From NCBI GenBank assembly GCA_031213475.1, contig JARUPZ010000009.1, positions 11,007,601 through 11,071,600 on the forward strand: a DNA stretch of 64,000 nucleotides. The letters run 5' to 3'. The position numbers and the translations under genes were made by a program. This DNA comes from Nereocystis luetkeana. Lineage: Eukaryota; Sar; Phaeophyceae; Laminariales; Laminariaceae. Positions 1 through 64,000 of this stretch are shown one piece after another. The notes under the pieces are model-generated. The model searched no databases. It was not told the origin of the DNA and worked only from the letters and a program-made list of their open reading frames with translations. Every line of letters begins with the position of its first letter. Position 1 is the first letter of the stretch.

Positions 1-689
1 GGGGTACTAATTTACAAGTTGCTTTCCTCAATAATTTGACCATTTACGACGCATCTCTTCGAGACTGAGTTGACGGGGAGGTGATGGAGAAAAACCAGTA
101 TCATACAGATTATAGAATTCACAGCTCGGGTGACTCGTCCCAAAATAGTGGCATTGCGCTTTGGCCAGACAAAGCTGGCGACGGCTGGGGCTTGTTATCC
201 GAAGACCCCCACTGTATTCGGTTTGGTTTGACAAAAAAAAACGTTCTAAAGAGGGTTAGGCCCTGAGATTGTGTATCCGGGGATTATGATCACACGTTTT
301 CCTCGAATATTGTGTCCGGTGATACACCGAACGGCTCATGCGAGGAGCCTCCGACGACATTCCCAATTTTTTTCCCGGTGCAACCCTCTACGGCGGCATG
401 CGTGTTGGTATCACTGGCACACAGACACCGAAACACACAGACTCGACGTGTCCCCTATGTACCAAACTGACGATATCATGCATAATAACAGGAAACAACG
501 GGCGAACCTAGCAGGAGGAAAGCGACATAGGTAGACACCACCGACACAAAGCCACGATTCACACCGACTGCTTACACGACACAAAGTACCGTTGAAAATT
601 ACCGTCCCGATTCAACCCGTATCCAGTACGAGATATGCTCCGATTTTGCTTTGTGCGCTAGGAGTTGTGCGTTCCAGAAAGGTGTGTCC
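1..689. other. unassigned sequence
   Basis: No gene, RNA or repeat could be recognised here. Short open frames exist on both strands but none shows splice-site context, a known motif or similarity to anything else in the window. Confidence 0.5.
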
Positions 690-852
690 GCTTCCCGATT
701 CGGGCTATTTTACGTGTGAAACTACGAGTGTAACCCAAAACTGTTGATATTCGTGGGCTATCGTACGGTCGCGAAACGAACGCCACTGGCCTCTTCGGCC
801 GCTGTGCACGCCGGGCGACCAGACTCGGTAAGACAGAGGACAGATTATTTGG

Positions 853-1030
853 TGTCGACCGAATCGGACGAGGTCACGCCGCGGGACGACCGGTGCGGTC
901 GTTGGGGTACAAATTGTGTCTACTAAAACAATTTCGTAAGCACGGCAGCACTGGCGGACTGCAGTATCGTGGAATTTAGGTTTTGTGCTGTGAAGGCGTT
1001 TTGTATTACTCTGTAATTGGCAGAAAAGAA
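853..1030 (-). repeat. diverged direct repeat, left copy
   Basis: Aligns colinearly with 7759-7932. Shared blocks include GTGAAGGCGTTTTGTA and a GAGGT.ACGCCG start on the plus strand. The minus strand of both copies reads a similar peptide containing PTT.P.VPRR. It is possibly an LTR end or a duplicated coding piece. Confidence 0.55.
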
Positions 1031-1039
1031 AGAATGAAG

Positions 1040-2009
1040 AAGGTATGAACGGGTACATGTTTGCCTGTATGGCTGTATGTGCGCGTTTCGCTCACCCTGC
1101 AATATGTTTCGTTGCTGAACCTCGAGGGTGTGCATCTGCCTTCCATCGTCGTGCCCACTGCTGTAGAGACGGCATCTGCCACGCTCGCGCTGTGCCCAGA
1201 CGGAGCGCGAGAAATATATCAAAAACGTCAGCTGTGCGTTGTACCGAAGGTATGAGTAGTTGATACTGGGTTCCGTGGACCAGTCAAGTGGTCGATACTG
1301 AATTCGATGAGTATAGCGATTGACACCCAATTCTGAGAGCTACCAGTACGTGATTTATCACAGATTTTATTTGACGACCTGCCTTTGCCCCGTCAGTACT
1401 GCCTTTGGCCCGTCAAAATGTCCTTTTTTAGTTCTGGGATTCATGACTACTGCGGCTACTCCTGCCGCTTTTACGACGCTGCTCTGGTGGTGCTGCTAGG
1501 TACGTGCTACTCGTTGTTTTGTTCTACTGCTGCTGCTGCTGCTCTTCTTGCCATGTCTGCGGTATATGCTTCCTGCTGACCCCCGTGAGCATGGTTATTA
1601 TTGCTCAAGTCGCCCCCTCTCGGTGATGTGTAGCCGCATCTTAAAACGGGAAAATTGTACTATCATCTGCTTCGGAAGCTGTACGAGTACCGTCTCCAAT
1701 TTATATACTGTCCGGCATATCGGCGGAGGTTTCGTGCCAGCGTAGTTTTCGTACGATACGTACCTGTACTTTATTTATGCTGCTGTTTCTGCTGCTTCTG
1801 AGTGTCGTGCACCAAAATAGTCGCCGGCGCTTCGTGCAGTCGATTTGCTCGATCGACTGCTGCTGCTCCCCTTACTGCTTTTAGGCGACATGCATACGAA
1901 GTACTGCATCCACTACCCCAAAAGAGCTCGGACCCCTCCGCGCGTATAGCGCCGTCATCTCCTGTTTAGTTTGTCACTCTTCCTCCAAAAGGTGCTCAGC
2001 ACAGTCCCA
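1040..2009. other. unassigned, CTG-rich
   Basis: Contains short CTG runs (about 1525-1545 and 1780-1800) and no recognisable gene. Confidence 0.4.
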
Positions 2010-2365
2010 TTCGCATTTATTGTCTTCGCCGATCGTCTTCTCTCCCTCCTTCCGAGACTCGTAACTCAGATCCGGGGTCACATAGCAGGCTCCTCTCCCC
2101 CCTTCCCGCTACGGTACGTGCCTTCATTTTTATTGCGATAAAATTTCAGGCATTTCTTCCCTCGTCGACTCGCATCGAGTTGTGCTTACCCACGCTGCAA
2201 GGCGCTCTCAACAATTTAGTAATTAATTGTTGATACCTTTTTATTTTTATTTTTGCAAATAAAGTCAAATAAATAAATGTCCGACCCACCTCCTGGGGAT
2301 CGAACCCAGGACTCAAACACAAGTAGAATTCGAGGTTAACCACTGGAACCACCGGGGCGACCGGC
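2010..2365 (-). mobile_element. tRNA-derived SINE, copy 1
   Basis: On the minus strand the element starts with a tRNA-like head at 2365-2281. The head carries an A-box-like stretch (TGGTTCCAGTGGTTAACC) and a B box (GGTTCGATCCC) at the spacing of an internal RNA polymerase III promoter. A tRNA-unrelated body of about 200 bp follows (AAATAAAG, then CTTGCAGCGTGGGTA, then GCACGTACCGTAGCGGGAAG). A second copy at 61997-62327 matches over the whole length, including head and body, with small indels in the body. This is the classic layout of a tRNA-SINE mobilised by a LINE partner. The head is not a functional tRNA because the arms do not pair correctly and the body is fused to it. Confidence 0.85.
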
Positions 2366-2680
2366 ACAGTATGGACCCACGAGTATGACAAGTAGTCTCT
2401 ATTAATAGGAAAATTGGATTGACCAAATCTTGCTCAGAGGCGAGCGCCACAGTACGGGGCCAAAATATAATATGTCTATGTAAGGCTCTTGTACTCGTAC
2501 GGTGTTTTGGCGGGCCCAAAATGTACTGCTGTACTGTCCAGAACCGACGACGAGTACTGTACTCCGCGATGGTGTTGCTCGTTGTGGCGTCCATGACGTC
2601 GATAAGGACTGCTGCCTGTGTGGTGCTGTACATACGTGCGAAGTGTCACACACTTACTTCAGATTTAGGCCTACATACTA

Positions 2681-2755
2681 TTATTATTATTATTATTATT
2701 TTTCTTGCCATCCGACAATGTGCAGCATGATCTTCAACATGGATCACTCATAACT
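2681..2755 (-). repeat. ATT microsatellite next to a partial copy of the 150-bp poly(A) retroposon
   Basis: An (ATT)n run is followed by TTTTTCTTGCC and CGACAATGTGCAG, matching the 3' end of the retroposon copies at 30463-30643 and 56370-56519. Only about 55 bp align, so this is a truncated or diverged copy. Confidence 0.45.
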
Positions 2756-3059
2756 TTCCCGAAAAAAGAAGAAAACCTCGGAAACAAAAGGAAACCCTAT
2801 TATTGTCTGCGGTTGCTGTAGTACTTCTTTGCCGCTGTACCTGTAACTGACAAACTGGTACTCCTGGTCCAGTTACTACTGCTGTGCCACCACGACTGTT
2901 GTACGAATACTAGTCTATTATTACCGGAAAATACGCACTACTTACTGTGGTACCGAAGCCGGACGAAGGCGGCTGCAAGTATACTGGGGCTGGCAGCTTT
3001 GTATGCTACTGCTGTAGTACCTAGTACCCTGTAACCTTGCCACCGCTACTCTGAATCTA

Positions 3060-3156
3060 TTAACCCTTTTAGAACCGCAGTCCCGTTTTGGGGACAAACC
3101 AGTCAAATTTCAAGTGGTTTGTCCCCAAAACGGGACTGCGGTTCTGAAGGGGTTAA
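3060..3156. mobile_element. piggyBac-like MITE with TTAA target duplication, copy 1
   Basis: About 97 bp, nearly all inverted repeat: one arm reads GAACCGCAGTCCCGTTTTGG and the other its complement. It is flanked on both sides by TTAA, and the ends begin CCC and finish GGG. TTAA target sites with CCC..GGG termini are the hallmark of the piggyBac superfamily. There is no transposase, so it is a non-autonomous fold-back MITE. This is the best-preserved of three copies (others at 16603 and 25925). Confidence 0.8.
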
Positions 3157-3159
3157 GGG

Positions 3160-4010
3160 CCCGTCTTACCCTTCTTAACGAGAAACCTTTTTTAATGACA
3201 ATCGAATTTGAATACAAAAACAGATTTGATTCGAATGTAATTTTGTGAAAAAATTGCTATTATTGGGTCCTATCCAGGAATCGCGGGTTTTCTTGAAGAT
3301 CGAATAACCCACTAGGGCCACAGCGAATATCAGAGACCAACCAACGAGGCGAGCGACGGTCCGCGTCCTCCTCGGGGCGACGCGGGTAGCCGCCGGTTGT
3401 TTCTGCCGTCACCACCGAAGAGGCGATCGCTCTTGGGACGTCTTGAGTGGCTGGTGCAGCCCCGAAGCCCCACGCAGGCAGCAGAGACGCAAATTCAAAT
3501 AAATATCATGGGAAATGAACGCAAATTCATGGATCACGGGCCCTGAAAAGAATTATCAGAATACGAGTATGATGACAATAATGCAGATTACTGGTGTACG
3601 ATATAGCACGTGCTTTCGTATTTTGGGTCGGTGTTAATCTCCTTCGTGTTGCTTCGTCCGCGCAGCAGATATATGTCCTTCCTGAGAACGTATGCTTTCC
3701 GTCTATTGATAGTAGCGTTTCTGAAGTCGTTGCGTCGTTTGTATTATCTCTTCTAAATTCATTTTTTTTGTTTCTTGTTTTGAGTGTCTTTTTATTTTTA
3801 TTTTCCGATCTTGCTTGTGTTGTTGTGTTCTCGTACCCGGTACGGTCGCATTTCACTTGCTTGACACTCACTTGAATTTGCGTTTTTTTTTCTTGTCTGC
3901 CTCTGTCTCACAGTCTGAGACCACATAATCAGTACCAGGTATCTCTCTAGGATAAGGAATCAGGACGGACACTGGGTGTTCTGATGAAGCTGGGTAGAAA
4001 GGACGAAGAC
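3160..4010. other. unassigned sequence
   Basis: No recognisable gene. About 3300-3480 is GC-rich and about 3740-3830 is T-rich. One copy of the short motif TACCAGGTA lies at 3933-3941. Confidence 0.4.
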
Positions 4011-4011
4011 C

Positions 4012-4089
<78 letters not shown>
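4011..4089 (+). repeat. (AAC)n microsatellite
   Basis: About 26 uninterrupted CAA/AAC triplets. The long poly-Cys and poly-Val open frames read from the opposite strand are artefacts of this repeat. Confidence 0.97.
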
Positions 4090-4608
4090 TTGAGGGCTGT
4101 GAGGGCTGCAGCAACGGGATTCGATGGCTCTGCCCATGATGTGATGCCCACCAGAAGAGATACCGAGGGGCTTCGCTGCCGCTACGTACTACTCCCCGGG
4201 AGACATGTATGTGGGGTCCTGGCGAGGACGGATACTACACGCGATGATCGTGGATGCCGCGGGTCGAATATGAAGAACGCAAAGCTGGAAGCCCCGGAAT
4301 TGAGAACTTGAATGCCCCCGTGATAGACTATATATACTCGTATACCAACCCCCTGTGGATTCTTGTGTGTGATCCCTCACGGGGCGTACGACCACAGACC
4401 ACTCACTTCCGTCAGAACCACCACTGGATAAAATAGATAAAGAAATGTTGACCAGCCACCGAACATCATCAGCTCTAGCACACACAATACGGTTGTTTGT
4501 GGGCGGACCTCGGGGAGGGGGGGAACAAGTACCCCGGTTTCCCCGTACTCGTAAAGCTTAAGAACGTTCCCAGTGACGTTAGGTCACTGGGCTTCTGTGG
4601 GCCTATGG

Positions 4609-4752
4609 GTCGATATTAACGAGGGCTGATTTTTAGTTAGTTTTTTGGTATCCCGAAATTGCGGTAATTCTTGTTTTTTTTCTCTATGGAAAATACCGAA
4701 ATTCCGGGAAAAATTTGAAGAAAACTGAAAAACACTCCTTGTTAAGGTCGAC
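4609..4752. mobile_element. inverted-repeat MITE, left copy of an adjoining pair
   Basis: The ends read GTCGATATTAACGAGGGCTG on the left and, inverted on the right, GTCGACCTTAACAAGGAGTG. It shares its right terminus with the next element, so the junction forms the palindrome GTTAAGGTCGACCTTAAC. No coding capacity. Confidence 0.6.
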
Positions 4753-4957
4753 CTTAACGAAGAGTGTTTTTCAGCGTTTTCAGTATTTTCCCGAAATTTA
4801 TAAATAATTTTGATCTTAACGAGGAGTGTTTTCGAGTTTTTTTTGAGTATATTCCCGAATAACGGTATTCTTAGTTTTTTCCTATAATAGGAAAATATCG
4901 AACTTTCGGGAAAATACTGCAAAAAAAAACTGAAAATCACTCGTCGTTAAGATCGAC
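4747..4957. mobile_element. inverted-repeat MITE, right copy of an adjoining pair
   Basis: About 211 bp with terminal inverted repeats of about 28 bp: left GTCGACCTTAACGAAGAGTG, right (inverted) GTCGATCTTAACGACGAGTG. The interior is A/T-rich with a sub-repeat (CTTAACGAGGAGTG near 4812). A solitary end of the same family lies near 15850-15900. Confidence 0.65.
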
Positions 4958-5280
4958 CCTAATCGAATCCCCAAATCCCCTGCTTTTCAACACTATTTCG
5001 AGGTATAATTCCTTTCTTTTTTAGTAATCTCCTCCCAGTTTTATTCGAGACAAAACAAGATTGGCCTCCGTCGCCCATCAACCGTCTATCCCAGGTTTCG
5101 TCGGGTATAAAAAATCTGGCTCTGTATCTTTGGGTCGCAGGTGAAGGAGCCATTCGATATTCAACCTGGTATACTAATCTGAGCTCTGGGGCGAGATGTA
5201 TTCAAGCGTTACACGCCACGTGCCAGATAAACTCAGCCGACACCATAGACGAGGCGGCACAATAAATCAGCTACAAGAGC

Positions 5281-6358
5281 GTGTGTTCGGCCGCCGGGAG
5301 AATTGCGGCGTGGCGCCCTAGCACCGACGACAACACGGAGGACGTTGTGCAATCACGGCGCAGTCAACGGGCAGCGTTGGCCAGACAGAGATATTTGAAG
5401 AAAAATGTATGTCGAGTACAAGCAAGACGCAGAGCAGGCAGACTTCGTCAATTTCATGACGAAGCAACGCAAGACAGAGGGGTAAGCAATGCACGTCGAG
5501 CACAAGACCCAAATCGGGCAGATTTCTTGTGTTTAATGACGAAACAACGTACTTCGGGTGCATATGATGCCCGTCGTATGCTGCTGCTGCACACTATCGG
5601 TCCCGCTTCACGTTATATACATATTGATTGGGCGACAACATAGACAAGGCGCTGCACATTTACGGCGAGATAGGTGGGAGACGTGCTCGCGTCTCTTGCA
5701 GCTGTCGATACTGGCCGTTTTCTCAGTCGCAACGACGCGATGCAAACGCGGCGCTGTCCATCGAATATACACATGGCTACTGCCGTTGACGCGCTTATAT
5801 TCTGTGAACAGGCGCGGGCATCCAACGATAGCATGGAGGACGTGGAAGACCCTCCGCGTTCACGACTCGATAGGTGGGCAGAGTTGGCCAGGCAAAGGTA
5901 TTTGACTACGAAAGCTTGCAGGTCGAGTACACATAAGGGCCGTCGTATGGTGCTACCTGTACTGCTGTTACGGGGATGATATCCGGCAACAAGCAGGGCG
6001 ACGACTTCAAAGGCAGCGTTGGGCTCATTCCTGTCGTACGCTGCTGCTGCTACACGCCCTTAACGAAAATCTTGCGTATGTCAATATACGCCGTTTTCTG
6101 CGTCGAGACCCGATGCAATCGCGGGGCTGTGCATCGAGTGCACATGGTTACTATAATAACATTGAAGCGCTTCTATTCTGTGAGCAGGTGGCATCTAACG
6201 ATAGCATGGAGGACGTGGAGGACCCTGTCCGTGCACGACTCAATAGGCGGGCAGAGGCGGACAGGCGGAGGTATTTGAATGTCACGTGTTGCAAGGCGAG
6301 TACGCATAAGAACCGTCGTATGGTGCTATACGGCTGTTACGAAGGTTATCCGATATAA
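5281..6358 (+). repeat. degenerate tandem repeat with a conserved coding-like frame
   Basis: The last two units (about 5640-5985 and 5986-6358) are offset by about 373 bp and align along most of their length; a more distant unit precedes them (about 5330-5640). On the plus strand the aligned units keep the peptide SNDSMEDVEDP, then an Arg-rich stretch ending RRYL or RQRYL, a Cys, and HK.RRMVL. The first unit keeps ARQRYLKKNVCR. A shared frame across diverged units suggests former or current protein coding, perhaps part of a mobile element. I do not recognise the family, and no splice or start context stands out. Confidence 0.4.
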
Positions 6359-6399
6359 ATCGGGGACGCCGCTTGGCTTTCGATAATGGAGAAAAGCGG

Positions 6400-7600
6400 T
6401 CCGACCTCGTAACGTTCCGCGGCTACTCCACTTCCCGGCTCTGGCTGACCTTGCACTCCGCCACCCACACCGCCCTTGGCTCTTTTAGGTGCACCATCGC
6501 CTACACCGCCCCCGCCCCATTGCTGTACGCCTCCGCCCTCATCGCCCTCGTCCAATTCGTCGTCGTGAATTATGAAGCCACTTTAGTGCTGCGGCCAAGC
6601 TCCCGGTGGTGTTGGTAGTGCGCTGCTGTATTGGTCGTGAGGGGCCGGAGGTCCATGCGGAGGGGCCACGACAATGCTTGCATGCATACGAGTGGGCGGA
6701 GCAGTGCGGCATTACTTGGTCATGTGACCGCAAGCGCCACAAGTGCTGCGGACACCCGAAAAGGCGTTCGGCGCTCGACAAATCTTGGATTTATGCCCGA
6801 GAGCACCACACAGGTCGTACTTGTACTCTTCTCCCATCGACGCTCCTGGAGGCGGAGGTAATTCTGGGTGACACCAACCCCTTCCGGTCTTACCTGCCCC
6901 ACCAGCGCCCCTCAGCCTCTGAGACTGTTGCCGCTTCTGCGCCTGAGGTGGGTGAGGCTGCTGGTACCTATGGCCTCCACCCCCACGCTGTTGCTGTTGA
7001 CCTACCCCCAGCTGTCGCTGCTGCTGCTACAGGTTCTGCGCGGCGCCACCGTACTGCCGCTGCTGCTGTTGCTGCTGCTGTGGCGGTTGCTGTCCATACG
7101 ACCGCTGCTGCTCCTCCTACTGTTTATCATGTTGCCGCTGTTGTTGCTGTTCATACTGCCGCTGCTGCTTCTGTAGCCCGCCGCCTCCATACCTTCCCTG
7201 AAATCCCCCACCAACGGAGAAGGCATGGGGACCCGCCAACGGCGCTGGGGCCATTGACGCGACCGTCGCTATCTTCCGCTCCTCCAACTCCTCCGTCTTG
7301 CGGTTTGCGTGCGGGGTGCGGACGATTTCCTCCATCTCCGATCGCGTGATAACGGGCTGAAGCAAACTAGTACGCTGCTCCACGTCGTAAACATCGGACG
7401 GAAGACGACGTGTGAGTATGCGAGTAACCCCGCGGTCCGACGTGTGGATACCCAATGAAGACAACACATTGAGTTTCCCCTCGGCACGAGCGAAGAACAG
7501 GTTCGGGTCCTCATTCCCCTGTATTCCAATTTTCTCCAGTATTTTCTAGTTGATCCCTCTCGGCATGACCCTGTGGCTGATACCAATTCATCACGGCTTT
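6400..7600 (-). mobile_element. Gag-like region of an LTR retrotransposon fossil
   Basis: The minus strand encodes, in pieces, a region of the kind found near the end of retrotransposon Gag proteins (about 7250-7470: charged and helical with an EEL/EER segment), then a Gln-rich stretch (7000-7180, from CTG/CAG expansion), then a His/Cys-containing stretch near 6740-6830 reminiscent of zinc-knuckle Gag ends. It is broken in several places. Family assignment beyond LTR retrotransposon is uncertain. Confidence 0.4.
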
Positions 7601-7758
7601 CCACGCTCCCTCCAGTCCCCCAGCGGCGTGCATGCGTTCCTCCACAGGCTGTCCTTGCGTGGCTTCTATAAGAAATTCCCATGCCTTATAGCACTTCTCG
7701 ACTCTCTGCTGCCCATGGAGATAGATTTACCGGTTTCGTTCTTCCATCTCTCCTATGG

Positions 7759-7932
7759 ACGAGGTTACGCCGTGGTACAAGCGGCACGGTGGTGGGGATA
7801 CAAACGGTGTCTACGATATCAAGTTTGTACGCACAGCACCACCGGCCGACAGTGTCACATGCATCGTGGAGTTTTTGTTCTGTTGTGAAGGCGTTTTGTA
7901 AAATTATGTAACTGACAAGACAAACATTTCTG
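7759..7932 (-). repeat. diverged direct repeat, right copy
   Basis: Partner of 853-1030. It lies immediately outside the Gag-like region, which is why an LTR role is considered. Confidence 0.55.
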
Positions 7933-7934
7933 TA

Positions 7935-9447
7935 GAACTGAGAGTGCATACGTATAGTATGTTTCCTACCTCTGCTGTTGGCGCACTGTGCCGAGCACAG
8001 CTGGAGCAGTGGCCTTGTTGGATCACACACCCCAACACGCAGCGGCAGAAGAAGCAGCAAGGAGAGAGGTGATGTAATGATGATACAGGTACGCCGGCCT
8101 GGGTGTGTACGTAAAAATGTACCAGGTATGAAACAAAATATGGTACCTGGAAAGGCAGATGGTGAAATACAGACGGCAGGCTCCGACAAACACAACGAGC
8201 CACAGGAATACTGCGCCTATGGGTGTGTCGCACACGCACGGCGAGTGGGCGGCAGCGTTGGAAAGATGGGATCTGCGATTGTTTGTTGTGTACCTGGTGT
8301 GAAGAAAACAGACGACACTTTACCGATACGTACGTACGAAATATGGTCTTATCCACTTCCGCCGAAAAAAAAAACGTTTAGCGCCTGATCCGCGATCCGG
8401 AGATGCGAGACCTCGACCGATGTGTCGGGCCGGGCTTCATGTGTCCGAGTATTTGCTGTTTTGTCGAAAAGCGCTCGTACGGAGAGGAACGTTGGCAGAA
8501 GTACGAAAATTGCTATTGCCCTGGACGAATTTCATTCGAGCGCTGTTGTTCTCAGTTTGCTTGTACTTTTATTATTTGTGAAGTCGCAGTTAGTTGGAGT
8601 TGGTGCGAGTGTGGGGAGAGATAGAGTCGGCACTGGCACAGGCGGCGCCCCGGCAGGCGGGGTTTGGCTCTCAGACTGAAAGCCTGTTTTTTTTTTCTTT
8701 GAAAACCAGGAACAAAAGACTCGCGCTTCACGCTCGCGCGCCCCATTCTAAAATACGATCACTATATTACGGGACAGAGCGGCATGCCAGTACAGAAGTA
8801 AGTGTGATAGCACGGTGGAAGCAGGAAGCCCCACCCCCATACAGCCATAAATAATAAGTAGGTTGTGGTTTGCCTGGTCCATGCGGCGGTGATATAAACG
8901 GGAAAGCACGTCTGTATGCCGATATCTGTATACATACCGCAGAATGTCTCCCCTCGCTTTAAAAAAAAACACTCACGGCTGGACAGATTGAACGTGACAG
9001 GCACACCAAGACACTGAAAAATGTTTGAAATACTCCCTCTAAATGTTGCAGCAGATCTTGACGTACCAGCACATACATGATGAGTACTCGCACGTGTTTG
9101 TTGGTGAGTCTCACTATGATAGTCGAACATGTTATTGGCCTCTTCTGCCCTTGATCCTTGAAATACGCAGTATGCACACACCTGCAAGATTGCAGAGCGT
9201 GGTCCAACAGCGAAGGACGTGATGATCGTGATTTATGTAGGGCAGGGTATAGCGAGTGGCACATTTTGATCCTACAGCTCTTTGTTTCTTAAATCCGGGG
9301 GACGAACCAATAAAAAACGAGGGTAACAAAGTGATCGACAGAGACGACGATACATACCTGTACTACACTGCGGATTGGAAAGTAAAAGGGAACTAATTTT
9401 CGTCTTGAATTTGATGCGAATTGTATTTTTTCCTGCTGCTAGACTAC
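7935..9447. other. unassigned sequence
   Basis: No gene recognised. One TACCAGGTA motif at 8120-8128. A low-complexity A run lies near 8367 and a T run near 8688. Confidence 0.4.
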
Positions 9448-9449
9448 TA

Positions 9450-9557
9450 TTACGGGGGACCACATAGTTAATAGGACCTGTGGTATACATTAAAAAACTT
9501 TACATTTAACCTTTTCTACTAACAATATTTGGTCCTATTAACTATGGTCCCCCGTAA
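9450..9557. mobile_element. TA-flanked MITE, copy 1
   Basis: A 108-bp fold-back element. The left arm starts TTACGGGGGACC and the right arm ends GGTCCCCCGTAA; the arms extend inward to TAGTTAATAGGACC. Both sides carry TA, the target duplication of the Tc1/mariner superfamily. A second copy is at 15965-16069. Confidence 0.8.
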
Positions 9558-9856
9558 TAAAAGGTTGTGATGGTGCACCAGACTCTTTTACAGCATACTA
9601 TTATTCAGTAGTACTAGTCTACTTGAAGAGTGGGAATTACGTAAGTGACACATCTACGAAGTGGATTGTCCTTCCCATTATTGGTGACACACAGCAGCAG
9701 CTGTTTTCTGCGGCGGGGTTTCTTGACATATATATTTGTATGTGAAGCGCTTGTACGCATGACGGTTAGAAAATAACCAACACTCAATATACTACTCGTG
9801 GTCGTACTATTATTAGAATAATAAGTACTACCAGTTAAAACAGACACAATTTTTGA

Positions 9857-10150
9857 GAGAAGGGATCTTTAGGTTGGTAGGCTGTTCGGATGTTTTGGTT
9901 CCTGTTGGGATCAAGGTACGGGCGAAGACCCAATCCAACCCCTGACTCTAACCCTAACCCTAAACCTAACCCTGACCCCAGACCACAGCCAAAACGGGCC
10001 AAAACTCGCCATAAACGCGGCTACGCTGAGTTTGCATCGAACCAGGAAATTTCTCAGACAGATAGATTAAGATGCGGACGACGATCCCGAAGTAGTGCAG
10101 ACCACGCTACACAGTTTTCAAGTCAAAAACAGCCCTAAAGATCCCTTCTC
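9857..10150. mobile_element. 294-bp element with 17-bp perfect terminal inverted repeats and telomere-like core
   Basis: GAGAAGGGATCTTTAGG at 9857-9873 is perfectly inverted at 10134-10150. Inside, after about 70 bp, lies a run of CCCTAA-type repeats, followed by a GC-rich stretch without a gene. Only one copy is seen in this window, so mobility is inferred from the termini alone. Confidence 0.55.
9946..9973. repeat. interstitial telomere-like repeat
   Basis: Four to five degenerate CCCTAA units (plus-strand orientation), internal to the inverted-repeat element at 9857-10150. Confidence 0.75.
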
Positions 10151-10154
10151 CCAG

Positions 10155-10900
10155 ACTGCTAAACCTACTCGGAGGGACAAGGATCGCGACACATTAATAT
10201 AGGCTAAGTAATAATAATTCACTGCTGTTGTCCCCGTACCGCCGCCGTCTTGGGCTGCTGGCGGTGCAATTTGTGTTTTCTTGTTGCAAAGTAAGTGTCA
10301 ACACGCTGCTGGTAAAGATCAGCTCATAGATAGGGCTGACGAAGTCTAGGTGAGTGGCGGCTGCTGTTCTTTCGGCAGCGGCACTGGAGAATAGTATTAG
10401 CCTGTTATTGTTCGACAACCTAGATGGTGGCACTCAACACCGCTTCATATAATAAAACATACCAGGTACCAGGTATCAATGCATCAGTAGTTAGTTGTGA
10501 TTGGCATGGCTTCATTTTGTTTTCTAGTCTTCATCGGTTTTGGAAGGACTTTTAAGTTTTCCATTTAAATAGGGTAATAAGTACGTACTTGCAGTAGTAC
10601 CATTAATAGTAATACTACAAGGTTATGTCCTTGTGGAACGGCGTACAAGGACCCTTGATTTAGGAAGTAGAGTTATGACCGAGGAAGTCGTTGCCATGAA
10701 GTTGGAACGGTCCTTACAGTGAAATCGTGAAAACCAGCTATATTAAGAGACATCAGCTACAATGGTACGGGCATGGTATATACGCGTCGTTACCGGTATT
10801 ATAATAGTGTGTCGTGTTTGCAGTACACCAATCAATCGCAGTATTTCTTAATGCATTTTATGTATTTGTTTGACCAGTAAGTTCGTTGATTTTTCGAACC
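10155..10900. other. unassigned sequence
   Basis: No gene seen. Two overlapping copies of TACCAGGTA occur at 10460-10475. Confidence 0.4.
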
Positions 10901-12732
10901 CTTGAGGTGGGTATTCACCAGGGTTCTTCACGATGACGTTTATCCCATCGGTTCGGTGCGGTTCGGTGCGGTCAACCGCACTGCGCCGAGCCATACGATT
11001 TTTGCCTCTTAAAAACCGCACCGCACCGCACCGTAGGTTTTACGAAAAAACGAGAAAACCGCACCGAACCGCAACGTAGGATTTCAAATATAACCGAACC
11101 ACACCGTAGGGTTTCTGATATCTATCTGTAAACCGCACCGAGCCGCAAGGTCGCGTATACGATGTTTTGAAACCGCACCGAACCGCACCGTAGCATCTAT
11201 CACAGCACCGGACGGCGCAGTAGGATTCACAATTAATACCTGAAATCCGCACCGAACCGCACCGTAAGATTCCTGATTTCACAAAACCGCACTGAGCCGC
11301 ATCTCAGGAAGGTCTTTGAAACCGCACCACACCGTGTGCGTCAAGATACGGTGCCAAAAAACGATATATTGGTTACTTAACGATGCGGTTAACTTGAACC
11401 ATAGAAAAACCGCCGTTCCATCGGCTGCGGACGGTGCAACAGGGTCACGGTTTCGCACGGCTCCGGACGGTTTCTGCACGGTTTCGTGTCAAAAGTTTCC
11501 CCGCTGGCTTGGTTGATCTTCTTCTGGTATTTCATATTTTAAATATTTTTGTGGTTGAAAACCCAAGGAGAGTTAATAGTTTATATTAATAATTTTTGAT
11601 ATTTTTTGTACTCCGAGTCTCCGGAATGTACCAACCGGAAAATATGAAATACCAGTACCTGGTAGGAATTATGAAAATACCAGAAAAAAAAGGATGTCTG
11701 TAAAAACTGAAAAAATCGTCAGAAACATTAGACTGCCTGCGCAAACTATTTTCGTGTAGCAAGGACTTCCTTCCGTCGGAAAGATGGTCAAAATAAGAAA
11801 GCCTTCCGTCATGCGCATGCATGCATAATCCGAGACGAAAAAATGATAAGGCTGGGTCTTATGCAATTTGTTTCGAGTAATTAAAAAAGGCAGGAAGTCG
11901 GATTTTGCACCGGCAAAAAGCCACACCAGATCGGTGCGCCGTGTGCTGTCCTATCGTGATTTTGGTCTTATTTCATTGGAGGAAAAAAATAACAAAACAG
12001 AACCGACATTTTGAACTCCACGCGGACCACGACACGAACGCGAGTCGCTCACGCCGGGTTGGGCGATCAACCTTCACCACGAGCCCCTCGAAGGAAGCAG
12101 CGGAACGTGGAAGCCCCTGGGGAGCAGCGTAAGGGGTTTGCTAGTCGCTGGACCAGCAAGGAGCTCTCGCCCTTGGGGAGCATGAGCTGCTTGCGGCGGT
12201 CGTAGTCCGAAAAAAAACGTTAGATTGTTTTGATACACTGCTGCTGTAGTCTCGTCCTATTCGTTTACAGAGTTGTTTAGCCTAGAGCAGCTGCAGTGGG
12301 GCGGCCGCAAGGGACACGATGGTGGGCAAGGTACTGATGCCCTCCCTCTCCGTGGTGGCCGATGCACAAGTGTTGAAGCCCAGATGTGTACAAGCGTAAC
12401 CTAGCATTTTTTAGGGTCGTGACCCGTCATGAACCCAGCCTATAACCTGAACAATATTGTATAATGCCACCGAGATCTTGTACAAAAGCAAATTTTTTCA
12501 CTTTCAGAGCTGGTCAGAAAATGCTGCCAAAAACAATCAGTTCCTCGAATTTCAGGAGATACAAAATCTCGGAGGATTTTTTCCCCCACCAAACAGGCCC
12601 CATAAGACGTGATTCTGATAAAATCTGATCAGATATGGGACCAGATACCCCGAAGCCTCCGTAAACAGTCATATCATCACCTTCAAAAATGCGTAAGATC
12701 CGGCCTAAATATTGAATTATTTCGTTTGAAAA

Positions 12733-13230
12733 ATGAGCAAATGCAGCAGCGGCAGCACCTTTGCGGCACTCAACGAGCAGAACAGAAGGGGTGCAAGCAG
12801 CAGTAGTACCTACCTTTTGCACAGAAACAGCAGCAGCAGCAGCAGAAGAAGAAGCAGCAAGCTGGAGAAGAAGCGAAAAGCAGCAGCAACCACCAACAGG
12901 CAGACGTGCGATCTAACTTGCGCTCCTCGACGCTCGACGTGCAAGCAACGCCACCACAACGAGAATATCGGCCCTCCACCTTCTTCGTTTTCCTCTCTGC
13001 CCGAGAAGAGATCGTAGGGGCGAAGGTCACAGGAGCGTGGCGGCAAGGGTGCGTGCGCTTGCAGGTGCAGGAGCAGCCGCAAGCAGTAGCGGCGCCTGGA
13101 ACAGCGCTTGCAGTAGCGCTCGCATGACGTGGCTCTCTTGCTTGCAGCAGCACTTTACTTGCTTACAGCCGCGTTTGTTTGCGGCAGCGCTTGCTTGCAG
13201 CAGAGCTTGCTTGTGCAGCACCGCTCGCTT
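12733..13230 (+). repeat. CAG/GCA-rich low-complexity stretch
   Basis: Imperfect CAG/GCA triplets, densest at 12826-12890 and again at about 13060-13215. Open frames here (Ser-, Arg- or Leu-rich depending on frame) are composition-driven. Confidence 0.7.
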
Positions 13231-13719
13231 CCGTTACGTATGGCCCAGAAAAAATGCGTCACAAACAGTACGAAACCGCGGTTTGTTACTGTTCATTCGT
13301 ACGGGGCACCGAAGAGAAATAATAGTGGTTTCGTTAGAGTGCCCCGATAGAAGCCGGAGAACCGTACTACACCGCGGTTTAGTACGGTTTATAAATATGG
13401 TGCACCGTAGAGAAAGCGTGTGTTGTACGGTTTTCCTTGGGGGGAATGGAAACGCACCGTAGAAAACCCGATTCCACGGGAAACCAAACCGAATCGGACC
13501 GTATGATATATCACTAAAACGAGCCGCACCGTAAGATTCCCGATTTTCGGAAACCGCACCGAACCGCACCGTAGGATCCAGCACAAAATCGAACCGCGCC
13601 ATAGGGAATCACAATACTTGAAAACCGCGCAGAACCGCACCGCAAGATTTCCGATTTTTCTAAACCGCGCCGAACCGGATCGTCAGATTTTCCAATTGAG
13701 AAGCCCTCACCGTGCAAGG

Positions 13720-14185
13720 ACGGATAACCGTGAAGACCCCTGGTATTTCCCAGGGTATTACCAGGAAGTTCTGAAAGTTCTGTACGCCCGTGCAACAAAT
13801 GGAACTTCTGTGAGTTCTGTACCCCCGGGCCGCAGTCGAAACTTCTGTGACTTCCGCACGCCCGGGCCCCAATCGGAGCTTCAGTGAGTTCTGTACGCCC
13901 GTTCCATCATAAATACCCGGAACCTATGTTAGTTCTGTACGCCCGTGTGATAATACCCGGAACTTCTGTGAGTTCTGTGCGACCGTCATTCCCGTACCCG
14001 GAATTTCTGTAAGTTCTGTGCGACCGAGCCACAATACCCGGGGTACCGGTACATCATTTGTATACCTGCCTGGAACTTACGTGGGTTATGCACGTCCGTG
14101 CCACAATACCCGGAACTTCTGTGAGTTCTGTAAGAGTTTATACTCTGACCTGGAACTTCTGTAAGTTCTGTAAGACACCTATACC
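13720..14185 (+). repeat. minisatellite, unit about 40-50 bp
   Basis: About ten imperfect units built from GGAACTTCTGTGAGTTCTGT followed by ACGCCCGTGCCACAATACCC. It grades into a CCCTAA-like run at about 14190-14215. It lies inside the 4-kb inverted-arm element. Confidence 0.8.
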
Positions 14186-14944
14186 CTAACCCTAAACCTA
14201 CTAACCCTACAGAGCCTATCGTGTTTTTCATATTTCCCATCAGGTGTACTTCCGGAGACTCGGAGTAAACCATATATCACAAATTTAAACGTAAATGTAC
14301 TCAATTTAATATTTTTCTGATTTTGAACCACAAAATAAATTTTCAAAATATGAAGTACCATAAGATCAACCAAGCCAGCGGGAAGATTTTTGACACGAGA
14401 CCGTGCAGAAACCGTCATGAGCCCTGCGAACCCGTGACCTATTGCACCGTTCCACGGCCGATGTAACGGTAGTTTTTCCACGGGTTCAAGTTTACATTAC
14501 CGTTACATAACCGATCTAACGGTTTTTGGCACCGTATCTTGACGCACACGGTGCGATATGGTTTCGATGGCATTCCAACGATGGGGTTCCGCGCGGTTTT
14601 TTTGAATCAGGAATCTTAGGGTGCGTTTCGGTACGGCTTTCAGACATTGTGAATCCTACATGGCGGTTCGGCTCTGTGATACATCCTACGGTGCGGTTCT
14701 ATGCGGTTTTCAAACATCGTATATGCTACGGTGCGGTTCGGTGCGGTCTTCCTATTTCGTAAACCCTACCGTGCGGTGCGGTTTTCAAGGGGCAGAAGTC
14801 GTACGGTGTGGTGCGGTGCAGTTAACGGCACGGAGCCGAACCGAACCGATAGAACAAACTGCACCGAAAATTAACCTGAAAAATTGCAATCAACAGTTTA
14901 CAACACTGTGAAACTCTTGGTAAGGGTGAGTACCTCGTCATTGT

Positions 14945-15962
14945 TGCCGAACCGTCAACGGTGTGGTGTGCAATAATTGTAGTCGCGTTCAGGGCTTTAC
15001 GTCGTCCGATCGTTTTTTTTTTAGGCCCAACACGTGTGTGGGGATAGCATTGGCGTTCCAACCAGTCTTGCCTTTCAGGATGTGTCCTTCCCCCTTCATC
15101 GCTTGCAAAATATCAACTATACGACCGATGGATAATTGTAAGCGTTCGTCCCATGCTCAGATAACTTTTCCTTATTTATTTCACGAAATAAATCAAGAAC
15201 GTGTTGGGTTTACACCTTCAGTCGGAAGGCATTCCTTACCTTTGAGACAGGCAGTAAGGAAAGGGGGGGGGGCACCCTATGTCCTTAGGTTCTAGCCGCC
15301 TAGAGAGAAATCGGCCGAGTGGCTAACACGTACGTTTGCGCGTCAACCGGTAAGATGTTATTCTCTAATTTTTGCGATTAGAACCACAGGAGTGATTGCT
15401 TAATTTCACGGCAAAAACAGCACATATCGCATGTGCAAGGTTTGTTGAGGGCCATCACCACCTGCGCGGTTAGCGCGAACTAGGCAGCGTGGGCCGGGGT
15501 CGTAGGTTCTCTACGGAAGCACAACAAGTAGATCGCGGGGGGAAGGTATCCAACAAATCAAAATCCGCATTTGTATCGATGTCATGTGATACACTATGTG
15601 TCGGGCTTGCCTTACTGTTTGTATCAGATTCCACCTGTCGACTTAGGTATCAGTGGTGGTCCCGATAAAAGGCAACCTATTGACGAGCGAATCGATATCG
15701 CCTCGTAACCGCACTCGTGCCTTGTAACCGAACTCGACTAGTTGACGAACAACAATCTATGTATGGCGTATCGCCTAACATATATAAGGTGCATTGGTGG
15801 AGAGTAAATACCACACCTACGTACGCGTCACGTTGTTACCCGGTGTCATAGTCGATCTTAACGAGGAGTTTGTTTCAGTGTTTTTCAGTATTATTTTCTC
15901 GAAATAAATGTGCCGGGAGAGGCCGAAAACGTCCGACCCCGACAAATAAATTAAATGACGTC
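14945..15962. other. unassigned sequence
   Basis: No gene recognised. A solitary MITE end related to 4609-4957 lies near 15850-15900 (GTCGATCTTAACGAGGAGT). Confidence 0.4.
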
Positions 15963-15964
15963 TA

Positions 15965-16069
15965 TTACGGGGGACCCTAGTTAACAGGACCCATGGTGTA
16001 CATAAAAACCTATATATTTAACCATTTTAAAGAACAATATTTGTTCCTGTTAACTATGGTCCCCCGTAA
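15965..16069. mobile_element. TA-flanked MITE, copy 2
   Basis: 105 bp, same family as 9450-9557: TTACGGGGGACC at one end, GGTCCCCCGTAA at the other, TA on both sides. The arms are nearly perfect inverted repeats with a short A/T loop. Confidence 0.8.
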
Positions 16070-16362
16070 TAGAAGTTTTTCAAGTTTTTCCGGCAAACTA
16101 CACACAAGGCTGAAGCGGATCGGGCAGCCCCAACGTTCGAGCTGTCCCGCCACTCTCAAGCAGAAAGGGTTGACAAGGGTCGTTCCTTAGGCCTTTACCA
16201 AGTCATGGCCGGACGCACAAGGGAGAAATGTCTTTGTGGGCTCTCGTGGTCGACTCACAAGATGAACTAACCAAGGTTTGGCGATCGACTGAGCTCGGTG
16301 AGGGCTATAAGCAGAGACTCTGTCGCATTGGGCGTGGTTGTAGCGTGACCAGTTAGTTGGTG

Positions 16363-17230
16363 ATGGCCTCCACACCCCAAGGCACCGACACCTGCCTACG
16401 AGTCAATCAAGCCGATGGCAGTGGGGCCATTGCAGAGATGGTTCCGCGAGCGCAGCTGATTGATGTAGTGACGGTTGTGCGCCTGATGGACGACTACTTC
16501 GCGAGCAAACTGAAGGAAGTACTCGACAAAATTCAACCCTCTCTGAAATTTGTGAAAATTTAATGTCGAAATTTCAACGAAGTTTGAATACGATACGAGT
16601 AGTTAACCCATGAAAAGCCTGAGTCCCGTTAGGGGGCAAACGACTCAAATTTCACGTTGTTTGTCCCCAAAACGGGACTGTGATCCTAAAATGTTTTCAG
16701 ATCGTCCTTATTATGTTGGAACACCACACCCCATAAGGAAATACGTCCGAAAGACAACCAAACCCCGTAACCATCAAGCGACGGTACCATGCACCCACAG
16801 CATTCCTGATAATCTTCCTCATGCTGCCCCCGAAGGTCAAACGACCGGCGACGTAGGTTTGAAGATATTCGTGAAAAATGTCGAGTGTCATTGTTTGTAG
16901 GACTGTGGATAAAAATCAGGCATATCAAGTCCACCGGGGTAAATATCAGGTAATACCATCACCATGCAGAAAGCGCGCGCCACGAGCGGTGCTTGGCTCG
17001 TGAATATCCATTTACCTAATAATAAGCAAGACACCTATTCAACGTCAAGCGTGTGGCCGCCAAAGTCTCAAATGGTTTGTTTTCTTCTGGAAACAGGTGC
17101 CACGGGTTCCACTTGGGCCTGCAGAGAGTCGCCAAGCTTCGTTTGCACAGTAGCTGGACAGCCGAGAATTGTATTTACTCTCGCGCGCCCCCGTCGTTTT
17201 CGGCTTGGAAATTTTCGATGATATCGACAA
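16363..17230 (+). mobile_element. probable retrotransposon coding remnant
   Basis: A short frame beginning ATG at 16363 (MASTPQGTDTCLRVNQ...) has balanced codon use unlike its surroundings. A second frame at about 16964-17221 contains a retropepsin-like signature (a hydrophobic pair followed by TGATGST). Together these point to a broken LTR-retrotransposon piece (Gag-like start, protease-like segment), with a piggyBac-like MITE lying between the two. It is old and broken. The assignment rests on one short motif. Confidence 0.3.
16603..16694. mobile_element. piggyBac-like MITE, copy 2 (degraded)
   Basis: Begins TTAACCC and contains GTTTGTCCCCAAAACGGGAC like copy 1; the right TTAA is no longer recognisable. 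More diverged than the copy at 3060. Confidence 0.6.
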
Positions 17231-17234
17231 ACCG

Positions 17235-18925
17235 CCTGCTCGTCACGAAATTCTACTTCCGTGCCAAACCTGTGAGACCATCTCGACGCGGGGTCGTTCA
17301 GACGAAAAGCCGCGTGTGTAGATGGTTCTGCACTATGGCTCTTGTGTCCTGTGACCATACATAGTAGAAAACAAAAGTGTAAACAGCACAATATATAACT
17401 GAAGCACATCGTACCCGAAGAATTTCAGAAGGAAAAAAGTGAGAAATAGCGTAGGTATGTATGCATAGGTATCTACGTGCGTATGAATACAGAGTTTGTA
17501 CACAAGCACTTTAACCGAGTGACCGCAAACACACACAGTGTGCAGATAATAACAGTGTACGTATGGCCTGTTTGATTGGTTCAAAGTTGGCCAAAATCAG
17601 TTGAACGCTAGACAGATGGATAATTTCAAGAATACGATGGCCTTTCAGAGGCAAAACCAGTTACGATGTAACCCTGCCCGATTGCAGCGCTCCTAGCGTC
17701 TGCGTTGTATTTTTTTTCAGTATATACCAGGTACCTGTTTTTGTGAGAAAAGTGGCCAGGTATACCTGATTTTGCTACTACCATGGTTCCAAAACTACAT
17801 AACAAAAACGAGTCCTCACCGGTATGTTGTATTGTGGGTGGGGGCGACGGCTAGAAAAAATGTTGTAGTGTGAATATATAATCAAATAGGTTTAGAACAG
17901 GGCAATAAAAGACCTTTGAGGTGCAATCTTCCGAAGTTTGGAGATACTTGAATTTGGTGGTATATGTACACAGGCTATTCAGTTATCAGGGCTCCAGGGT
18001 CTTTTCTTTGAAACGCAACGTGAAACACGTGTTGGGCTCACGCGCCGCAGGCGCGTGGAGGTAGCCTCACCTCGAAGGGTTTCCGGAGGTTGGACGCAAA
18101 GTATCGTACGCCCGAAAACCCCTCCTTTAGGTTGGCATAGAAACCCAAAACAATTTCAACGACAGCGACAACGAACACTGGTTGACCAACAAGCGTTTCG
18201 TCTGCGGCTAAATGTGTACGCCTCGTGAAACATCGTGTGATCGTGTGGCGCTTAACGAAAAACCTCTCGCCTATTATTGGTGTGCCCACCAACAACGATC
18301 ACTGACTTGGCCGTTTCGCCCGCACAACCGCTATCGCACGCCCTACCGGCAACGGTTTTGCGTCGTTGCATCAGGGCGAGGGTGTTCGTGGTCATCTCGG
18401 GTTTCCGGCGTGAGCCTTACCGTTCTTTTATGAGGGTAATACGTGGGACTAGAAAAGCAAGGTGGATTAGGAAAAACGCCTCTTACATGTTTGCCCGCCC
18501 TATTTCATAATACCCCTTGTTGACGGTGTCATCATCTGTGTTCTGGACCCCCGAACGCTCACACCTTGGCGATACGACGCAATCTACAGCGTGGCCGAGG
18601 TCTGCAACGCTCCTTAGCAATCATCCCTACCGTCTGCAGATACCCCTCCCTCCCCTCCCAGCTCCCTATTGTATATAGGTTGGGTTGGTGACGGTTGGCA
18701 ACGACACTGTAAAACGTGTCGCTCACTATGTGATCTAGACAACCAGGATACCGTTATTGTTTTTTGTTTTGGCTGTCGCCGACAGTTGGTTGTCTAGTCA
18801 TATCATTTGTGCGAGGTATATAACATTTACTCCGCACAAGGTTAATTGACTGTATTAAGTACCAGGTAGGATTCAAGTTACGGCACCCAAGAGGCAGTTA
18901 CATAGTACTCCCATAGCTTTCTCTG
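17235..18925. other. unassigned sequence
   Basis: No gene recognised. TACCAGGTA motifs at 17725-17733 and 18860-18868. A 70-bp hairpin at 18731-18800 (arms TGATCTAGACAACC and GGTTGTCTAGTCA) may be a tiny fold-back element. Confidence 0.4.
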
Positions 18926-18929
18926 GAAG

Positions 18930-19168
18930 TGGCCGTACCGGAAATTTAATTAACTCTTTGAAGCTGTCATCCATGTGAATGTCCGCCTTCCAATCGATTC
19001 AGAGTAGGATGCAGCTTACCTTTCATGCAACAAACTCGCCGGACACCTCACGGCGCTTCGCGCTTGGTGCAAGCAATGTCTGCCTGGTCGGTGAAAACCC
19101 GACATGCTCCGTCCCGGGATTATAGGTGTGCGAGGGTCTATGGCCATACGACTACCGCCATGCAGGAG
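18930..19168 (+). repeat. about 230-bp interspersed repeat, copy X
   Basis: Aligns with 60850-61095 (plus) and, over its 3' part, with 30250-30425 (minus). Shared blocks include GCAAGCAATGTCTGCC, GGTCGGTGAAAACCC and the ending GAGGGTCTATGG.CATACG. It could be a SINE or a gene fragment. It runs directly into the 101-bp tandem repeat. Confidence 0.6.
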
Positions 19169-19471
19169 ATCGGATACATCTCTTCTATCGAGTGCACCCC
19201 CCTCCCATGTCCTAAAACCACCTAGCTGTGGCGCTTTCCCACCTGCAGTGTATGAACGAGGTTAATGTAATCGGATACATCTCTTCTATCGAGTGCACCC
19301 CCCTCCCATGTCCTAAAACCACCTAGCTGTGGCGCTTTCCCACCTGCAGTGTATGAACGAGGTTAATGTAATCGGATACATCTCTTCTATCGAGTGCACC
19401 CCCCTCCCATGTCCTAAAACCACCTAGCTGTGGCGCTTTCCCACCTGCAGATTATGAACGAGGTTAATGTA
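19169..19471. repeat. three-copy 101-bp tandem repeat
   Basis: Three consecutive 101-bp units (19169, 19270, 19371) starting ATCGGATACATCTCTTCTAT. The copies are essentially identical except near the end of the third, so the amplification is recent. No gene inside. Confidence 0.95.
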
Positions 19472-21042
19472 GGTAGTACACACCCCGACAACAGCACCCC
19501 CGGCGAAACTACTTGGAGCGGTGACAGTATCGCCCCCGGGGTGTATTTGGCTCCTTGTCTTATGGACTACATATTATATTGGTGGCGAACACATCATCAA
19601 ATTGACTGCCCACAATCATTGTTTTGGCTTGGAGAGAACGTGTGTGTTATCGCGTTTGTCCCCCATAGCTAGTTTCGCCTGGTTGACGTCAGCCATAATA
19701 GCGAAACATGGAGTTAATCCGTGGTAAGGAAAGCTGTGGGCGTATACAAATCAAAACTCCGCTCCTATCGTATTACATACGAGCGAATCAATTATCCTTG
19801 CATATATATCGCGAAGATCGCCTGACACCCTGGTATAATTCGTCTACTACAGAAAAAACTTCTTCCGAACATGCTACGAAACCAATATGCTCTCCGCGAC
19901 TACCGTTTGGCGTCGACCTGCTTCGTAGACGTCAGTTTTACTTGGCGTAGACTGGTGCTACGGAAAAGGGGGGGGGGGCATTCCAAAGTTATATATTCGC
20001 AACAGCGTACAGTCACTGGGCCGAAAACGTATTTCCCATTTACAGATATGGTCAGTCACAAGATAACCACCACAGCGGGTTTGCTTGTTTCGTTCCACCA
20101 ACGAAGTGTTTGAAAGTCCACTTTAAGCCTGACCATCTAGCTTGTGTGGCCTAAAAATGGCATTATATGTGAAGAGAGATTGCTACGATGCTGTATAACT
20201 CTTGTCGTAAAATTCGAGATATCCGCCGCCCACAAAGTTCACCCCGGTTTGCGTACTGCACCCAGGAAAATATGTATCGCGTGCCTTTAATGCGGCTCAG
20301 GCAGATAGAAATACACATAAAAGGGAACAATAAAAGAGGGGATGGATGGTGGGATGACGATACGGACGATTGTAGATTTCTTCTCAAAACGTATGTGTAT
20401 TTGAATTGGAGGGTGAGGTAACACGTGTTGGCGTACTCGTCCTACCAGTCCGCGGTCTCCGATATATATCAACTAACTACCCAAACATGTTCGTCAATAG
20501 TTTCTCACATTGTTGCCTGGGTGTACGATGAGAGGAGGGGAGTTATACATGTGTCGGACTCGTCTGAATCAAGCCATCTTCAGCCCTTTCATAGTAGTGT
20601 ACTTCATTACAGTTTGACGTCTTCCCGTGGCTTGAAAGAGCAGGTCCACTCCGCGGCTATGTGATGTGCCAAAACATCGGATTACGTATAACGCGCGCAC
20701 GCCTAAGGAAAGCACGTGCCTCAGGCAGGCGTAGGCAGCCTGCATGAACTTTACGAACCCCCAACATTGAAAACTCAAGCAGCTTCGGACGTCGAGAGCG
20801 GGAGAGAGCACACAGCGGAATATCGTCAGCGTTGACACAACCCAATTATTGTGTTATGGTCACGAAGGGCCGGGCCAATGTCTATGCACCGAACGTATAA
20901 GTCCCTCTCTCATGACAGCGTTTTCGCGATACCCTAGCCCTAACCTTACAAGTGTTGGCTATCTGGTGAAGTGGCTTTCTACACCGAACTACGTTTTCAA
21001 TATCACCAACCACAATATCGATCAATGCGAGGGCGTTAGAGG
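19472..21042. other. unassigned sequence
   Basis: No gene or repeat recognised. Base composition shifts around here from CAG/CTG-rich to a more even sequence with many CG dinucleotides. Confidence 0.35.
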
Positions 21043-21284
21043 CGTTCTACGATAGAGGTTCACCCTACATTTTCTGAGGGTCCTCACTTGAGGAGCTCTA
21101 TACCTCACCCGAAAACTGACTTCCGCAAAAATCAAATTGCATTGCGGCGAATAATCCTATGGCCCGAGTCTACAAAACGTTTGTTCTGGAATCAAGGTTG
21201 GCCTTGACACGATTTTGGATCAAGAAACCCCGTCTTTTTATCATAAATAAATTACCGGAAATGTGCTACCTCTATCGTAGAACG
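21043..21284. mobile_element. about 240-bp MITE with 16-bp inverted repeats, copy a
   Basis: CGTTCTACGATAGAGG at 21043 is perfectly inverted at 21269-21284. Related copies: 31050-31290 and a degraded one at about 60408-60642. No coding capacity, and no clear target duplication. Confidence 0.7.
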
Positions 21285-21289
21285 GGTCG

Positions 21290-24200
21290 TTACTAATCAC
21301 CAGACAGATCTCCACCAGGTTCTTCAGAAGCGCTACCAACAGCGCTGTCAAGTTCGTTGAATATCACCGATAAGAGTCTTGCCGCGTTCTATTTGGTTGT
21401 TTGGAGTCCTCGTAGCTGCTCCACGCAGTGAGTGGTGTGACGATATTATGCTATCAATTTCTAACATTGGTTGAAACGTTTCACCGGCGCGAAAAGGCAG
21501 GAAGCGCTACGCCCTTGGAAGGAGCAGGGATGTAGCGGGTATGGCCTTCTCGGACTAGCAGCGTTATTGAAGCGGACTTTGCCATCGAAGGGCGACACAC
21601 CTGCTCGATATGTGTTCCTGTGGTCTGTCGGAAAATCGACAGACAAGACGTTTAGACGTCTACTCATGTTCAGAATGTACTGTCTGGACAGCCGGTAGAC
21701 ACCATGGTTCCTTATACGAACGTTTATATCGCATTTCTCCGCGTCCTTGAAACATCTGCATACCTCGACGGCATACGGTATCACTCTCCGTGATGGCGTG
21801 CACACATACTATACATAGAGGGGGTATCGTAGAAACAGTTGCTTTCTCCGAAGCTCTCCAACGCGCAGATCTCGAAACCCCATCTCAACAAGAATACAAA
21901 TGAAATCGTTCTAGAACATTGATGTGAGCGGACAACGTGTATGAATAAACCTCGAGCGCCGCCAAAAAGATAGTTACGTGGAGGGAGCCATCTGGGAACA
22001 CGGGAAGGCCTATACCCGACAATATATTCAACAGCAAATGCCTCGTCCGAGCAAATCGGAAAAACAAAAAACATGCAGCAGCAATTTTCTGCCAAATATC
22101 TCTCGCCTCTCGCCCTGAAATATTCCAACTCTTCTTGAGGAATTGTCCAACTCAAGTAACAAAGGGAGACAACTGACCTTTCAGGCGGCTATGCAACAAC
22201 CCAAGTCTACAGTAGTACGGACTCGACGGGTGCTAAATTCAGGATATGCTCAGGGTCGGTGAGCTGATTCCAGGTCTCGACCCAAACCCAACTATGGAGT
22301 GATGACGTACTCCCGACACGGCGCGCACAGGTGAAACCTGGGTGGTCCATAAACAACGGTTTCACCCCCTTGGCGGCAATAGGTGTGTTTCCGTCAACGT
22401 AAACGCATATATATTCGAAGGCGGTAACGTTCAGGACCACCTTTGTTTCGATAAAACGAATGCAGTGTAATACGTTAGGATATGTCGAACATATCGTCAG
22501 TAGAGTAGGAACCACGAACACGCAAACCGATCTGCACACCCTGTGGGTTTCTCGTGCACAACATGCACCTATCAAAAAGCATACAGCGCGTTAAATACAA
22601 CCTAAAATGCATGTTTCATTACTCATGCAGAGTTGGCACTACCGTTCCTCGAACACCTACCTCTGCGAATGAACGGGGATATCGGTGTCGCACCTCTTGG
22701 GACTGATCTGTCATGCTCGTCGAATACACACGCACGCACACAAATCCCGGCGTGGTTTGCGGTTTCACTCTAGCGGGAGCCAGGGGAGGGGGGGGGGGAG
22801 ACGTCGGGCACCTACTGCCGATACTTCTCGTGCGGAAATCAAACCATTACAGGCTCTATCTGTCACTCGAAAAAGAGCACCGTCCCAGATTCATCGCCCT
22901 CTAAATATATGTCGGCATTGCAATATGTCCTGAGATTTAAACGTACTCAATGACCTACCCACAATACGTCGAACAATGCAGTATTTCCGTGCCAATACCA
23001 CTGAACAATGGTTGGAATGGCGACCCTGTCTGGTGTTGGGGGTTAAGTGAAAACATGTTTGAACCTTGTATTTGAAGCATCAATCCCGCTCGTATATATG
23101 AAAGGCGTTTACGTTGTTGCCAACCGGGGTCTGTTGTAAACCTCGACGATCGCAGCGAACGTAGCCCGCCCTTCCAATACACCTGTACCCGACGAGACGT
23201 CCGAGTGATAGCACCCGCACTGCGTCAGTCGAATTTACCCTCCGTTCCTCGCGGAACTATGCGGGACCTCCGCGAGTTCATCTGCAAATAACGACGTATT
23301 ACGCGAGGAGGGAGAAAGTTTGCATTCATTTACGACCATGCTGTGAGGTACAACCTCGTGTGAAGAAGTGGTTGAATCATAACGTTCATTAAAGGCTTTT
23401 GATTTAGATGAATTGAACTCATACAATGTGAGCACCATGGGCTCGGAGCAATATTAACAGTCGTGTCACGAACGGGTTGTATGCTACGACGACAAAGCGG
23501 CATACACCACGGGTACTGGAGTGTCGAGTGTTTCTTCGTGTTTGGGCTTTGCCACACAAGTGGTCAAGCGACGAAACCAATACACCGAGGGGGCTCAATC
23601 TTAAACTGCTGATGGTTGAAGTGGCCGTACTCAATCCGTATACCGAGCCGTAAAATGGTAGCTTTTCGCATATCAGCCCAGCTGCGTCCCACTAAATGAG
23701 CGATCGCGCGTAGAGCTGGTCCTGTGCGCTTCGATCTGACGCGAGGTTTGGCGCTAGCAAAACAAACGACACGTGAAAAACTATGATCACAGGGTTGACT
23801 GTTTTGGTATAGAGCTCCACACGCGTGGTATTCTCTTTGTACCGCCTCGAACTTACTACACGTCTAAGCGCAGAGTCTACATTCATTTTCATCTGTCCGG
23901 GCAACATCGGGATTACTCGATCGACACCGGCGATCACGTCGCTAAAGACAATGCTATCGCCGCTCTGTAACACAGATGTGCTAGATATTGTTGAATTCGC
24001 CTGGAAGAGGTTTCCTATGTACTCCCACGTGAACAGGAATGAAATGGTACATACATTATCGTAGAGATACGAGAGGTGTGAGAAACAAACGCCGTCTACG
24101 TACGACATAGGAGTGTATTGGTTTCCTTTTATGTTGAACCTACTCCGGGGTTAACAGTCAAGTAGTTGGGTGTGTGAACGTTGCAAAACGATAACGGCAT

Positions 24201-25920
24201 TCACTTCAACTTTTTTATCGAACGTATGACAGGTTGGTGTAACGATGAGTAATATGTTTAGTACCAGCAGGGATATCAACCGAGATAAGAAACCCTCTGG
24301 CGGACAGGATGTATTTAGTTGGCACTACCGTGGTGTCCATGTCGGTACGAAAACATCAGCCCGGTAGCATCGCACCGCGCTTCAACTTGATGCGCAAAGG
24401 GGGTTACTTTCGACTAGAAAAAATGCAACAGACGCGTTCAGCCTTTGTATTCCTCCTATCAAGATAAATTCCTCTTTTCAAATTTTCGAATGGGTGTTCT
24501 AGCGAGAAACAAGTCTGTGTGGTGATACAGTGGTGGCCATGGAAACTTTCCCGCGGTAGCCTGCGTGGTAGGCAGGCAAGGACCCGCTTGTAACCCGCAG
24601 TTAGAAAGACGCACCCATCGACTCTACATGTATGTAGGCGACGTGCTGCTACGCTACAAAGACAAGGCAGATGCGCGATACCAATGGGGAGGAGTGTGAG
24701 TTTCGGAATGTGTCAACCCCGATCGGGGGTTGATCTACTGTAGGCTAACCAAATGGTGACACTATATCAAGCGGCATTGCGATCGTGATATGGTGGGCGA
24801 AACGAAACAAGTACGCGCGCTACGACAGAGGTAGCACGTTTGACAAGTAGGCGTTATGAACGGCGGGGCTCCTTGACTAAAACTCGTCGAATTCGCATTC
24901 TTGTGCTGTAATAGTTATATCTGATTGTATGACCCATGCCATTGTTCATCGGGTTGGACTCACTGTTTCATCCAAAACCGAGTGATGGGTGGGGTAAAGA
25001 GCTTTTTATGTGAGCAGACTCACAATCACAATGATAAACGTTTACCGTGTCAGGAGTGAGCGCTTGAATTCGGGATGAGTCCGCCGCAAGCGCAAGAGGC
25101 TCGATAATCTCCCGCTTGGCTTGCCGTCGATTATTTACTCTCGTGGGGGCGTTGGTAAAGGTTCCCCCTACGTTTGGTTAGGATCCTGTGATCCCCCAAG
25201 GTACAACCCGAATTTCAACGGTTACAAACATGTGAACACGACTAATGCTACGCCCACGTCGGGTATATACGTACGCGTTGTCCCCAACTATGTACAGCAT
25301 AGCCTACACACTCAGCTGCCGCGATTTGAAGACACCTTAGTGGGCCAAAAGGTGTTTTCTCGAATCCGATTCCTCTATTGCAGAGTACCTCCGTGCTTAC
25401 CCTAGACCACATCATCGTTTGAGTGAGCAACGTTCGGAGTACCCTAGACCCAAGCAAACAAACATATATGACACTGTCACCTCCCTTTTCGTCGTGTTGC
25501 GATACTAGTGCTACCACGCCTTATAGGCTAGCCTTATGAGAAGTTAAGATGGGAAAATGTTGACTAATGACTTGATTTCAACGAGCTTTACTACGTTATG
25601 GGCAGATGAAAGCGGAGAGTCGGCTGAGTTATTAAGAGCTAACCAATGGGGCGCAGGGGCCTTATGGCACCGGTCGTACATTCGATCCCCAGGCAAAGGC
25701 TATCGTGGGTTTTGTAAACACCTTGCGCTTCCAATGTGAAGCCTCACGAAAGAGTGACTAAAGGCAACCCATTCTGTCCACAAACGGCCTCCAGTCACAC
25801 TGTAGTGACGTAACCTGCTGTTGTACGATCGTGTGCAGAACAAGCACGAAACAGATATGATCTTCGAAACACATAGTAAAGTGTGCCGACCATACAGGTT
25901 CTAAACTGCAACACAAGATG
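21290..25920. other. unassigned region, possible downstream part of the minus-strand gene
   Basis: No feature is certain. Two minus-strand open frames look somewhat protein-like and have splice-like edges. In 21781-22155 the frame follows a pyrimidine-rich AG near 22140. In 23692-24108 a segment of about 108 bp (AGCGGCGATAGCATTGTC... to ...CGTGTA) is bounded by TGTGTTACAG and GTAAGT. Either could be an exon downstream of the cysteine-rich array, but neither matches a family I know, and frames of this length occur by chance in a window this size. Confidence 0.2.
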
Positions 25921-25924
25921 CATA

Positions 25925-26025
25925 TTAACCCCTTTGGAACCGCAGTCCTGTTTGGGGACAAAACTACTTGAAATAAATCTGACTGGTTTGTCCCCAGAAC
26001 GGGACTGCGGTTCTAAAAGGGTTAC
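25925..26025. mobile_element. piggyBac-like MITE, copy 3
   Basis: Starts TTAACCCC, arms GGAACCGCAGTCC and GGGACTGCGGTTC, ends GGGTTA. Slightly diverged from copy 1, with one imperfect target site. Confidence 0.75.
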
Positions 26026-26029
26026 AGAC

Positions 26030-28326
26030 CTGGAGTCCAGTCTTGAATAATGTAGACCACGAGGCAAAAATCGAGCACCTGTCCAAAAGGAATTTATTAT
26101 CCTGTGGGGTCATTGAATACACCTAGTACCTGATACCAAATTGTGCGATTCTCCAACGGATCGGTTCGAATGTGGATGACCTAAAATTGTTTTGGCGGGT
26201 ATGCATTATCGACCGACGCAGGCACAAGCGCTTTGACAACACACCCAACCACCAGCCCTACGACTACGGGTTATTAGACGTGTCAGGCCTATTGTCATGT
26301 ATGTGGGGGTACTTCATTGAACGGTGTTCCAAGAAGAGGGGTCTGCGACACAAACAGACACGAAGCAAGAAACATCAGATCAGTCTTCGCGACGGTCTAC
26401 ACAACGCGAAACAAACCACGTACAGCATTCTGAAGAAACAGAAACTGTGATGAGTGTGTTTTCCAGCACCAGTCCAAAAGTGAAAAGTGAGCCTACTTAA
26501 AAAAAATGTTTGTATCATTGTGCCTAGGTGCGCGCCTACCAGACACACATACAAACTTGGTACACTGCGTACGCGAGAGGCCAGAGAAGTCTATGACTGT
26601 TAATAGTACACCAGGCATATGTTTGCTGCGAAAGTATCTTGGGCCGAACGTGGTCAAGTCACAACTCAATGCATGCTGTAATACCACGAGGTATTCAAAC
26701 GCACAGGTGGCACATTGCGGCTTCACGCTTGGTACTGACAGGGCTTCGCAGCTAGCTGTTTACTACTGATATTGGTTCCGTTTTACAGTGTTTATCAATA
26801 TCTAGACCTCGAACACCCTGGCGCTGGTCGTTAGGTTAACCGGGAGTTGAGCTTCGAGCGGGAAATCAACTAAACCAAATTGGCGATTACTGGAACACGG
26901 CCATTTCGTGATCACGGAAAAATACAAACTGCTGACCGCGAGTTGCAGTGCATGGAGTGTCACGGAACGGGCAAACCATTATGCGACCCGCAAGGCTGGA
27001 GGCTTACGCCGCTCGTAGACAACTAACTGCAAGCACGACCGTTGTTTTTGTCTTTGCGGTAGGGTGTCTAAAAGGGCTAAGCTTACAGGTGCCGTTAGAG
27101 TAGGCAATGAATGGTCTGTGCATGGAACCGCATGAAATAATAGGCGCATCGCGAAGTAGTGTGCACTTCATTGCCAAGTGAGGCGATGGGGGAAGCACCT
27201 ACGGTGTACAAGCATACGTCCCCCCAACGAGGAGGAATACAGTTTACGTGATATGATTATATTCTGATGGGGCAGCGCACAGACATCATTTCGTTTAGAC
27301 CTTTCAGGGCCCCTCTCTTCGTTTTCCCCTCACTCCGAACAAACACTGGAAGCACCCGTCGCGTAGTATGTATCGTCCGGCTAAACCTCAGCGACAAAAC
27401 CTTTGGTCCAGTGTTAGATATTTGCCTCTGTTTTTACATGAGGTATTTCTTCCACTCCTTAGTTATTGTGAGTTAATGTGAGAACAACAACAGCAACAAC
27501 CAGAGTATCAAACAACAATTGAATGGTATACTATACCGAAACACAATAATACCACTGTTTTGCACCTCGGTACAAGGATGACATTTGCCACATCGAAACG
27601 TTGGTTGTGCATCTGCACACGGCGACGTCACACGGTAGATAGAGGGAAACACGCGTGCATTTCTTCGCAATATCGACCTTTCATATACGATGTCCAACAC
27701 CTCTGCTTGACAATGTCTTGTGTCGATAGGGGCGTGGCGGGTATCACGACGACGCTGTACTTCGCGATATATACCATGTCAGTAACGGGTTTTGAATAAC
27801 CATTTGGATCGGGAACGGCTGTATATGTACACCAGCGGACAATGGGTTGTTCACAGTGTTTATACTTTCCCCTAAGGCGTACATAGTCCGAACAAGGCAA
27901 CGCCAAAGGTCAGGGCATGTTTGTTGTCGGGAGTTTACCCAAAACCTCACTCAACAGATCACCCTCATGGATATAGATGACTTGCATCTGCAGCTGGTAA
28001 GACCCGAGCTGTTGATCGACAGGCTTCCCATCCGCGAATGTAACTTTGGAGGCGGAATATAAAGCATTGTGAGATCCTCACCTTAGCAACTAACTCCATA
28101 ATTCTAGTAAATCACTAGTAAGTCACGCTAGACTTGAGTTTCAAATGAACTGCAAGAAAAACCCGATGAAGCATATAACTCATCAGTGGTACACATCCAA
28201 TCAATACTGCCGAGCACAGATACACTTGTATTCCACGGTATTTTTCATTTTTTTGGGTTAAGGGGTCCGGTTAGATATAAATTGTTGGGCGCAAGAGCGC
28301 GCCCTTTATCATAGTACGTGTCTCAC
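26030..28326. other. unassigned sequence
   Basis: No feature confirmed. A plus-strand frame at 26172-26450 is rich in Lys and Arg, and an overlapping frame is Ser/Thr/Glu-rich; neither has a recognised motif. The 3' end of the cysteine-rich array gene may lie here or further down. Confidence 0.3.
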
Positions 28327-28410
28327 CACAGGTATCGAAATCTCCAATACACGATCCGTTGTGGCAGCAGGTATCGTCAGGGCAGTAGTCGTCGTTCGCG
28401 CATCCCGTGT
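28327..28410 (-). CDS. six-cysteine module exon A (most 3')
   Basis: 84 bp, phase 1-1. The module reads C-x5-C-x4-CC-x4-C-x6-C-G with core CCHNGSCIGDFDTCG. It has two extra residues (Asp-Thr side of the acceptor) before the Gly-Cys start, and the shortest gap between Cys2 and the Cys pair. The donor is GTGAGA. The acceptor is less typical than in the other exons (GGCCAG), so the start is slightly less certain. Confidence 0.7.
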
Positions 28411-31400
28411 CTGGCCGTCATCAGGAGCGTGTGGGGAGACGACACACGATGCAGAGTATGACCGCACGACATGTTTAATTGTGCAGAGACATATCAGAGG
28501 TAAAGTGCGAGCATAAGTTGCCATTTACGCATCGGTTGGCGTTAGTTCTTGTCTGGGTATTGGGGGTATTTGTATGGCGTCATGACCATTGAAGCTCGGG
28601 GGACGCAATGCCAGGGGCAGGAAACACACATTTTGGTATGTCAAACTATACGTTCGGGGTCCAATGCGTACTTCTTGAGACTGAGGTGCACTGTATCGGT
28701 GGATCTACATACGTGCAGGAGTTCGAAATATTCGGCCCGTCTACCGTGCATCTTCCTACCACTGCCAACCACTAAAGTCAATTGCGTCGTTACGAAAGTT
28801 CCGTCTATGACCTTACGCGCTTTTACCCAACGTGGTACGGCAGTGGGTACGACGTAGGGTGCGTACCATACGGTCAACGTCATCCACGCAAACAATTGGT
28901 GTGGGTATGTCGATCAGGTCGAACCAAAAAGTTCCACATGTATGTGACGAGAAACATATATAGGAATCTCCTCTTTGGCAATCACCGACGCGTCGTTTGC
29001 TCAATCAAACTTTTCTTAAAATTGGCGCGATCCCCAAATATCCACGTGCAGCCACGGTAGGCCTTCCTAGAAGGACAGCGACCACGTAAACAATACGTAA
29101 ATCGGAGTACGTGCACTAGTACCCATCTAAAGTGATCTGGACATCAAAACTCAAACGACCGTCGAAAATATCCTTGAACGTTTACCGGCTACCTTTAGGC
29201 ACGACGCCCACTGCACGTTGCTCATACGAAGTCTTACACAGAAAACCGGGACGCCCTTGTTGTGCGGTGACCGCGTATGTTCCGCGGTGTCAAGACATTA
29301 CACGAGGCAGCAAAACTCATATATTTGGCGTCGCTAGCCCGTCCATTGGACACTAGTAGTGGTGTGCGAACTTACTCAACGTCCCCGCAATGATTATGTT
29401 CCGCTCCCATTGCCCCCAGCGGCAGATTTCGGCCACCGATGTAACAATATGTCAAACGTTTCAGTGTTCGAATTGCCAGAATTCGTGGAGGCGACAACTC
29501 TCGCCGTCTGTTCGGGACAAATGCCAAGCTGTTACCAACGCCGGAGCTACTCGGAAGCACTTCCTCACCGCAGTCGACGGGGTCATGACCACATGTGCCG
29601 TTCGGACAACAAATAGGATATGTACTATCGTTGCATTTCCGGTCCACCGGGCATCCTGTCGTGAGCGTAGAATAACAAAATGTCACTGTCAAATTGCAGC
29701 GGATGGGAAATTATATTCTATTTTCCCACGGGGTTTAAGAAGGAGCCGACAGTCGCACCTGACGAGACATCAACAATGTACACACATGTGGTCAAGACGA
29801 CTATATGCACAGGGACTAGAGTCTTTCACACTGCGACGGTGTGTGTTCGACGTTGTGGTGTCCTGACGTTCTTACGCAATATGTTTACCAAAGCGAGTCG
29901 GTAGTTACGGAATACACAGACATCAAGATCTTTCAGGAGGACGAATTCGTTAGGATCGAAAACGATGAAACAAAAGTCACAGTGAGATCTAATGAAATCC
30001 GTACACCCCAAACAAATGGCACATCGTTGAAATACGCGTACGTATATACCGGTTTTGTACGTACCGGGTACGTACGATATATGAGTTGAACAGAAACTTG
30101 AGGGAACCAGGGGTCCGCATACCAAACACAAATAAAAATATGGCCGGGAAAAAGACAAAAACCTAAAGCACGTACGGTAATACGCCAGGCACTCTGTGTA
30201 TGTTTGGTGTCGAACACTAAGAGAGGGGGGGAGGGTCGGCGTTTGCAGAGAAAGGAGGGGGGGTACTCGAGATCGTGTATGACCGACGTCGTATGACCAT
30301 GGACCGTCGCAACCCTTCCCTGCCAGGACGAAGAACGTGTGGTTTTGACCGACCAGGAAGATAGATTGCTTGCACCGAAAGCGAGGCACCGTGAGGTGTC
30401 GAGCGAGACGCATAGAGGGTGGTCCGTGTTCTCTGAACAAACAATTGTGAAGCGTAGTTTTTTGTTTTTAATTTTTTTGCCTTCTGACAATGTGCAGGGC
30501 GTTATTCACTCAAAATAAAAGCTGACATAATTCATCGAGTACCAGGTATCACTGACTGCATCGAACCAATTCTCCTTCCCTGCGTGTACTCACTTGAATA
30601 TGCACCCCCCCCATTGACCGAGGTATTTTTCCTACTATGTAGAGTAGTTTTTATACTTATGACAGCTTTAACGAGTAAAGTATATTTGCCGTGTGGCCAC
30701 TTTCACAGACAATTATTGTAGTACAACGTAACTGCCTCGTGGGTGCCTTACGAAAAACACTTCGAGGTGCCATCATTCGCCTTGTCCAGAAAAACTACAC
30801 CCCGCACACAGGGTATAATTGGGCCACCAGCTGTAAGCGACCACTGAACGAAACACACGTTAGTAGTGGTGTGGTTATCAAGCGACGCCACCCGATCCAT
30901 CTATATGAAATATCTAATGGTGGGGGGGGGGCAACCGAACAAGCATGGCCCATCAACAACTACACATGGCGTATAACACCAACCTCGTCCGAGTAGTGAA
31001 ATTGCCACCGAATGAGATCCCCACGCGTCAAACACGGTTGATGTTGACGCGTTCTATGATAGAGGTATGACATTTCCGCTAAAATGGTTTCTTCAGAACG
31101 GGGCACCTTATCCCAACGTCGTCGGAGTGCCACTCTTTTTTCGAAAGATGACGTTTATATGATTGGGCCATGGGCTCATTCATCGGGAAGCAACTGAATT
31201 TTTGCCGAAGTCAGTTGTTGGGTGAGGTATGGAACCCTTCAAGTGAGGGGCCTCAAACCGAATAATAGGGTGATCCTCTATCGTAGAACGCCTACGTTGA
31301 AGGAGTGTATATCGTCCTTTCCTCGACCTGTTCTAGATACGCTGCGAGCGTACCGTATCGTAGGAAATTCGTCCTTGGCATCGAATGAACAGACGTACTA

Positions 31401-34400
31401 CTGTGGATATGGTATTGGGTTCTTTCTGGGGCTTTAAACCCGACGAACTCACGTGTCCCTTAAACAATGCACTTCGATCAAACAGAAGACGAAGTGATAT
31501 ACTTGACCTATCGTAGGTGTTGTTCGAATTACGTTCCGAACATAAAAATGGCTACCTATCAAGGCTAGTTCCTGAGAGTCTTTTTTGGGACCTCATTCGT
31601 CAAACACATCCTGGAAAATGACCACATCCACCGAAACACTCATACTCGACACGTGCTACCGAAGGGGTAAAACAGCATGCCCATGAGGCTCGTCCCGCTC
31701 AGAGGGAGCTCCATATCTCCACGGGAGGGTTGTATCTTGATTGACGAAGGAAATACCTACCAAGGAGATAATACCTGCCCAAAACGACACAATACTCCAA
31801 AACACAACTCACCACACAGCTCGAGGTCATGAGCACACATTCCGTCGGGGCAGCAGATGGGATAGTCATTTGTCGTGCAGTGCTCGTCTTCCTTGCATCC
31901 TGTTCAAAACATATGACGAGAGCATGCAACAAACCCGTGGTGATCATGCCCATGAGGCTCGTCCCGCTCAGAGGGAGCTCCATATCTCGACGGATGGGTT
32001 GTATCTTGATTGACGAAGGAAATACCTACCAAGGAGTTAATACCTGCCCAAAACGACACAATACTCCAAGACACAACTCACCACACAGCTCGAGGTCATG
32101 AGCACACATTCCGTCGGGGCAGCAGATGGGATAGTCATTTGTCGTGCAGTGCTCGTCTTCCTTGCATCCTGTTCAAAACATAGGACGAGAGCATGCAACA
32201 AACCCGTGGTGATGCAGACACATTTGAGATCATCGATTTGTATACACGACACTGGGTATTGAAGAGCAGACGTTTGAAACTGTGAGTGCAGGCTCAAGTG
32301 CGAAGCGACATATCGACAAGGTATATATAGAGCGAGCTCGGTCAAACTACCGTTAGCACGTGTATGTAGCTCTCTCCAATGTTTCGTGCCTTCGATGTTT
32401 GCCCACGTCACGAGCGATGCCACGGTAAGAGCTGCACTATACTGTCTGAGCTGGTCGCATGACCGACTGACTATATCGTCGGAAAGGTTGCATTCGACGA
32501 CGGTTGTCAGCACGACCTGTGTGCTACGCTTGCGCATACACAAGCACGCTAGTTAAAAATTCATACGAGCCCGTATAAAGTAGTCGCTCGCTTCAGGAGC
32601 TCAACCAGTGAACTAAAAACTGAGAAACAACGTGCACACCCCCTGACTGGGGACTATTTCACTACGTCACTTATGAGTTCGTGTACTAACGGCATTATTT
32701 CCACGACATCACATTTCATCAACAGCGCGGGCCAGACGTGATTACAACACGTGTTTCGTTACGATCTTGTGGAAATAATAAACGTTAGAAGAAATTGTTT
32801 TCGTGGGGAACACTCCCGTCGTATCGCGCGCAACCCTCCGTCATCAGAATCAGAATCACGCCGGTTCATGCGTGTGGATCACAGCCAATGGCGCGTGTAG
32901 CGTACCCCCTGTCGTGAACTGAAGGCCACACGCAGTTTGTTATCGTTGTGGGCATACCAATACCCGGTCAAATACGAAATTGTGCGTTGTCAAACGATAA
33001 AACGTGTACAACGCAGTTCTTAGGTCATAGTCATCCAAATCATATTGTCGTCAGATTGCAGTACCTACACGCTTGGTTTTAAGTTTGATTTCCCGGCATC
33101 ATTTACAGATTCATATTCTCCAACGTATTTACACCAACGCTGGCTGCTGGTGACCCGGCCGTCAAGTACGGTCCAGCCAGAAAACGACTCCGTCACCGGT
33201 AACCCGTTGTGCAAGTGGAATCAGTTAGCCGCTCGCGGGAGAGACGTTCTGCACATGTCCTGACCCCCCATGAGCAACGAAAACATGATTTGTTTACTAT
33301 CTTAATCTGGGGACGTCCACAGCCTCCAATTTACGCATGCGGACCTTCTTCTCTGACAATAGCGTCTAGAGCTTACGCAAACGTAGGGGGGAAATAGCGA
33401 CGTGGCCTTGATGGAGTGTCTGGTTTTGGTTTTGCAGCGCTGATGACCAACTTCGGTCAATCTCGAAGTCGCAGTTGCCCGACTTTGAAGGTTGGACCAT
33501 AGGATATGTATGAGGACAAGCAACTACCGCAGAAAACGTACGTGAAGAACTAAGGTCTGCCACGAAACCGCACATATTGACAACGTCAGTCCAGCATTGC
33601 ACCATATACTTCACACTTGCAAAATCAGGTAAACGCCATGGAAAAATATTTCGGACAATCGCAGGTGTCTGTACTAGTTCATTGTCATCGGTTACGACTT
33701 CAGAATCTACTAGCAGCACCGATGAGTGTCCACGCCACCCTTTACCACATAGATCGACGTTATCGGTGCACGTTCCGTCGGGGCAGCAATACGGGTAGTC
33801 TGGATCCAGGCAAGGCCGGCCGTTCGCGCATCCTGTCGTAGACAGTAAATGTTTGTGTGCGAGGAACGTCGGCCGACGATCAACCACACAACATATGTTC
33901 GGCGGAGCCACGGTTAATCACGCCGATCGATATGCAAAAATGCGGTGTGAATCTACCTGTACAGCATACACGCCTGAGTTCGTGATTGGGCGTTTCTTAA
34001 CAACTGTTTGACCGAGATCGATGGACAAGCCTGCAGGGTGAATCTACCTTTGCAGCATACACGCCTTAAGTCGTGATTGGCGTCTCTTAACAACTGTTTG
34101 TCAGAGATGAGTTTGACAAGCGGTCCTTCCTGTGGGTATAGAGCATGCTTCGAATATTCCACGACGGGTCGCATGAAAGAAAACATTGCCAACTTCGAGT
34201 GGTTGCTGATTGTATGTAACTTCACAGTTCGTACAATGATCCGGGGGTCCTCCGGTTAAGGCCATTCAGCTGCCACATCTTAAGCGCTTGGCTTCCGAAC
34301 CAACGTGCTACTGCTTGCATTTAGTTTGTTGTTGAATCCGTCTTGTAAACCTAAACCGTTCGGGTTGTTGGGTTTCTGCGTCTCCCACTATGGTAGACGG

Positions 34401-37400
34401 GTATGCCGGGCAACGACTACCGAAGGCAACACTAAAGTACTGTTCGGGGTTCGTAATTTGTTTGCGTTATACATTGGCTTCTCTCTCTTGGATTGACTAT
34501 CAACCCTCGTGGTTTCCAGTCGAAACGCTACGTCGACGCTGAGTTGGTCAAACGCGTATTGTGCAGGAACGCAATTTTGATTGCAGCTCCCACTGTAGCC
34601 AGACAGCACACAAATATTGGCTTGTAACGTTCACCGATGACAGTGCGCTTTCTACACCACCTACACCAACCAGATGGGTCACCCTCCGTCACAATCCCGG
34701 CGAGCAAAACAACACAGACCCCTAGTGTACCCTGTGGAGATGGTTTTAACGTCATCCGCATCTTCTAACGTCGTTGTTGGGATATTTTCGACAATTACTC
34801 CTGTCGCCTGTGCTGAGCAATTGTCCGTCCTCCACCATACGCACACGCAACACATTTCACCACAGAGGACGATGTCATGGGTACATGCCCTACTCGGGCA
34901 GCAAAACGGTAAGTGAGAATCCGTGCAGTCCTGGTCTGCGTCGCATACTGCAGCAGACGGTCGGCCGGACAAAAACAAAAGACGAATGCCGACCCATAAC
35001 CAAATAAGTCAACTTGAACTCGTGACATAGGAAATAACAACATGCTCCGTGCGCACAGCAGAGTTCGACATAGATAGGTCATCAACTAGTTCTTCTGCAC
35101 TCGTTGGATTCGACGCTGACGATAGGTGGACGTTAACCCGATCGAAACAAGTACATGCCCCGGAATGAACTTTGCAGTCAGTGCCCATGATACGGAAATC
35201 AAGTAGCCCCATCGACCCGTCCAAAGGCTATAATAGGATTTTCGTCTGTCTGTACATCACGTTCAGAATTCGAGATACGGTACGGTATCTACGGCACCTA
35301 TTTATACCGTCAACGGATAGCCGGCGTCGTTGACCGTACTCTGGTAGAATTTGGGATTTAAGGACAGGGGCATACGGGCTGACGAGGCTGGCTAGACACC
35401 TGGTATGCGTAGGTACCCGATGAAGCAGCTTGCAGTCTTTTGTCGCTTGAAGCTTAGTCCATGCAAATTTATTTTGCCGTTCGCGATATCGGTTGATAGG
35501 TGTTCTGATTTTGTATATCCTCAAACAAAGAACCACACCAAGTTGGGAAGCTAGGTAACGAGATGTGCGTGTCGTCTAGGGCATGTGAAATACATCGATC
35601 GATGTCAACTCTGTAAACAAAGGCCTCATTTGTTCGCCGATCATCACGCAGGTGATCGGTTCCATAGGATGTGGACCATGCCCGCGTCACAGTCTGAGAA
35701 CCATTCTTTGTGCCAGTGTATGAACTGACCTATCGCTAACCTAACGATCTTCAGACGTTGACGGTATATACGTCGGAGAAACGACAATTTCTGAACACGT
35801 AGCGTCTGTGAGAATATACAAGCTTGGAGCGTACAAAACTCGGATTCGAGAGATTTCTCGGTATCTTCAAGATACGGGGGGGGAAATGAGAGCGGCGTGA
35901 AAATAGTCTGCCGTTTTCGAAATCCCGTGCTATCTCTAAACCCCCCACATCGGTATGGTTGGAGTAAAATATATACCACCAGGCCAGTCTCGAGTCACAG
36001 GACGACAGTGTGTATCTATATCGTGTGTCACGCCTAAATCGCAGAGATTGATTTTTATCCTGTCATCCAAGCGGTTTTCAGCAATTAGTTGACTAGAATC
36101 GTTTCTGCTGCTTCTGCCAAGTACACCGGAGCCACTTCTCACCACATAAGCTTAGCTCATCAACACAGATTCCGTTCGGGCAGCATACCGTTCCGTCAGG
36201 GCAATGGTTCAAGTCCCCGCATCCTGTGCACGACGTTGAATGCGAGCATGTTGTGAATGTCAGTCGATGCAATCAAGAGCACGCAAGATATGCACGGGGT
36301 AGGCGTTAAAACAAATCAGTACTCTTCTTTCTGAACGGCACACAACGGCCACGAGCTTCGGTTCACAAAGAAGTGCAATCTAAATTGTATGTCAATCGTC
36401 AAAAGGTAGAGTTTGTTCATAAGACTGACTACGTTAGTAGGTCCAGTTGCACTATCGGCTACCCGCCGTTTTGTTGCCTTGGTTTCGTTTCGTGTTTCAG
36501 TTTCGGCGAAAGCTCTATCATCAAACACGGCTTACAACCGGTCTCGCTAAAAGTGCCGAGCCACTAGTGCCACTGGCCTACGACCGTCAGTAAACAAACG
36601 AGTAGCAACCCCACCAATCTCACCAGACAAGTATCAGACAGTTTGAGCTTACACGAAAGACGCCGATCACAATGTAGTTTTCTCTAACTCAAAATTCAAC
36701 GTTCCTGCATCTAATCAATGCCACATGCAGAGGTTTGTGGAACTACAGAAAACTTGCAAACTTTTGAATAATATCGGCTTGGTTCTGAATAAAACGATAC
36801 CGGCATCGCATGGCGCCTGATTGTATACGTATCCGCGCGTGATTATATCTTCGACCGCCGTCGGTTGGTGCTCGAACCACGGTTGGAACCTAAACCACGC
36901 TTCCGTTAATAATGGCAATGCCGTTTGTGTAGAATTTTCTCTGGCCTCATGGGAGGGACGTTCTGCCAATAATCACCGACCAGGAGCAACAACACCAGAT
37001 AAACCATATCCACGTAACCCCTTAAGTGGTGGTTACGGTATGAATATGGATTGGTTTCTTCGGGTTCCATCACGTGCTCTGGAGCTGTCCACTCGGAAGG
37101 TGAGCAGAAGCAACATATAGTTCGACTTTCCTCATTTTACAAATTCTTTTAACGTACCGAACAAAGAATCTAACGCGTAAAGTACCAAACATATCAAGCG
37201 GAAACACCACTACAGTGTGCACGTTATTATGTGTATCCAGTGTCGATATTGCTGGCGTCGAGGAGTTACAGGATTCAAAGTCGAAACGCCTCACTGCGGC
37301 CAAACGATAATTTTTGTTCGTCAGAATTAAACGAGGAAGTATTTGTTACCGTCGACGTGAAGTACCGCAGAGTTGCTCCAAAACGAATAAAGGCGGTTAA

Positions 37401-40400
37401 CCGCACAAGACCAACTAACTATCATTCCCACATTAGGCCCGTAGTGTGTTGCCTGTCAATCGGTTGACGCTACCTGTCCGCCGCGCATGGTTCGCCTTAG
37501 CAACCGCTGCACTCCGAACCTCAAAAATATCCCGTACATCGCCGGCGGGGACCATCGCTGAGCGCATTCAATCGACTCCTTACCACAGTTGTCCAGGTTA
37601 TCGGTGCACGTTCCGCTTGGGCAGCAGTAGGGATACTCTGGATCCGCGCAAGGCTGACCATCTTCGCAACCTGTCGTAAACAAGACGCGACAACGTTTCG
37701 GGAACGCCAGTCGACGATAGACCACAGAATAAATGCGGATGGGATGGCAGAACATAGAGTTTGTAGTGGAGAGTATTTTCAACAACCCCCATAGACTTGA
37801 CATTATTTAACGAAGTCGATATATTGGGAATGTTTTCGCCACAACGCGCGAAATATCTCTGTCGATCGAAAGTTCCCATGGGTGAATGCGATGGTGAACA
37901 TATTCTGATTTACCATAAGTCGACCTTCCCGGAACGTTTGGCCCTTTTTACGCGAACATGGGGCTCCTATTTTGAACAGTGTTGATCTTTATATCAACCA
38001 GTTTCTTTTTCGAAACCGTTCCGGCGGTCTGCGGGTTAGGAATGTCGAATTGACACATGCAACCGGGTTCTCTTATCAAGAAGCAACACTCTAGTGGTGC
38101 TGTTAGACATGATATTGTTTCAACCCATGCCGGTATCAAAGAAGCAATACAATATTCTCAAGTACGCCGTTTCCTCTCTCGCTGGAGTCAGTAGTCGCCC
38201 AAAGACAATGGCGCTCATACGAACTGTTAGGTTCGACGCTCAGTATACCTAACCTGTCACGATTTTGTGAAAGAAGGAAAGTATCGCGTTGTACCGTTGA
38301 CACCGTCCCACGAAGCTCTCGTGTTCACTAACGTACTGCGATAAGAAAAAATGAAAGCATGCGGTACCGACTGCAGACAAACAAGTCCACCACTATTGGC
38401 TCAACTCGCACACAGAACAGTCATACGTCTACAAACTATATCGCGTATATAGGCACACGTCAGGAAACATTGGGGCAGCAAAAATAGCGGAAGCATCTAC
38501 CGTTGTAAACGTATTGTGTTTATACTCGAACCCTGCCACCGCCATCAAACGTCCTACGTCGTGTCCGTGTAGTGTCGGACATCGACATTTCACACAGGCT
38601 CAATTTGTTTCATTCGCCCTAACTATGTGCATGATCGTTTTCTTGCGGAATTATAACATAGAGGCAGAGTAACCAATTCATTCTTTGGGCGACATCTCCT
38701 CTTCACTCTACCAAACTAATTCGTAGTACTGAGCGTTCAGAAAGTTTCTTTTTGGCAACGTTCATCTCGAAGAGAAAATATTGCCAAGGGCAATTTTCGA
38801 ATTCACGTACGCAGGCACCACACTGCAGTCCAAACGTAGCCCCTCCACCGTAACACCGGCCCCGATGACGGGCTTGTAGGCGACATACCCTGTCGCTACT
38901 ACCGACTAAAGACCCGTTCTTCGTCGTCTACTGATACACTTCTCTTCACCACAGAGGACGAGATCATGCGCACATCCTCCGCTCGGACAGCAGAATGTAT
39001 ACTCTGGGTCTGTGCAGTGGTCGTCTTCGTCGCATTCTGTCGCAGACGGCGAGTCAGTAGACAACCCGGCGGGACGAGCAATGGACGCGTAGCCACACTC
39101 ATTATCTGCACCCAACGATCTGGGTAAATATATCAAACGCTGATAGCTATTGTGTTGTACTAGGTTCAGCCGTCGTCTGTGAAGATACTCGTCGCCCTAT
39201 CAAAACGGAACCGTCGACCCAGCCACGTCCAATAATAGGCCTGCAGCGAATTGTGTCCCCACTTCGCATGTATGTGGCGAGACCTTTGAGTCTAGCTATT
39301 GACCATTCCGCAAACTTTCGCCCCTCCGACTATATCACTTCACGTTCTAAACATATATAGCAGCAGGGAATATAAACACCTGTAAATGACCTCAACCAGT
39401 CATGGCCTTTCACCACGGTACACGTTGCCGGAACTTCGACCAATCGTTTCGCACTGACTGGAATACGAAACCGAAGTGGACGCCCACTCTCTGTGTACCG
39501 GATAGTGTTGAACACGATTCGCTCGGAAAATGGCCCAAGTAGCTGTGTCTCGCGGTTGGCATACGTAGTTTCTCCAAAGTCGGTTTTTATTTGCGGTATA
39601 GTGTGGTATGCATGACCTCGAGCGAGGAGCCTCAATATAATTAGATGCACCGGTTACCGTACAATACGTCAACTCGGGTACGAAAACAATGTTCTGTTGC
39701 CTGCCTATCTTAGTTTGTTCATCGAAACGCCTGGGCCAGCGCTTTCCGTCGCCCGTATCATCGAGCGGATGGTCCCGAATATGACGTTGGTGGTGCTCAC
39801 GATATGACACTATCCGTTTTACTTCAAAGCATATCAATTGTGTTTGCCGCCTTGTTGTTCCACGCACTCAACATCGCAGGATGCCTGGGCATGGAGGTTT
39901 GAGGAACGTGTTAGTGTGCCTGCGTATGCCTACGCATGAGGCGTGTGTGCGCGTTTACTGGTTAAAGACGTGAGCATCAAAACCGTGAGCGTTCTTCGAT
40001 TTCGATGAGTTAGTATCAAATGATTGGAGACTGTGCCGCACACATTTGGAGTTGTGCCAAGACTCGTGTGATAGTTGGACGTATCCCTTCGTTGGGCCAC
40101 TGGTTCCAGGTTGAACGGACTTGCCTTTTCAACGTCAAATCCCACTATATGGGCTGGTCGACGCTATGAAACAAGAACGGTACGACACGAGTCAATCGCT
40201 ATATTGGATTATTAACTACTACTGCAGTTTTCCTGCGGCTGGGGCAACCTACAACATGGACTCCCAAACTCACCACACAAGTCTAGCTCGTTCACGCAGC
40301 TTCCGTTTGGGCAGCAGACAGTCTGTTCGGGGCATTGTACGTCTTCTTCGCACTCCCCTGTTGTAGGCGAAAATCGCGCAAGGCATGTGGACGCAGTGCA

Positions 40401-43400
40401 TCATGCTATACATTGATAGTTCGGGCGATATATCTGGCTTGACGTCGTTCGGGCAGCTTCCGTTCAGGCAGAAGAATATATACTCGGAGCATACTAAGTC
40501 TTCTTCGCATTCCTGTGTTGACGTAAATTGCGCGATACATGTGACCGCAATGCATCAGGCAATAAAATGATACGTCGGGTGATCGTTCTCGTTGAACGTT
40601 TGGACGACAAGGTGTGGCGATCCTAACGGAAGTGATGTGACCAATATCCGCGGACGTTCGCTGAATAGACTTGTAGCGATATGCACCATGCCTGCGTGTG
40701 GTAGTCGCGACTACTGCACTGAGGTATATCAATGCCAATCGCATCGTTATTTTCCCCACGATTTCCATTTTCTTCGACTGCGATGGTACCCTACTTTCTT
40801 TACTCGAGTATGTTTTTGTAGCCATATCCGTTTTAAGTTTGCGATATTGATTAGTTCTGCGGTCTGGATAGCAGGCACAGTCTAGAACTATTTTTTGTTC
40901 TTATTGTTTTATTTACCGCACAGTTGACTTTTGCAAACCCGTACGTTCACGTCAACGTTGCGTGCTGTACACGACCAAGCACTACAACGCCACAACGTGG
41001 TCATTCCCACAGGCATGGTCGAAATGTCGGCTGGTCCACACAGTTTTGTGCTTCCTCGGAGTATAACCCTAGGGTGTGGTGTATCACACCAACGACCCCG
41101 TTCCGGGAGAAATATCTAAACGTCTTTGTTTGGGCAGCCCACTATTTATACGAACCTGACCCCTATGTAAACTTAACTTTTGATCAACTCTAGATAACAC
41201 CGAAACGCGTTTTGGGGAAGAATAGAAACATATCGAACACTTGATGAAAAAACACATCTCATGGCGTAGGCCAGTAGCGAAAATGAGTAGCAAAACGAGG
41301 CAACGTTCGGCCATTTATAGGTTTTAAAGTCTAATGATTGATGAATACAAACAGGAGAATGATATAGCTTTAGGGTGGAACCTGTCAACCACGTTGCTCG
41401 TTAACGGTGACATTTTTTTAATATGTTGTCGTCGTCTACAAATAATTTTGGCGACCTATCATACTGGCCCGTTGCCGAAAGTTTCCCACGCGTGAGGAAG
41501 TGGACCACTGGACTCCATAGCCGATGCTCCAAATATCCCTGTGGGTCTTCCCCGAGTTAACTGTACACTCTCCAGGGTTACAAGATGGTATTGGTTTTAA
41601 CTCACCCGATTATATCCGGCGTTTTCGAGAGGGCTGCAGTTGAGGATACCCAACTATACGACGAGGAAATATACTATGCCTACCCTTGAAAACGTAGGCT
41701 GGATGAGCGTCAACCTGGCGGGAACGTATATAGCACGCTCAGTGAACAATATATTGGAATAGGTATGAATGGAACGTAGTGAATAACCCACGTGTCAATT
41801 CAGAACAACGGGCCAATCGGCAAGCGAAGCACCGCCTTCACTCGAAATGATCTTCGACCAAAACGAGCCACCCTTATGGTAGCACACGATTCAACAGCCA
41901 CCCTGTTCCTTCGACATTCACTGTAGTAGTGGGTTCAATTTTTTCTTTCGCACACAAGTTGACGTCGGGGAGACACGTTCCATCGTGGCAGCCTTCTGTG
42001 CCGTCATGGTAGTAGGTATCATCCGCACACCCCGTGGCTGGTGGTATGGGCGAGGAGTAATAAAACGTCAAACGACGCGAACACACACCATATATGCTCA
42101 TCTGCATTGTCGATCCGAACGGAAAGGAAAACACTGAGAGTGCACTATTTTCATCGTGAACCACGTGCTCCGGACAAAACGTTTTACCCGAACAATATAT
42201 GGCTCTTTTGAGTAGTTGCTCCGTACTATGACATATTTGGTCGGTAAATGTGTTGGTATTCTGCGGGTTAAGAACATCCAATTACAACATCACAATGCAT
42301 TGGATTCCGAAGAACATACGTGCTGCTCATAGTTCAGAGGGATGTTCTCACGTCGTTTAACACGAACCCTTTGATCTGGTAGTACCCTTAATGTACCATT
42401 GGAATATAGGATGGTCTGCGGCAGGTATCAAGAAATCAACAGGGAACACGGGCATAGTGCGTTGATTTGTCTCTTCCACATTCGCTGGTCTCTTCCTGGA
42501 TTGGCCAAACCAACCGTCGTCAATCACTACTGATACTGTAATTCGAAACACAACTGGTCAAAGAAGGAACGCGAAAGAAAGCATTCAAGGATGAAATTCC
42601 CACTTCAGCCCAACTGCGAAATAAATGTTGGCTCAACTTACACCGACGAACGTGTGACCTCTGTTACTTCACCAGCCACATAGTACGGTTTTCATATCGT
42701 GGGGGCATGTTATTTCGGGCCATCCGCATTGAACGCCGTTCGAACGACTCAGTCGACGCCTCCTGCTGTCGGTACCGACCGAACACACGTCGGCCACCGA
42801 CTACCCACGGAACGCTGCTCATCACGGAGAAACACGTCGTGAGCACATTCTCCGGTCGGCAAGCAAAAAGTAAACATAGAACCGATGCAGTGCTGGTATT
42901 CGCCGCATACCACGGTAGACGGTGAGTGGACCCAAGTATCAAATATATGCGAACTTGGAACAACATGGCACGACTGGAATTCGTGTCACCGGAAAAATAT
43001 TTAGACTCCGTTCGTTCGTGTTCAATTTTTTGTGTTGCACTCGTTGTAATAGAATTTGACGGCATGTAAAAATCAACCCGTGCAAAGCATAGGAATTAGC
43101 CTGGCGCCCAGTTTATCGCCACGACATACGTATTTTGGGCCTTGAGTACAATCATCGATCGGTCTATAACATTTTGTCCCTCGACTCTTCACACGTCATG
43201 CACAAGGATGGGATAACACCACGGTACCCTCAATATCCCTCCGTTTGACTTCAATAAAGGCATTTTTGTTGTGGTTTTCATGACATAAGTCGTGGGCGTT
43301 GGCGAGCATTCAGTTCACACGGGCACGGCCGCTAAAATAATGGAACTCCAAAGTACATGTACGGCTGCAGCTTGAGGCAAAAGAAAACAGGCCGTCCATG

Positions 43401-46400
43401 CGATTAATAGGGGCTGCATGTGTATACGTATACAAGTCAAGAGCCGCTCCAAGTTCAGATGCTACCGCTATGGCAGGCAAGGGTCGTCTACACCACATAG
43501 AACTACTCCGTCGATGCCAACACGGTAATAATATGAACGGTAACGACTTGCGCCGGACGTTCTGAAGGTGGCCGGTTGAACAAGAGGCGAGCCGTGCACA
43601 TGGCTCGGTTAGAAAAATAATGGTTTGGTACCGTTTACCTTTGACAGGGTGCGAATCTGAGGAAAATCAGGCGTGGATGATAATTGTTCTGCAAGCGGTT
43701 TGTTGCTGAACATGTGGTGTGCACACAGCTTGGATTCTAGAGGTTTCGGTGCTTATAACCAGCGTGCAAAAAATGAAGGCCGCGTGAAAACAGCTTACCG
43801 TTCTAAGAAAGACCATGTCCCCACGAAAGCCGCGACTTCTGTATAGTTGAAGTATACCGGTAGACAATGAAGACACTATCGCAGCGCGGGTCGACAGTGT
43901 GTGTGTATACAACCCGTGCGTCACGACCATGTCGGGAAAATGGATTGTACCTTATCGTCAATGCGTCTGTGACAATCAATCGCATAGCAGCTTTTCCTTA
44001 GCTATGCGTTGGGGTAGACCTATAGCCAATGAAGGCAATCTCGAAGTATGGGGTACATAAGCCGCGCGTCATGGCTATATCGCGCGAAGGATTTTTACCT
44101 GATCATCAACGTGTCTGTGGGGATCGATCGTCGAGCAGTGTTTCAGCTACTATTGACAAAATTCAACTTTGTAACTACTTCTTAGCGCACATGTATGAGC
44201 CACCAATACAGTTCGTTTCCATCTGGCCAGCCTGCCGTTCCACCAGGGGAAAAAATCATGTTCCCGCATTTCGTGCTCCACGTTAAACGTAACAATGCTG
44301 TGAATGTCAGCCGTTGCATTATATATGACGCGATACGCACGTGTCAGTTACGGTAACATTTATGTATAAATATATTCATTTACACAACATAATACCTCCA
44401 CACATGGGCTGACTAAATGCAAAAACAATCAATTGTGAACACATCCTATACTAAAAGTGACGAAATGGTTGTCTACTCAGTACACTCGTCTCGCGGCTGA
44501 GGGCGAGTGACACGGAGAGGCTACAGCACCCGCCGTTTTGGCGCCTTGGTTTCGTTCAGTGGTTCGGTTTGGGGAAGAACTGCATCATAAACCACGGCTT
44601 ACCGCCGGTTCGTCCTCGGGTCACTGAGTTAATCCTGGAACTAGCTTACGACCGGCAGCAAGCGAAGGGCTAGTAGCCGTGCCGTCGTCTCTCTACGAGT
44701 ATGAGGGCAGTGTGAGTAAACTTTAACCCTGATTAAATCAATGTATGTCGGGATAATACCGAAATGAAACGCTCCCGAATATCATCTCCGTCGCACTGCA
44801 GCAAAATTTGGAATTTCTTCAGCGTATGCACAAGATTTGGAACAACTAGCTAACGCCGTCCTATGGCGCCGCCGCCCGTATGTATCGGTTCACGAACTCA
44901 TTTTCGACCTTTTCGTCATTGGTCCACGAACCACCGTCCGAGCCGGAAACATGTGTTCGTGATTGACAATGTCGGGGAGATGTCCTCTCTGTCCTCGAAA
45001 TAGGGGCCTTTTACAGTTATTCGCCGTTGACAAGTATGACCACCAAGTAAAACTTTTGCAGGTTGACTCCAGCAGTGTGTGGTACGGTATATGTATATCT
45101 GTGGATTGGATTGTTTGGGTTCCATGCTCTCGGACTGTTCACTGGTAACTTTGATATATGTCTTACGGCTGTGGATGGTTTTGTTCTACACCAAATGCGC
45201 ACAATGCTCTGATCAAACCGAGTGGGCACTCAACTGGTCTGGCCAAGATTTTCGTTTCCGGTATCGATATCGTTCGCGTAGAGGAGCTACAGAGATCGAG
45301 ATTGGGACGCCTCACAGCGGCCATACGGCAAATTTCATTATCCAAAGTTGAACTGGGAACCCTCGTCTTGATACGAGTGCAAAGTACTGCAGGGTTTCTG
45401 CGAGAGGGTTGGAGGGGGGTTAGATAGTCAAGACTAGCTCTCCACGCCGGTTGAGGTTCGCTGTGTGCTTCGCGTCAATGGTTCGACGCGATGTGCCGTC
45501 CGTACATTGCTTTACACGTCAACCGCTGCTGTACGTACTTCGAACCTGGCATTAATACCGTGCTTATCATCACAGAGCGTACTAAATGGGATTCTTACCA
45601 CACTCCTGGGGATTGTCGGTGCAGATTCCACTCGGGCAGCAATAGGGATAGTTGGGATCAGCGCAAGGCTGGCCCTTTTCGCACCCTGCCGTAGACAAGG
45701 CGCGAGAGCGTTCGGAGAACTTCAGTCGACGAAGACCACGGGAATTCTGGAGGTGGAAAGACAAAACCTACACAGTTTGATGAAAATTCGATATTCATCG
45801 CCCATCGAAGGGAGGCTCTGTTAACGAGTCCTCGTATTGTTAACGCTTACGTCCACAACGTGAAATGTCTCTCTCGACCGAAGTTTGCCTACTATTAAAT
45901 ACAACTTCCTATATAGCCCATACGCCGACCGTTCCCGCAACGCTAGTGCATTTTACCTCAGAACGCGGTTCCCGTTTCGAACAGTACATAAATTATTGTA
46001 TACCGCTTCATCTTATGAGCTCCCTTCCGTCGACAGGCGCGTGAAAAGCGTATAATTACCACATGCAAGAGGCTTCATTTCCCGAGAAGCACCACCCTAG
46101 TGAGACTATTCCGCTTGGCTCTGCTTTCGTCGCGTTTCATGAAAAAAAGACGTGTTTTTTCTTCTAACTGCCGTCGCCCTCATCGCAGAACCAAACCGTC
46201 GCTTGAAAACATTTATTTGCGAACATACATGCGGTCATATCTGAGGTTAGTGTTAGCTTCCATTGTTGGTGCCTCTCGGTTATTTATGTACATTGAACAT
46301 CAAGTCGCGGCTCGACGTTGATGCCGCACCACGAACTTCCATTGGCCCAAAGCGAGCGCGCAAAAATACATGAAAACGTGCTTCCTCCACCGGAGGCAAA

Positions 46401-49400
46401 CCGTCAACATGTGTTGGCTTTATTCGCACATACATATAATAATCTAAATACTGCAAACTACGCCGACGACATGATGTTTTTCAGGATGATCAGGGTAGAG
46501 TAAGAACCGCAAAATCTACTGTTGTTGGTACAAGTTGATCATGTGTGCGTCGATGGTGTCACGCGTTTCGAACGTCGTACACGTGTCCATGTATTGCCAG
46601 AGACAAACTATGTACACTATGTTGACCCCTTGATAGGCTATTATTGTCATCCACCCCTACTTTTGAATTTGTTTTCTATTGATCCTTTATCAGAACATAA
46701 AGGGATGGCAACTATTTCCGTATCTAGCAATACCTCTGATATATCTATATTTCCAGTCTTCCTTTTTTGCTATTTTTGTTCTCGCGATGCGTATATCCAA
46801 CTTAATACTGGCCAGACCAATTATATATCTGAGTAGAGAGGGACTTGCCCTCTGGGCGAAAGCACGGTAGTGATATAAAGTGTAGCCCCTGTGGCTTGTC
46901 TTCTGGTCGACAACGCTTGCAGTCGCTACTGAGAAAACTGCGCTGTTGTTGTCCACCATAAATAACGCCGTTTCTCACCACAGAGGACAAGGTCATGCGC
47001 GCACCCCCCGCTTGGACAGCAGAATGTATAGGATGGATCAGTGCAGTGCTCGTCTTCGTCGCATTCTGTCGCAGACGGCAAGCAAGGGAAAGAAACAGAT
47101 AAAAGCAGCGTACGCGGAGACACAAGCCTTGTCTTTAAATATACATACATGAGGATATTGCTAGCGAACGCTGGTCGGTAGATACATTATTTTATGCGTT
47201 TGCGACCCTTCATCGGTAACGTCATTCTTATCAAAAGTAACAACAGGTAAACGTCGACCCTATAAACTCCAAAAAATGTCCTGGACCGAATCTGTTTGTC
47301 CCCCCGGATGTGATAAGGGGTTGGATTCCAACATCGACCGGTCTGTAGCCTTTCGCCCCGTTGACATTATCATATCAGTCAACGAAGTAGAATATAGGCA
47401 CGGATTACACAACAACACCCGTATATATATATATATGGCTTCAGCTAATCGCGGGCTTAATATCTAGGCAAGCGTTGCTAGATAGATGCTGAACTATTTT
47501 TTGGCGCTGGCGGGTAGGCTGAATCAAGGTAGACGTCGACTGTTTGTGCACAGGATAGCTGGTTTCATAATTCGCCTTGAATATGACCCATTCGACTGTG
47601 GTTGACGTGCACCCTTTATCACCCTTGGATGCTAGGTGCCGTATGTGACGGCAAAGGCGCGCCACGATAGACTTTCACCCAAGTCTTTATGAGGTTTCTG
47701 TGTCCCGCGAAGGTAAAACGCTAAATCCAACGGGGACACAAAATTTAAAAACGACTGGTTATTGGTTCCGTGGAACACGGACCATAGGAATATCATAGAT
47801 ATCTCAACAAACAAACCGTGGTGGTGTAACTCCTTCACCCGATAAGGACGCCGTGGTGGCTGAGAACGTTGTAGTATTCAAAAGGGATGCCTCTATCGCA
47901 GATCGCCGCGGTAAAAATCTCCTCAAGAGACGATCCTCCCGAACACTACGTCCTTCTTCCACCGAATCATGTGTCTCCTAGGGTACTCGAATATTGGGGT
48001 CCTCCGATATATATATAGCAGTATGTTCGGCAAAATACCCCGCGTGGGCATTGTACGTAGACAGCGATGACCAACAGATGCCAGAAAATCAGGCTTGGTC
48101 GGTGCCTACCATCTGAAAACATTTAGAATGTCATGCCTTTATGGTTCCATCTTGTTGAGCCACGGACGGAACACCGGAAGAGGTTATAGTACGGAGGGTT
48201 AGTCCGGCGGATTTTTTTATTTTTGTCATGCTTGTGGTGTGTGTGAGCGTTTACAAGCTTCAAGTGTATATATAATATCTGGAACTTGAGCGTTATTGGC
48301 CTTCCGGAAGGTAGATCCAATGTGGAAAAAATTGGAAACAGGGTCAAAGCTATTTCAAGTAGTACCAAGACCCCTGTTATCTGTGGAGGTACATCTTGCG
48401 TAAGGCTACCGATGCTAGGCTTAACGGACGCCGCTTTCCATGGGTCATCTCCCACCTTGTGTACCAAAAGTCCGGTTGACAGTATTATACTCTACACAAA
48501 CAACACGACTCGGCCACTATAAATGATTGTACCCTATTTATTGTCCCAGCCCCCGATGCTACCTTCTTCACCATGGTGTCCGGAAAACCCTACTCACCAC
48601 ACAAGTCTAGCTCGTTAACGCAGCTTCCGTTCGGGCAGCAGACGGTCTCCTCGGGGCATTGTACATCATCTTCGCACCCCCCTGATAATAACGCGAAACC
48701 ACGTCAGACATGTATGTCCACGGAGCAAATCAAACCATAAAGTGGTTGGTTGGGCATCATTTCTCTGACCCTTGAGCTTCCAGCATCAATATGTGACTAT
48801 CCCATTAAAAGTGCCTCAGCTAGTCCCCGCTTACGTTCGCCTGCTGCTGGGCTTGCCGCGATATGTATCAAGCGTGCATGTTGTACTCGCAGCTACTTGA
48901 CTGTAATACAGCAACGTCACACGCAGCGACTTTTCCCAACCTTTCCTGCGCGTCACTATTCAAATGTTTTTGGTACCATACTACTTCGGACTACAGTAGT
49001 GGCGTTTTACGTAGCCATATCCTTTTCCGAAAATTACTGTGGTTGTCTACAGGTTCGACAGCAGGCACAATTCCCAATGTTTACTACACAGTGCTCTTTC
49101 GCAGTAGCTTACGTCGCCGCCTTCGCTGCACATTGCTGACGTCAAAACACTAAATTTTTATACATGACTATTCACGCAGGCACGGTTTAGATGTCGTTAT
49201 GTCTCCCTGTTGTGTGATTTCGAAACAATCCAAAACACTGACGTGTGGCGTTGCACTCTAGCGCGTTCACTCACAATACCCGATTGATTTTTGGCCCTCC
49301 TATGGATATTCGGTCGGGCAACATATATTGTTGCAAAACTCGACACTCCTTTTCAGCGGAAATCAATGTGTCGCAAGTATACCTGAACAGTTGCTCATAC

Positions 49401-50987
49401 TTGGCGTATACAGGTAGGCCTTTCATCGAATCTCGAGCCCGAAAGACTATAGATATGGCGTCAGTGTGGGTTGGTCATATGTTGATAAGTGGTTATATAC
49501 ATGTATGTATGTATTCTACCGTACATGATATTCTATACTTTATAATCTCGTTCGTGCAGTAAGTAGTAAGAAAATAACTCGTGTATAGTAACTGGCTAGC
49601 TGCGTTGAAAATGATCCAAAGGTCGCCAAGTACGGTAGGATGGCGTATATTAAGGTAGACGTGAATGAATGAAAAATGTGTTAAGGTCACTTGTGGGCAT
49701 CACTGAGAGAACGGAAAAGTAACACATGTAGTTGTGATGCCATCCTGAAGCAGAGATATCTCATTGCTCCCAAACGATGTACACTTCACAGCGACATAGT
49801 CACATTGCACGAAGTATGACAAAATCTAACGGCAAAAACGAAAGACGTGTAACACCGTTTTTAGACAATGCCTTCTGATCGCATACTTGGAAACAAAAAC
49901 AAATAATAGAACGTGACAAGCAACATGGCAGCACGGAAATATTTAGAACCCGTAGAAAGCAACATCCCACGCGCTCATTTCTATGCCAGGGACATGCCGA
50001 TATCGACACCAGTGTTGTAATTCATATGTCACAGTGGATATAAACCGTGTGTTAGACCGGTGTCGCCTTCAATCCCGGTGATACCAAACTGGGGTAGAAC
50101 CTTGGGTTCTTGTCCTCGGCAGGTTACACCTACCTGAGAGACATCACAACATCTGAGTAGCACCACTACAACAGCAATCGCGCACTACGCACGATAATTG
50201 GCGATTGCGGAACAATGCGGTAGTAGACTGTACCCTTTGAGTTCCGGAAGGACGACCAGTGTAGGTGCTTTATTCTACCTATGCTATCTGTAGACGCGGT
50301 GTTTTAAACATGTTCATGGTACGTCATTTCGACCGAGCGTTTACGTACCATTTGGGTCAGAAAGGGAAACACTATAAACCCAGGAAGATACACCCATTCA
50401 AACCAAGTAGACATCTATCTGGTAAGGCTTGATGATCGAACTTCATTTTACGGCATAAATTGTCTCGCATTTTCGTGATTCCATCGCCAATAATCCCTAT
50501 AACTCGGTCAACATCGGGTTTTAAAGCCAGGAGGTTGGTTGTCGTTCACGAGTATGACCTATTATACACATCTCCTAGGTAGGAGAGAGGTTTTGCGGAG
50601 GAATGATGGATTTGATCCGTTGTTGTGAAAGCGTTCTTCACGCAGGAATCTGCGCTTTCTCTACAGTACATAAAGTAGAAACCTTGACTGCCTCGTCATG
50701 GTGGTTGGGTCGATGAAGACATCGTTGAAAGAGACGCGAGTAATTCCAACAACCGGTCAAAGATGGGAATGACCGAACCAGGTTTACAGCACAGGTTCAT
50801 CTGACGTTTTCTAACAAGCAGTCCATGATGACTGCACATCCGTGAAGCATACTCCAGCAACCCCGTGTCTGCGACGACCATCGCAAGGTCTAGGGTATCC
50901 TCTCACCACAAAGCTCAACTGCTGGGGCGCAAGTTCCGTCTGGGCAGCAGAGCGTTTCCAGAGGGCAGTGTTTGTCCTTCTTGCAAG
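28327..50987 (-). CDS. large multi-exon gene (partial): array of six-cysteine modules, one per exon
   Basis: Fourteen intact exons of 81, 84 or 87 bp on the minus strand each encode one module C-x5-C-x(4,5,7)-CC-x4-C-x6-C-G. Each is preceded by AG (usually ACAG or GCAG) and followed by GT (GTGAGN, GTAAGN, GTGAAN or GTAAAG). All are phase 1 at both ends, so any subset can be spliced in frame. Introns are about 0.2-5.2 kb. Paired exons (H/N, I/O, G/M) differ mainly at synonymous positions. The spacing resembles the inhibitor-cystine-knot framework and the N-terminal half of granulins; the fold is inferred, not shown. A secreted or extracellular location is likely because of the disulfide pattern, but I see no signal peptide or membrane exon. 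The terminal exons are not identified. The array could also be two genes, or a set of alternatively spliced exons. Confidence 0.75.
29569..29655 (-). CDS. six-cysteine module exon B
   Basis: 87 bp, phase 1-1. Spacing x5-x7-x4-x6; core YPICCPNGTCGHDPVDCG. Acceptor CGACAG, donor GTGAGG. The split codon gives Gly before the first Cys. Confidence 0.85.
30250..30425 (-). repeat. interspersed repeat, copy Z
   Basis: Minus-strand match to 19029-19168 and 60935-61080 (ACCTCACGG.GC, GCAAGCAAT, CTGGTCGGT.AAAAC, ATGGTCATACGAC). It falls inside a long minus-strand open frame, which I take to be incidental. Confidence 0.55.
30463..30643 (-). mobile_element. short poly(A)-tailed retroposon, copy 1
   Basis: On the minus strand it ends CACATTGTCAGAAGGC plus an A-rich tail (the T-run at 30463-30478). 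A direct repeat GTAGTTTTT flanks both sides (30454 and 30644), as expected for LINE-assisted insertion. Its body matches 56370-56519. Confidence 0.7.
31050..31290. mobile_element. about 240-bp MITE, copy b
   Basis: CGTTCTATGATAGAGG at 31050 inverted at 31275-31290 (CCTCTATCGTAGAACG). Same family and length as 21043-21284, inserted in an intron of the array gene. Confidence 0.7.
31813..31899 (-). CDS. six-cysteine module exon C1
   Basis: 87 bp, phase 1-1; core YPICCPDGMCAHDLELCG. Acceptor AACAG, donor GTGAGT. Lies in the left copy of a 269-bp tandem duplication and encodes the same protein as exon C2. Confidence 0.85.
32082..32168 (-). CDS. six-cysteine module exon C2
   Basis: 87 bp, phase 1-1, same coding sequence as C1 (core YPICCPDGMCAHDLELCG), same acceptor and donor. 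It is the neighbouring product of the 269-bp duplication. Confidence 0.85.
33746..33832 (-). CDS. six-cysteine module exon D (type G)
   Basis: 87 bp, phase 1-1; CANGRPCLDPDYPYCC followed by PDGTCTDNVDLCG. Acceptor CGACAG, donor GTAAAG. By sequence it belongs with exons G and M. It lies directly downstream of exon E, which resembles H and N, repeating the H-then-G order. Confidence 0.85.
33944..34126. repeat. two-copy 91-bp tandem repeat within an intron
   Basis: Two units starting GTGAATCTACCT, diverged by several substitutions and indels. Both contain CAGCATACACGCCT and TCTTAACAACTGTTTG. Confidence 0.8.
34861..34947 (-). CDS. six-cysteine module exon E (type H)
   Basis: 87 bp, phase 1-1; CDADQDCTDSHLPFCC followed by PSRACTHDIVLCG. 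The split codon gives Val rather than Gly before Cys1. Acceptor GCTGCAG, donor GTGAAA. Confidence 0.85.
36143..36223 (-). CDS. six-cysteine module exon F
   Basis: 81 bp, phase 1-1; C-x5-C-x5-CC-x4-C-x6-C-G, with CPDGTVCCPNGIC in the centre. The C-P-D-G-x-x-CC stretch is the one most like the start of granulin domains. Acceptor GCACAG, donor GTGAGA. A decayed counterpart lies at about 44187-44270. Confidence 0.83.
37584..37670 (-). CDS. six-cysteine module exon G
   Basis: 87 bp, phase 1-1; CEDGQPCADPEYPYCC followed by PSGTCTDNLDNCG. Acceptor CGACAG, donor GTAAGG. Against its duplicate M, eight codons differ synonymously and about six change the residue, all outside the cysteines, the Pro-x-Gly and the terminal Gly. 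Confidence 0.88.
38950..39036 (-). CDS. six-cysteine module exon H
   Basis: 87 bp, phase 1-1; CDEDDHCTDPEYTFCC followed by PSGGCAHDLVLCG. The split codon gives Glu before Cys1. Acceptor CGACAG, donor GTGAAG. Against exon N only two residues differ while eight codons differ silently, strong evidence of purifying selection. Confidence 0.9.
39440..39560 (-). other. conserved segment between module exons (possible second exon type), copy 1
   Basis: On the minus strand one frame reads TWAIFRAN, then YPVHRE and later AST. The duplicate at 47500-47610 reads EWVIFKAN, YPVHKQ, TST in the same frame, with several third-position differences. A weaker echo (QFIHWHKEWFS) lies at about 35695-35745. Splice boundaries are not clear, so this could be a conserved intronic stretch. 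Confidence 0.35.
40274..40357 (-). CDS. six-cysteine module exon I
   Basis: 84 bp, phase 1-1; CEEDVQCPEQTVCC followed by PNGSCVNELDLCG, with one extra residue (Glu) before Cys1. Acceptor CAACAG, donor GTGAGT. Counterpart of exon O: five silent and three replacement codon differences. Confidence 0.88.
40428..40512 (-). pseudogene. decayed module copy J (partial duplicate of exon I)
   Basis: Still recognisable through CEEDLVC at its start and NGSC in the middle. The upstream flank (CGCGATACATGTG...) repeats that of exon I, so J arose by a local tandem duplication of exon I with its intron. The cysteine framework and the splice context are no longer complete. Confidence 0.65.
41951..42037 (-). 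pseudogene. decayed module copy K (type G)
   Basis: 87 bp by alignment, keeping ATGCADD at the start and DGTCLPDVNLC near the end, but part of the cysteine framework is lost and the splice context is weakened. It is paired with L exactly as G-type exons are paired with H-type exons elsewhere. Confidence 0.65.
42823..42909 (-). pseudogene. decayed module copy L (type H)
   Basis: Length 87 bp preserved; the ECAHDV segment and the start VCGEYQHC identify it as H-type. The cysteine framework is incomplete and the splice context looks lost. Confidence 0.6.
44187..44270 (-). pseudogene. decayed module copy F'
   Basis: Positional counterpart of exon F in the distal block. The upstream flank (GTGAATGTCAG) matches that of F, and residual sequence aligns, but most of the cysteine framework has gone. 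This shows F-type exons were lost in one block and kept in the other. Confidence 0.55.
45599..45685 (-). CDS. six-cysteine module exon M (type G)
   Basis: 87 bp, phase 1-1; CEKGQPCADPNYPYCC followed by PSGICTDNPQECG. Acceptor CGGCAG, donor GTAAGA. Duplicate of exon G. Confidence 0.88.
46979..47065 (-). CDS. six-cysteine module exon N (type H)
   Basis: 87 bp, phase 1-1; CDEDEHCTDPSYTFCC followed by PSGGCAHDLVLCG. Acceptor CGACAG, donor GTGAGA. Duplicate of exon H, nearly identical in protein. Confidence 0.9.
47500..47610 (-). other. conserved segment between module exons, copy 2
   Basis: Counterpart of 39440-39560, frame EWVIFKAN...YPVHKQSTST. It sits between exons O and N just as copy 1 sits between I and H. 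Confidence 0.35.
48286..48522 (+). other. unassigned plus-strand frame inside an intron
   Basis: A 78-codon frame with even codon use, reading VIGLPEGRSNVEKIGNRV near its start, a phrase loosely like LINE ORF1 proteins. There is no ATG at its head and no partner domain nearby. It may be a LINE fragment or chance. Confidence 0.2.
48598..48681 (-). CDS. six-cysteine module exon O (type I)
   Basis: 84 bp, phase 1-1; CEDDVQCPEETVCC followed by PNGSCVNELDLCG, one extra residue before Cys1. Acceptor ATCAG, donor GTGAGT. Duplicate of exon I. Confidence 0.88.
50907..50987 (-). CDS. six-cysteine module exon P (most 5' intact module)
   Basis: 81 bp, phase 1-1; CKKDKHCPLETLCC followed by PDGTCAPAVELCG, with the shorter x5 gap shared with F. 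The split codon gives Ala. Acceptor ACAG on the other side of a CGACAG-like context (GCGACAG), donor GTGAGA. Confidence 0.85.
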
Positions 50988-51949
50988 CTGTCGCAGAATG
51001 CGTGGAGTGCAAATGAGAGCAGATGACACACGTGAAAATGTGCAAACTATCTACAGGAGGTGTAAACGTATAATAGCTGCCTGGAATGTACTGTTCGTTC
51101 AGACCTCGTAAAAGGCAAACACCCAAGATACATTTCCAATCAAAGACTGCGAGAACACTGTACATACACACCACGCTCCGGCGGTTTTGGGTAGTTCATA
51201 CTCCGTACTGGAAGAATGGATGGGTTTTTATCCACTCTGGTCCTACCATTCGAAAACAAGGTGTCGGTCGAGTCACGATGTATGTTCACCATAGTCAAAT
51301 AGACAGCACATGTCACCCACCTTGCTGCTCGTCGTCCGTGCTTTTGAAATAAGAAACGTTTGCAGCAGGTGCATCACCTTCCCTCAGAGCGGCATTCGTC
51401 ACTCAAAACTATATACGAGGTAGGTATGGTGTTGGGTGTCGAGAAGGACGTAGTTCGGTGATGACCATGACTGCACATCGTTGGCACGATGTTTCGAATA
51501 TATCCCCTGGACGATGACAATGGCGAACGTTTTTGGCGCGTCCAGATGTGCAATAAGACTTACTCGCGACCTTATTCGCAGATTGTGTTGATACTATGAG
51601 ACGTGTGTCTTTGACTGACACACGCCTACAAGCCTCGCGTTCTGCACAAGTACGATATTGCAATCAGATACAGTGTAGTGTTATGCAATGCGGGCTATCT
51701 GCTGCTGGTTTTTGTTTCGATCAGATGCAGCGAAGGAACGCCTACCGAAGCACCCGAATCATTTAATGTCTTACTACCGCAGAGAGAAGGGAAACAGATG
51801 GTTGTACGGTATCTTAAATCGGGAGCAATACGACTCCCCTAAAACCTGGCGTGTTTTATAGTTTATTTTGTTTATGCGCAATGGCTGTGCACCATACCAC
51901 GGAGCCGCGTTCAACGCTGTGCTTACTATAGGGGCAGACCTGTTCTCAT

Positions 51950-52022
51950 TTGCACACTCGAATACATTGGCCTCCCATGATACAGCAGCAGAATGTGTCT
52001 TCGACTACGTACTCATGTTATT
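51950..52022 (-). pseudogene. decayed module copy Q
   Basis: Minus strand retains EDTFCC and GGQC in the order of an H-type module, upstream of exon P. The framework is incomplete and the exon edges are unclear. Confidence 0.4.
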
Positions 52023-54678
52023 CTAATAAAACCCCAACATATGTGGGTTTGCCGAGGTTTACGAGATGTGTCGTGTTGGTACCTGGTGTAGCATTTATTT
52101 GATGGCTTTAACGTGCCCATGAACAACACGGCTCGCCCTCATGGCCTTTCCCCTATAATCGGTAACCCTAGCTTGCGATCACGATGTACGAATCAAGCGT
52201 TATCCTTTCTGTATCTCACCTCTACAAAAGCCGTCGATGCACCTCCCAAGATAGCAATCGCACCCATCTTCCGTAGAGCAAGGCATCCCCGGAGATTGGG
52301 TCCCCCGCGCTGAAAAGGGGCCAACCGATAGTAAAGCGGTGTGTTTGCAGCGCAGGTAGAATATATTCCCAATGGATATCAGTTGTCGGATATATAATAT
52401 GGCGTTGCTGGTTGAATTTGCACACCGCTGGCTTTTTTGTAGTGGCGAGACGTATCGCGTGCTTTCGAGGCCTCAATTTTTCTGACACGTTTGAAACCGG
52501 TATCTTGAAGGTACCTAACTTTCAATAGCGACTTTCACATGATGAACGAACGCAAGATAGATATATGCATCACATACATTGAGATACAAAACATCTATGG
52601 AGTCAACATGTATGTGTGGCATGAAGACATCAATTCGCATGACTTGCTACATATTAATATACTCGTTCATATATCACACATTTGTATATTTATCGACCGT
52701 CAGAGGGTCGCCCCGGAAGTCTAGTTATTGCCGAGTCTCGAATGCTACAATAAATGTAGCGATTGCGCTCGAGGTTGAATGCCACCGTGGCGAGATTTGC
52801 AAAACCAACGTGAGTAAATTACTGAGAGTACCTTTCTGTGTAAGGTGGTATTTAATACCAGGTAGACGCTAATTTTACTCGAGGGAAATCAGAGGTGCAG
52901 TTCTCTCCCGATAAAACTTATGGTATATATTGTATATTTACACGAGCCGTAGCGTGTGTGTGTTAAATATATATACACATATAAATATATATATACATAT
53001 TTCAAACGCCTACCTAGCGACACCTCGTCAGACAGGGACAAAGAGAACATGGAAGGCCGAAAAAAACAATTGGATAGCACACATAGTTGCAAAGGGAAAT
53101 AAGCGCGGACAGGTGTTGGGTCCATGATGGATTTCCCTGGCTAAATACTTGGTATACTTTGCCAGACTATTTTCATGGACACGATGCCGACCTCTATTAT
53201 TTAGACATTTCCTTATTGCCACATCTTGATAAAGGTTATTATGCTTTCAATTAGACCAACCTGACAAATACACACGGGAGCTTTGGCCAATATAAGTATT
53301 TGTGAACCTACTGTCGGAAACCGAGGGATATTTTGTGCTGGCGTTATGTACACCGATATCCGATGGGAAACATACATCAAATGAGCTGGTTCAAAACGTG
53401 CGTCGGGACGGAGGCTGGAGCGCACGATCGTAGGCCAGACCGTAACTTTGACCGCGATCGAGGTATTGACAGTCTGGGCTATACCGACGGGGGAAGCTGT
53501 GTGTTTGGCGTTACCGTGGTCGGCGTTGACGTCGACCGGTTTCGAATCTGGCCGGTTGATCGATCGGGCAGATAAGACGTCATTCTGAGTAAACCAGCCA
53601 CTCCCGTCAGATATCTTGGGCCCGCAATTCGTGGCCGCCGTGTTCTGATTCTTGCCCGAGGATTGGGTTATATAGTCACCGTAGGCACTCCGCGAGCAAT
53701 CCTGGCTCCAGGTATCACGTTCAAGAGTACGCGTTAGTCTCATCTGCCTAAACAAACGTGTGCCGAATACGAAGATTTACTGCGTGTACTACGGGCAAAC
53801 TTAACACCGCTGTATGTATGGCTTAACGACCTACAGGTTAGGTGGAGCCATCCCACGGTAGGGGTGCACCAGAAGTTCCTGAGCCCCTCACGTTAGGAGC
53901 TCAATATCTCACCCGATACAATACTTGGAAGAAATTCGTTCGCGCCACCCGACCGGCACTTACTTGTATGCGCTAGTCCTAAAACGAATTTACGAGTACA
54001 AATTTATCCTAACTGCTGATCCCTCACATACTTAGGGGACTCAATCGGTCAGAAACCTTTGGCCCAAAAAGTGCAACCCCTGTAGCACGTTGATGGCCTC
54101 TCACCGCATACCTTATGCGACGGTAAGGTAGAGGGTTGTTACTCCAACAGTATGAATACTCCCTGGAGTGTGCGCTCTTCGGTCAGAGTGGAGTTCGAAA
54201 ATGTTTCGGGAGTTTTTGATTAACTATTAGCGTGATGGGGAACGCTGTGGCCGCAGATCCGTACTGTTGAACACAAAGCGATTGTGGCTTTCTCGTACGG
54301 GGTTGGGGCCCTTTCTTTGCCCACGGAGTCAGTATCTGGGTTTTTGTTTGGATCACTCAGCCCGCGCCGTGATCCCACGAGGAAGACGAAACATTCCGAT
54401 GTCCCTCCTGGGGCGGCTCTATCGGTTGTGCTCCAATCAACGGTGAGGATGTAATTGACAGGTCGCCTAGTAGTGTATTCGCAGTGGTTTGTTTGGCAGC
54501 CTCAACACTCCCGATATCACCCGGACCCGATCTCACCCGGATATCAACCCTTGTTGTACCCTGCTCGTACTTACTCGGTAGAGAAACATGATCAGCCGTC
54601 TGCATGAAGCGTTAACCGTAATCGATAATATATCATCGAATGCACCAGGTCGTCCAATGGATGGTTTATAGCCGTGGC

Positions 54679-54709
54679 ATATATATATATATATTTATAT
54701 GTATATATA

Positions 54710-54748
<39 letters not shown>
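54679..54748. repeat. (AT)n microsatellite
   Basis: Two AT runs separated by TTTATATGTATATATACCA. Confidence 0.97.
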
Positions 54749-54753
<5 letters not shown>

Positions 54754-55458
54754 AAATTTCGCCCCACCAACGTAAACACTAGTGTATTCGCGTTAGTACA
54801 GCACACGTACGTTGCCGTCTGTTGGGGGCGCGTTTGTAGTCTCTGCCGCCGGAGTGACAATTCATTCCATATTCACCTGGAGGTGCTTCCTACCGCGCCG
54901 ACAATGAACAGCCCGATAGCTTGAAGATCCTACCGGAAACAACGAAAAATCGATGTCTCCAAAACGTAGCAAGAGCGATGCAAAAACGTCGATTACAGTA
55001 CTGGCGCTTATGGTATGATATGGTTCCGAAAGCTGTTGTTGGGAGATAGGGCGTATGGATCGGCGTGTAATGTCCCTGCCGCAGTTGAGTCGTGTTCTCT
55101 GATCTCTTAAGGGAAACATACCAGGTTACTTTCATCGAATCTATGTGCCGATTCGGCCGTATCCAAGGATGACGTGATATTGCGTTTCCTGCTCTGGTAT
55201 TTACAACACAAGGTACGGTGGTATATCTTGCTCGTAGGCGTATCAACGCATAACGCACACTTTATTTTTAGGATGCATAATCGGCATGCCATGGGCAAGG
55301 GGCGGTGTGCTTCAACGTGAAGGAACAAACACATGTTTTTATTCAAAGGCAGGAATAAACGACCCGACACATATCGCAGATAGAAAATGACGGGGTATTT
55401 GCAGGTCCCCACGGCAAATTCATCTGTGTATACGACGATCGACGATATGCGTACTCAC

Positions 55459-55527
55459 ATACGCAAATTGGTGGATAGAGCTCCAATGCGCAACATCCTG
55501 TATTGCAGTGATCGTTGACCTCGCACT
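55459..55527 (-). CDS. candidate upstream cysteine-rich exon R
   Basis: A 69-bp stretch reading CEVNDHCNTGCCALELYPP and then ICV: C-x5-C-x3-CC-x8-C. An AG precedes it (TTTTGAAG) and a good donor follows (GTGAGT). Read this way it is phase 1 at both ends, as in the main array, so it could splice into it directly. It differs from the other modules in loop lengths and lacks the sixth cysteine, and it is a single instance, so it may be a variant module, part of another domain or coincidence. Confidence 0.4.
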
Positions 55528-55529
55528 CT

Positions 55530-56358
55530 TCAAAACGTGTGCAGCGGTAGGAAGGATTCGCCCGAGGGGAGCAAAAAGACGCAGAGAAAGGCAGGCGAGG
55601 AAGGGGTGGGGGTCAGGAATATAAACATACGATGCATGTATGCGTACGTTTTTAAGAGTCGTCAAAAGGGATAACTGCCATGCCAGGCCTGCACTAAAAA
55701 AGAGTACGATATATCTCAGGGACCCACGGCCAAAACAAACGCCCCACGACTGCTAGTGAATCGTATAAAGAAATAGATCAATCAGTGAGGAATTTCAAGA
55801 TTTAATCGCCGATATTGGGTATACACACCGTGGAGACGGGGTTTGGCGGATGACGGGTGCGCAGAGAAGTAAGTGCATAATGTATTCCAATACTTTTAAG
55901 TGCGAAAAACAGCAGACAGGTAGTATGCATCTCATTGGGCTGAGACACCACGGTGTCCCTAGCGGGCGCCAACTGATAGAGGGACCACCACACTTCGTAG
56001 AGATATCTGTTTTTTCTTAGGTACAAGCCCCGTATATACCAATGTATCAGGCGTTTTGATATCGTCGTTACCCTTGACGTATGCATTACGACTTGGAGGG
56101 GCATGGAATCCTCAGAAAAAAATGGGGAACCTCGATCGTTCAACACCTCCAGCGGGGTAGAATTTACTCGACAAAGTTTACGACATGTATTTTAATTTTT
56201 TAGAAAAATCTCATACTTGGATTGGTATACTCCCTCCGTTTTGCATCCCCAAAACAAAGGTATACAACATTAGTGGGGCATCGGGTTATGTTTTTCGGGG
56301 TCCCCTGGAAATATATATTCGTTTAATACAATCAGCAACCTTGTATTATTTATAGCAC
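55530..56358. other. unassigned sequence
   Basis: No gene or repeat recognised. Confidence 0.4.
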
Positions 56359-56369
56359 GTGTTAGTATT

Positions 56370-56519
56370 TCTTTTTTTTTTTTTTGCCTTCTGACAATGT
56401 GCAGGGCGTTATCCATTCAAAATGAAAAAGCTGACATAGTTCATCGAATTCCACTAGCTTCATCCAACCAATTCTTCTTCCCTGCGTGTACTCACTTGCA
56501 CCCCCACCATTTGCCGAGA
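56370..56519 (-). mobile_element. short poly(A)-tailed retroposon, copy 2
   Basis: A 150-bp insert flanked by the 10-bp direct repeat TGTTAGTATT (56360-56369 and 56520-56529). The minus strand ends in a poly(A) tail (T-run just after 56370) preceded by CACATTGTCAGAAGGC. The body matches 30463-30643. The size and structure fit a SINE or a 5'-truncated LINE end. Confidence 0.85.
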
Positions 56520-56534
56520 TGTTAGTATTGAAGG

Positions 56535-59500
56535 GTTGACGTCCGAGGAGGTAACAGGAAACAGAAAATGGGGTCTACAGAAAAGTATACTCTCCCCGTG
56601 CACCTCCAGTCATTCGATATAATAAGTCGTGCGCGGCAATTGGAATCGGCGCAGAGGAGGCAAGTGCTCAGACCGATCGATCCAAGCCCGACGAAGCAAA
56701 AAGTGAAGCGCAAATATGGTCAACAGAAGAAGCGGGAAGCTTCTCCTTCGCCATTTATTTGATGGATGTCGTAGGGGGAAATCGGCATGATCTACAGACA
56801 GTTGGTTGTTTTGGGCAATGTTTCCATAAGTTTTCTTTTAATTGAACGAGCATTCTGAATCGCGCAGTAGCCGTTTGCCGGCCGGCTGCGCCGTACGTGT
56901 TTGATGTGGGCGCGTCTAGTAGACAACAGATCCGGGTGCTACAAAACCGTAGACGGTCAGTCCTTGCCGTCCATAGGAGTCCCAATTGGAGTAATCACCA
57001 GCTCTCGATACAATCATATCGCCGATGTATTTGCGAACTCCGATCAGCCTCAATTATGTCCAGTACGTAGTCGGGCGGGTTAAAGAGTCCGCCACACGAG
57101 AATGGTCAGACGATGTACAAGCATGGCTCACCTCTAGGATAGTACGGGGCATTGAACGAGGCAAGTATTTCAGTATTTCGCCGCTTTTGCAGCCAGTGAG
57201 AGCCGAAAAACGTGATATACACCAGGAGCGCAAACACAACGAAAATGGCCATATACGGCCCATCGATGCTGCTTACAGCACGGTCTTAAGTACTTGTTTC
57301 CCGAGCTCGTAGTTCCATGTTCTTCTTTGCTTGTGCACAAACCTTGTGGAAAAGTTGCAAATGTTTTGGTGCATTCCGATACTGTAAAGACATCGTCTCG
57401 AGGACTGGGTACCGCACTCAAGACAAATTACTGTGATCGACAAACAATAACGGGGTGTCAGATATGTCGTGTTCCCTGGAGGTGGAGACTACTCCATTAG
57501 CGGAGCTGCACTAAGGACCAGCATTTCTTTTTGAGTCACTAACTTACCGACACACACGCTGACGTCTATTGTATATTGTCCTAATATATTATAGTATGCT
57601 TCACTATTTCATCAAAAGTTCGGAAAGTTTGAATATGATTCGCAGTGGAGTCGAACAGACCCCTTTATAATATAGCGACGGAAATGTATAGTGGTACGCT
57701 CCAGGAAACTATCAACACATTTCATGCCAAGACATGTTACCCTTACGTAAAAATGTTGCTACGGCGGAAAGGGCCTTATATTTACTGTAAGTCTTAGGTT
57801 AAGAGCTAGTCGTTGCCACTCGTCCGAGGGACTACTCTGTTGGTTTGCAGTCTCGAGCATTGATAATTGATAGCATTGATCACATCCGGTTACGCCGACA
57901 AGCACTTCCATTGGATTGGTTTGAGACGATACTCAAACAAAATATTTCAAAGGCTAGGTTTAGTGGGAGTTCCGAGAAAGTCGGCCGATGAGCGCGAAAG
58001 TGGCGGTGAAAGCAGGGATATACCCCCCCTCCCAGGTAGTTGCACGAAACCTTAGGAATCCGTCGGTTGGAAAGATTCAGGTCAACAAGTACTGCCCCTT
58101 TTGTTGTTACGCGTCATGCAGCAAGAGTCCGTACATTTGGAGACAAACGATTCACAATTATATAGTGGAACTCACACGACTTTTCGATGGTCAGGAATGG
58201 AACCCGACGTAATTATTTGAAATTTTGCCTACTTGTGTGTCTTACCATGCTTGATTCGAATTTGAACATATTGCCCAAAAACGAGAAGAATCATCTCGCC
58301 TGTTCAAGAGCGTATCGTTCGTTCAACGTCGGGACTCGTTCTACGGTTCGGGCAGTAGCTAACAAGCTCATATTGCTCCGTGAAGAAATTATATACGTCA
58401 TGCATAAAACACGCGAAGAGAAAAAGTATCGTCCATTGCTTACCACTTACGGTATACCGTGTATACCATATACGTAAGTAGCCTGAAATAAATACCTGAA
58501 TAAACGTAGGTATCCCACGACGACGGTGATGATACGCATGTCGTATAATATGAATCCGCCCCGGCGAACGAACTCAGAGGCTACGCGGTTCAGCACCCGG
58601 ACTATACGAAGAAAGCCGGAGGCGGACGCGTGCTCCACACGAAAGAGGTGCATACCATCTCCATGTACAGAGGCTCAACACCCGAGGAGTTCTACAGTAT
58701 ACCTCCACCGCTACCTGTCGTTTCCACAAAAGACAAATAAATATTGCGACTCGTTCAACAGGTTTATACAACGTAGACGCAAATAGATCCTGCATAAGCG
58801 CAAATACAAGTAGTGTTTATCGCCACACGGTACCTCTGGTACTACGTTCTTCAGTCGGGCGGTCGCGTCGTTTCACAAAATATTTTGAAGAGAACGAGCC
58901 TTTCATTTCTTGTCACAGAGGTTGGCTGAAAACAAGCTATTTCAAGAGCAGTAGTTAGGTTGTGTATCGGGTGCGGCGTGACGAAATTCATGCGGGTAGC
59001 TCGTGCACTGATTATCGCAAACAGTACGGGACTGACAGCTGGAACGCGGAACAAAAGCGGATTCATTTACTTACCCCGGTCTTGGGCATGGGCAGCGATG
59101 ACCAGGAAGAGCGCGGCCCCCACTCTACCCGCGTATTTTGCGAACTGCATTTTTGGAGGCCTATGTGGGTCGTTCGTTTTCTTTTTGGCCAGGTGGGGAA
59201 GAAGATATAAGAGAAAATAAGCTGTTTGCACGTTGCTATACATGGCCCGTGCCCACGCGAATACGGATTCAGCCCATACAGGGGACAGGGGACAGGGTAT
59301 GGGGATCGATACAACAGAAAGTTTCGACCATAAGGTACGTATCTATCTATGAACGTTTGCGCAGTAAATTTCAGCGGACTGCTACTTGAGTTGCAACGGG
59401 GCAACCGGTCGCCACCGAGCTACCGATAGCGCTATTCCACGATCATGCTGATACCCCGTTTGTTCGGCAGAAGAATAAACGTCCTCACTCAGCCTTGTTG

Positions 59501-60405
59501 GGGCCGCAGTCTCATTTTGGGGGAAAACTCTTGTAAATTAATTGTAGTTTTTGCTCCCGACAGCGGGGTAGCAATACTAACAGCATTGAAACGTGGCGGA
59601 AGTACGGAGGGCGGTCGAGTTATAGTCCACACCTTCCCCCGTCAGCAAACACCCAGTGTGACTACACTCCCCGAGGTCGGGCCTCCCGACGTTTTGGGAA
59701 AAGTTATATTTTTTGTGGTTGTCTGTCCAATGTGTTCGCACTTTATTCATCTCATTCCCTTATTATGTCAGTCCCAACATCAGCAACATCCCCGTTATGT
59801 TACTAATGTACCAGGTAGATATTGCTAGTCTGTCCTTCCACCTAGCCGCTAAGGTCCGTGCTTTGAATTAGTGTTCGGTTTCAGGCTGCAATAAATAAAT
59901 TATTTACTCACAGGACCATATAGATACCTTATTCGTTGTAAGCAATATGCACCTCCGCTTTTCGCATTTATTTGTGGATGAAAGTCATATATGGTGTCGG
60001 GTGGTAGGCGACAACTCCACTTTTCTGAAGGAGAGTCGTAACCCCCATCATATACTCGATCGCATCTAACATGAAGCTTCTTCACGTAACCAGGTTAGCA
60101 TCTAGTATATTTTCATGTTTTCCCATCCCACGTGTTCACTCTTCATATATATCTCTCTTTCAGCCACTACCGTGGTCCCAACCTCAGTAACATCCGGGGT
60201 AAAATTCGAACCACTGTAGTTCGCTACTGACCCTCCTCTCTATTGCAATAATTATCGTCGTGCTGTGGACATTGTTTTCCTTAAATGAAGATGACAACAC
60301 CCCGTTCGTAGAGACCCACTCTCCACGATCTCATTATTCACTAAAACGATTAAACATGTCGCGTGGCAGTGGGCTATCCCACCTGTCCAGAAAATTGGCC
60401 GTTGA
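56535..60405. other. unassigned sequence
   Basis: No gene, RNA or repeat could be supported here. One TACCAGGTA motif lies at 59809-59817. Scattered open frames up to about 127 codons show no known motif. Confidence 0.4.
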
Positions 60406-60407
60406 GG

Positions 60408-60642
60408 GGTTCTACGATAGAATTGCATTCTAGATTTTCTGAGGCTCCTTCCTCGAGGATCTCCACACCTCACCCAACACCTGACTTTAACAAAATCAAG
60501 ATGCATCCCCGTGGATAATCCCATGTATGTCCCAAGAATACCATTTCGTCCCTTTTCGAAAGAAGATCGGCATTCCAACGATTTTGAGTTGTGGAGCCCT
60601 GTCACTTTTTTAGCGGCAATGTGCTGCGTTCTTAGTAAAACC
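60408..60642. mobile_element. about 240-bp MITE, copy c (degraded)
   Basis: Starts GGTTCTACGATAGAAT and continues colinearly with the copy at 21043 (ATTTTCTGAGG, CCTCACCC, AATGTGCT near the other end). Its right terminus is eroded. Confidence 0.55.
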
Positions 60643-60849
60643 CGGCGGTTGATCACAACCAACCCACAAAGTTAAAGGCTGGCCCTCCAACGTGTCCGGG
60701 ATACTTTTTCTGATTTTATTTTATTGAGATCGTGCCAGTTATTCGCCCCTACTATCTATTTTGGTCATTCTCGTCACCCGGCTGCGGGGTCACATTGATG
60801 GAGTAGTGTCCCCCCCCCCCGCTCTCCCGTTTCTGGAGCTGGGCTACAC

Positions 60850-61095
60850 CAGAAATCAATTTAACTCATTGAAGCTGCCATCCGTAAGCACATTCGCCTC
60901 GCGAAGCGGTCCTTGGCGGGATGCAGCTCACCCTTCATGCGACTCGCCGGATGCTTCACGTCGCTTCGTGCGCAATGCAAAAGCAATGTCTGCCGGGTCG
61001 GTGAAAACCCTACGTGCTCCGTCACGGCATTAGAGCGATACGAGGGTCTTTGGTCATACGGCTACGTCCATGCATGGGATCGAGCACATTGGTTT
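60850..61095 (+). repeat. about 230-bp interspersed repeat, copy Y
   Basis: Aligns with 18930-19168 from AATTTAACTC..TTGAAGCTG.CATCC to the CATACGGCTAC end. One frame of the three copies keeps VG.N.T or VGENPTCSV followed by W.Y, but the flanking frame is not uniformly conserved. Confidence 0.6.
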
Positions 61096-61099
61096 TTGA

Positions 61100-61996
61100 T
61101 AAAACACTCCCCCCTTTTCCCTCTTGAGGACGGGACGTTCCTTACGTGTTTAACTGCGGAAATGCTTCGGCTCTATCTTCCCTTATCGACGCATGTCCAA
61201 ACGGGCTTACCCAGGCTTTGGCAAAGTCTCCCGACCACTTCCTCGGGGCGTTGGAGACGGTATGTACACTACTCGACATCGAGTTCGAACCCTTTTACTT
61301 GACGTTTCTTTGGAGGGTGACAAACCAAAGGAAGGTACACGAAAAACATGTATTATCCGTGTGGACGGCGCGTGCTCGAGCCGTCAAACCTTAACTTTGA
61401 AATATAACTCGGCTACCATATAGCTACAAACGGCGTGAAAAGAAACATATATTTGTCTCATCATGAAACCACAACCCTAATGACTCTATCTTAAATTTAT
61501 GCGCTGAGTCCTGAAGTTCATTGTTCAGCTGTTTGGAAATATTGAGCATAGTAAAGTGCGTGGTGCGATACGGTGTATATACCTCGTAGGATGTGATACG
61601 AACGCTTTTTATCCGACAGTTTGAAACTCCCCAGAACAACAGAAGACCAACAAGGTAGACGAGGCACCAAGTACTTCGAACTGGTACCTGCGAATTAGCG
61701 GTATTGCTGTACCGGTGGTCCTGTGTACTGAGGGTAGGGTGGCAGCGGTGTAGACTGCCTCCATCTATGCTGCAAAGTTCGGAGTGCCCTTATTTCATCG
61801 TTCAAGCTTGTGCCGTCCGGTTGCCATGCAGGATATCACGACCACATGTAGAAACAAGTGCAAATGACAAGTACCTTGTCTGCGCTTCCTGATATAAGGC
61901 GACGGGCCATCTAGGTATTATCGAAAGGATTACACAATGCAGCCGACATTTGACATGACTGCTTTTTTGTGTTTTTTTTTGTTTTTGCTTCTTATT
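61100..61996. other. unassigned sequence
   Basis: No confirmed feature. A plus-strand frame at about 61146-61430 looks moderately protein-like (FNCGNASALSSLIDACPNG), without a known motif. Confidence 0.3.
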
Positions 61997-62327
61997 ATCC
62001 CATTTATTATCTTCGCACATTGTCTTCTCTCTTTCCTTCGAAATTGTAACTTAGATCCGGGTTCACATAGCAGGCCCTTCTACCCTCTTCCCGCTACGGT
62101 ACGTGCCATCATTTTTATCGCGAGGATATTTCAGCCTTTTCTTCCCTCGTCGACTCGCATCGAATTGTGCCTATACCCACGCTGCAAGGCGCTCTCAACA
62201 ATTGAATCTTTTTTTATTTTTGTTTTTGCAAATAAAGTCAAATGTCCGACCCACCTGGGGCTCGAACCCAGGACTCAGACACAAGTAGAATTCGAGGTTA
62301 ACCACTTGAACCACCGGGGCGACCGGC
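61997..62327 (-). mobile_element. tRNA-derived SINE, copy 2
   Basis: Minus strand: tRNA-like head (A-box-like TGGTTCAAGTGGTTAACC, B box GGTTCGAGCCC), body matching 2010-2365, and an A-rich tail continuing to about 61964. It is slightly shorter than copy 1 owing to indels in the A/T-rich part of the body. Confidence 0.85.
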
Positions 62328-62329
62328 TG

Positions 62330-63660
62330 GAATATATTTTACTGTCGAGCAAAGCAATCTTCGCCCTGCTGTTCCCCGGTTGGTACCGTTTACCTGTTAG
62401 ATTTCTCGTAGGTTTGTATTGTTTTGTGCTGTTGTGTATATAAACGTGGTGTATGATGCAGCAGCGCGCAGCGTAGACAGACTCGTCGAACAAGGGCGCG
62501 ACGATCGCTATTCTCGTATATTAACACACGAAATATATTTCATTCAACATCGTAACAATAGGGAAGGACGATGACGAGCTCATAAAATGGTGCTTTGGCA
62601 CGTGGTATAAGAAGAGTCAAAGCCCGAGAGACCGTCGCAAGCGAAGCAAAGGGCTACATCTGATGTGCTCGGGCCCGTTCACTCAACCCCCCTCCGGGCA
62701 TCAGCGCCTCTAACGAAGCGCAACCTAATCCAACCCAACCCAAGAAGAGATGCTGCGGAACGTTTGCCACCCACGCCCCAATGTAGAGATGCAGATTGGG
62801 CGAAACACATTCGACTAGAAATGAGCTTCTTGTAAAGGACGAGGACGTATATAACACTACCCTCCCGGACACAAGTTCCCTAAGCGTTCAGAGTTGCTGG
62901 CGCGTTCACGAGAAACGGGTGCGCCCTGGGTTCAAGCACCGGTGTTCGCGCAAGCCGGTAAAGGCGTCGATTTCGCTCTCACGACCGAAACCGAAGTCGT
63001 GTTCGCGGCCGGAACCACCCTTGTTGACAAACCGTCTCTCGGGTAGGAAGTCGTTGTTGCGGACATTCTCCCCGGCTTGTTTACGCGTCTCGGCGAATCG
63101 ACGTTCGTGGTAGCGGCCGCACCACTGTGCTGTATGCCCTGCTTAGCAAGCAACCCTAACACTTGCCCTTCGGTACGCGGATGACGTGCGCACGCGCAAA
63201 CTCCTCTGTTTCAAAAACCGAAAAGCGGAGCGGATAGCGTCCGCCCTCTGCCCTTAGAAGCAGCCTTAGAAGAAGCAATACGCCCTCTCACCCTGACTCG
63301 GCAGGTCTAAGACAGCTGAGCGGTTGCAATTGCTGCACTCGAACGGGTTAGTGGTGTCCGTGATGGTATGGCATCGTCAAGCCTCACCATCACGGTAAGC
63401 GTACTCCCAAAATGATTGCCACACGACCTGACAGGACCTCCGTTGACGATGGGAGATCAGGCACCAGTTTGCGACGTTTTCAGCAAGCCCCCCAATATCG
63501 AAAAAAGGAGGCCAGGAGACAAGTAGTCAATCGGACATCATCAAATTCGTGTGAGGGCTTAAAACATAAAAACACATTCATAGAAATACCATTAGCAAAG
63601 TAAGACCATCGGAATCTCGTTAGATTGGTGGACGGGTTGGGGGTGTAGATGGCTTGGGTT
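62330..63660. other. unassigned, GC-rich in the middle
   Basis: About 62930-63180 is GC-rich and open on the minus strand in more than one frame; one frame is rich in Arg, Glu and Asn (RRFAETRKQAGENVRNND). It might be a coding exon. No family recognised and no clear splice pair. Confidence 0.3.
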
Positions 63661-63665
63661 GATAC

Positions 63666-64000
63666 GTGGGTTGGCGTTTCACCACATAGTGTTGGAAGCA
63701 TGAGCCTGCGGTCAGCATACATAACCGAAAGCATGTGTGAGCATCGGAACGTCTGTGGTGGGGGTACAATCGTGTACCGGTCCCACTCGCGTGTAATCCG
63801 TCGCACCAGTAGAGCAGTACGCAACTATGCAGTGGTGGGTTCGCAGGTGGATGAGTCCATGATATCATGTTCCTGGGGTGACGGAGGATTGGGTAAGTAG
63901 GTGGGTTGATTTTTCGCTACATAGCGTTGCAGCATACGCCGGTGCTCAGCAAACACAACCCGAAGCATGGGCAAGCATCGGAATGTTCGTGGTGGGGATA
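63666..64000. repeat. tandem repeat, period about 235 bp, cut by the window end
   Basis: A unit starting GTGGGTTG and containing ACATAG.GTTG and AGCATCGGAA recurs at 63901 and runs out of the window. At least two diverged units are present. Confidence 0.7.

What the first reader, a model, noticed from the sequence alone, without database searches (positions are those of the whole stretch)
28327..50987. Array of single-module exons, all phase 1-1, encoding six-cysteine beads
Seen directly: 14 exons of 81, 84 or 87 bp, each exactly one C-x5-C-x(4,5,7)-CC-x4-C-x6-C-G module, each with AG/GT edges and the same split-codon phase. Known: symmetric phase-1 exons are the substrate of exon shuffling and tandem exon amplification in extracellular proteins. 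Inference: one gene making a modular cysteine-rich protein, perhaps with alternative splicing to vary the set or number of modules. I do not recognise a described family with this one-exon-one-module layout, although the framework is like cystine-knot or half-granulin modules.
Basis: partly seen in the sequence, partly recalled or inferred. Interest (0 to 1): 0.92.

Follow-up and report, generated by a model that had tools for sequence, protein, structure and literature searches.

The report
One-exon-one-bead cysteine-rich secreted protein gene
A stretch of DNA from an unidentified eukaryote holds what looks like one gene for a secreted chain of very similar six-cysteine beads, each bead written in its own interchangeable exon, and the DNA still shows how the chain grew by repeated doubling and then lost some beads.

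Summary
Fourteen exons on the minus strand (50987 to 28327) each encode one C-x5-C-x(4,5,7)-CC-x4-C-x6-C-G module with AG/GT edges and phase 1-1. The pattern occurs 14 times on minus, never on plus, never in 60 shuffles.
Additions: (1) a likely upstream signal-peptide exon (59150-59075) and another cysteine-rich phase 1-1 exon X (52309-52220); (2) modules follow a repeated order B-C-D, from a ~4 kb unit that doubled to ~8 kb and then ~16 kb, plus a recent 269-bp doubling of module E; (3) four decayed copies; (4) among copies of one age, intact exons are 76-90% identical, two measured decayed exons 65-68%, aligned introns 55%; dN is below dS in the close pairs. The modules are strongly acidic (net -72 over 399 residues) and joined by 1-3 residues without Lys or Arg.
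No Pfam, NCBIfam, PHROG or PDB match is significant. In the papers I read in part, multi-knottin genes of mussels (mCRP-I) and of the spider Hc1a family keep all knots in one exon. Fold, function, transcript, 3' end and species remain unproven; UniProt and eukaryote genomes could not be searched.

The parts
59075..59150 (-). Candidate first coding exon: signal peptide MQFAKYAGRVGAALFLVIAAHAQDR, phase-1 donor GTAAGT
   Evidence: such an exon in 3.5% of 200 shuffles of the 9 kb, by criteria set after it was seen; a rival start at 57252 exists
52220..52309 (-). Exon X, 90 nt, phase 1-1, five cysteines (C-x5-C-x-C-x4-C-x4-C), not of the module family
   Evidence: 0 of 200 shuffles, criteria set after it was seen; its acceptor does not resemble the module acceptors (score -1.9); no Pfam or PDB match
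50907..50987 (-). Module A, 81 nt
48598..48681 (-). Module B1, 84 nt
46979..47065 (-). Module C1, 87 nt
45599..45685 (-). Module D1, 87 nt
44177..44341 (-). Decayed B-type exon Br with flank (partner of B3): indels, lost AG and GT, one cysteine left in the best frame
42806..42923 (-). Decayed C-type exon Cr with flank (partner of C3): lost acceptor AG and donor GT, CC became CL, last Cys became Arg
41945..41992 (-). Decayed fragment Dr (partner of D3), 3' half only, donor GT lost
   Evidence: score 40 against maximum 32 in 100 shuffles
40445..40572 (-). Decayed extra B-type exon Br2 just upstream of B2; acceptor AG kept, CC became CL, last Cys and donor not recognisable
40274..40357 (-). Module B2, 84 nt
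38950..39036 (-). Module C2, 87 nt
37584..37670 (-). Module D2, 87 nt
36143..36223 (-). Module B3, 81 nt
34861..34947 (-). Module C3, 87 nt
33746..33832 (-). Module D3, 87 nt
32082..32168 (-). Module E1, 87 nt, in one copy of a 269-bp tandem duplication (97.8% identical)
31813..31899 (-). Module E2, 87 nt, coding core identical to E1; intron between them 182 nt
29569..29655 (-). Module F, 87 nt
28327..28410 (-). Module G, 84 nt, divergent (CCHNG); read past its donor the frame stays open for 18 codons after the last Cys to a TAA, so it may be internal or terminal

Best explanation
One eukaryotic gene (minus strand, at least 50987 to 28327, probably from 59150) makes a secreted protein: signal peptide, a short cysteine-rich lead segment (X), then up to 14 knottin-sized six-cysteine beads, one per exon, joined by 1-3 residues. 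Because all junctions in the model are phase 1, any bead exon can be duplicated, lost or skipped without changing the frame. The array grew by unequal exchange: a B-C-D unit of ~4 kb doubled, the ~8 kb product doubled again, E doubled recently, and four copies decayed into pseudo-exons (exon birth and death inside one gene). Shown: sequence, phases, order, duplication pattern, purifying selection. Inferred: that the beads are spliced into one chain; that each forms a compact three-disulfide hairpin fold; and that the very acidic chain works outside the cell as a multivalent binding or structural string (extracellular matrix, adhesion, cation or ligand binding) rather than as a precursor cut into free peptides.
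For: 14 of 14 modules on one strand in one phase, 0 in 60 shuffles. Signal-peptide exon and exon X upstream, same strand and phase. Order B-C-D three times; tree ((B1,B2),B3), ((C1,C2),C3), ((D1,D2),D3) with bootstraps 95, 81, 77 for the inner pairs and 75, 63, 97 for the three groups. Eight collinear anchors offset 7962-8324 nt; five sub-unit pairs offset 3838-4413. dN/dS: B1/B2 0.03/0.45, C1/C2 0.05/0.89, D1/D2 0.17/1.18. Same-age control: intact exons 76-90%, decayed exons Br and Cr 65-68%, introns 55% of aligned bases. Net charge -72, 84 Cys in 399 residues; linkers without Lys or Arg.
Against: No transcript, no species, no orthologue. Terminal exon not identified. AlphaFold2 models only moderate (pLDDT 74.7 and 75.3, pTM 0.34 and 0.32) with no significant PDB match. 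Exons of 81-87 nt make single dN/dS values noisy; several pairs are saturated (dS undefined). The signal-peptide exon arises in 3.5% of shuffles by criteria set after it was seen, and that scan's length limit (115 nt) excluded a rival at 57252 with higher hydrophobicity and a GTGAG donor after 121 nt. Exon X was not returned by the splice-matrix scan because its acceptor differs. Function is inferred from composition alone.
Confidence: 0.6

Rival explanations
1. Exon reservoir with alternative splicing: different transcripts carry different bead sets (as reported for LRR exons in brown-algal ROCO genes, or for Dscam), giving variable recognition molecules.
For: All exons symmetric; three intact variants of each of B, C and D; published precedent for one-repeat-one-exon genes with alternative splicing (PMC11378527, passages and section 11).
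Against: No RNA data. Nearest copies show dN below dS, unlike the four positively selected LRR sites in the ROCO paper. Complementary intron elements of the Dscam kind were not tested.
Confidence: 0.2
2. Several small neighbouring genes, each secreting one or a few beads (toxin or defence peptide cluster), instead of one long gene.
For: Six-cysteine spacing like knottin peptides; a weak Pfam conotoxin I-superfamily hit (E 0.0026 for four joined modules, below the family cut-off). A loose scan lists nine ATG starts with a hydrophobic stretch on minus between 20 and 51 kb; one pair (34761/34755) has a GTGAA donor like those of C2 and C3.
Against: Beads are bounded by splice sites rather than by their own start and stop. 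The other seven candidates have non-consensus donors. Beads are acidic and linkers hold no dibasic sites (one KK lies inside module A). The strict signal-peptide scan was run only on 50987-60000, so this rival is not closed.
Confidence: 0.1
3. The bead is a derived member of a known module: WAP, granulin half, or hevein-like / knottin carbohydrate-binding peptide.
For: Weak profile hits: WAP in 3 of 13 members, best E 0.0017; top but insignificant fold hit for the B model is the peptide Ac-AMP2 (E 3.9; that it is hevein-like is recalled); CCPxGxC resembles granulin CCPxGxxC (recalled); granulin N-type exons also carry six cysteines.
Against: WAP below its cut-off and needs eight cysteines (recalled); granulin spacing differs (recalled); neither granulin nor chitin-binding Pfam models appear up to E 10 (HMMER filters drop most weak matches); no aromatic residue in the CCPxGxC stretch.
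Confidence: 0.25
4. The array is a non-functional relic of repeated duplication.
For: Four copies are decayed.
Against: All 14 others keep frame, six Cys and both splice sites, and same-age intact exons are far more conserved than introns.
Confidence: 0.04

Closest known systems
Mussel mCRP-I (multi-array knottin-like cysteine-rich peptides, Mytilus; PMC10138031, passages read)
   Same: Several C-C-CC-C-C knottin-like arrays in tandem in one secreted precursor, varying in number
   Different: All arrays lie in the fourth and final exon; the authors call exon duplication and exon shuffling not plausible there. Here one exon per array with introns of 0.2-5.2 kb.
Bivalent spider ICK toxins (Hc1a family, DkTx; PMC13172734, passages read)
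   Same: Two, in one putative case three, ICK domains in one chain
   Different: Hc1a-type genes carry the whole mature peptide in exon 3 and became bivalent by intra-exon duplication; for DkTx the authors had no genome of the species and leave the mechanism open. Here 14 domains, separate exons, acidic, near-zero linkers.
Brown-algal ROCO LRR exon arrays (PMC11378527, passages and section 11 read; Zambounis 2012 not held, seen only as a citation)
   Same: One repeat per equal-length exon of one phase; tandem amplification inside a gene
   Different: 72-bp phase-2 LRR exons in GTPases, with alternative splicing and positive selection reported; here phase-1 cysteine modules with purifying selection, and no evidence that the species is a brown alga
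Progranulin (PMC4527844, passages read)
   Same: Secreted chain of cysteine-rich modules evolving by exon duplication; N-type exons each carry six cysteines
   Different: [quoted passage not shown] different cysteine spacing (recalled)

Membership tests
Inhibitor cystine knot / knottin | Six cysteines C-C-CC-C-C with loops of about 5, 4-7, 0, 4, 6 | tested here: met
   (general loop ranges recalled; the mussel CRP-I frame quoted is similar, with a last loop of 3-5 against 6 here)
Inhibitor cystine knot / knottin | Disulfides I-IV, II-V, III-VI forming a knot | not testable with these tools
   No disulfide data; no model coordinates available to measure
Inhibitor cystine knot / knottin | Fold similarity to solved knottins | tested here: inconclusive
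   Short paired strands plus one-turn helix, pLDDT about 75, no PDB match with E <= 0.001
Granulin / half-granulin | N-half cysteine frame C-C-CC-CC | tested here: not met
   Frame against the granulin frame (recalled); no granulin hit in Pfam scans
Granulin / half-granulin | Full module built from an N and a C exon | tested here: not met
   One exon per module here; granulin layout. An N-type exon alone would be comparable in cysteine number.
WAP four-disulfide core | Eight cysteines (recalled) and Pfam PF00095 above cut-off | tested here: not met
   Six cysteines; 18.9 bits against cut-off 20.8; 3 of 13 members match weakly
Conotoxin I-superfamily (Pfam Toxin_19) | Score above Pfam cut-off | tested here: not met
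   18.3 bits against 23.2 for four joined modules; 1 of 13 single members
Exon-shuffled modular extracellular protein | Symmetric phase 1-1 exons coinciding with modules | tested here: met
Exon-shuffled modular extracellular protein | Secretion signal encoded upstream in phase 1 | tested here: inconclusive
   Good candidate at 59150-59075 by simple rules only; rival start at 57252
Alternatively spliced exon-array receptor (ROCO / Dscam type) | Transcripts with different exon sets | not testable with these tools
   No RNA data for the locus

The most novel reading that the evidence does not exclude
A one-exon-one-knottin gene whose bead set is remodelled by serial intragenic doubling, pseudo-exon formation and optional exon inclusion, so that individuals or transcripts carry different strings of acidic disulfide beads: an exon-shuffled extracellular binding repertoire built on a mini-protein fold instead of LRR or Ig modules.
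Probability: 0.2. Interest if true: 0.8.

Novelty: new variant of a known kind. Interest (0 to 1): 0.55.

Why it matters
The multi-knottin genes described in the papers I could read in part (mussel mCRP-I, spider Hc1a) hold their knots in a single exon, and their authors argue against exon shuffling. Here a bead of only about 27-30 residues is its own symmetric exon, and the locus still carries the intermediate steps (two nested doublings, a fresh doubling, four dying exons). That gives a same-age internal control for how modular proteins gain and lose domains, and a chain of disulfide beads whose length could be read directly in individuals.

Tried and rejected
Species: no genome is held for the window. 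A copia-gag-like frame at 7545-7120 gave no Pfam or viral-contig match. CpG is not depleted (1.11), which fits many groups. I suspected a brown alga (copia-like fragment, GC 48%, long introns), but this is recall and guesswork and is not claimed. Neighbouring genes: a simple coding-potential script listed seven segments, none convincing, but it did not list any of the 14 modules either, so it is blind to short exons; of 68 stop-free stretches of 110 aa or more ten were sent to Pfam, without a real hit. So neighbours are not excluded. C-terminal exon: hydrophobic segments over the whole window are as common on plus (22) as on minus (18) and none could be tied to the gene. Homologues: none confirmed in prokaryote genomes, viral contigs or phages (12 and 11 pattern matches failed tblastn). 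Family libraries: nothing above cut-off in Pfam; NCBIfam 1 of 13 members at E 0.28; PHROGs 2 of 13 at best E 0.2. PDB by sequence: best E 2.2, chance-like. Rfam at gathering score and ARAGORN: none; a bacterial promoter scan of 27-28 kb is not relevant to a eukaryote. Papers: the listings of ten searches, in part cut to 15 or 20 rows, showed no one-exon-one-knottin gene; six module strings such as CCPNGTC occur in no held paper. Passages of PMC12879055, PMC7463432 and PMC9865768 were also seen: the first and last had no bearing; the second describes the six-cysteine mini-granulin fold.
Full report
Observation. Scanning all six frames for C-x5-C-x(3-9)-CC-x(2-6)-C-x(4-9)-C gives 14 hits, all on the minus strand between 50985 and 28328. 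Each lies between an AG and a GT so that two bases (five in B1 and B2, eight in G) precede the first Cys codon and one base follows the last; all lengths are multiples of three. In 60 dinucleotide shuffles of the window neither the pattern nor the framed pattern occurs.

Gene model. A family-independent scan for cysteine-rich phase 1-1 exons returns a form of every module (A and F with longer, D3 with a shorter alternative acceptor), exon X at 52309-52220, a poor candidate at 11272, and nothing on the plus strand. A splice-matrix scan puts the module exons first (20.5 to 35.7) but does not return X, whose acceptor differs from the modules' (-1.9); other candidates reach 17.2 on minus outside the modules and 18.1 on plus. 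X-like exons occur in 0 of 200 shuffles of the 9 kb upstream region. At 59150-59075 an ATG opens a signal-peptide-like stretch that ends in phase 1 at GTAAGT; such exons occur in 3.5% of the same shuffles. Both sets of criteria were fixed after X and the signal peptide had been seen. A rival start at 57252 (more hydrophobic, GTGAG donor after 121 nt) lies outside the length limit of that test. So the first exons are likely, not certain. Introns run from 182 to 6764 nt as printed, whose signal-peptide boundary is one base too far (59074 instead of 59075). The 3' end is open: module G has a donor-like GTGAGA, but reading past it reaches TAA 18 codons after its last Cys.

History of the array. 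In gene order the modules are A, B1 C1 D1, B2 C2 D2, B3 C3 D3, E1 E2, F, G. A nucleotide tree of the 14 cores groups B with B, C with C and D with D, each as ((1,2),3), with bootstraps 95, 81 and 77 for the inner pairs and 75, 63 and 97 for the groups; deeper nodes are 13 to 73. Self-comparison shows further copies: Br, Cr and Br2 and a fragment Dr (score 40 against a maximum of 32 in 100 shuffles). B1/B2, C1/C2, D1/D2, two intron stretches, Br/B3, Cr/C3 and Dr/D3 are offset by 8324, 8029, 8015, 8021, 8067, 8045, 7962 and 8205 nt; B2/B3, C2/C3, D2/D3, B1/Br and C1/Cr by 4134, 4089, 3838, 4413 and 4156. The simplest reading is B-C-D doubled, then the six-exon product doubled again, followed by decay of three exons in the first half; Br2 is an extra local copy. 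E1 and E2 lie in a 269-bp tandem duplication, 97.8% identical.

Selection. Between the two halves of the ~8 kb duplication, which on this reading are of one age, intact exons keep 90.5, 86.2 and 75.9% identity, the decayed exons Br and Cr 65.4 and 67.8%, and 5873 aligned other bases 55.0% (the fragment Dr was counted among the introns there, and much intron alignment may be no better than chance, with gaps counted, gives Br/B3 62% and Cr/C3 68%). Nei-Gojobori estimates for the close pairs are B1/B2 dN 0.03, dS 0.45; C1/C2 0.05, 0.89; D1/D2 0.17, 1.18. More distant pairs are near saturation in dS, some undefined; pairs of unequal length were not compared. The sequences are short, so the direction, not the value, is the result. 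Br has indels and has lost both splice dinucleotides; Cr has lost AG and GT and two cysteines; Br2 keeps its AG but has lost its CC pair, and its last Cys and donor are not recognisable; Dr has lost its donor GT.

What the protein is like. The 14 modules with linkers make 399 residues with 84 cysteines, 82 Asp+Glu and 10 Lys+Arg, net -72. Invariant are the six cysteines and the Gly after the last; P and G of CCPxG are nearly so (13 distinct modules). Linkers are G, E, A, V, GG, GE or DTG, without Lys or Arg, so a precursor cut at basic sites into free peptides is unlikely. This charge is unlike the usual basic antimicrobial or channel-blocking knottins (recalled). AlphaFold2 on two bead types with 13-row alignments gives short paired strands around CCPxGxC and one helical turn, mean pLDDT 74.7 and 75.3, with no PDB fold match at E <= 0.001; the best, insignificant hits are a metallothionein (E 5.1) and the peptide Ac-AMP2 (E 3.9). 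The fold is therefore open: knottin, a hairpin like the mini-granulin fold (passages of PMC7463432), or a ladder running across beads.

Known families. Pfam's best hits are WAP (E 0.0017, 3 of 13 members) and the conotoxin I-superfamily (E 0.0026 for four joined modules), both under their cut-offs; NCBIfam and PHROGs give nothing useful; PDB sequences nothing below E 2.2. Tandem knottins in mussels lie in one exon, and exon shuffling is judged not plausible there; spider Hc1a bivalent toxins arose inside exon 3. One-repeat-one-exon arrays are reported for LRRs in brown-algal ROCO genes, with alternative splicing and positive selection. Granulin modules are typically split over two exons, though an N-type exon alone carries six cysteines. 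So the principle (symmetric module exons) is old; the combination with a knottin-size bead and a preserved doubling history is what I did not see in the listings of ten searches of an open-access library that lacks most subscription journals.

Limits. Species, transcript, homologues and function are not known. Eukaryote genomes and UniProt could not be searched. Neighbouring genes were looked for only weakly. The functional statement (extracellular multivalent acidic bead string) rests on the predicted signal peptide, composition and linker length only.

Noticed in passing
window 7120-7545 (-): Open frame that resembles a copia-type gag by recall; no Pfam hit and no viral-contig relative.
   Followed up: partly
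window 19169-19471: Three copies of a 101-bp unit, 98-99% alike; just to its left, 18937-19172 matches 60848-61082 (75%).
   Followed up: no
window 10938-14859: Cluster of direct and inverted repeats rich in ACCGCACCGAACC-type motifs and 37-40 bp tandem units, with short CCCTAA runs near 14185.
   Followed up: partly
window 2011-2365 and 61998-62327: Dispersed repeat pair, 83% identical over 357 columns, possibly a transposable element; no tRNA and no Rfam match at gathering score, two chance-like sub-threshold Rfam matches in 61500-63500.
   Followed up: partly
window 30461-30622 and 56368-56518: Repeat of about 160 bp, 81% identical, once in the intron before module F and once in the presumed first intron.
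   Followed up: no
window 33925-34121: Two-copy 91-bp tandem in the intron just upstream of module D3.
   Followed up: no
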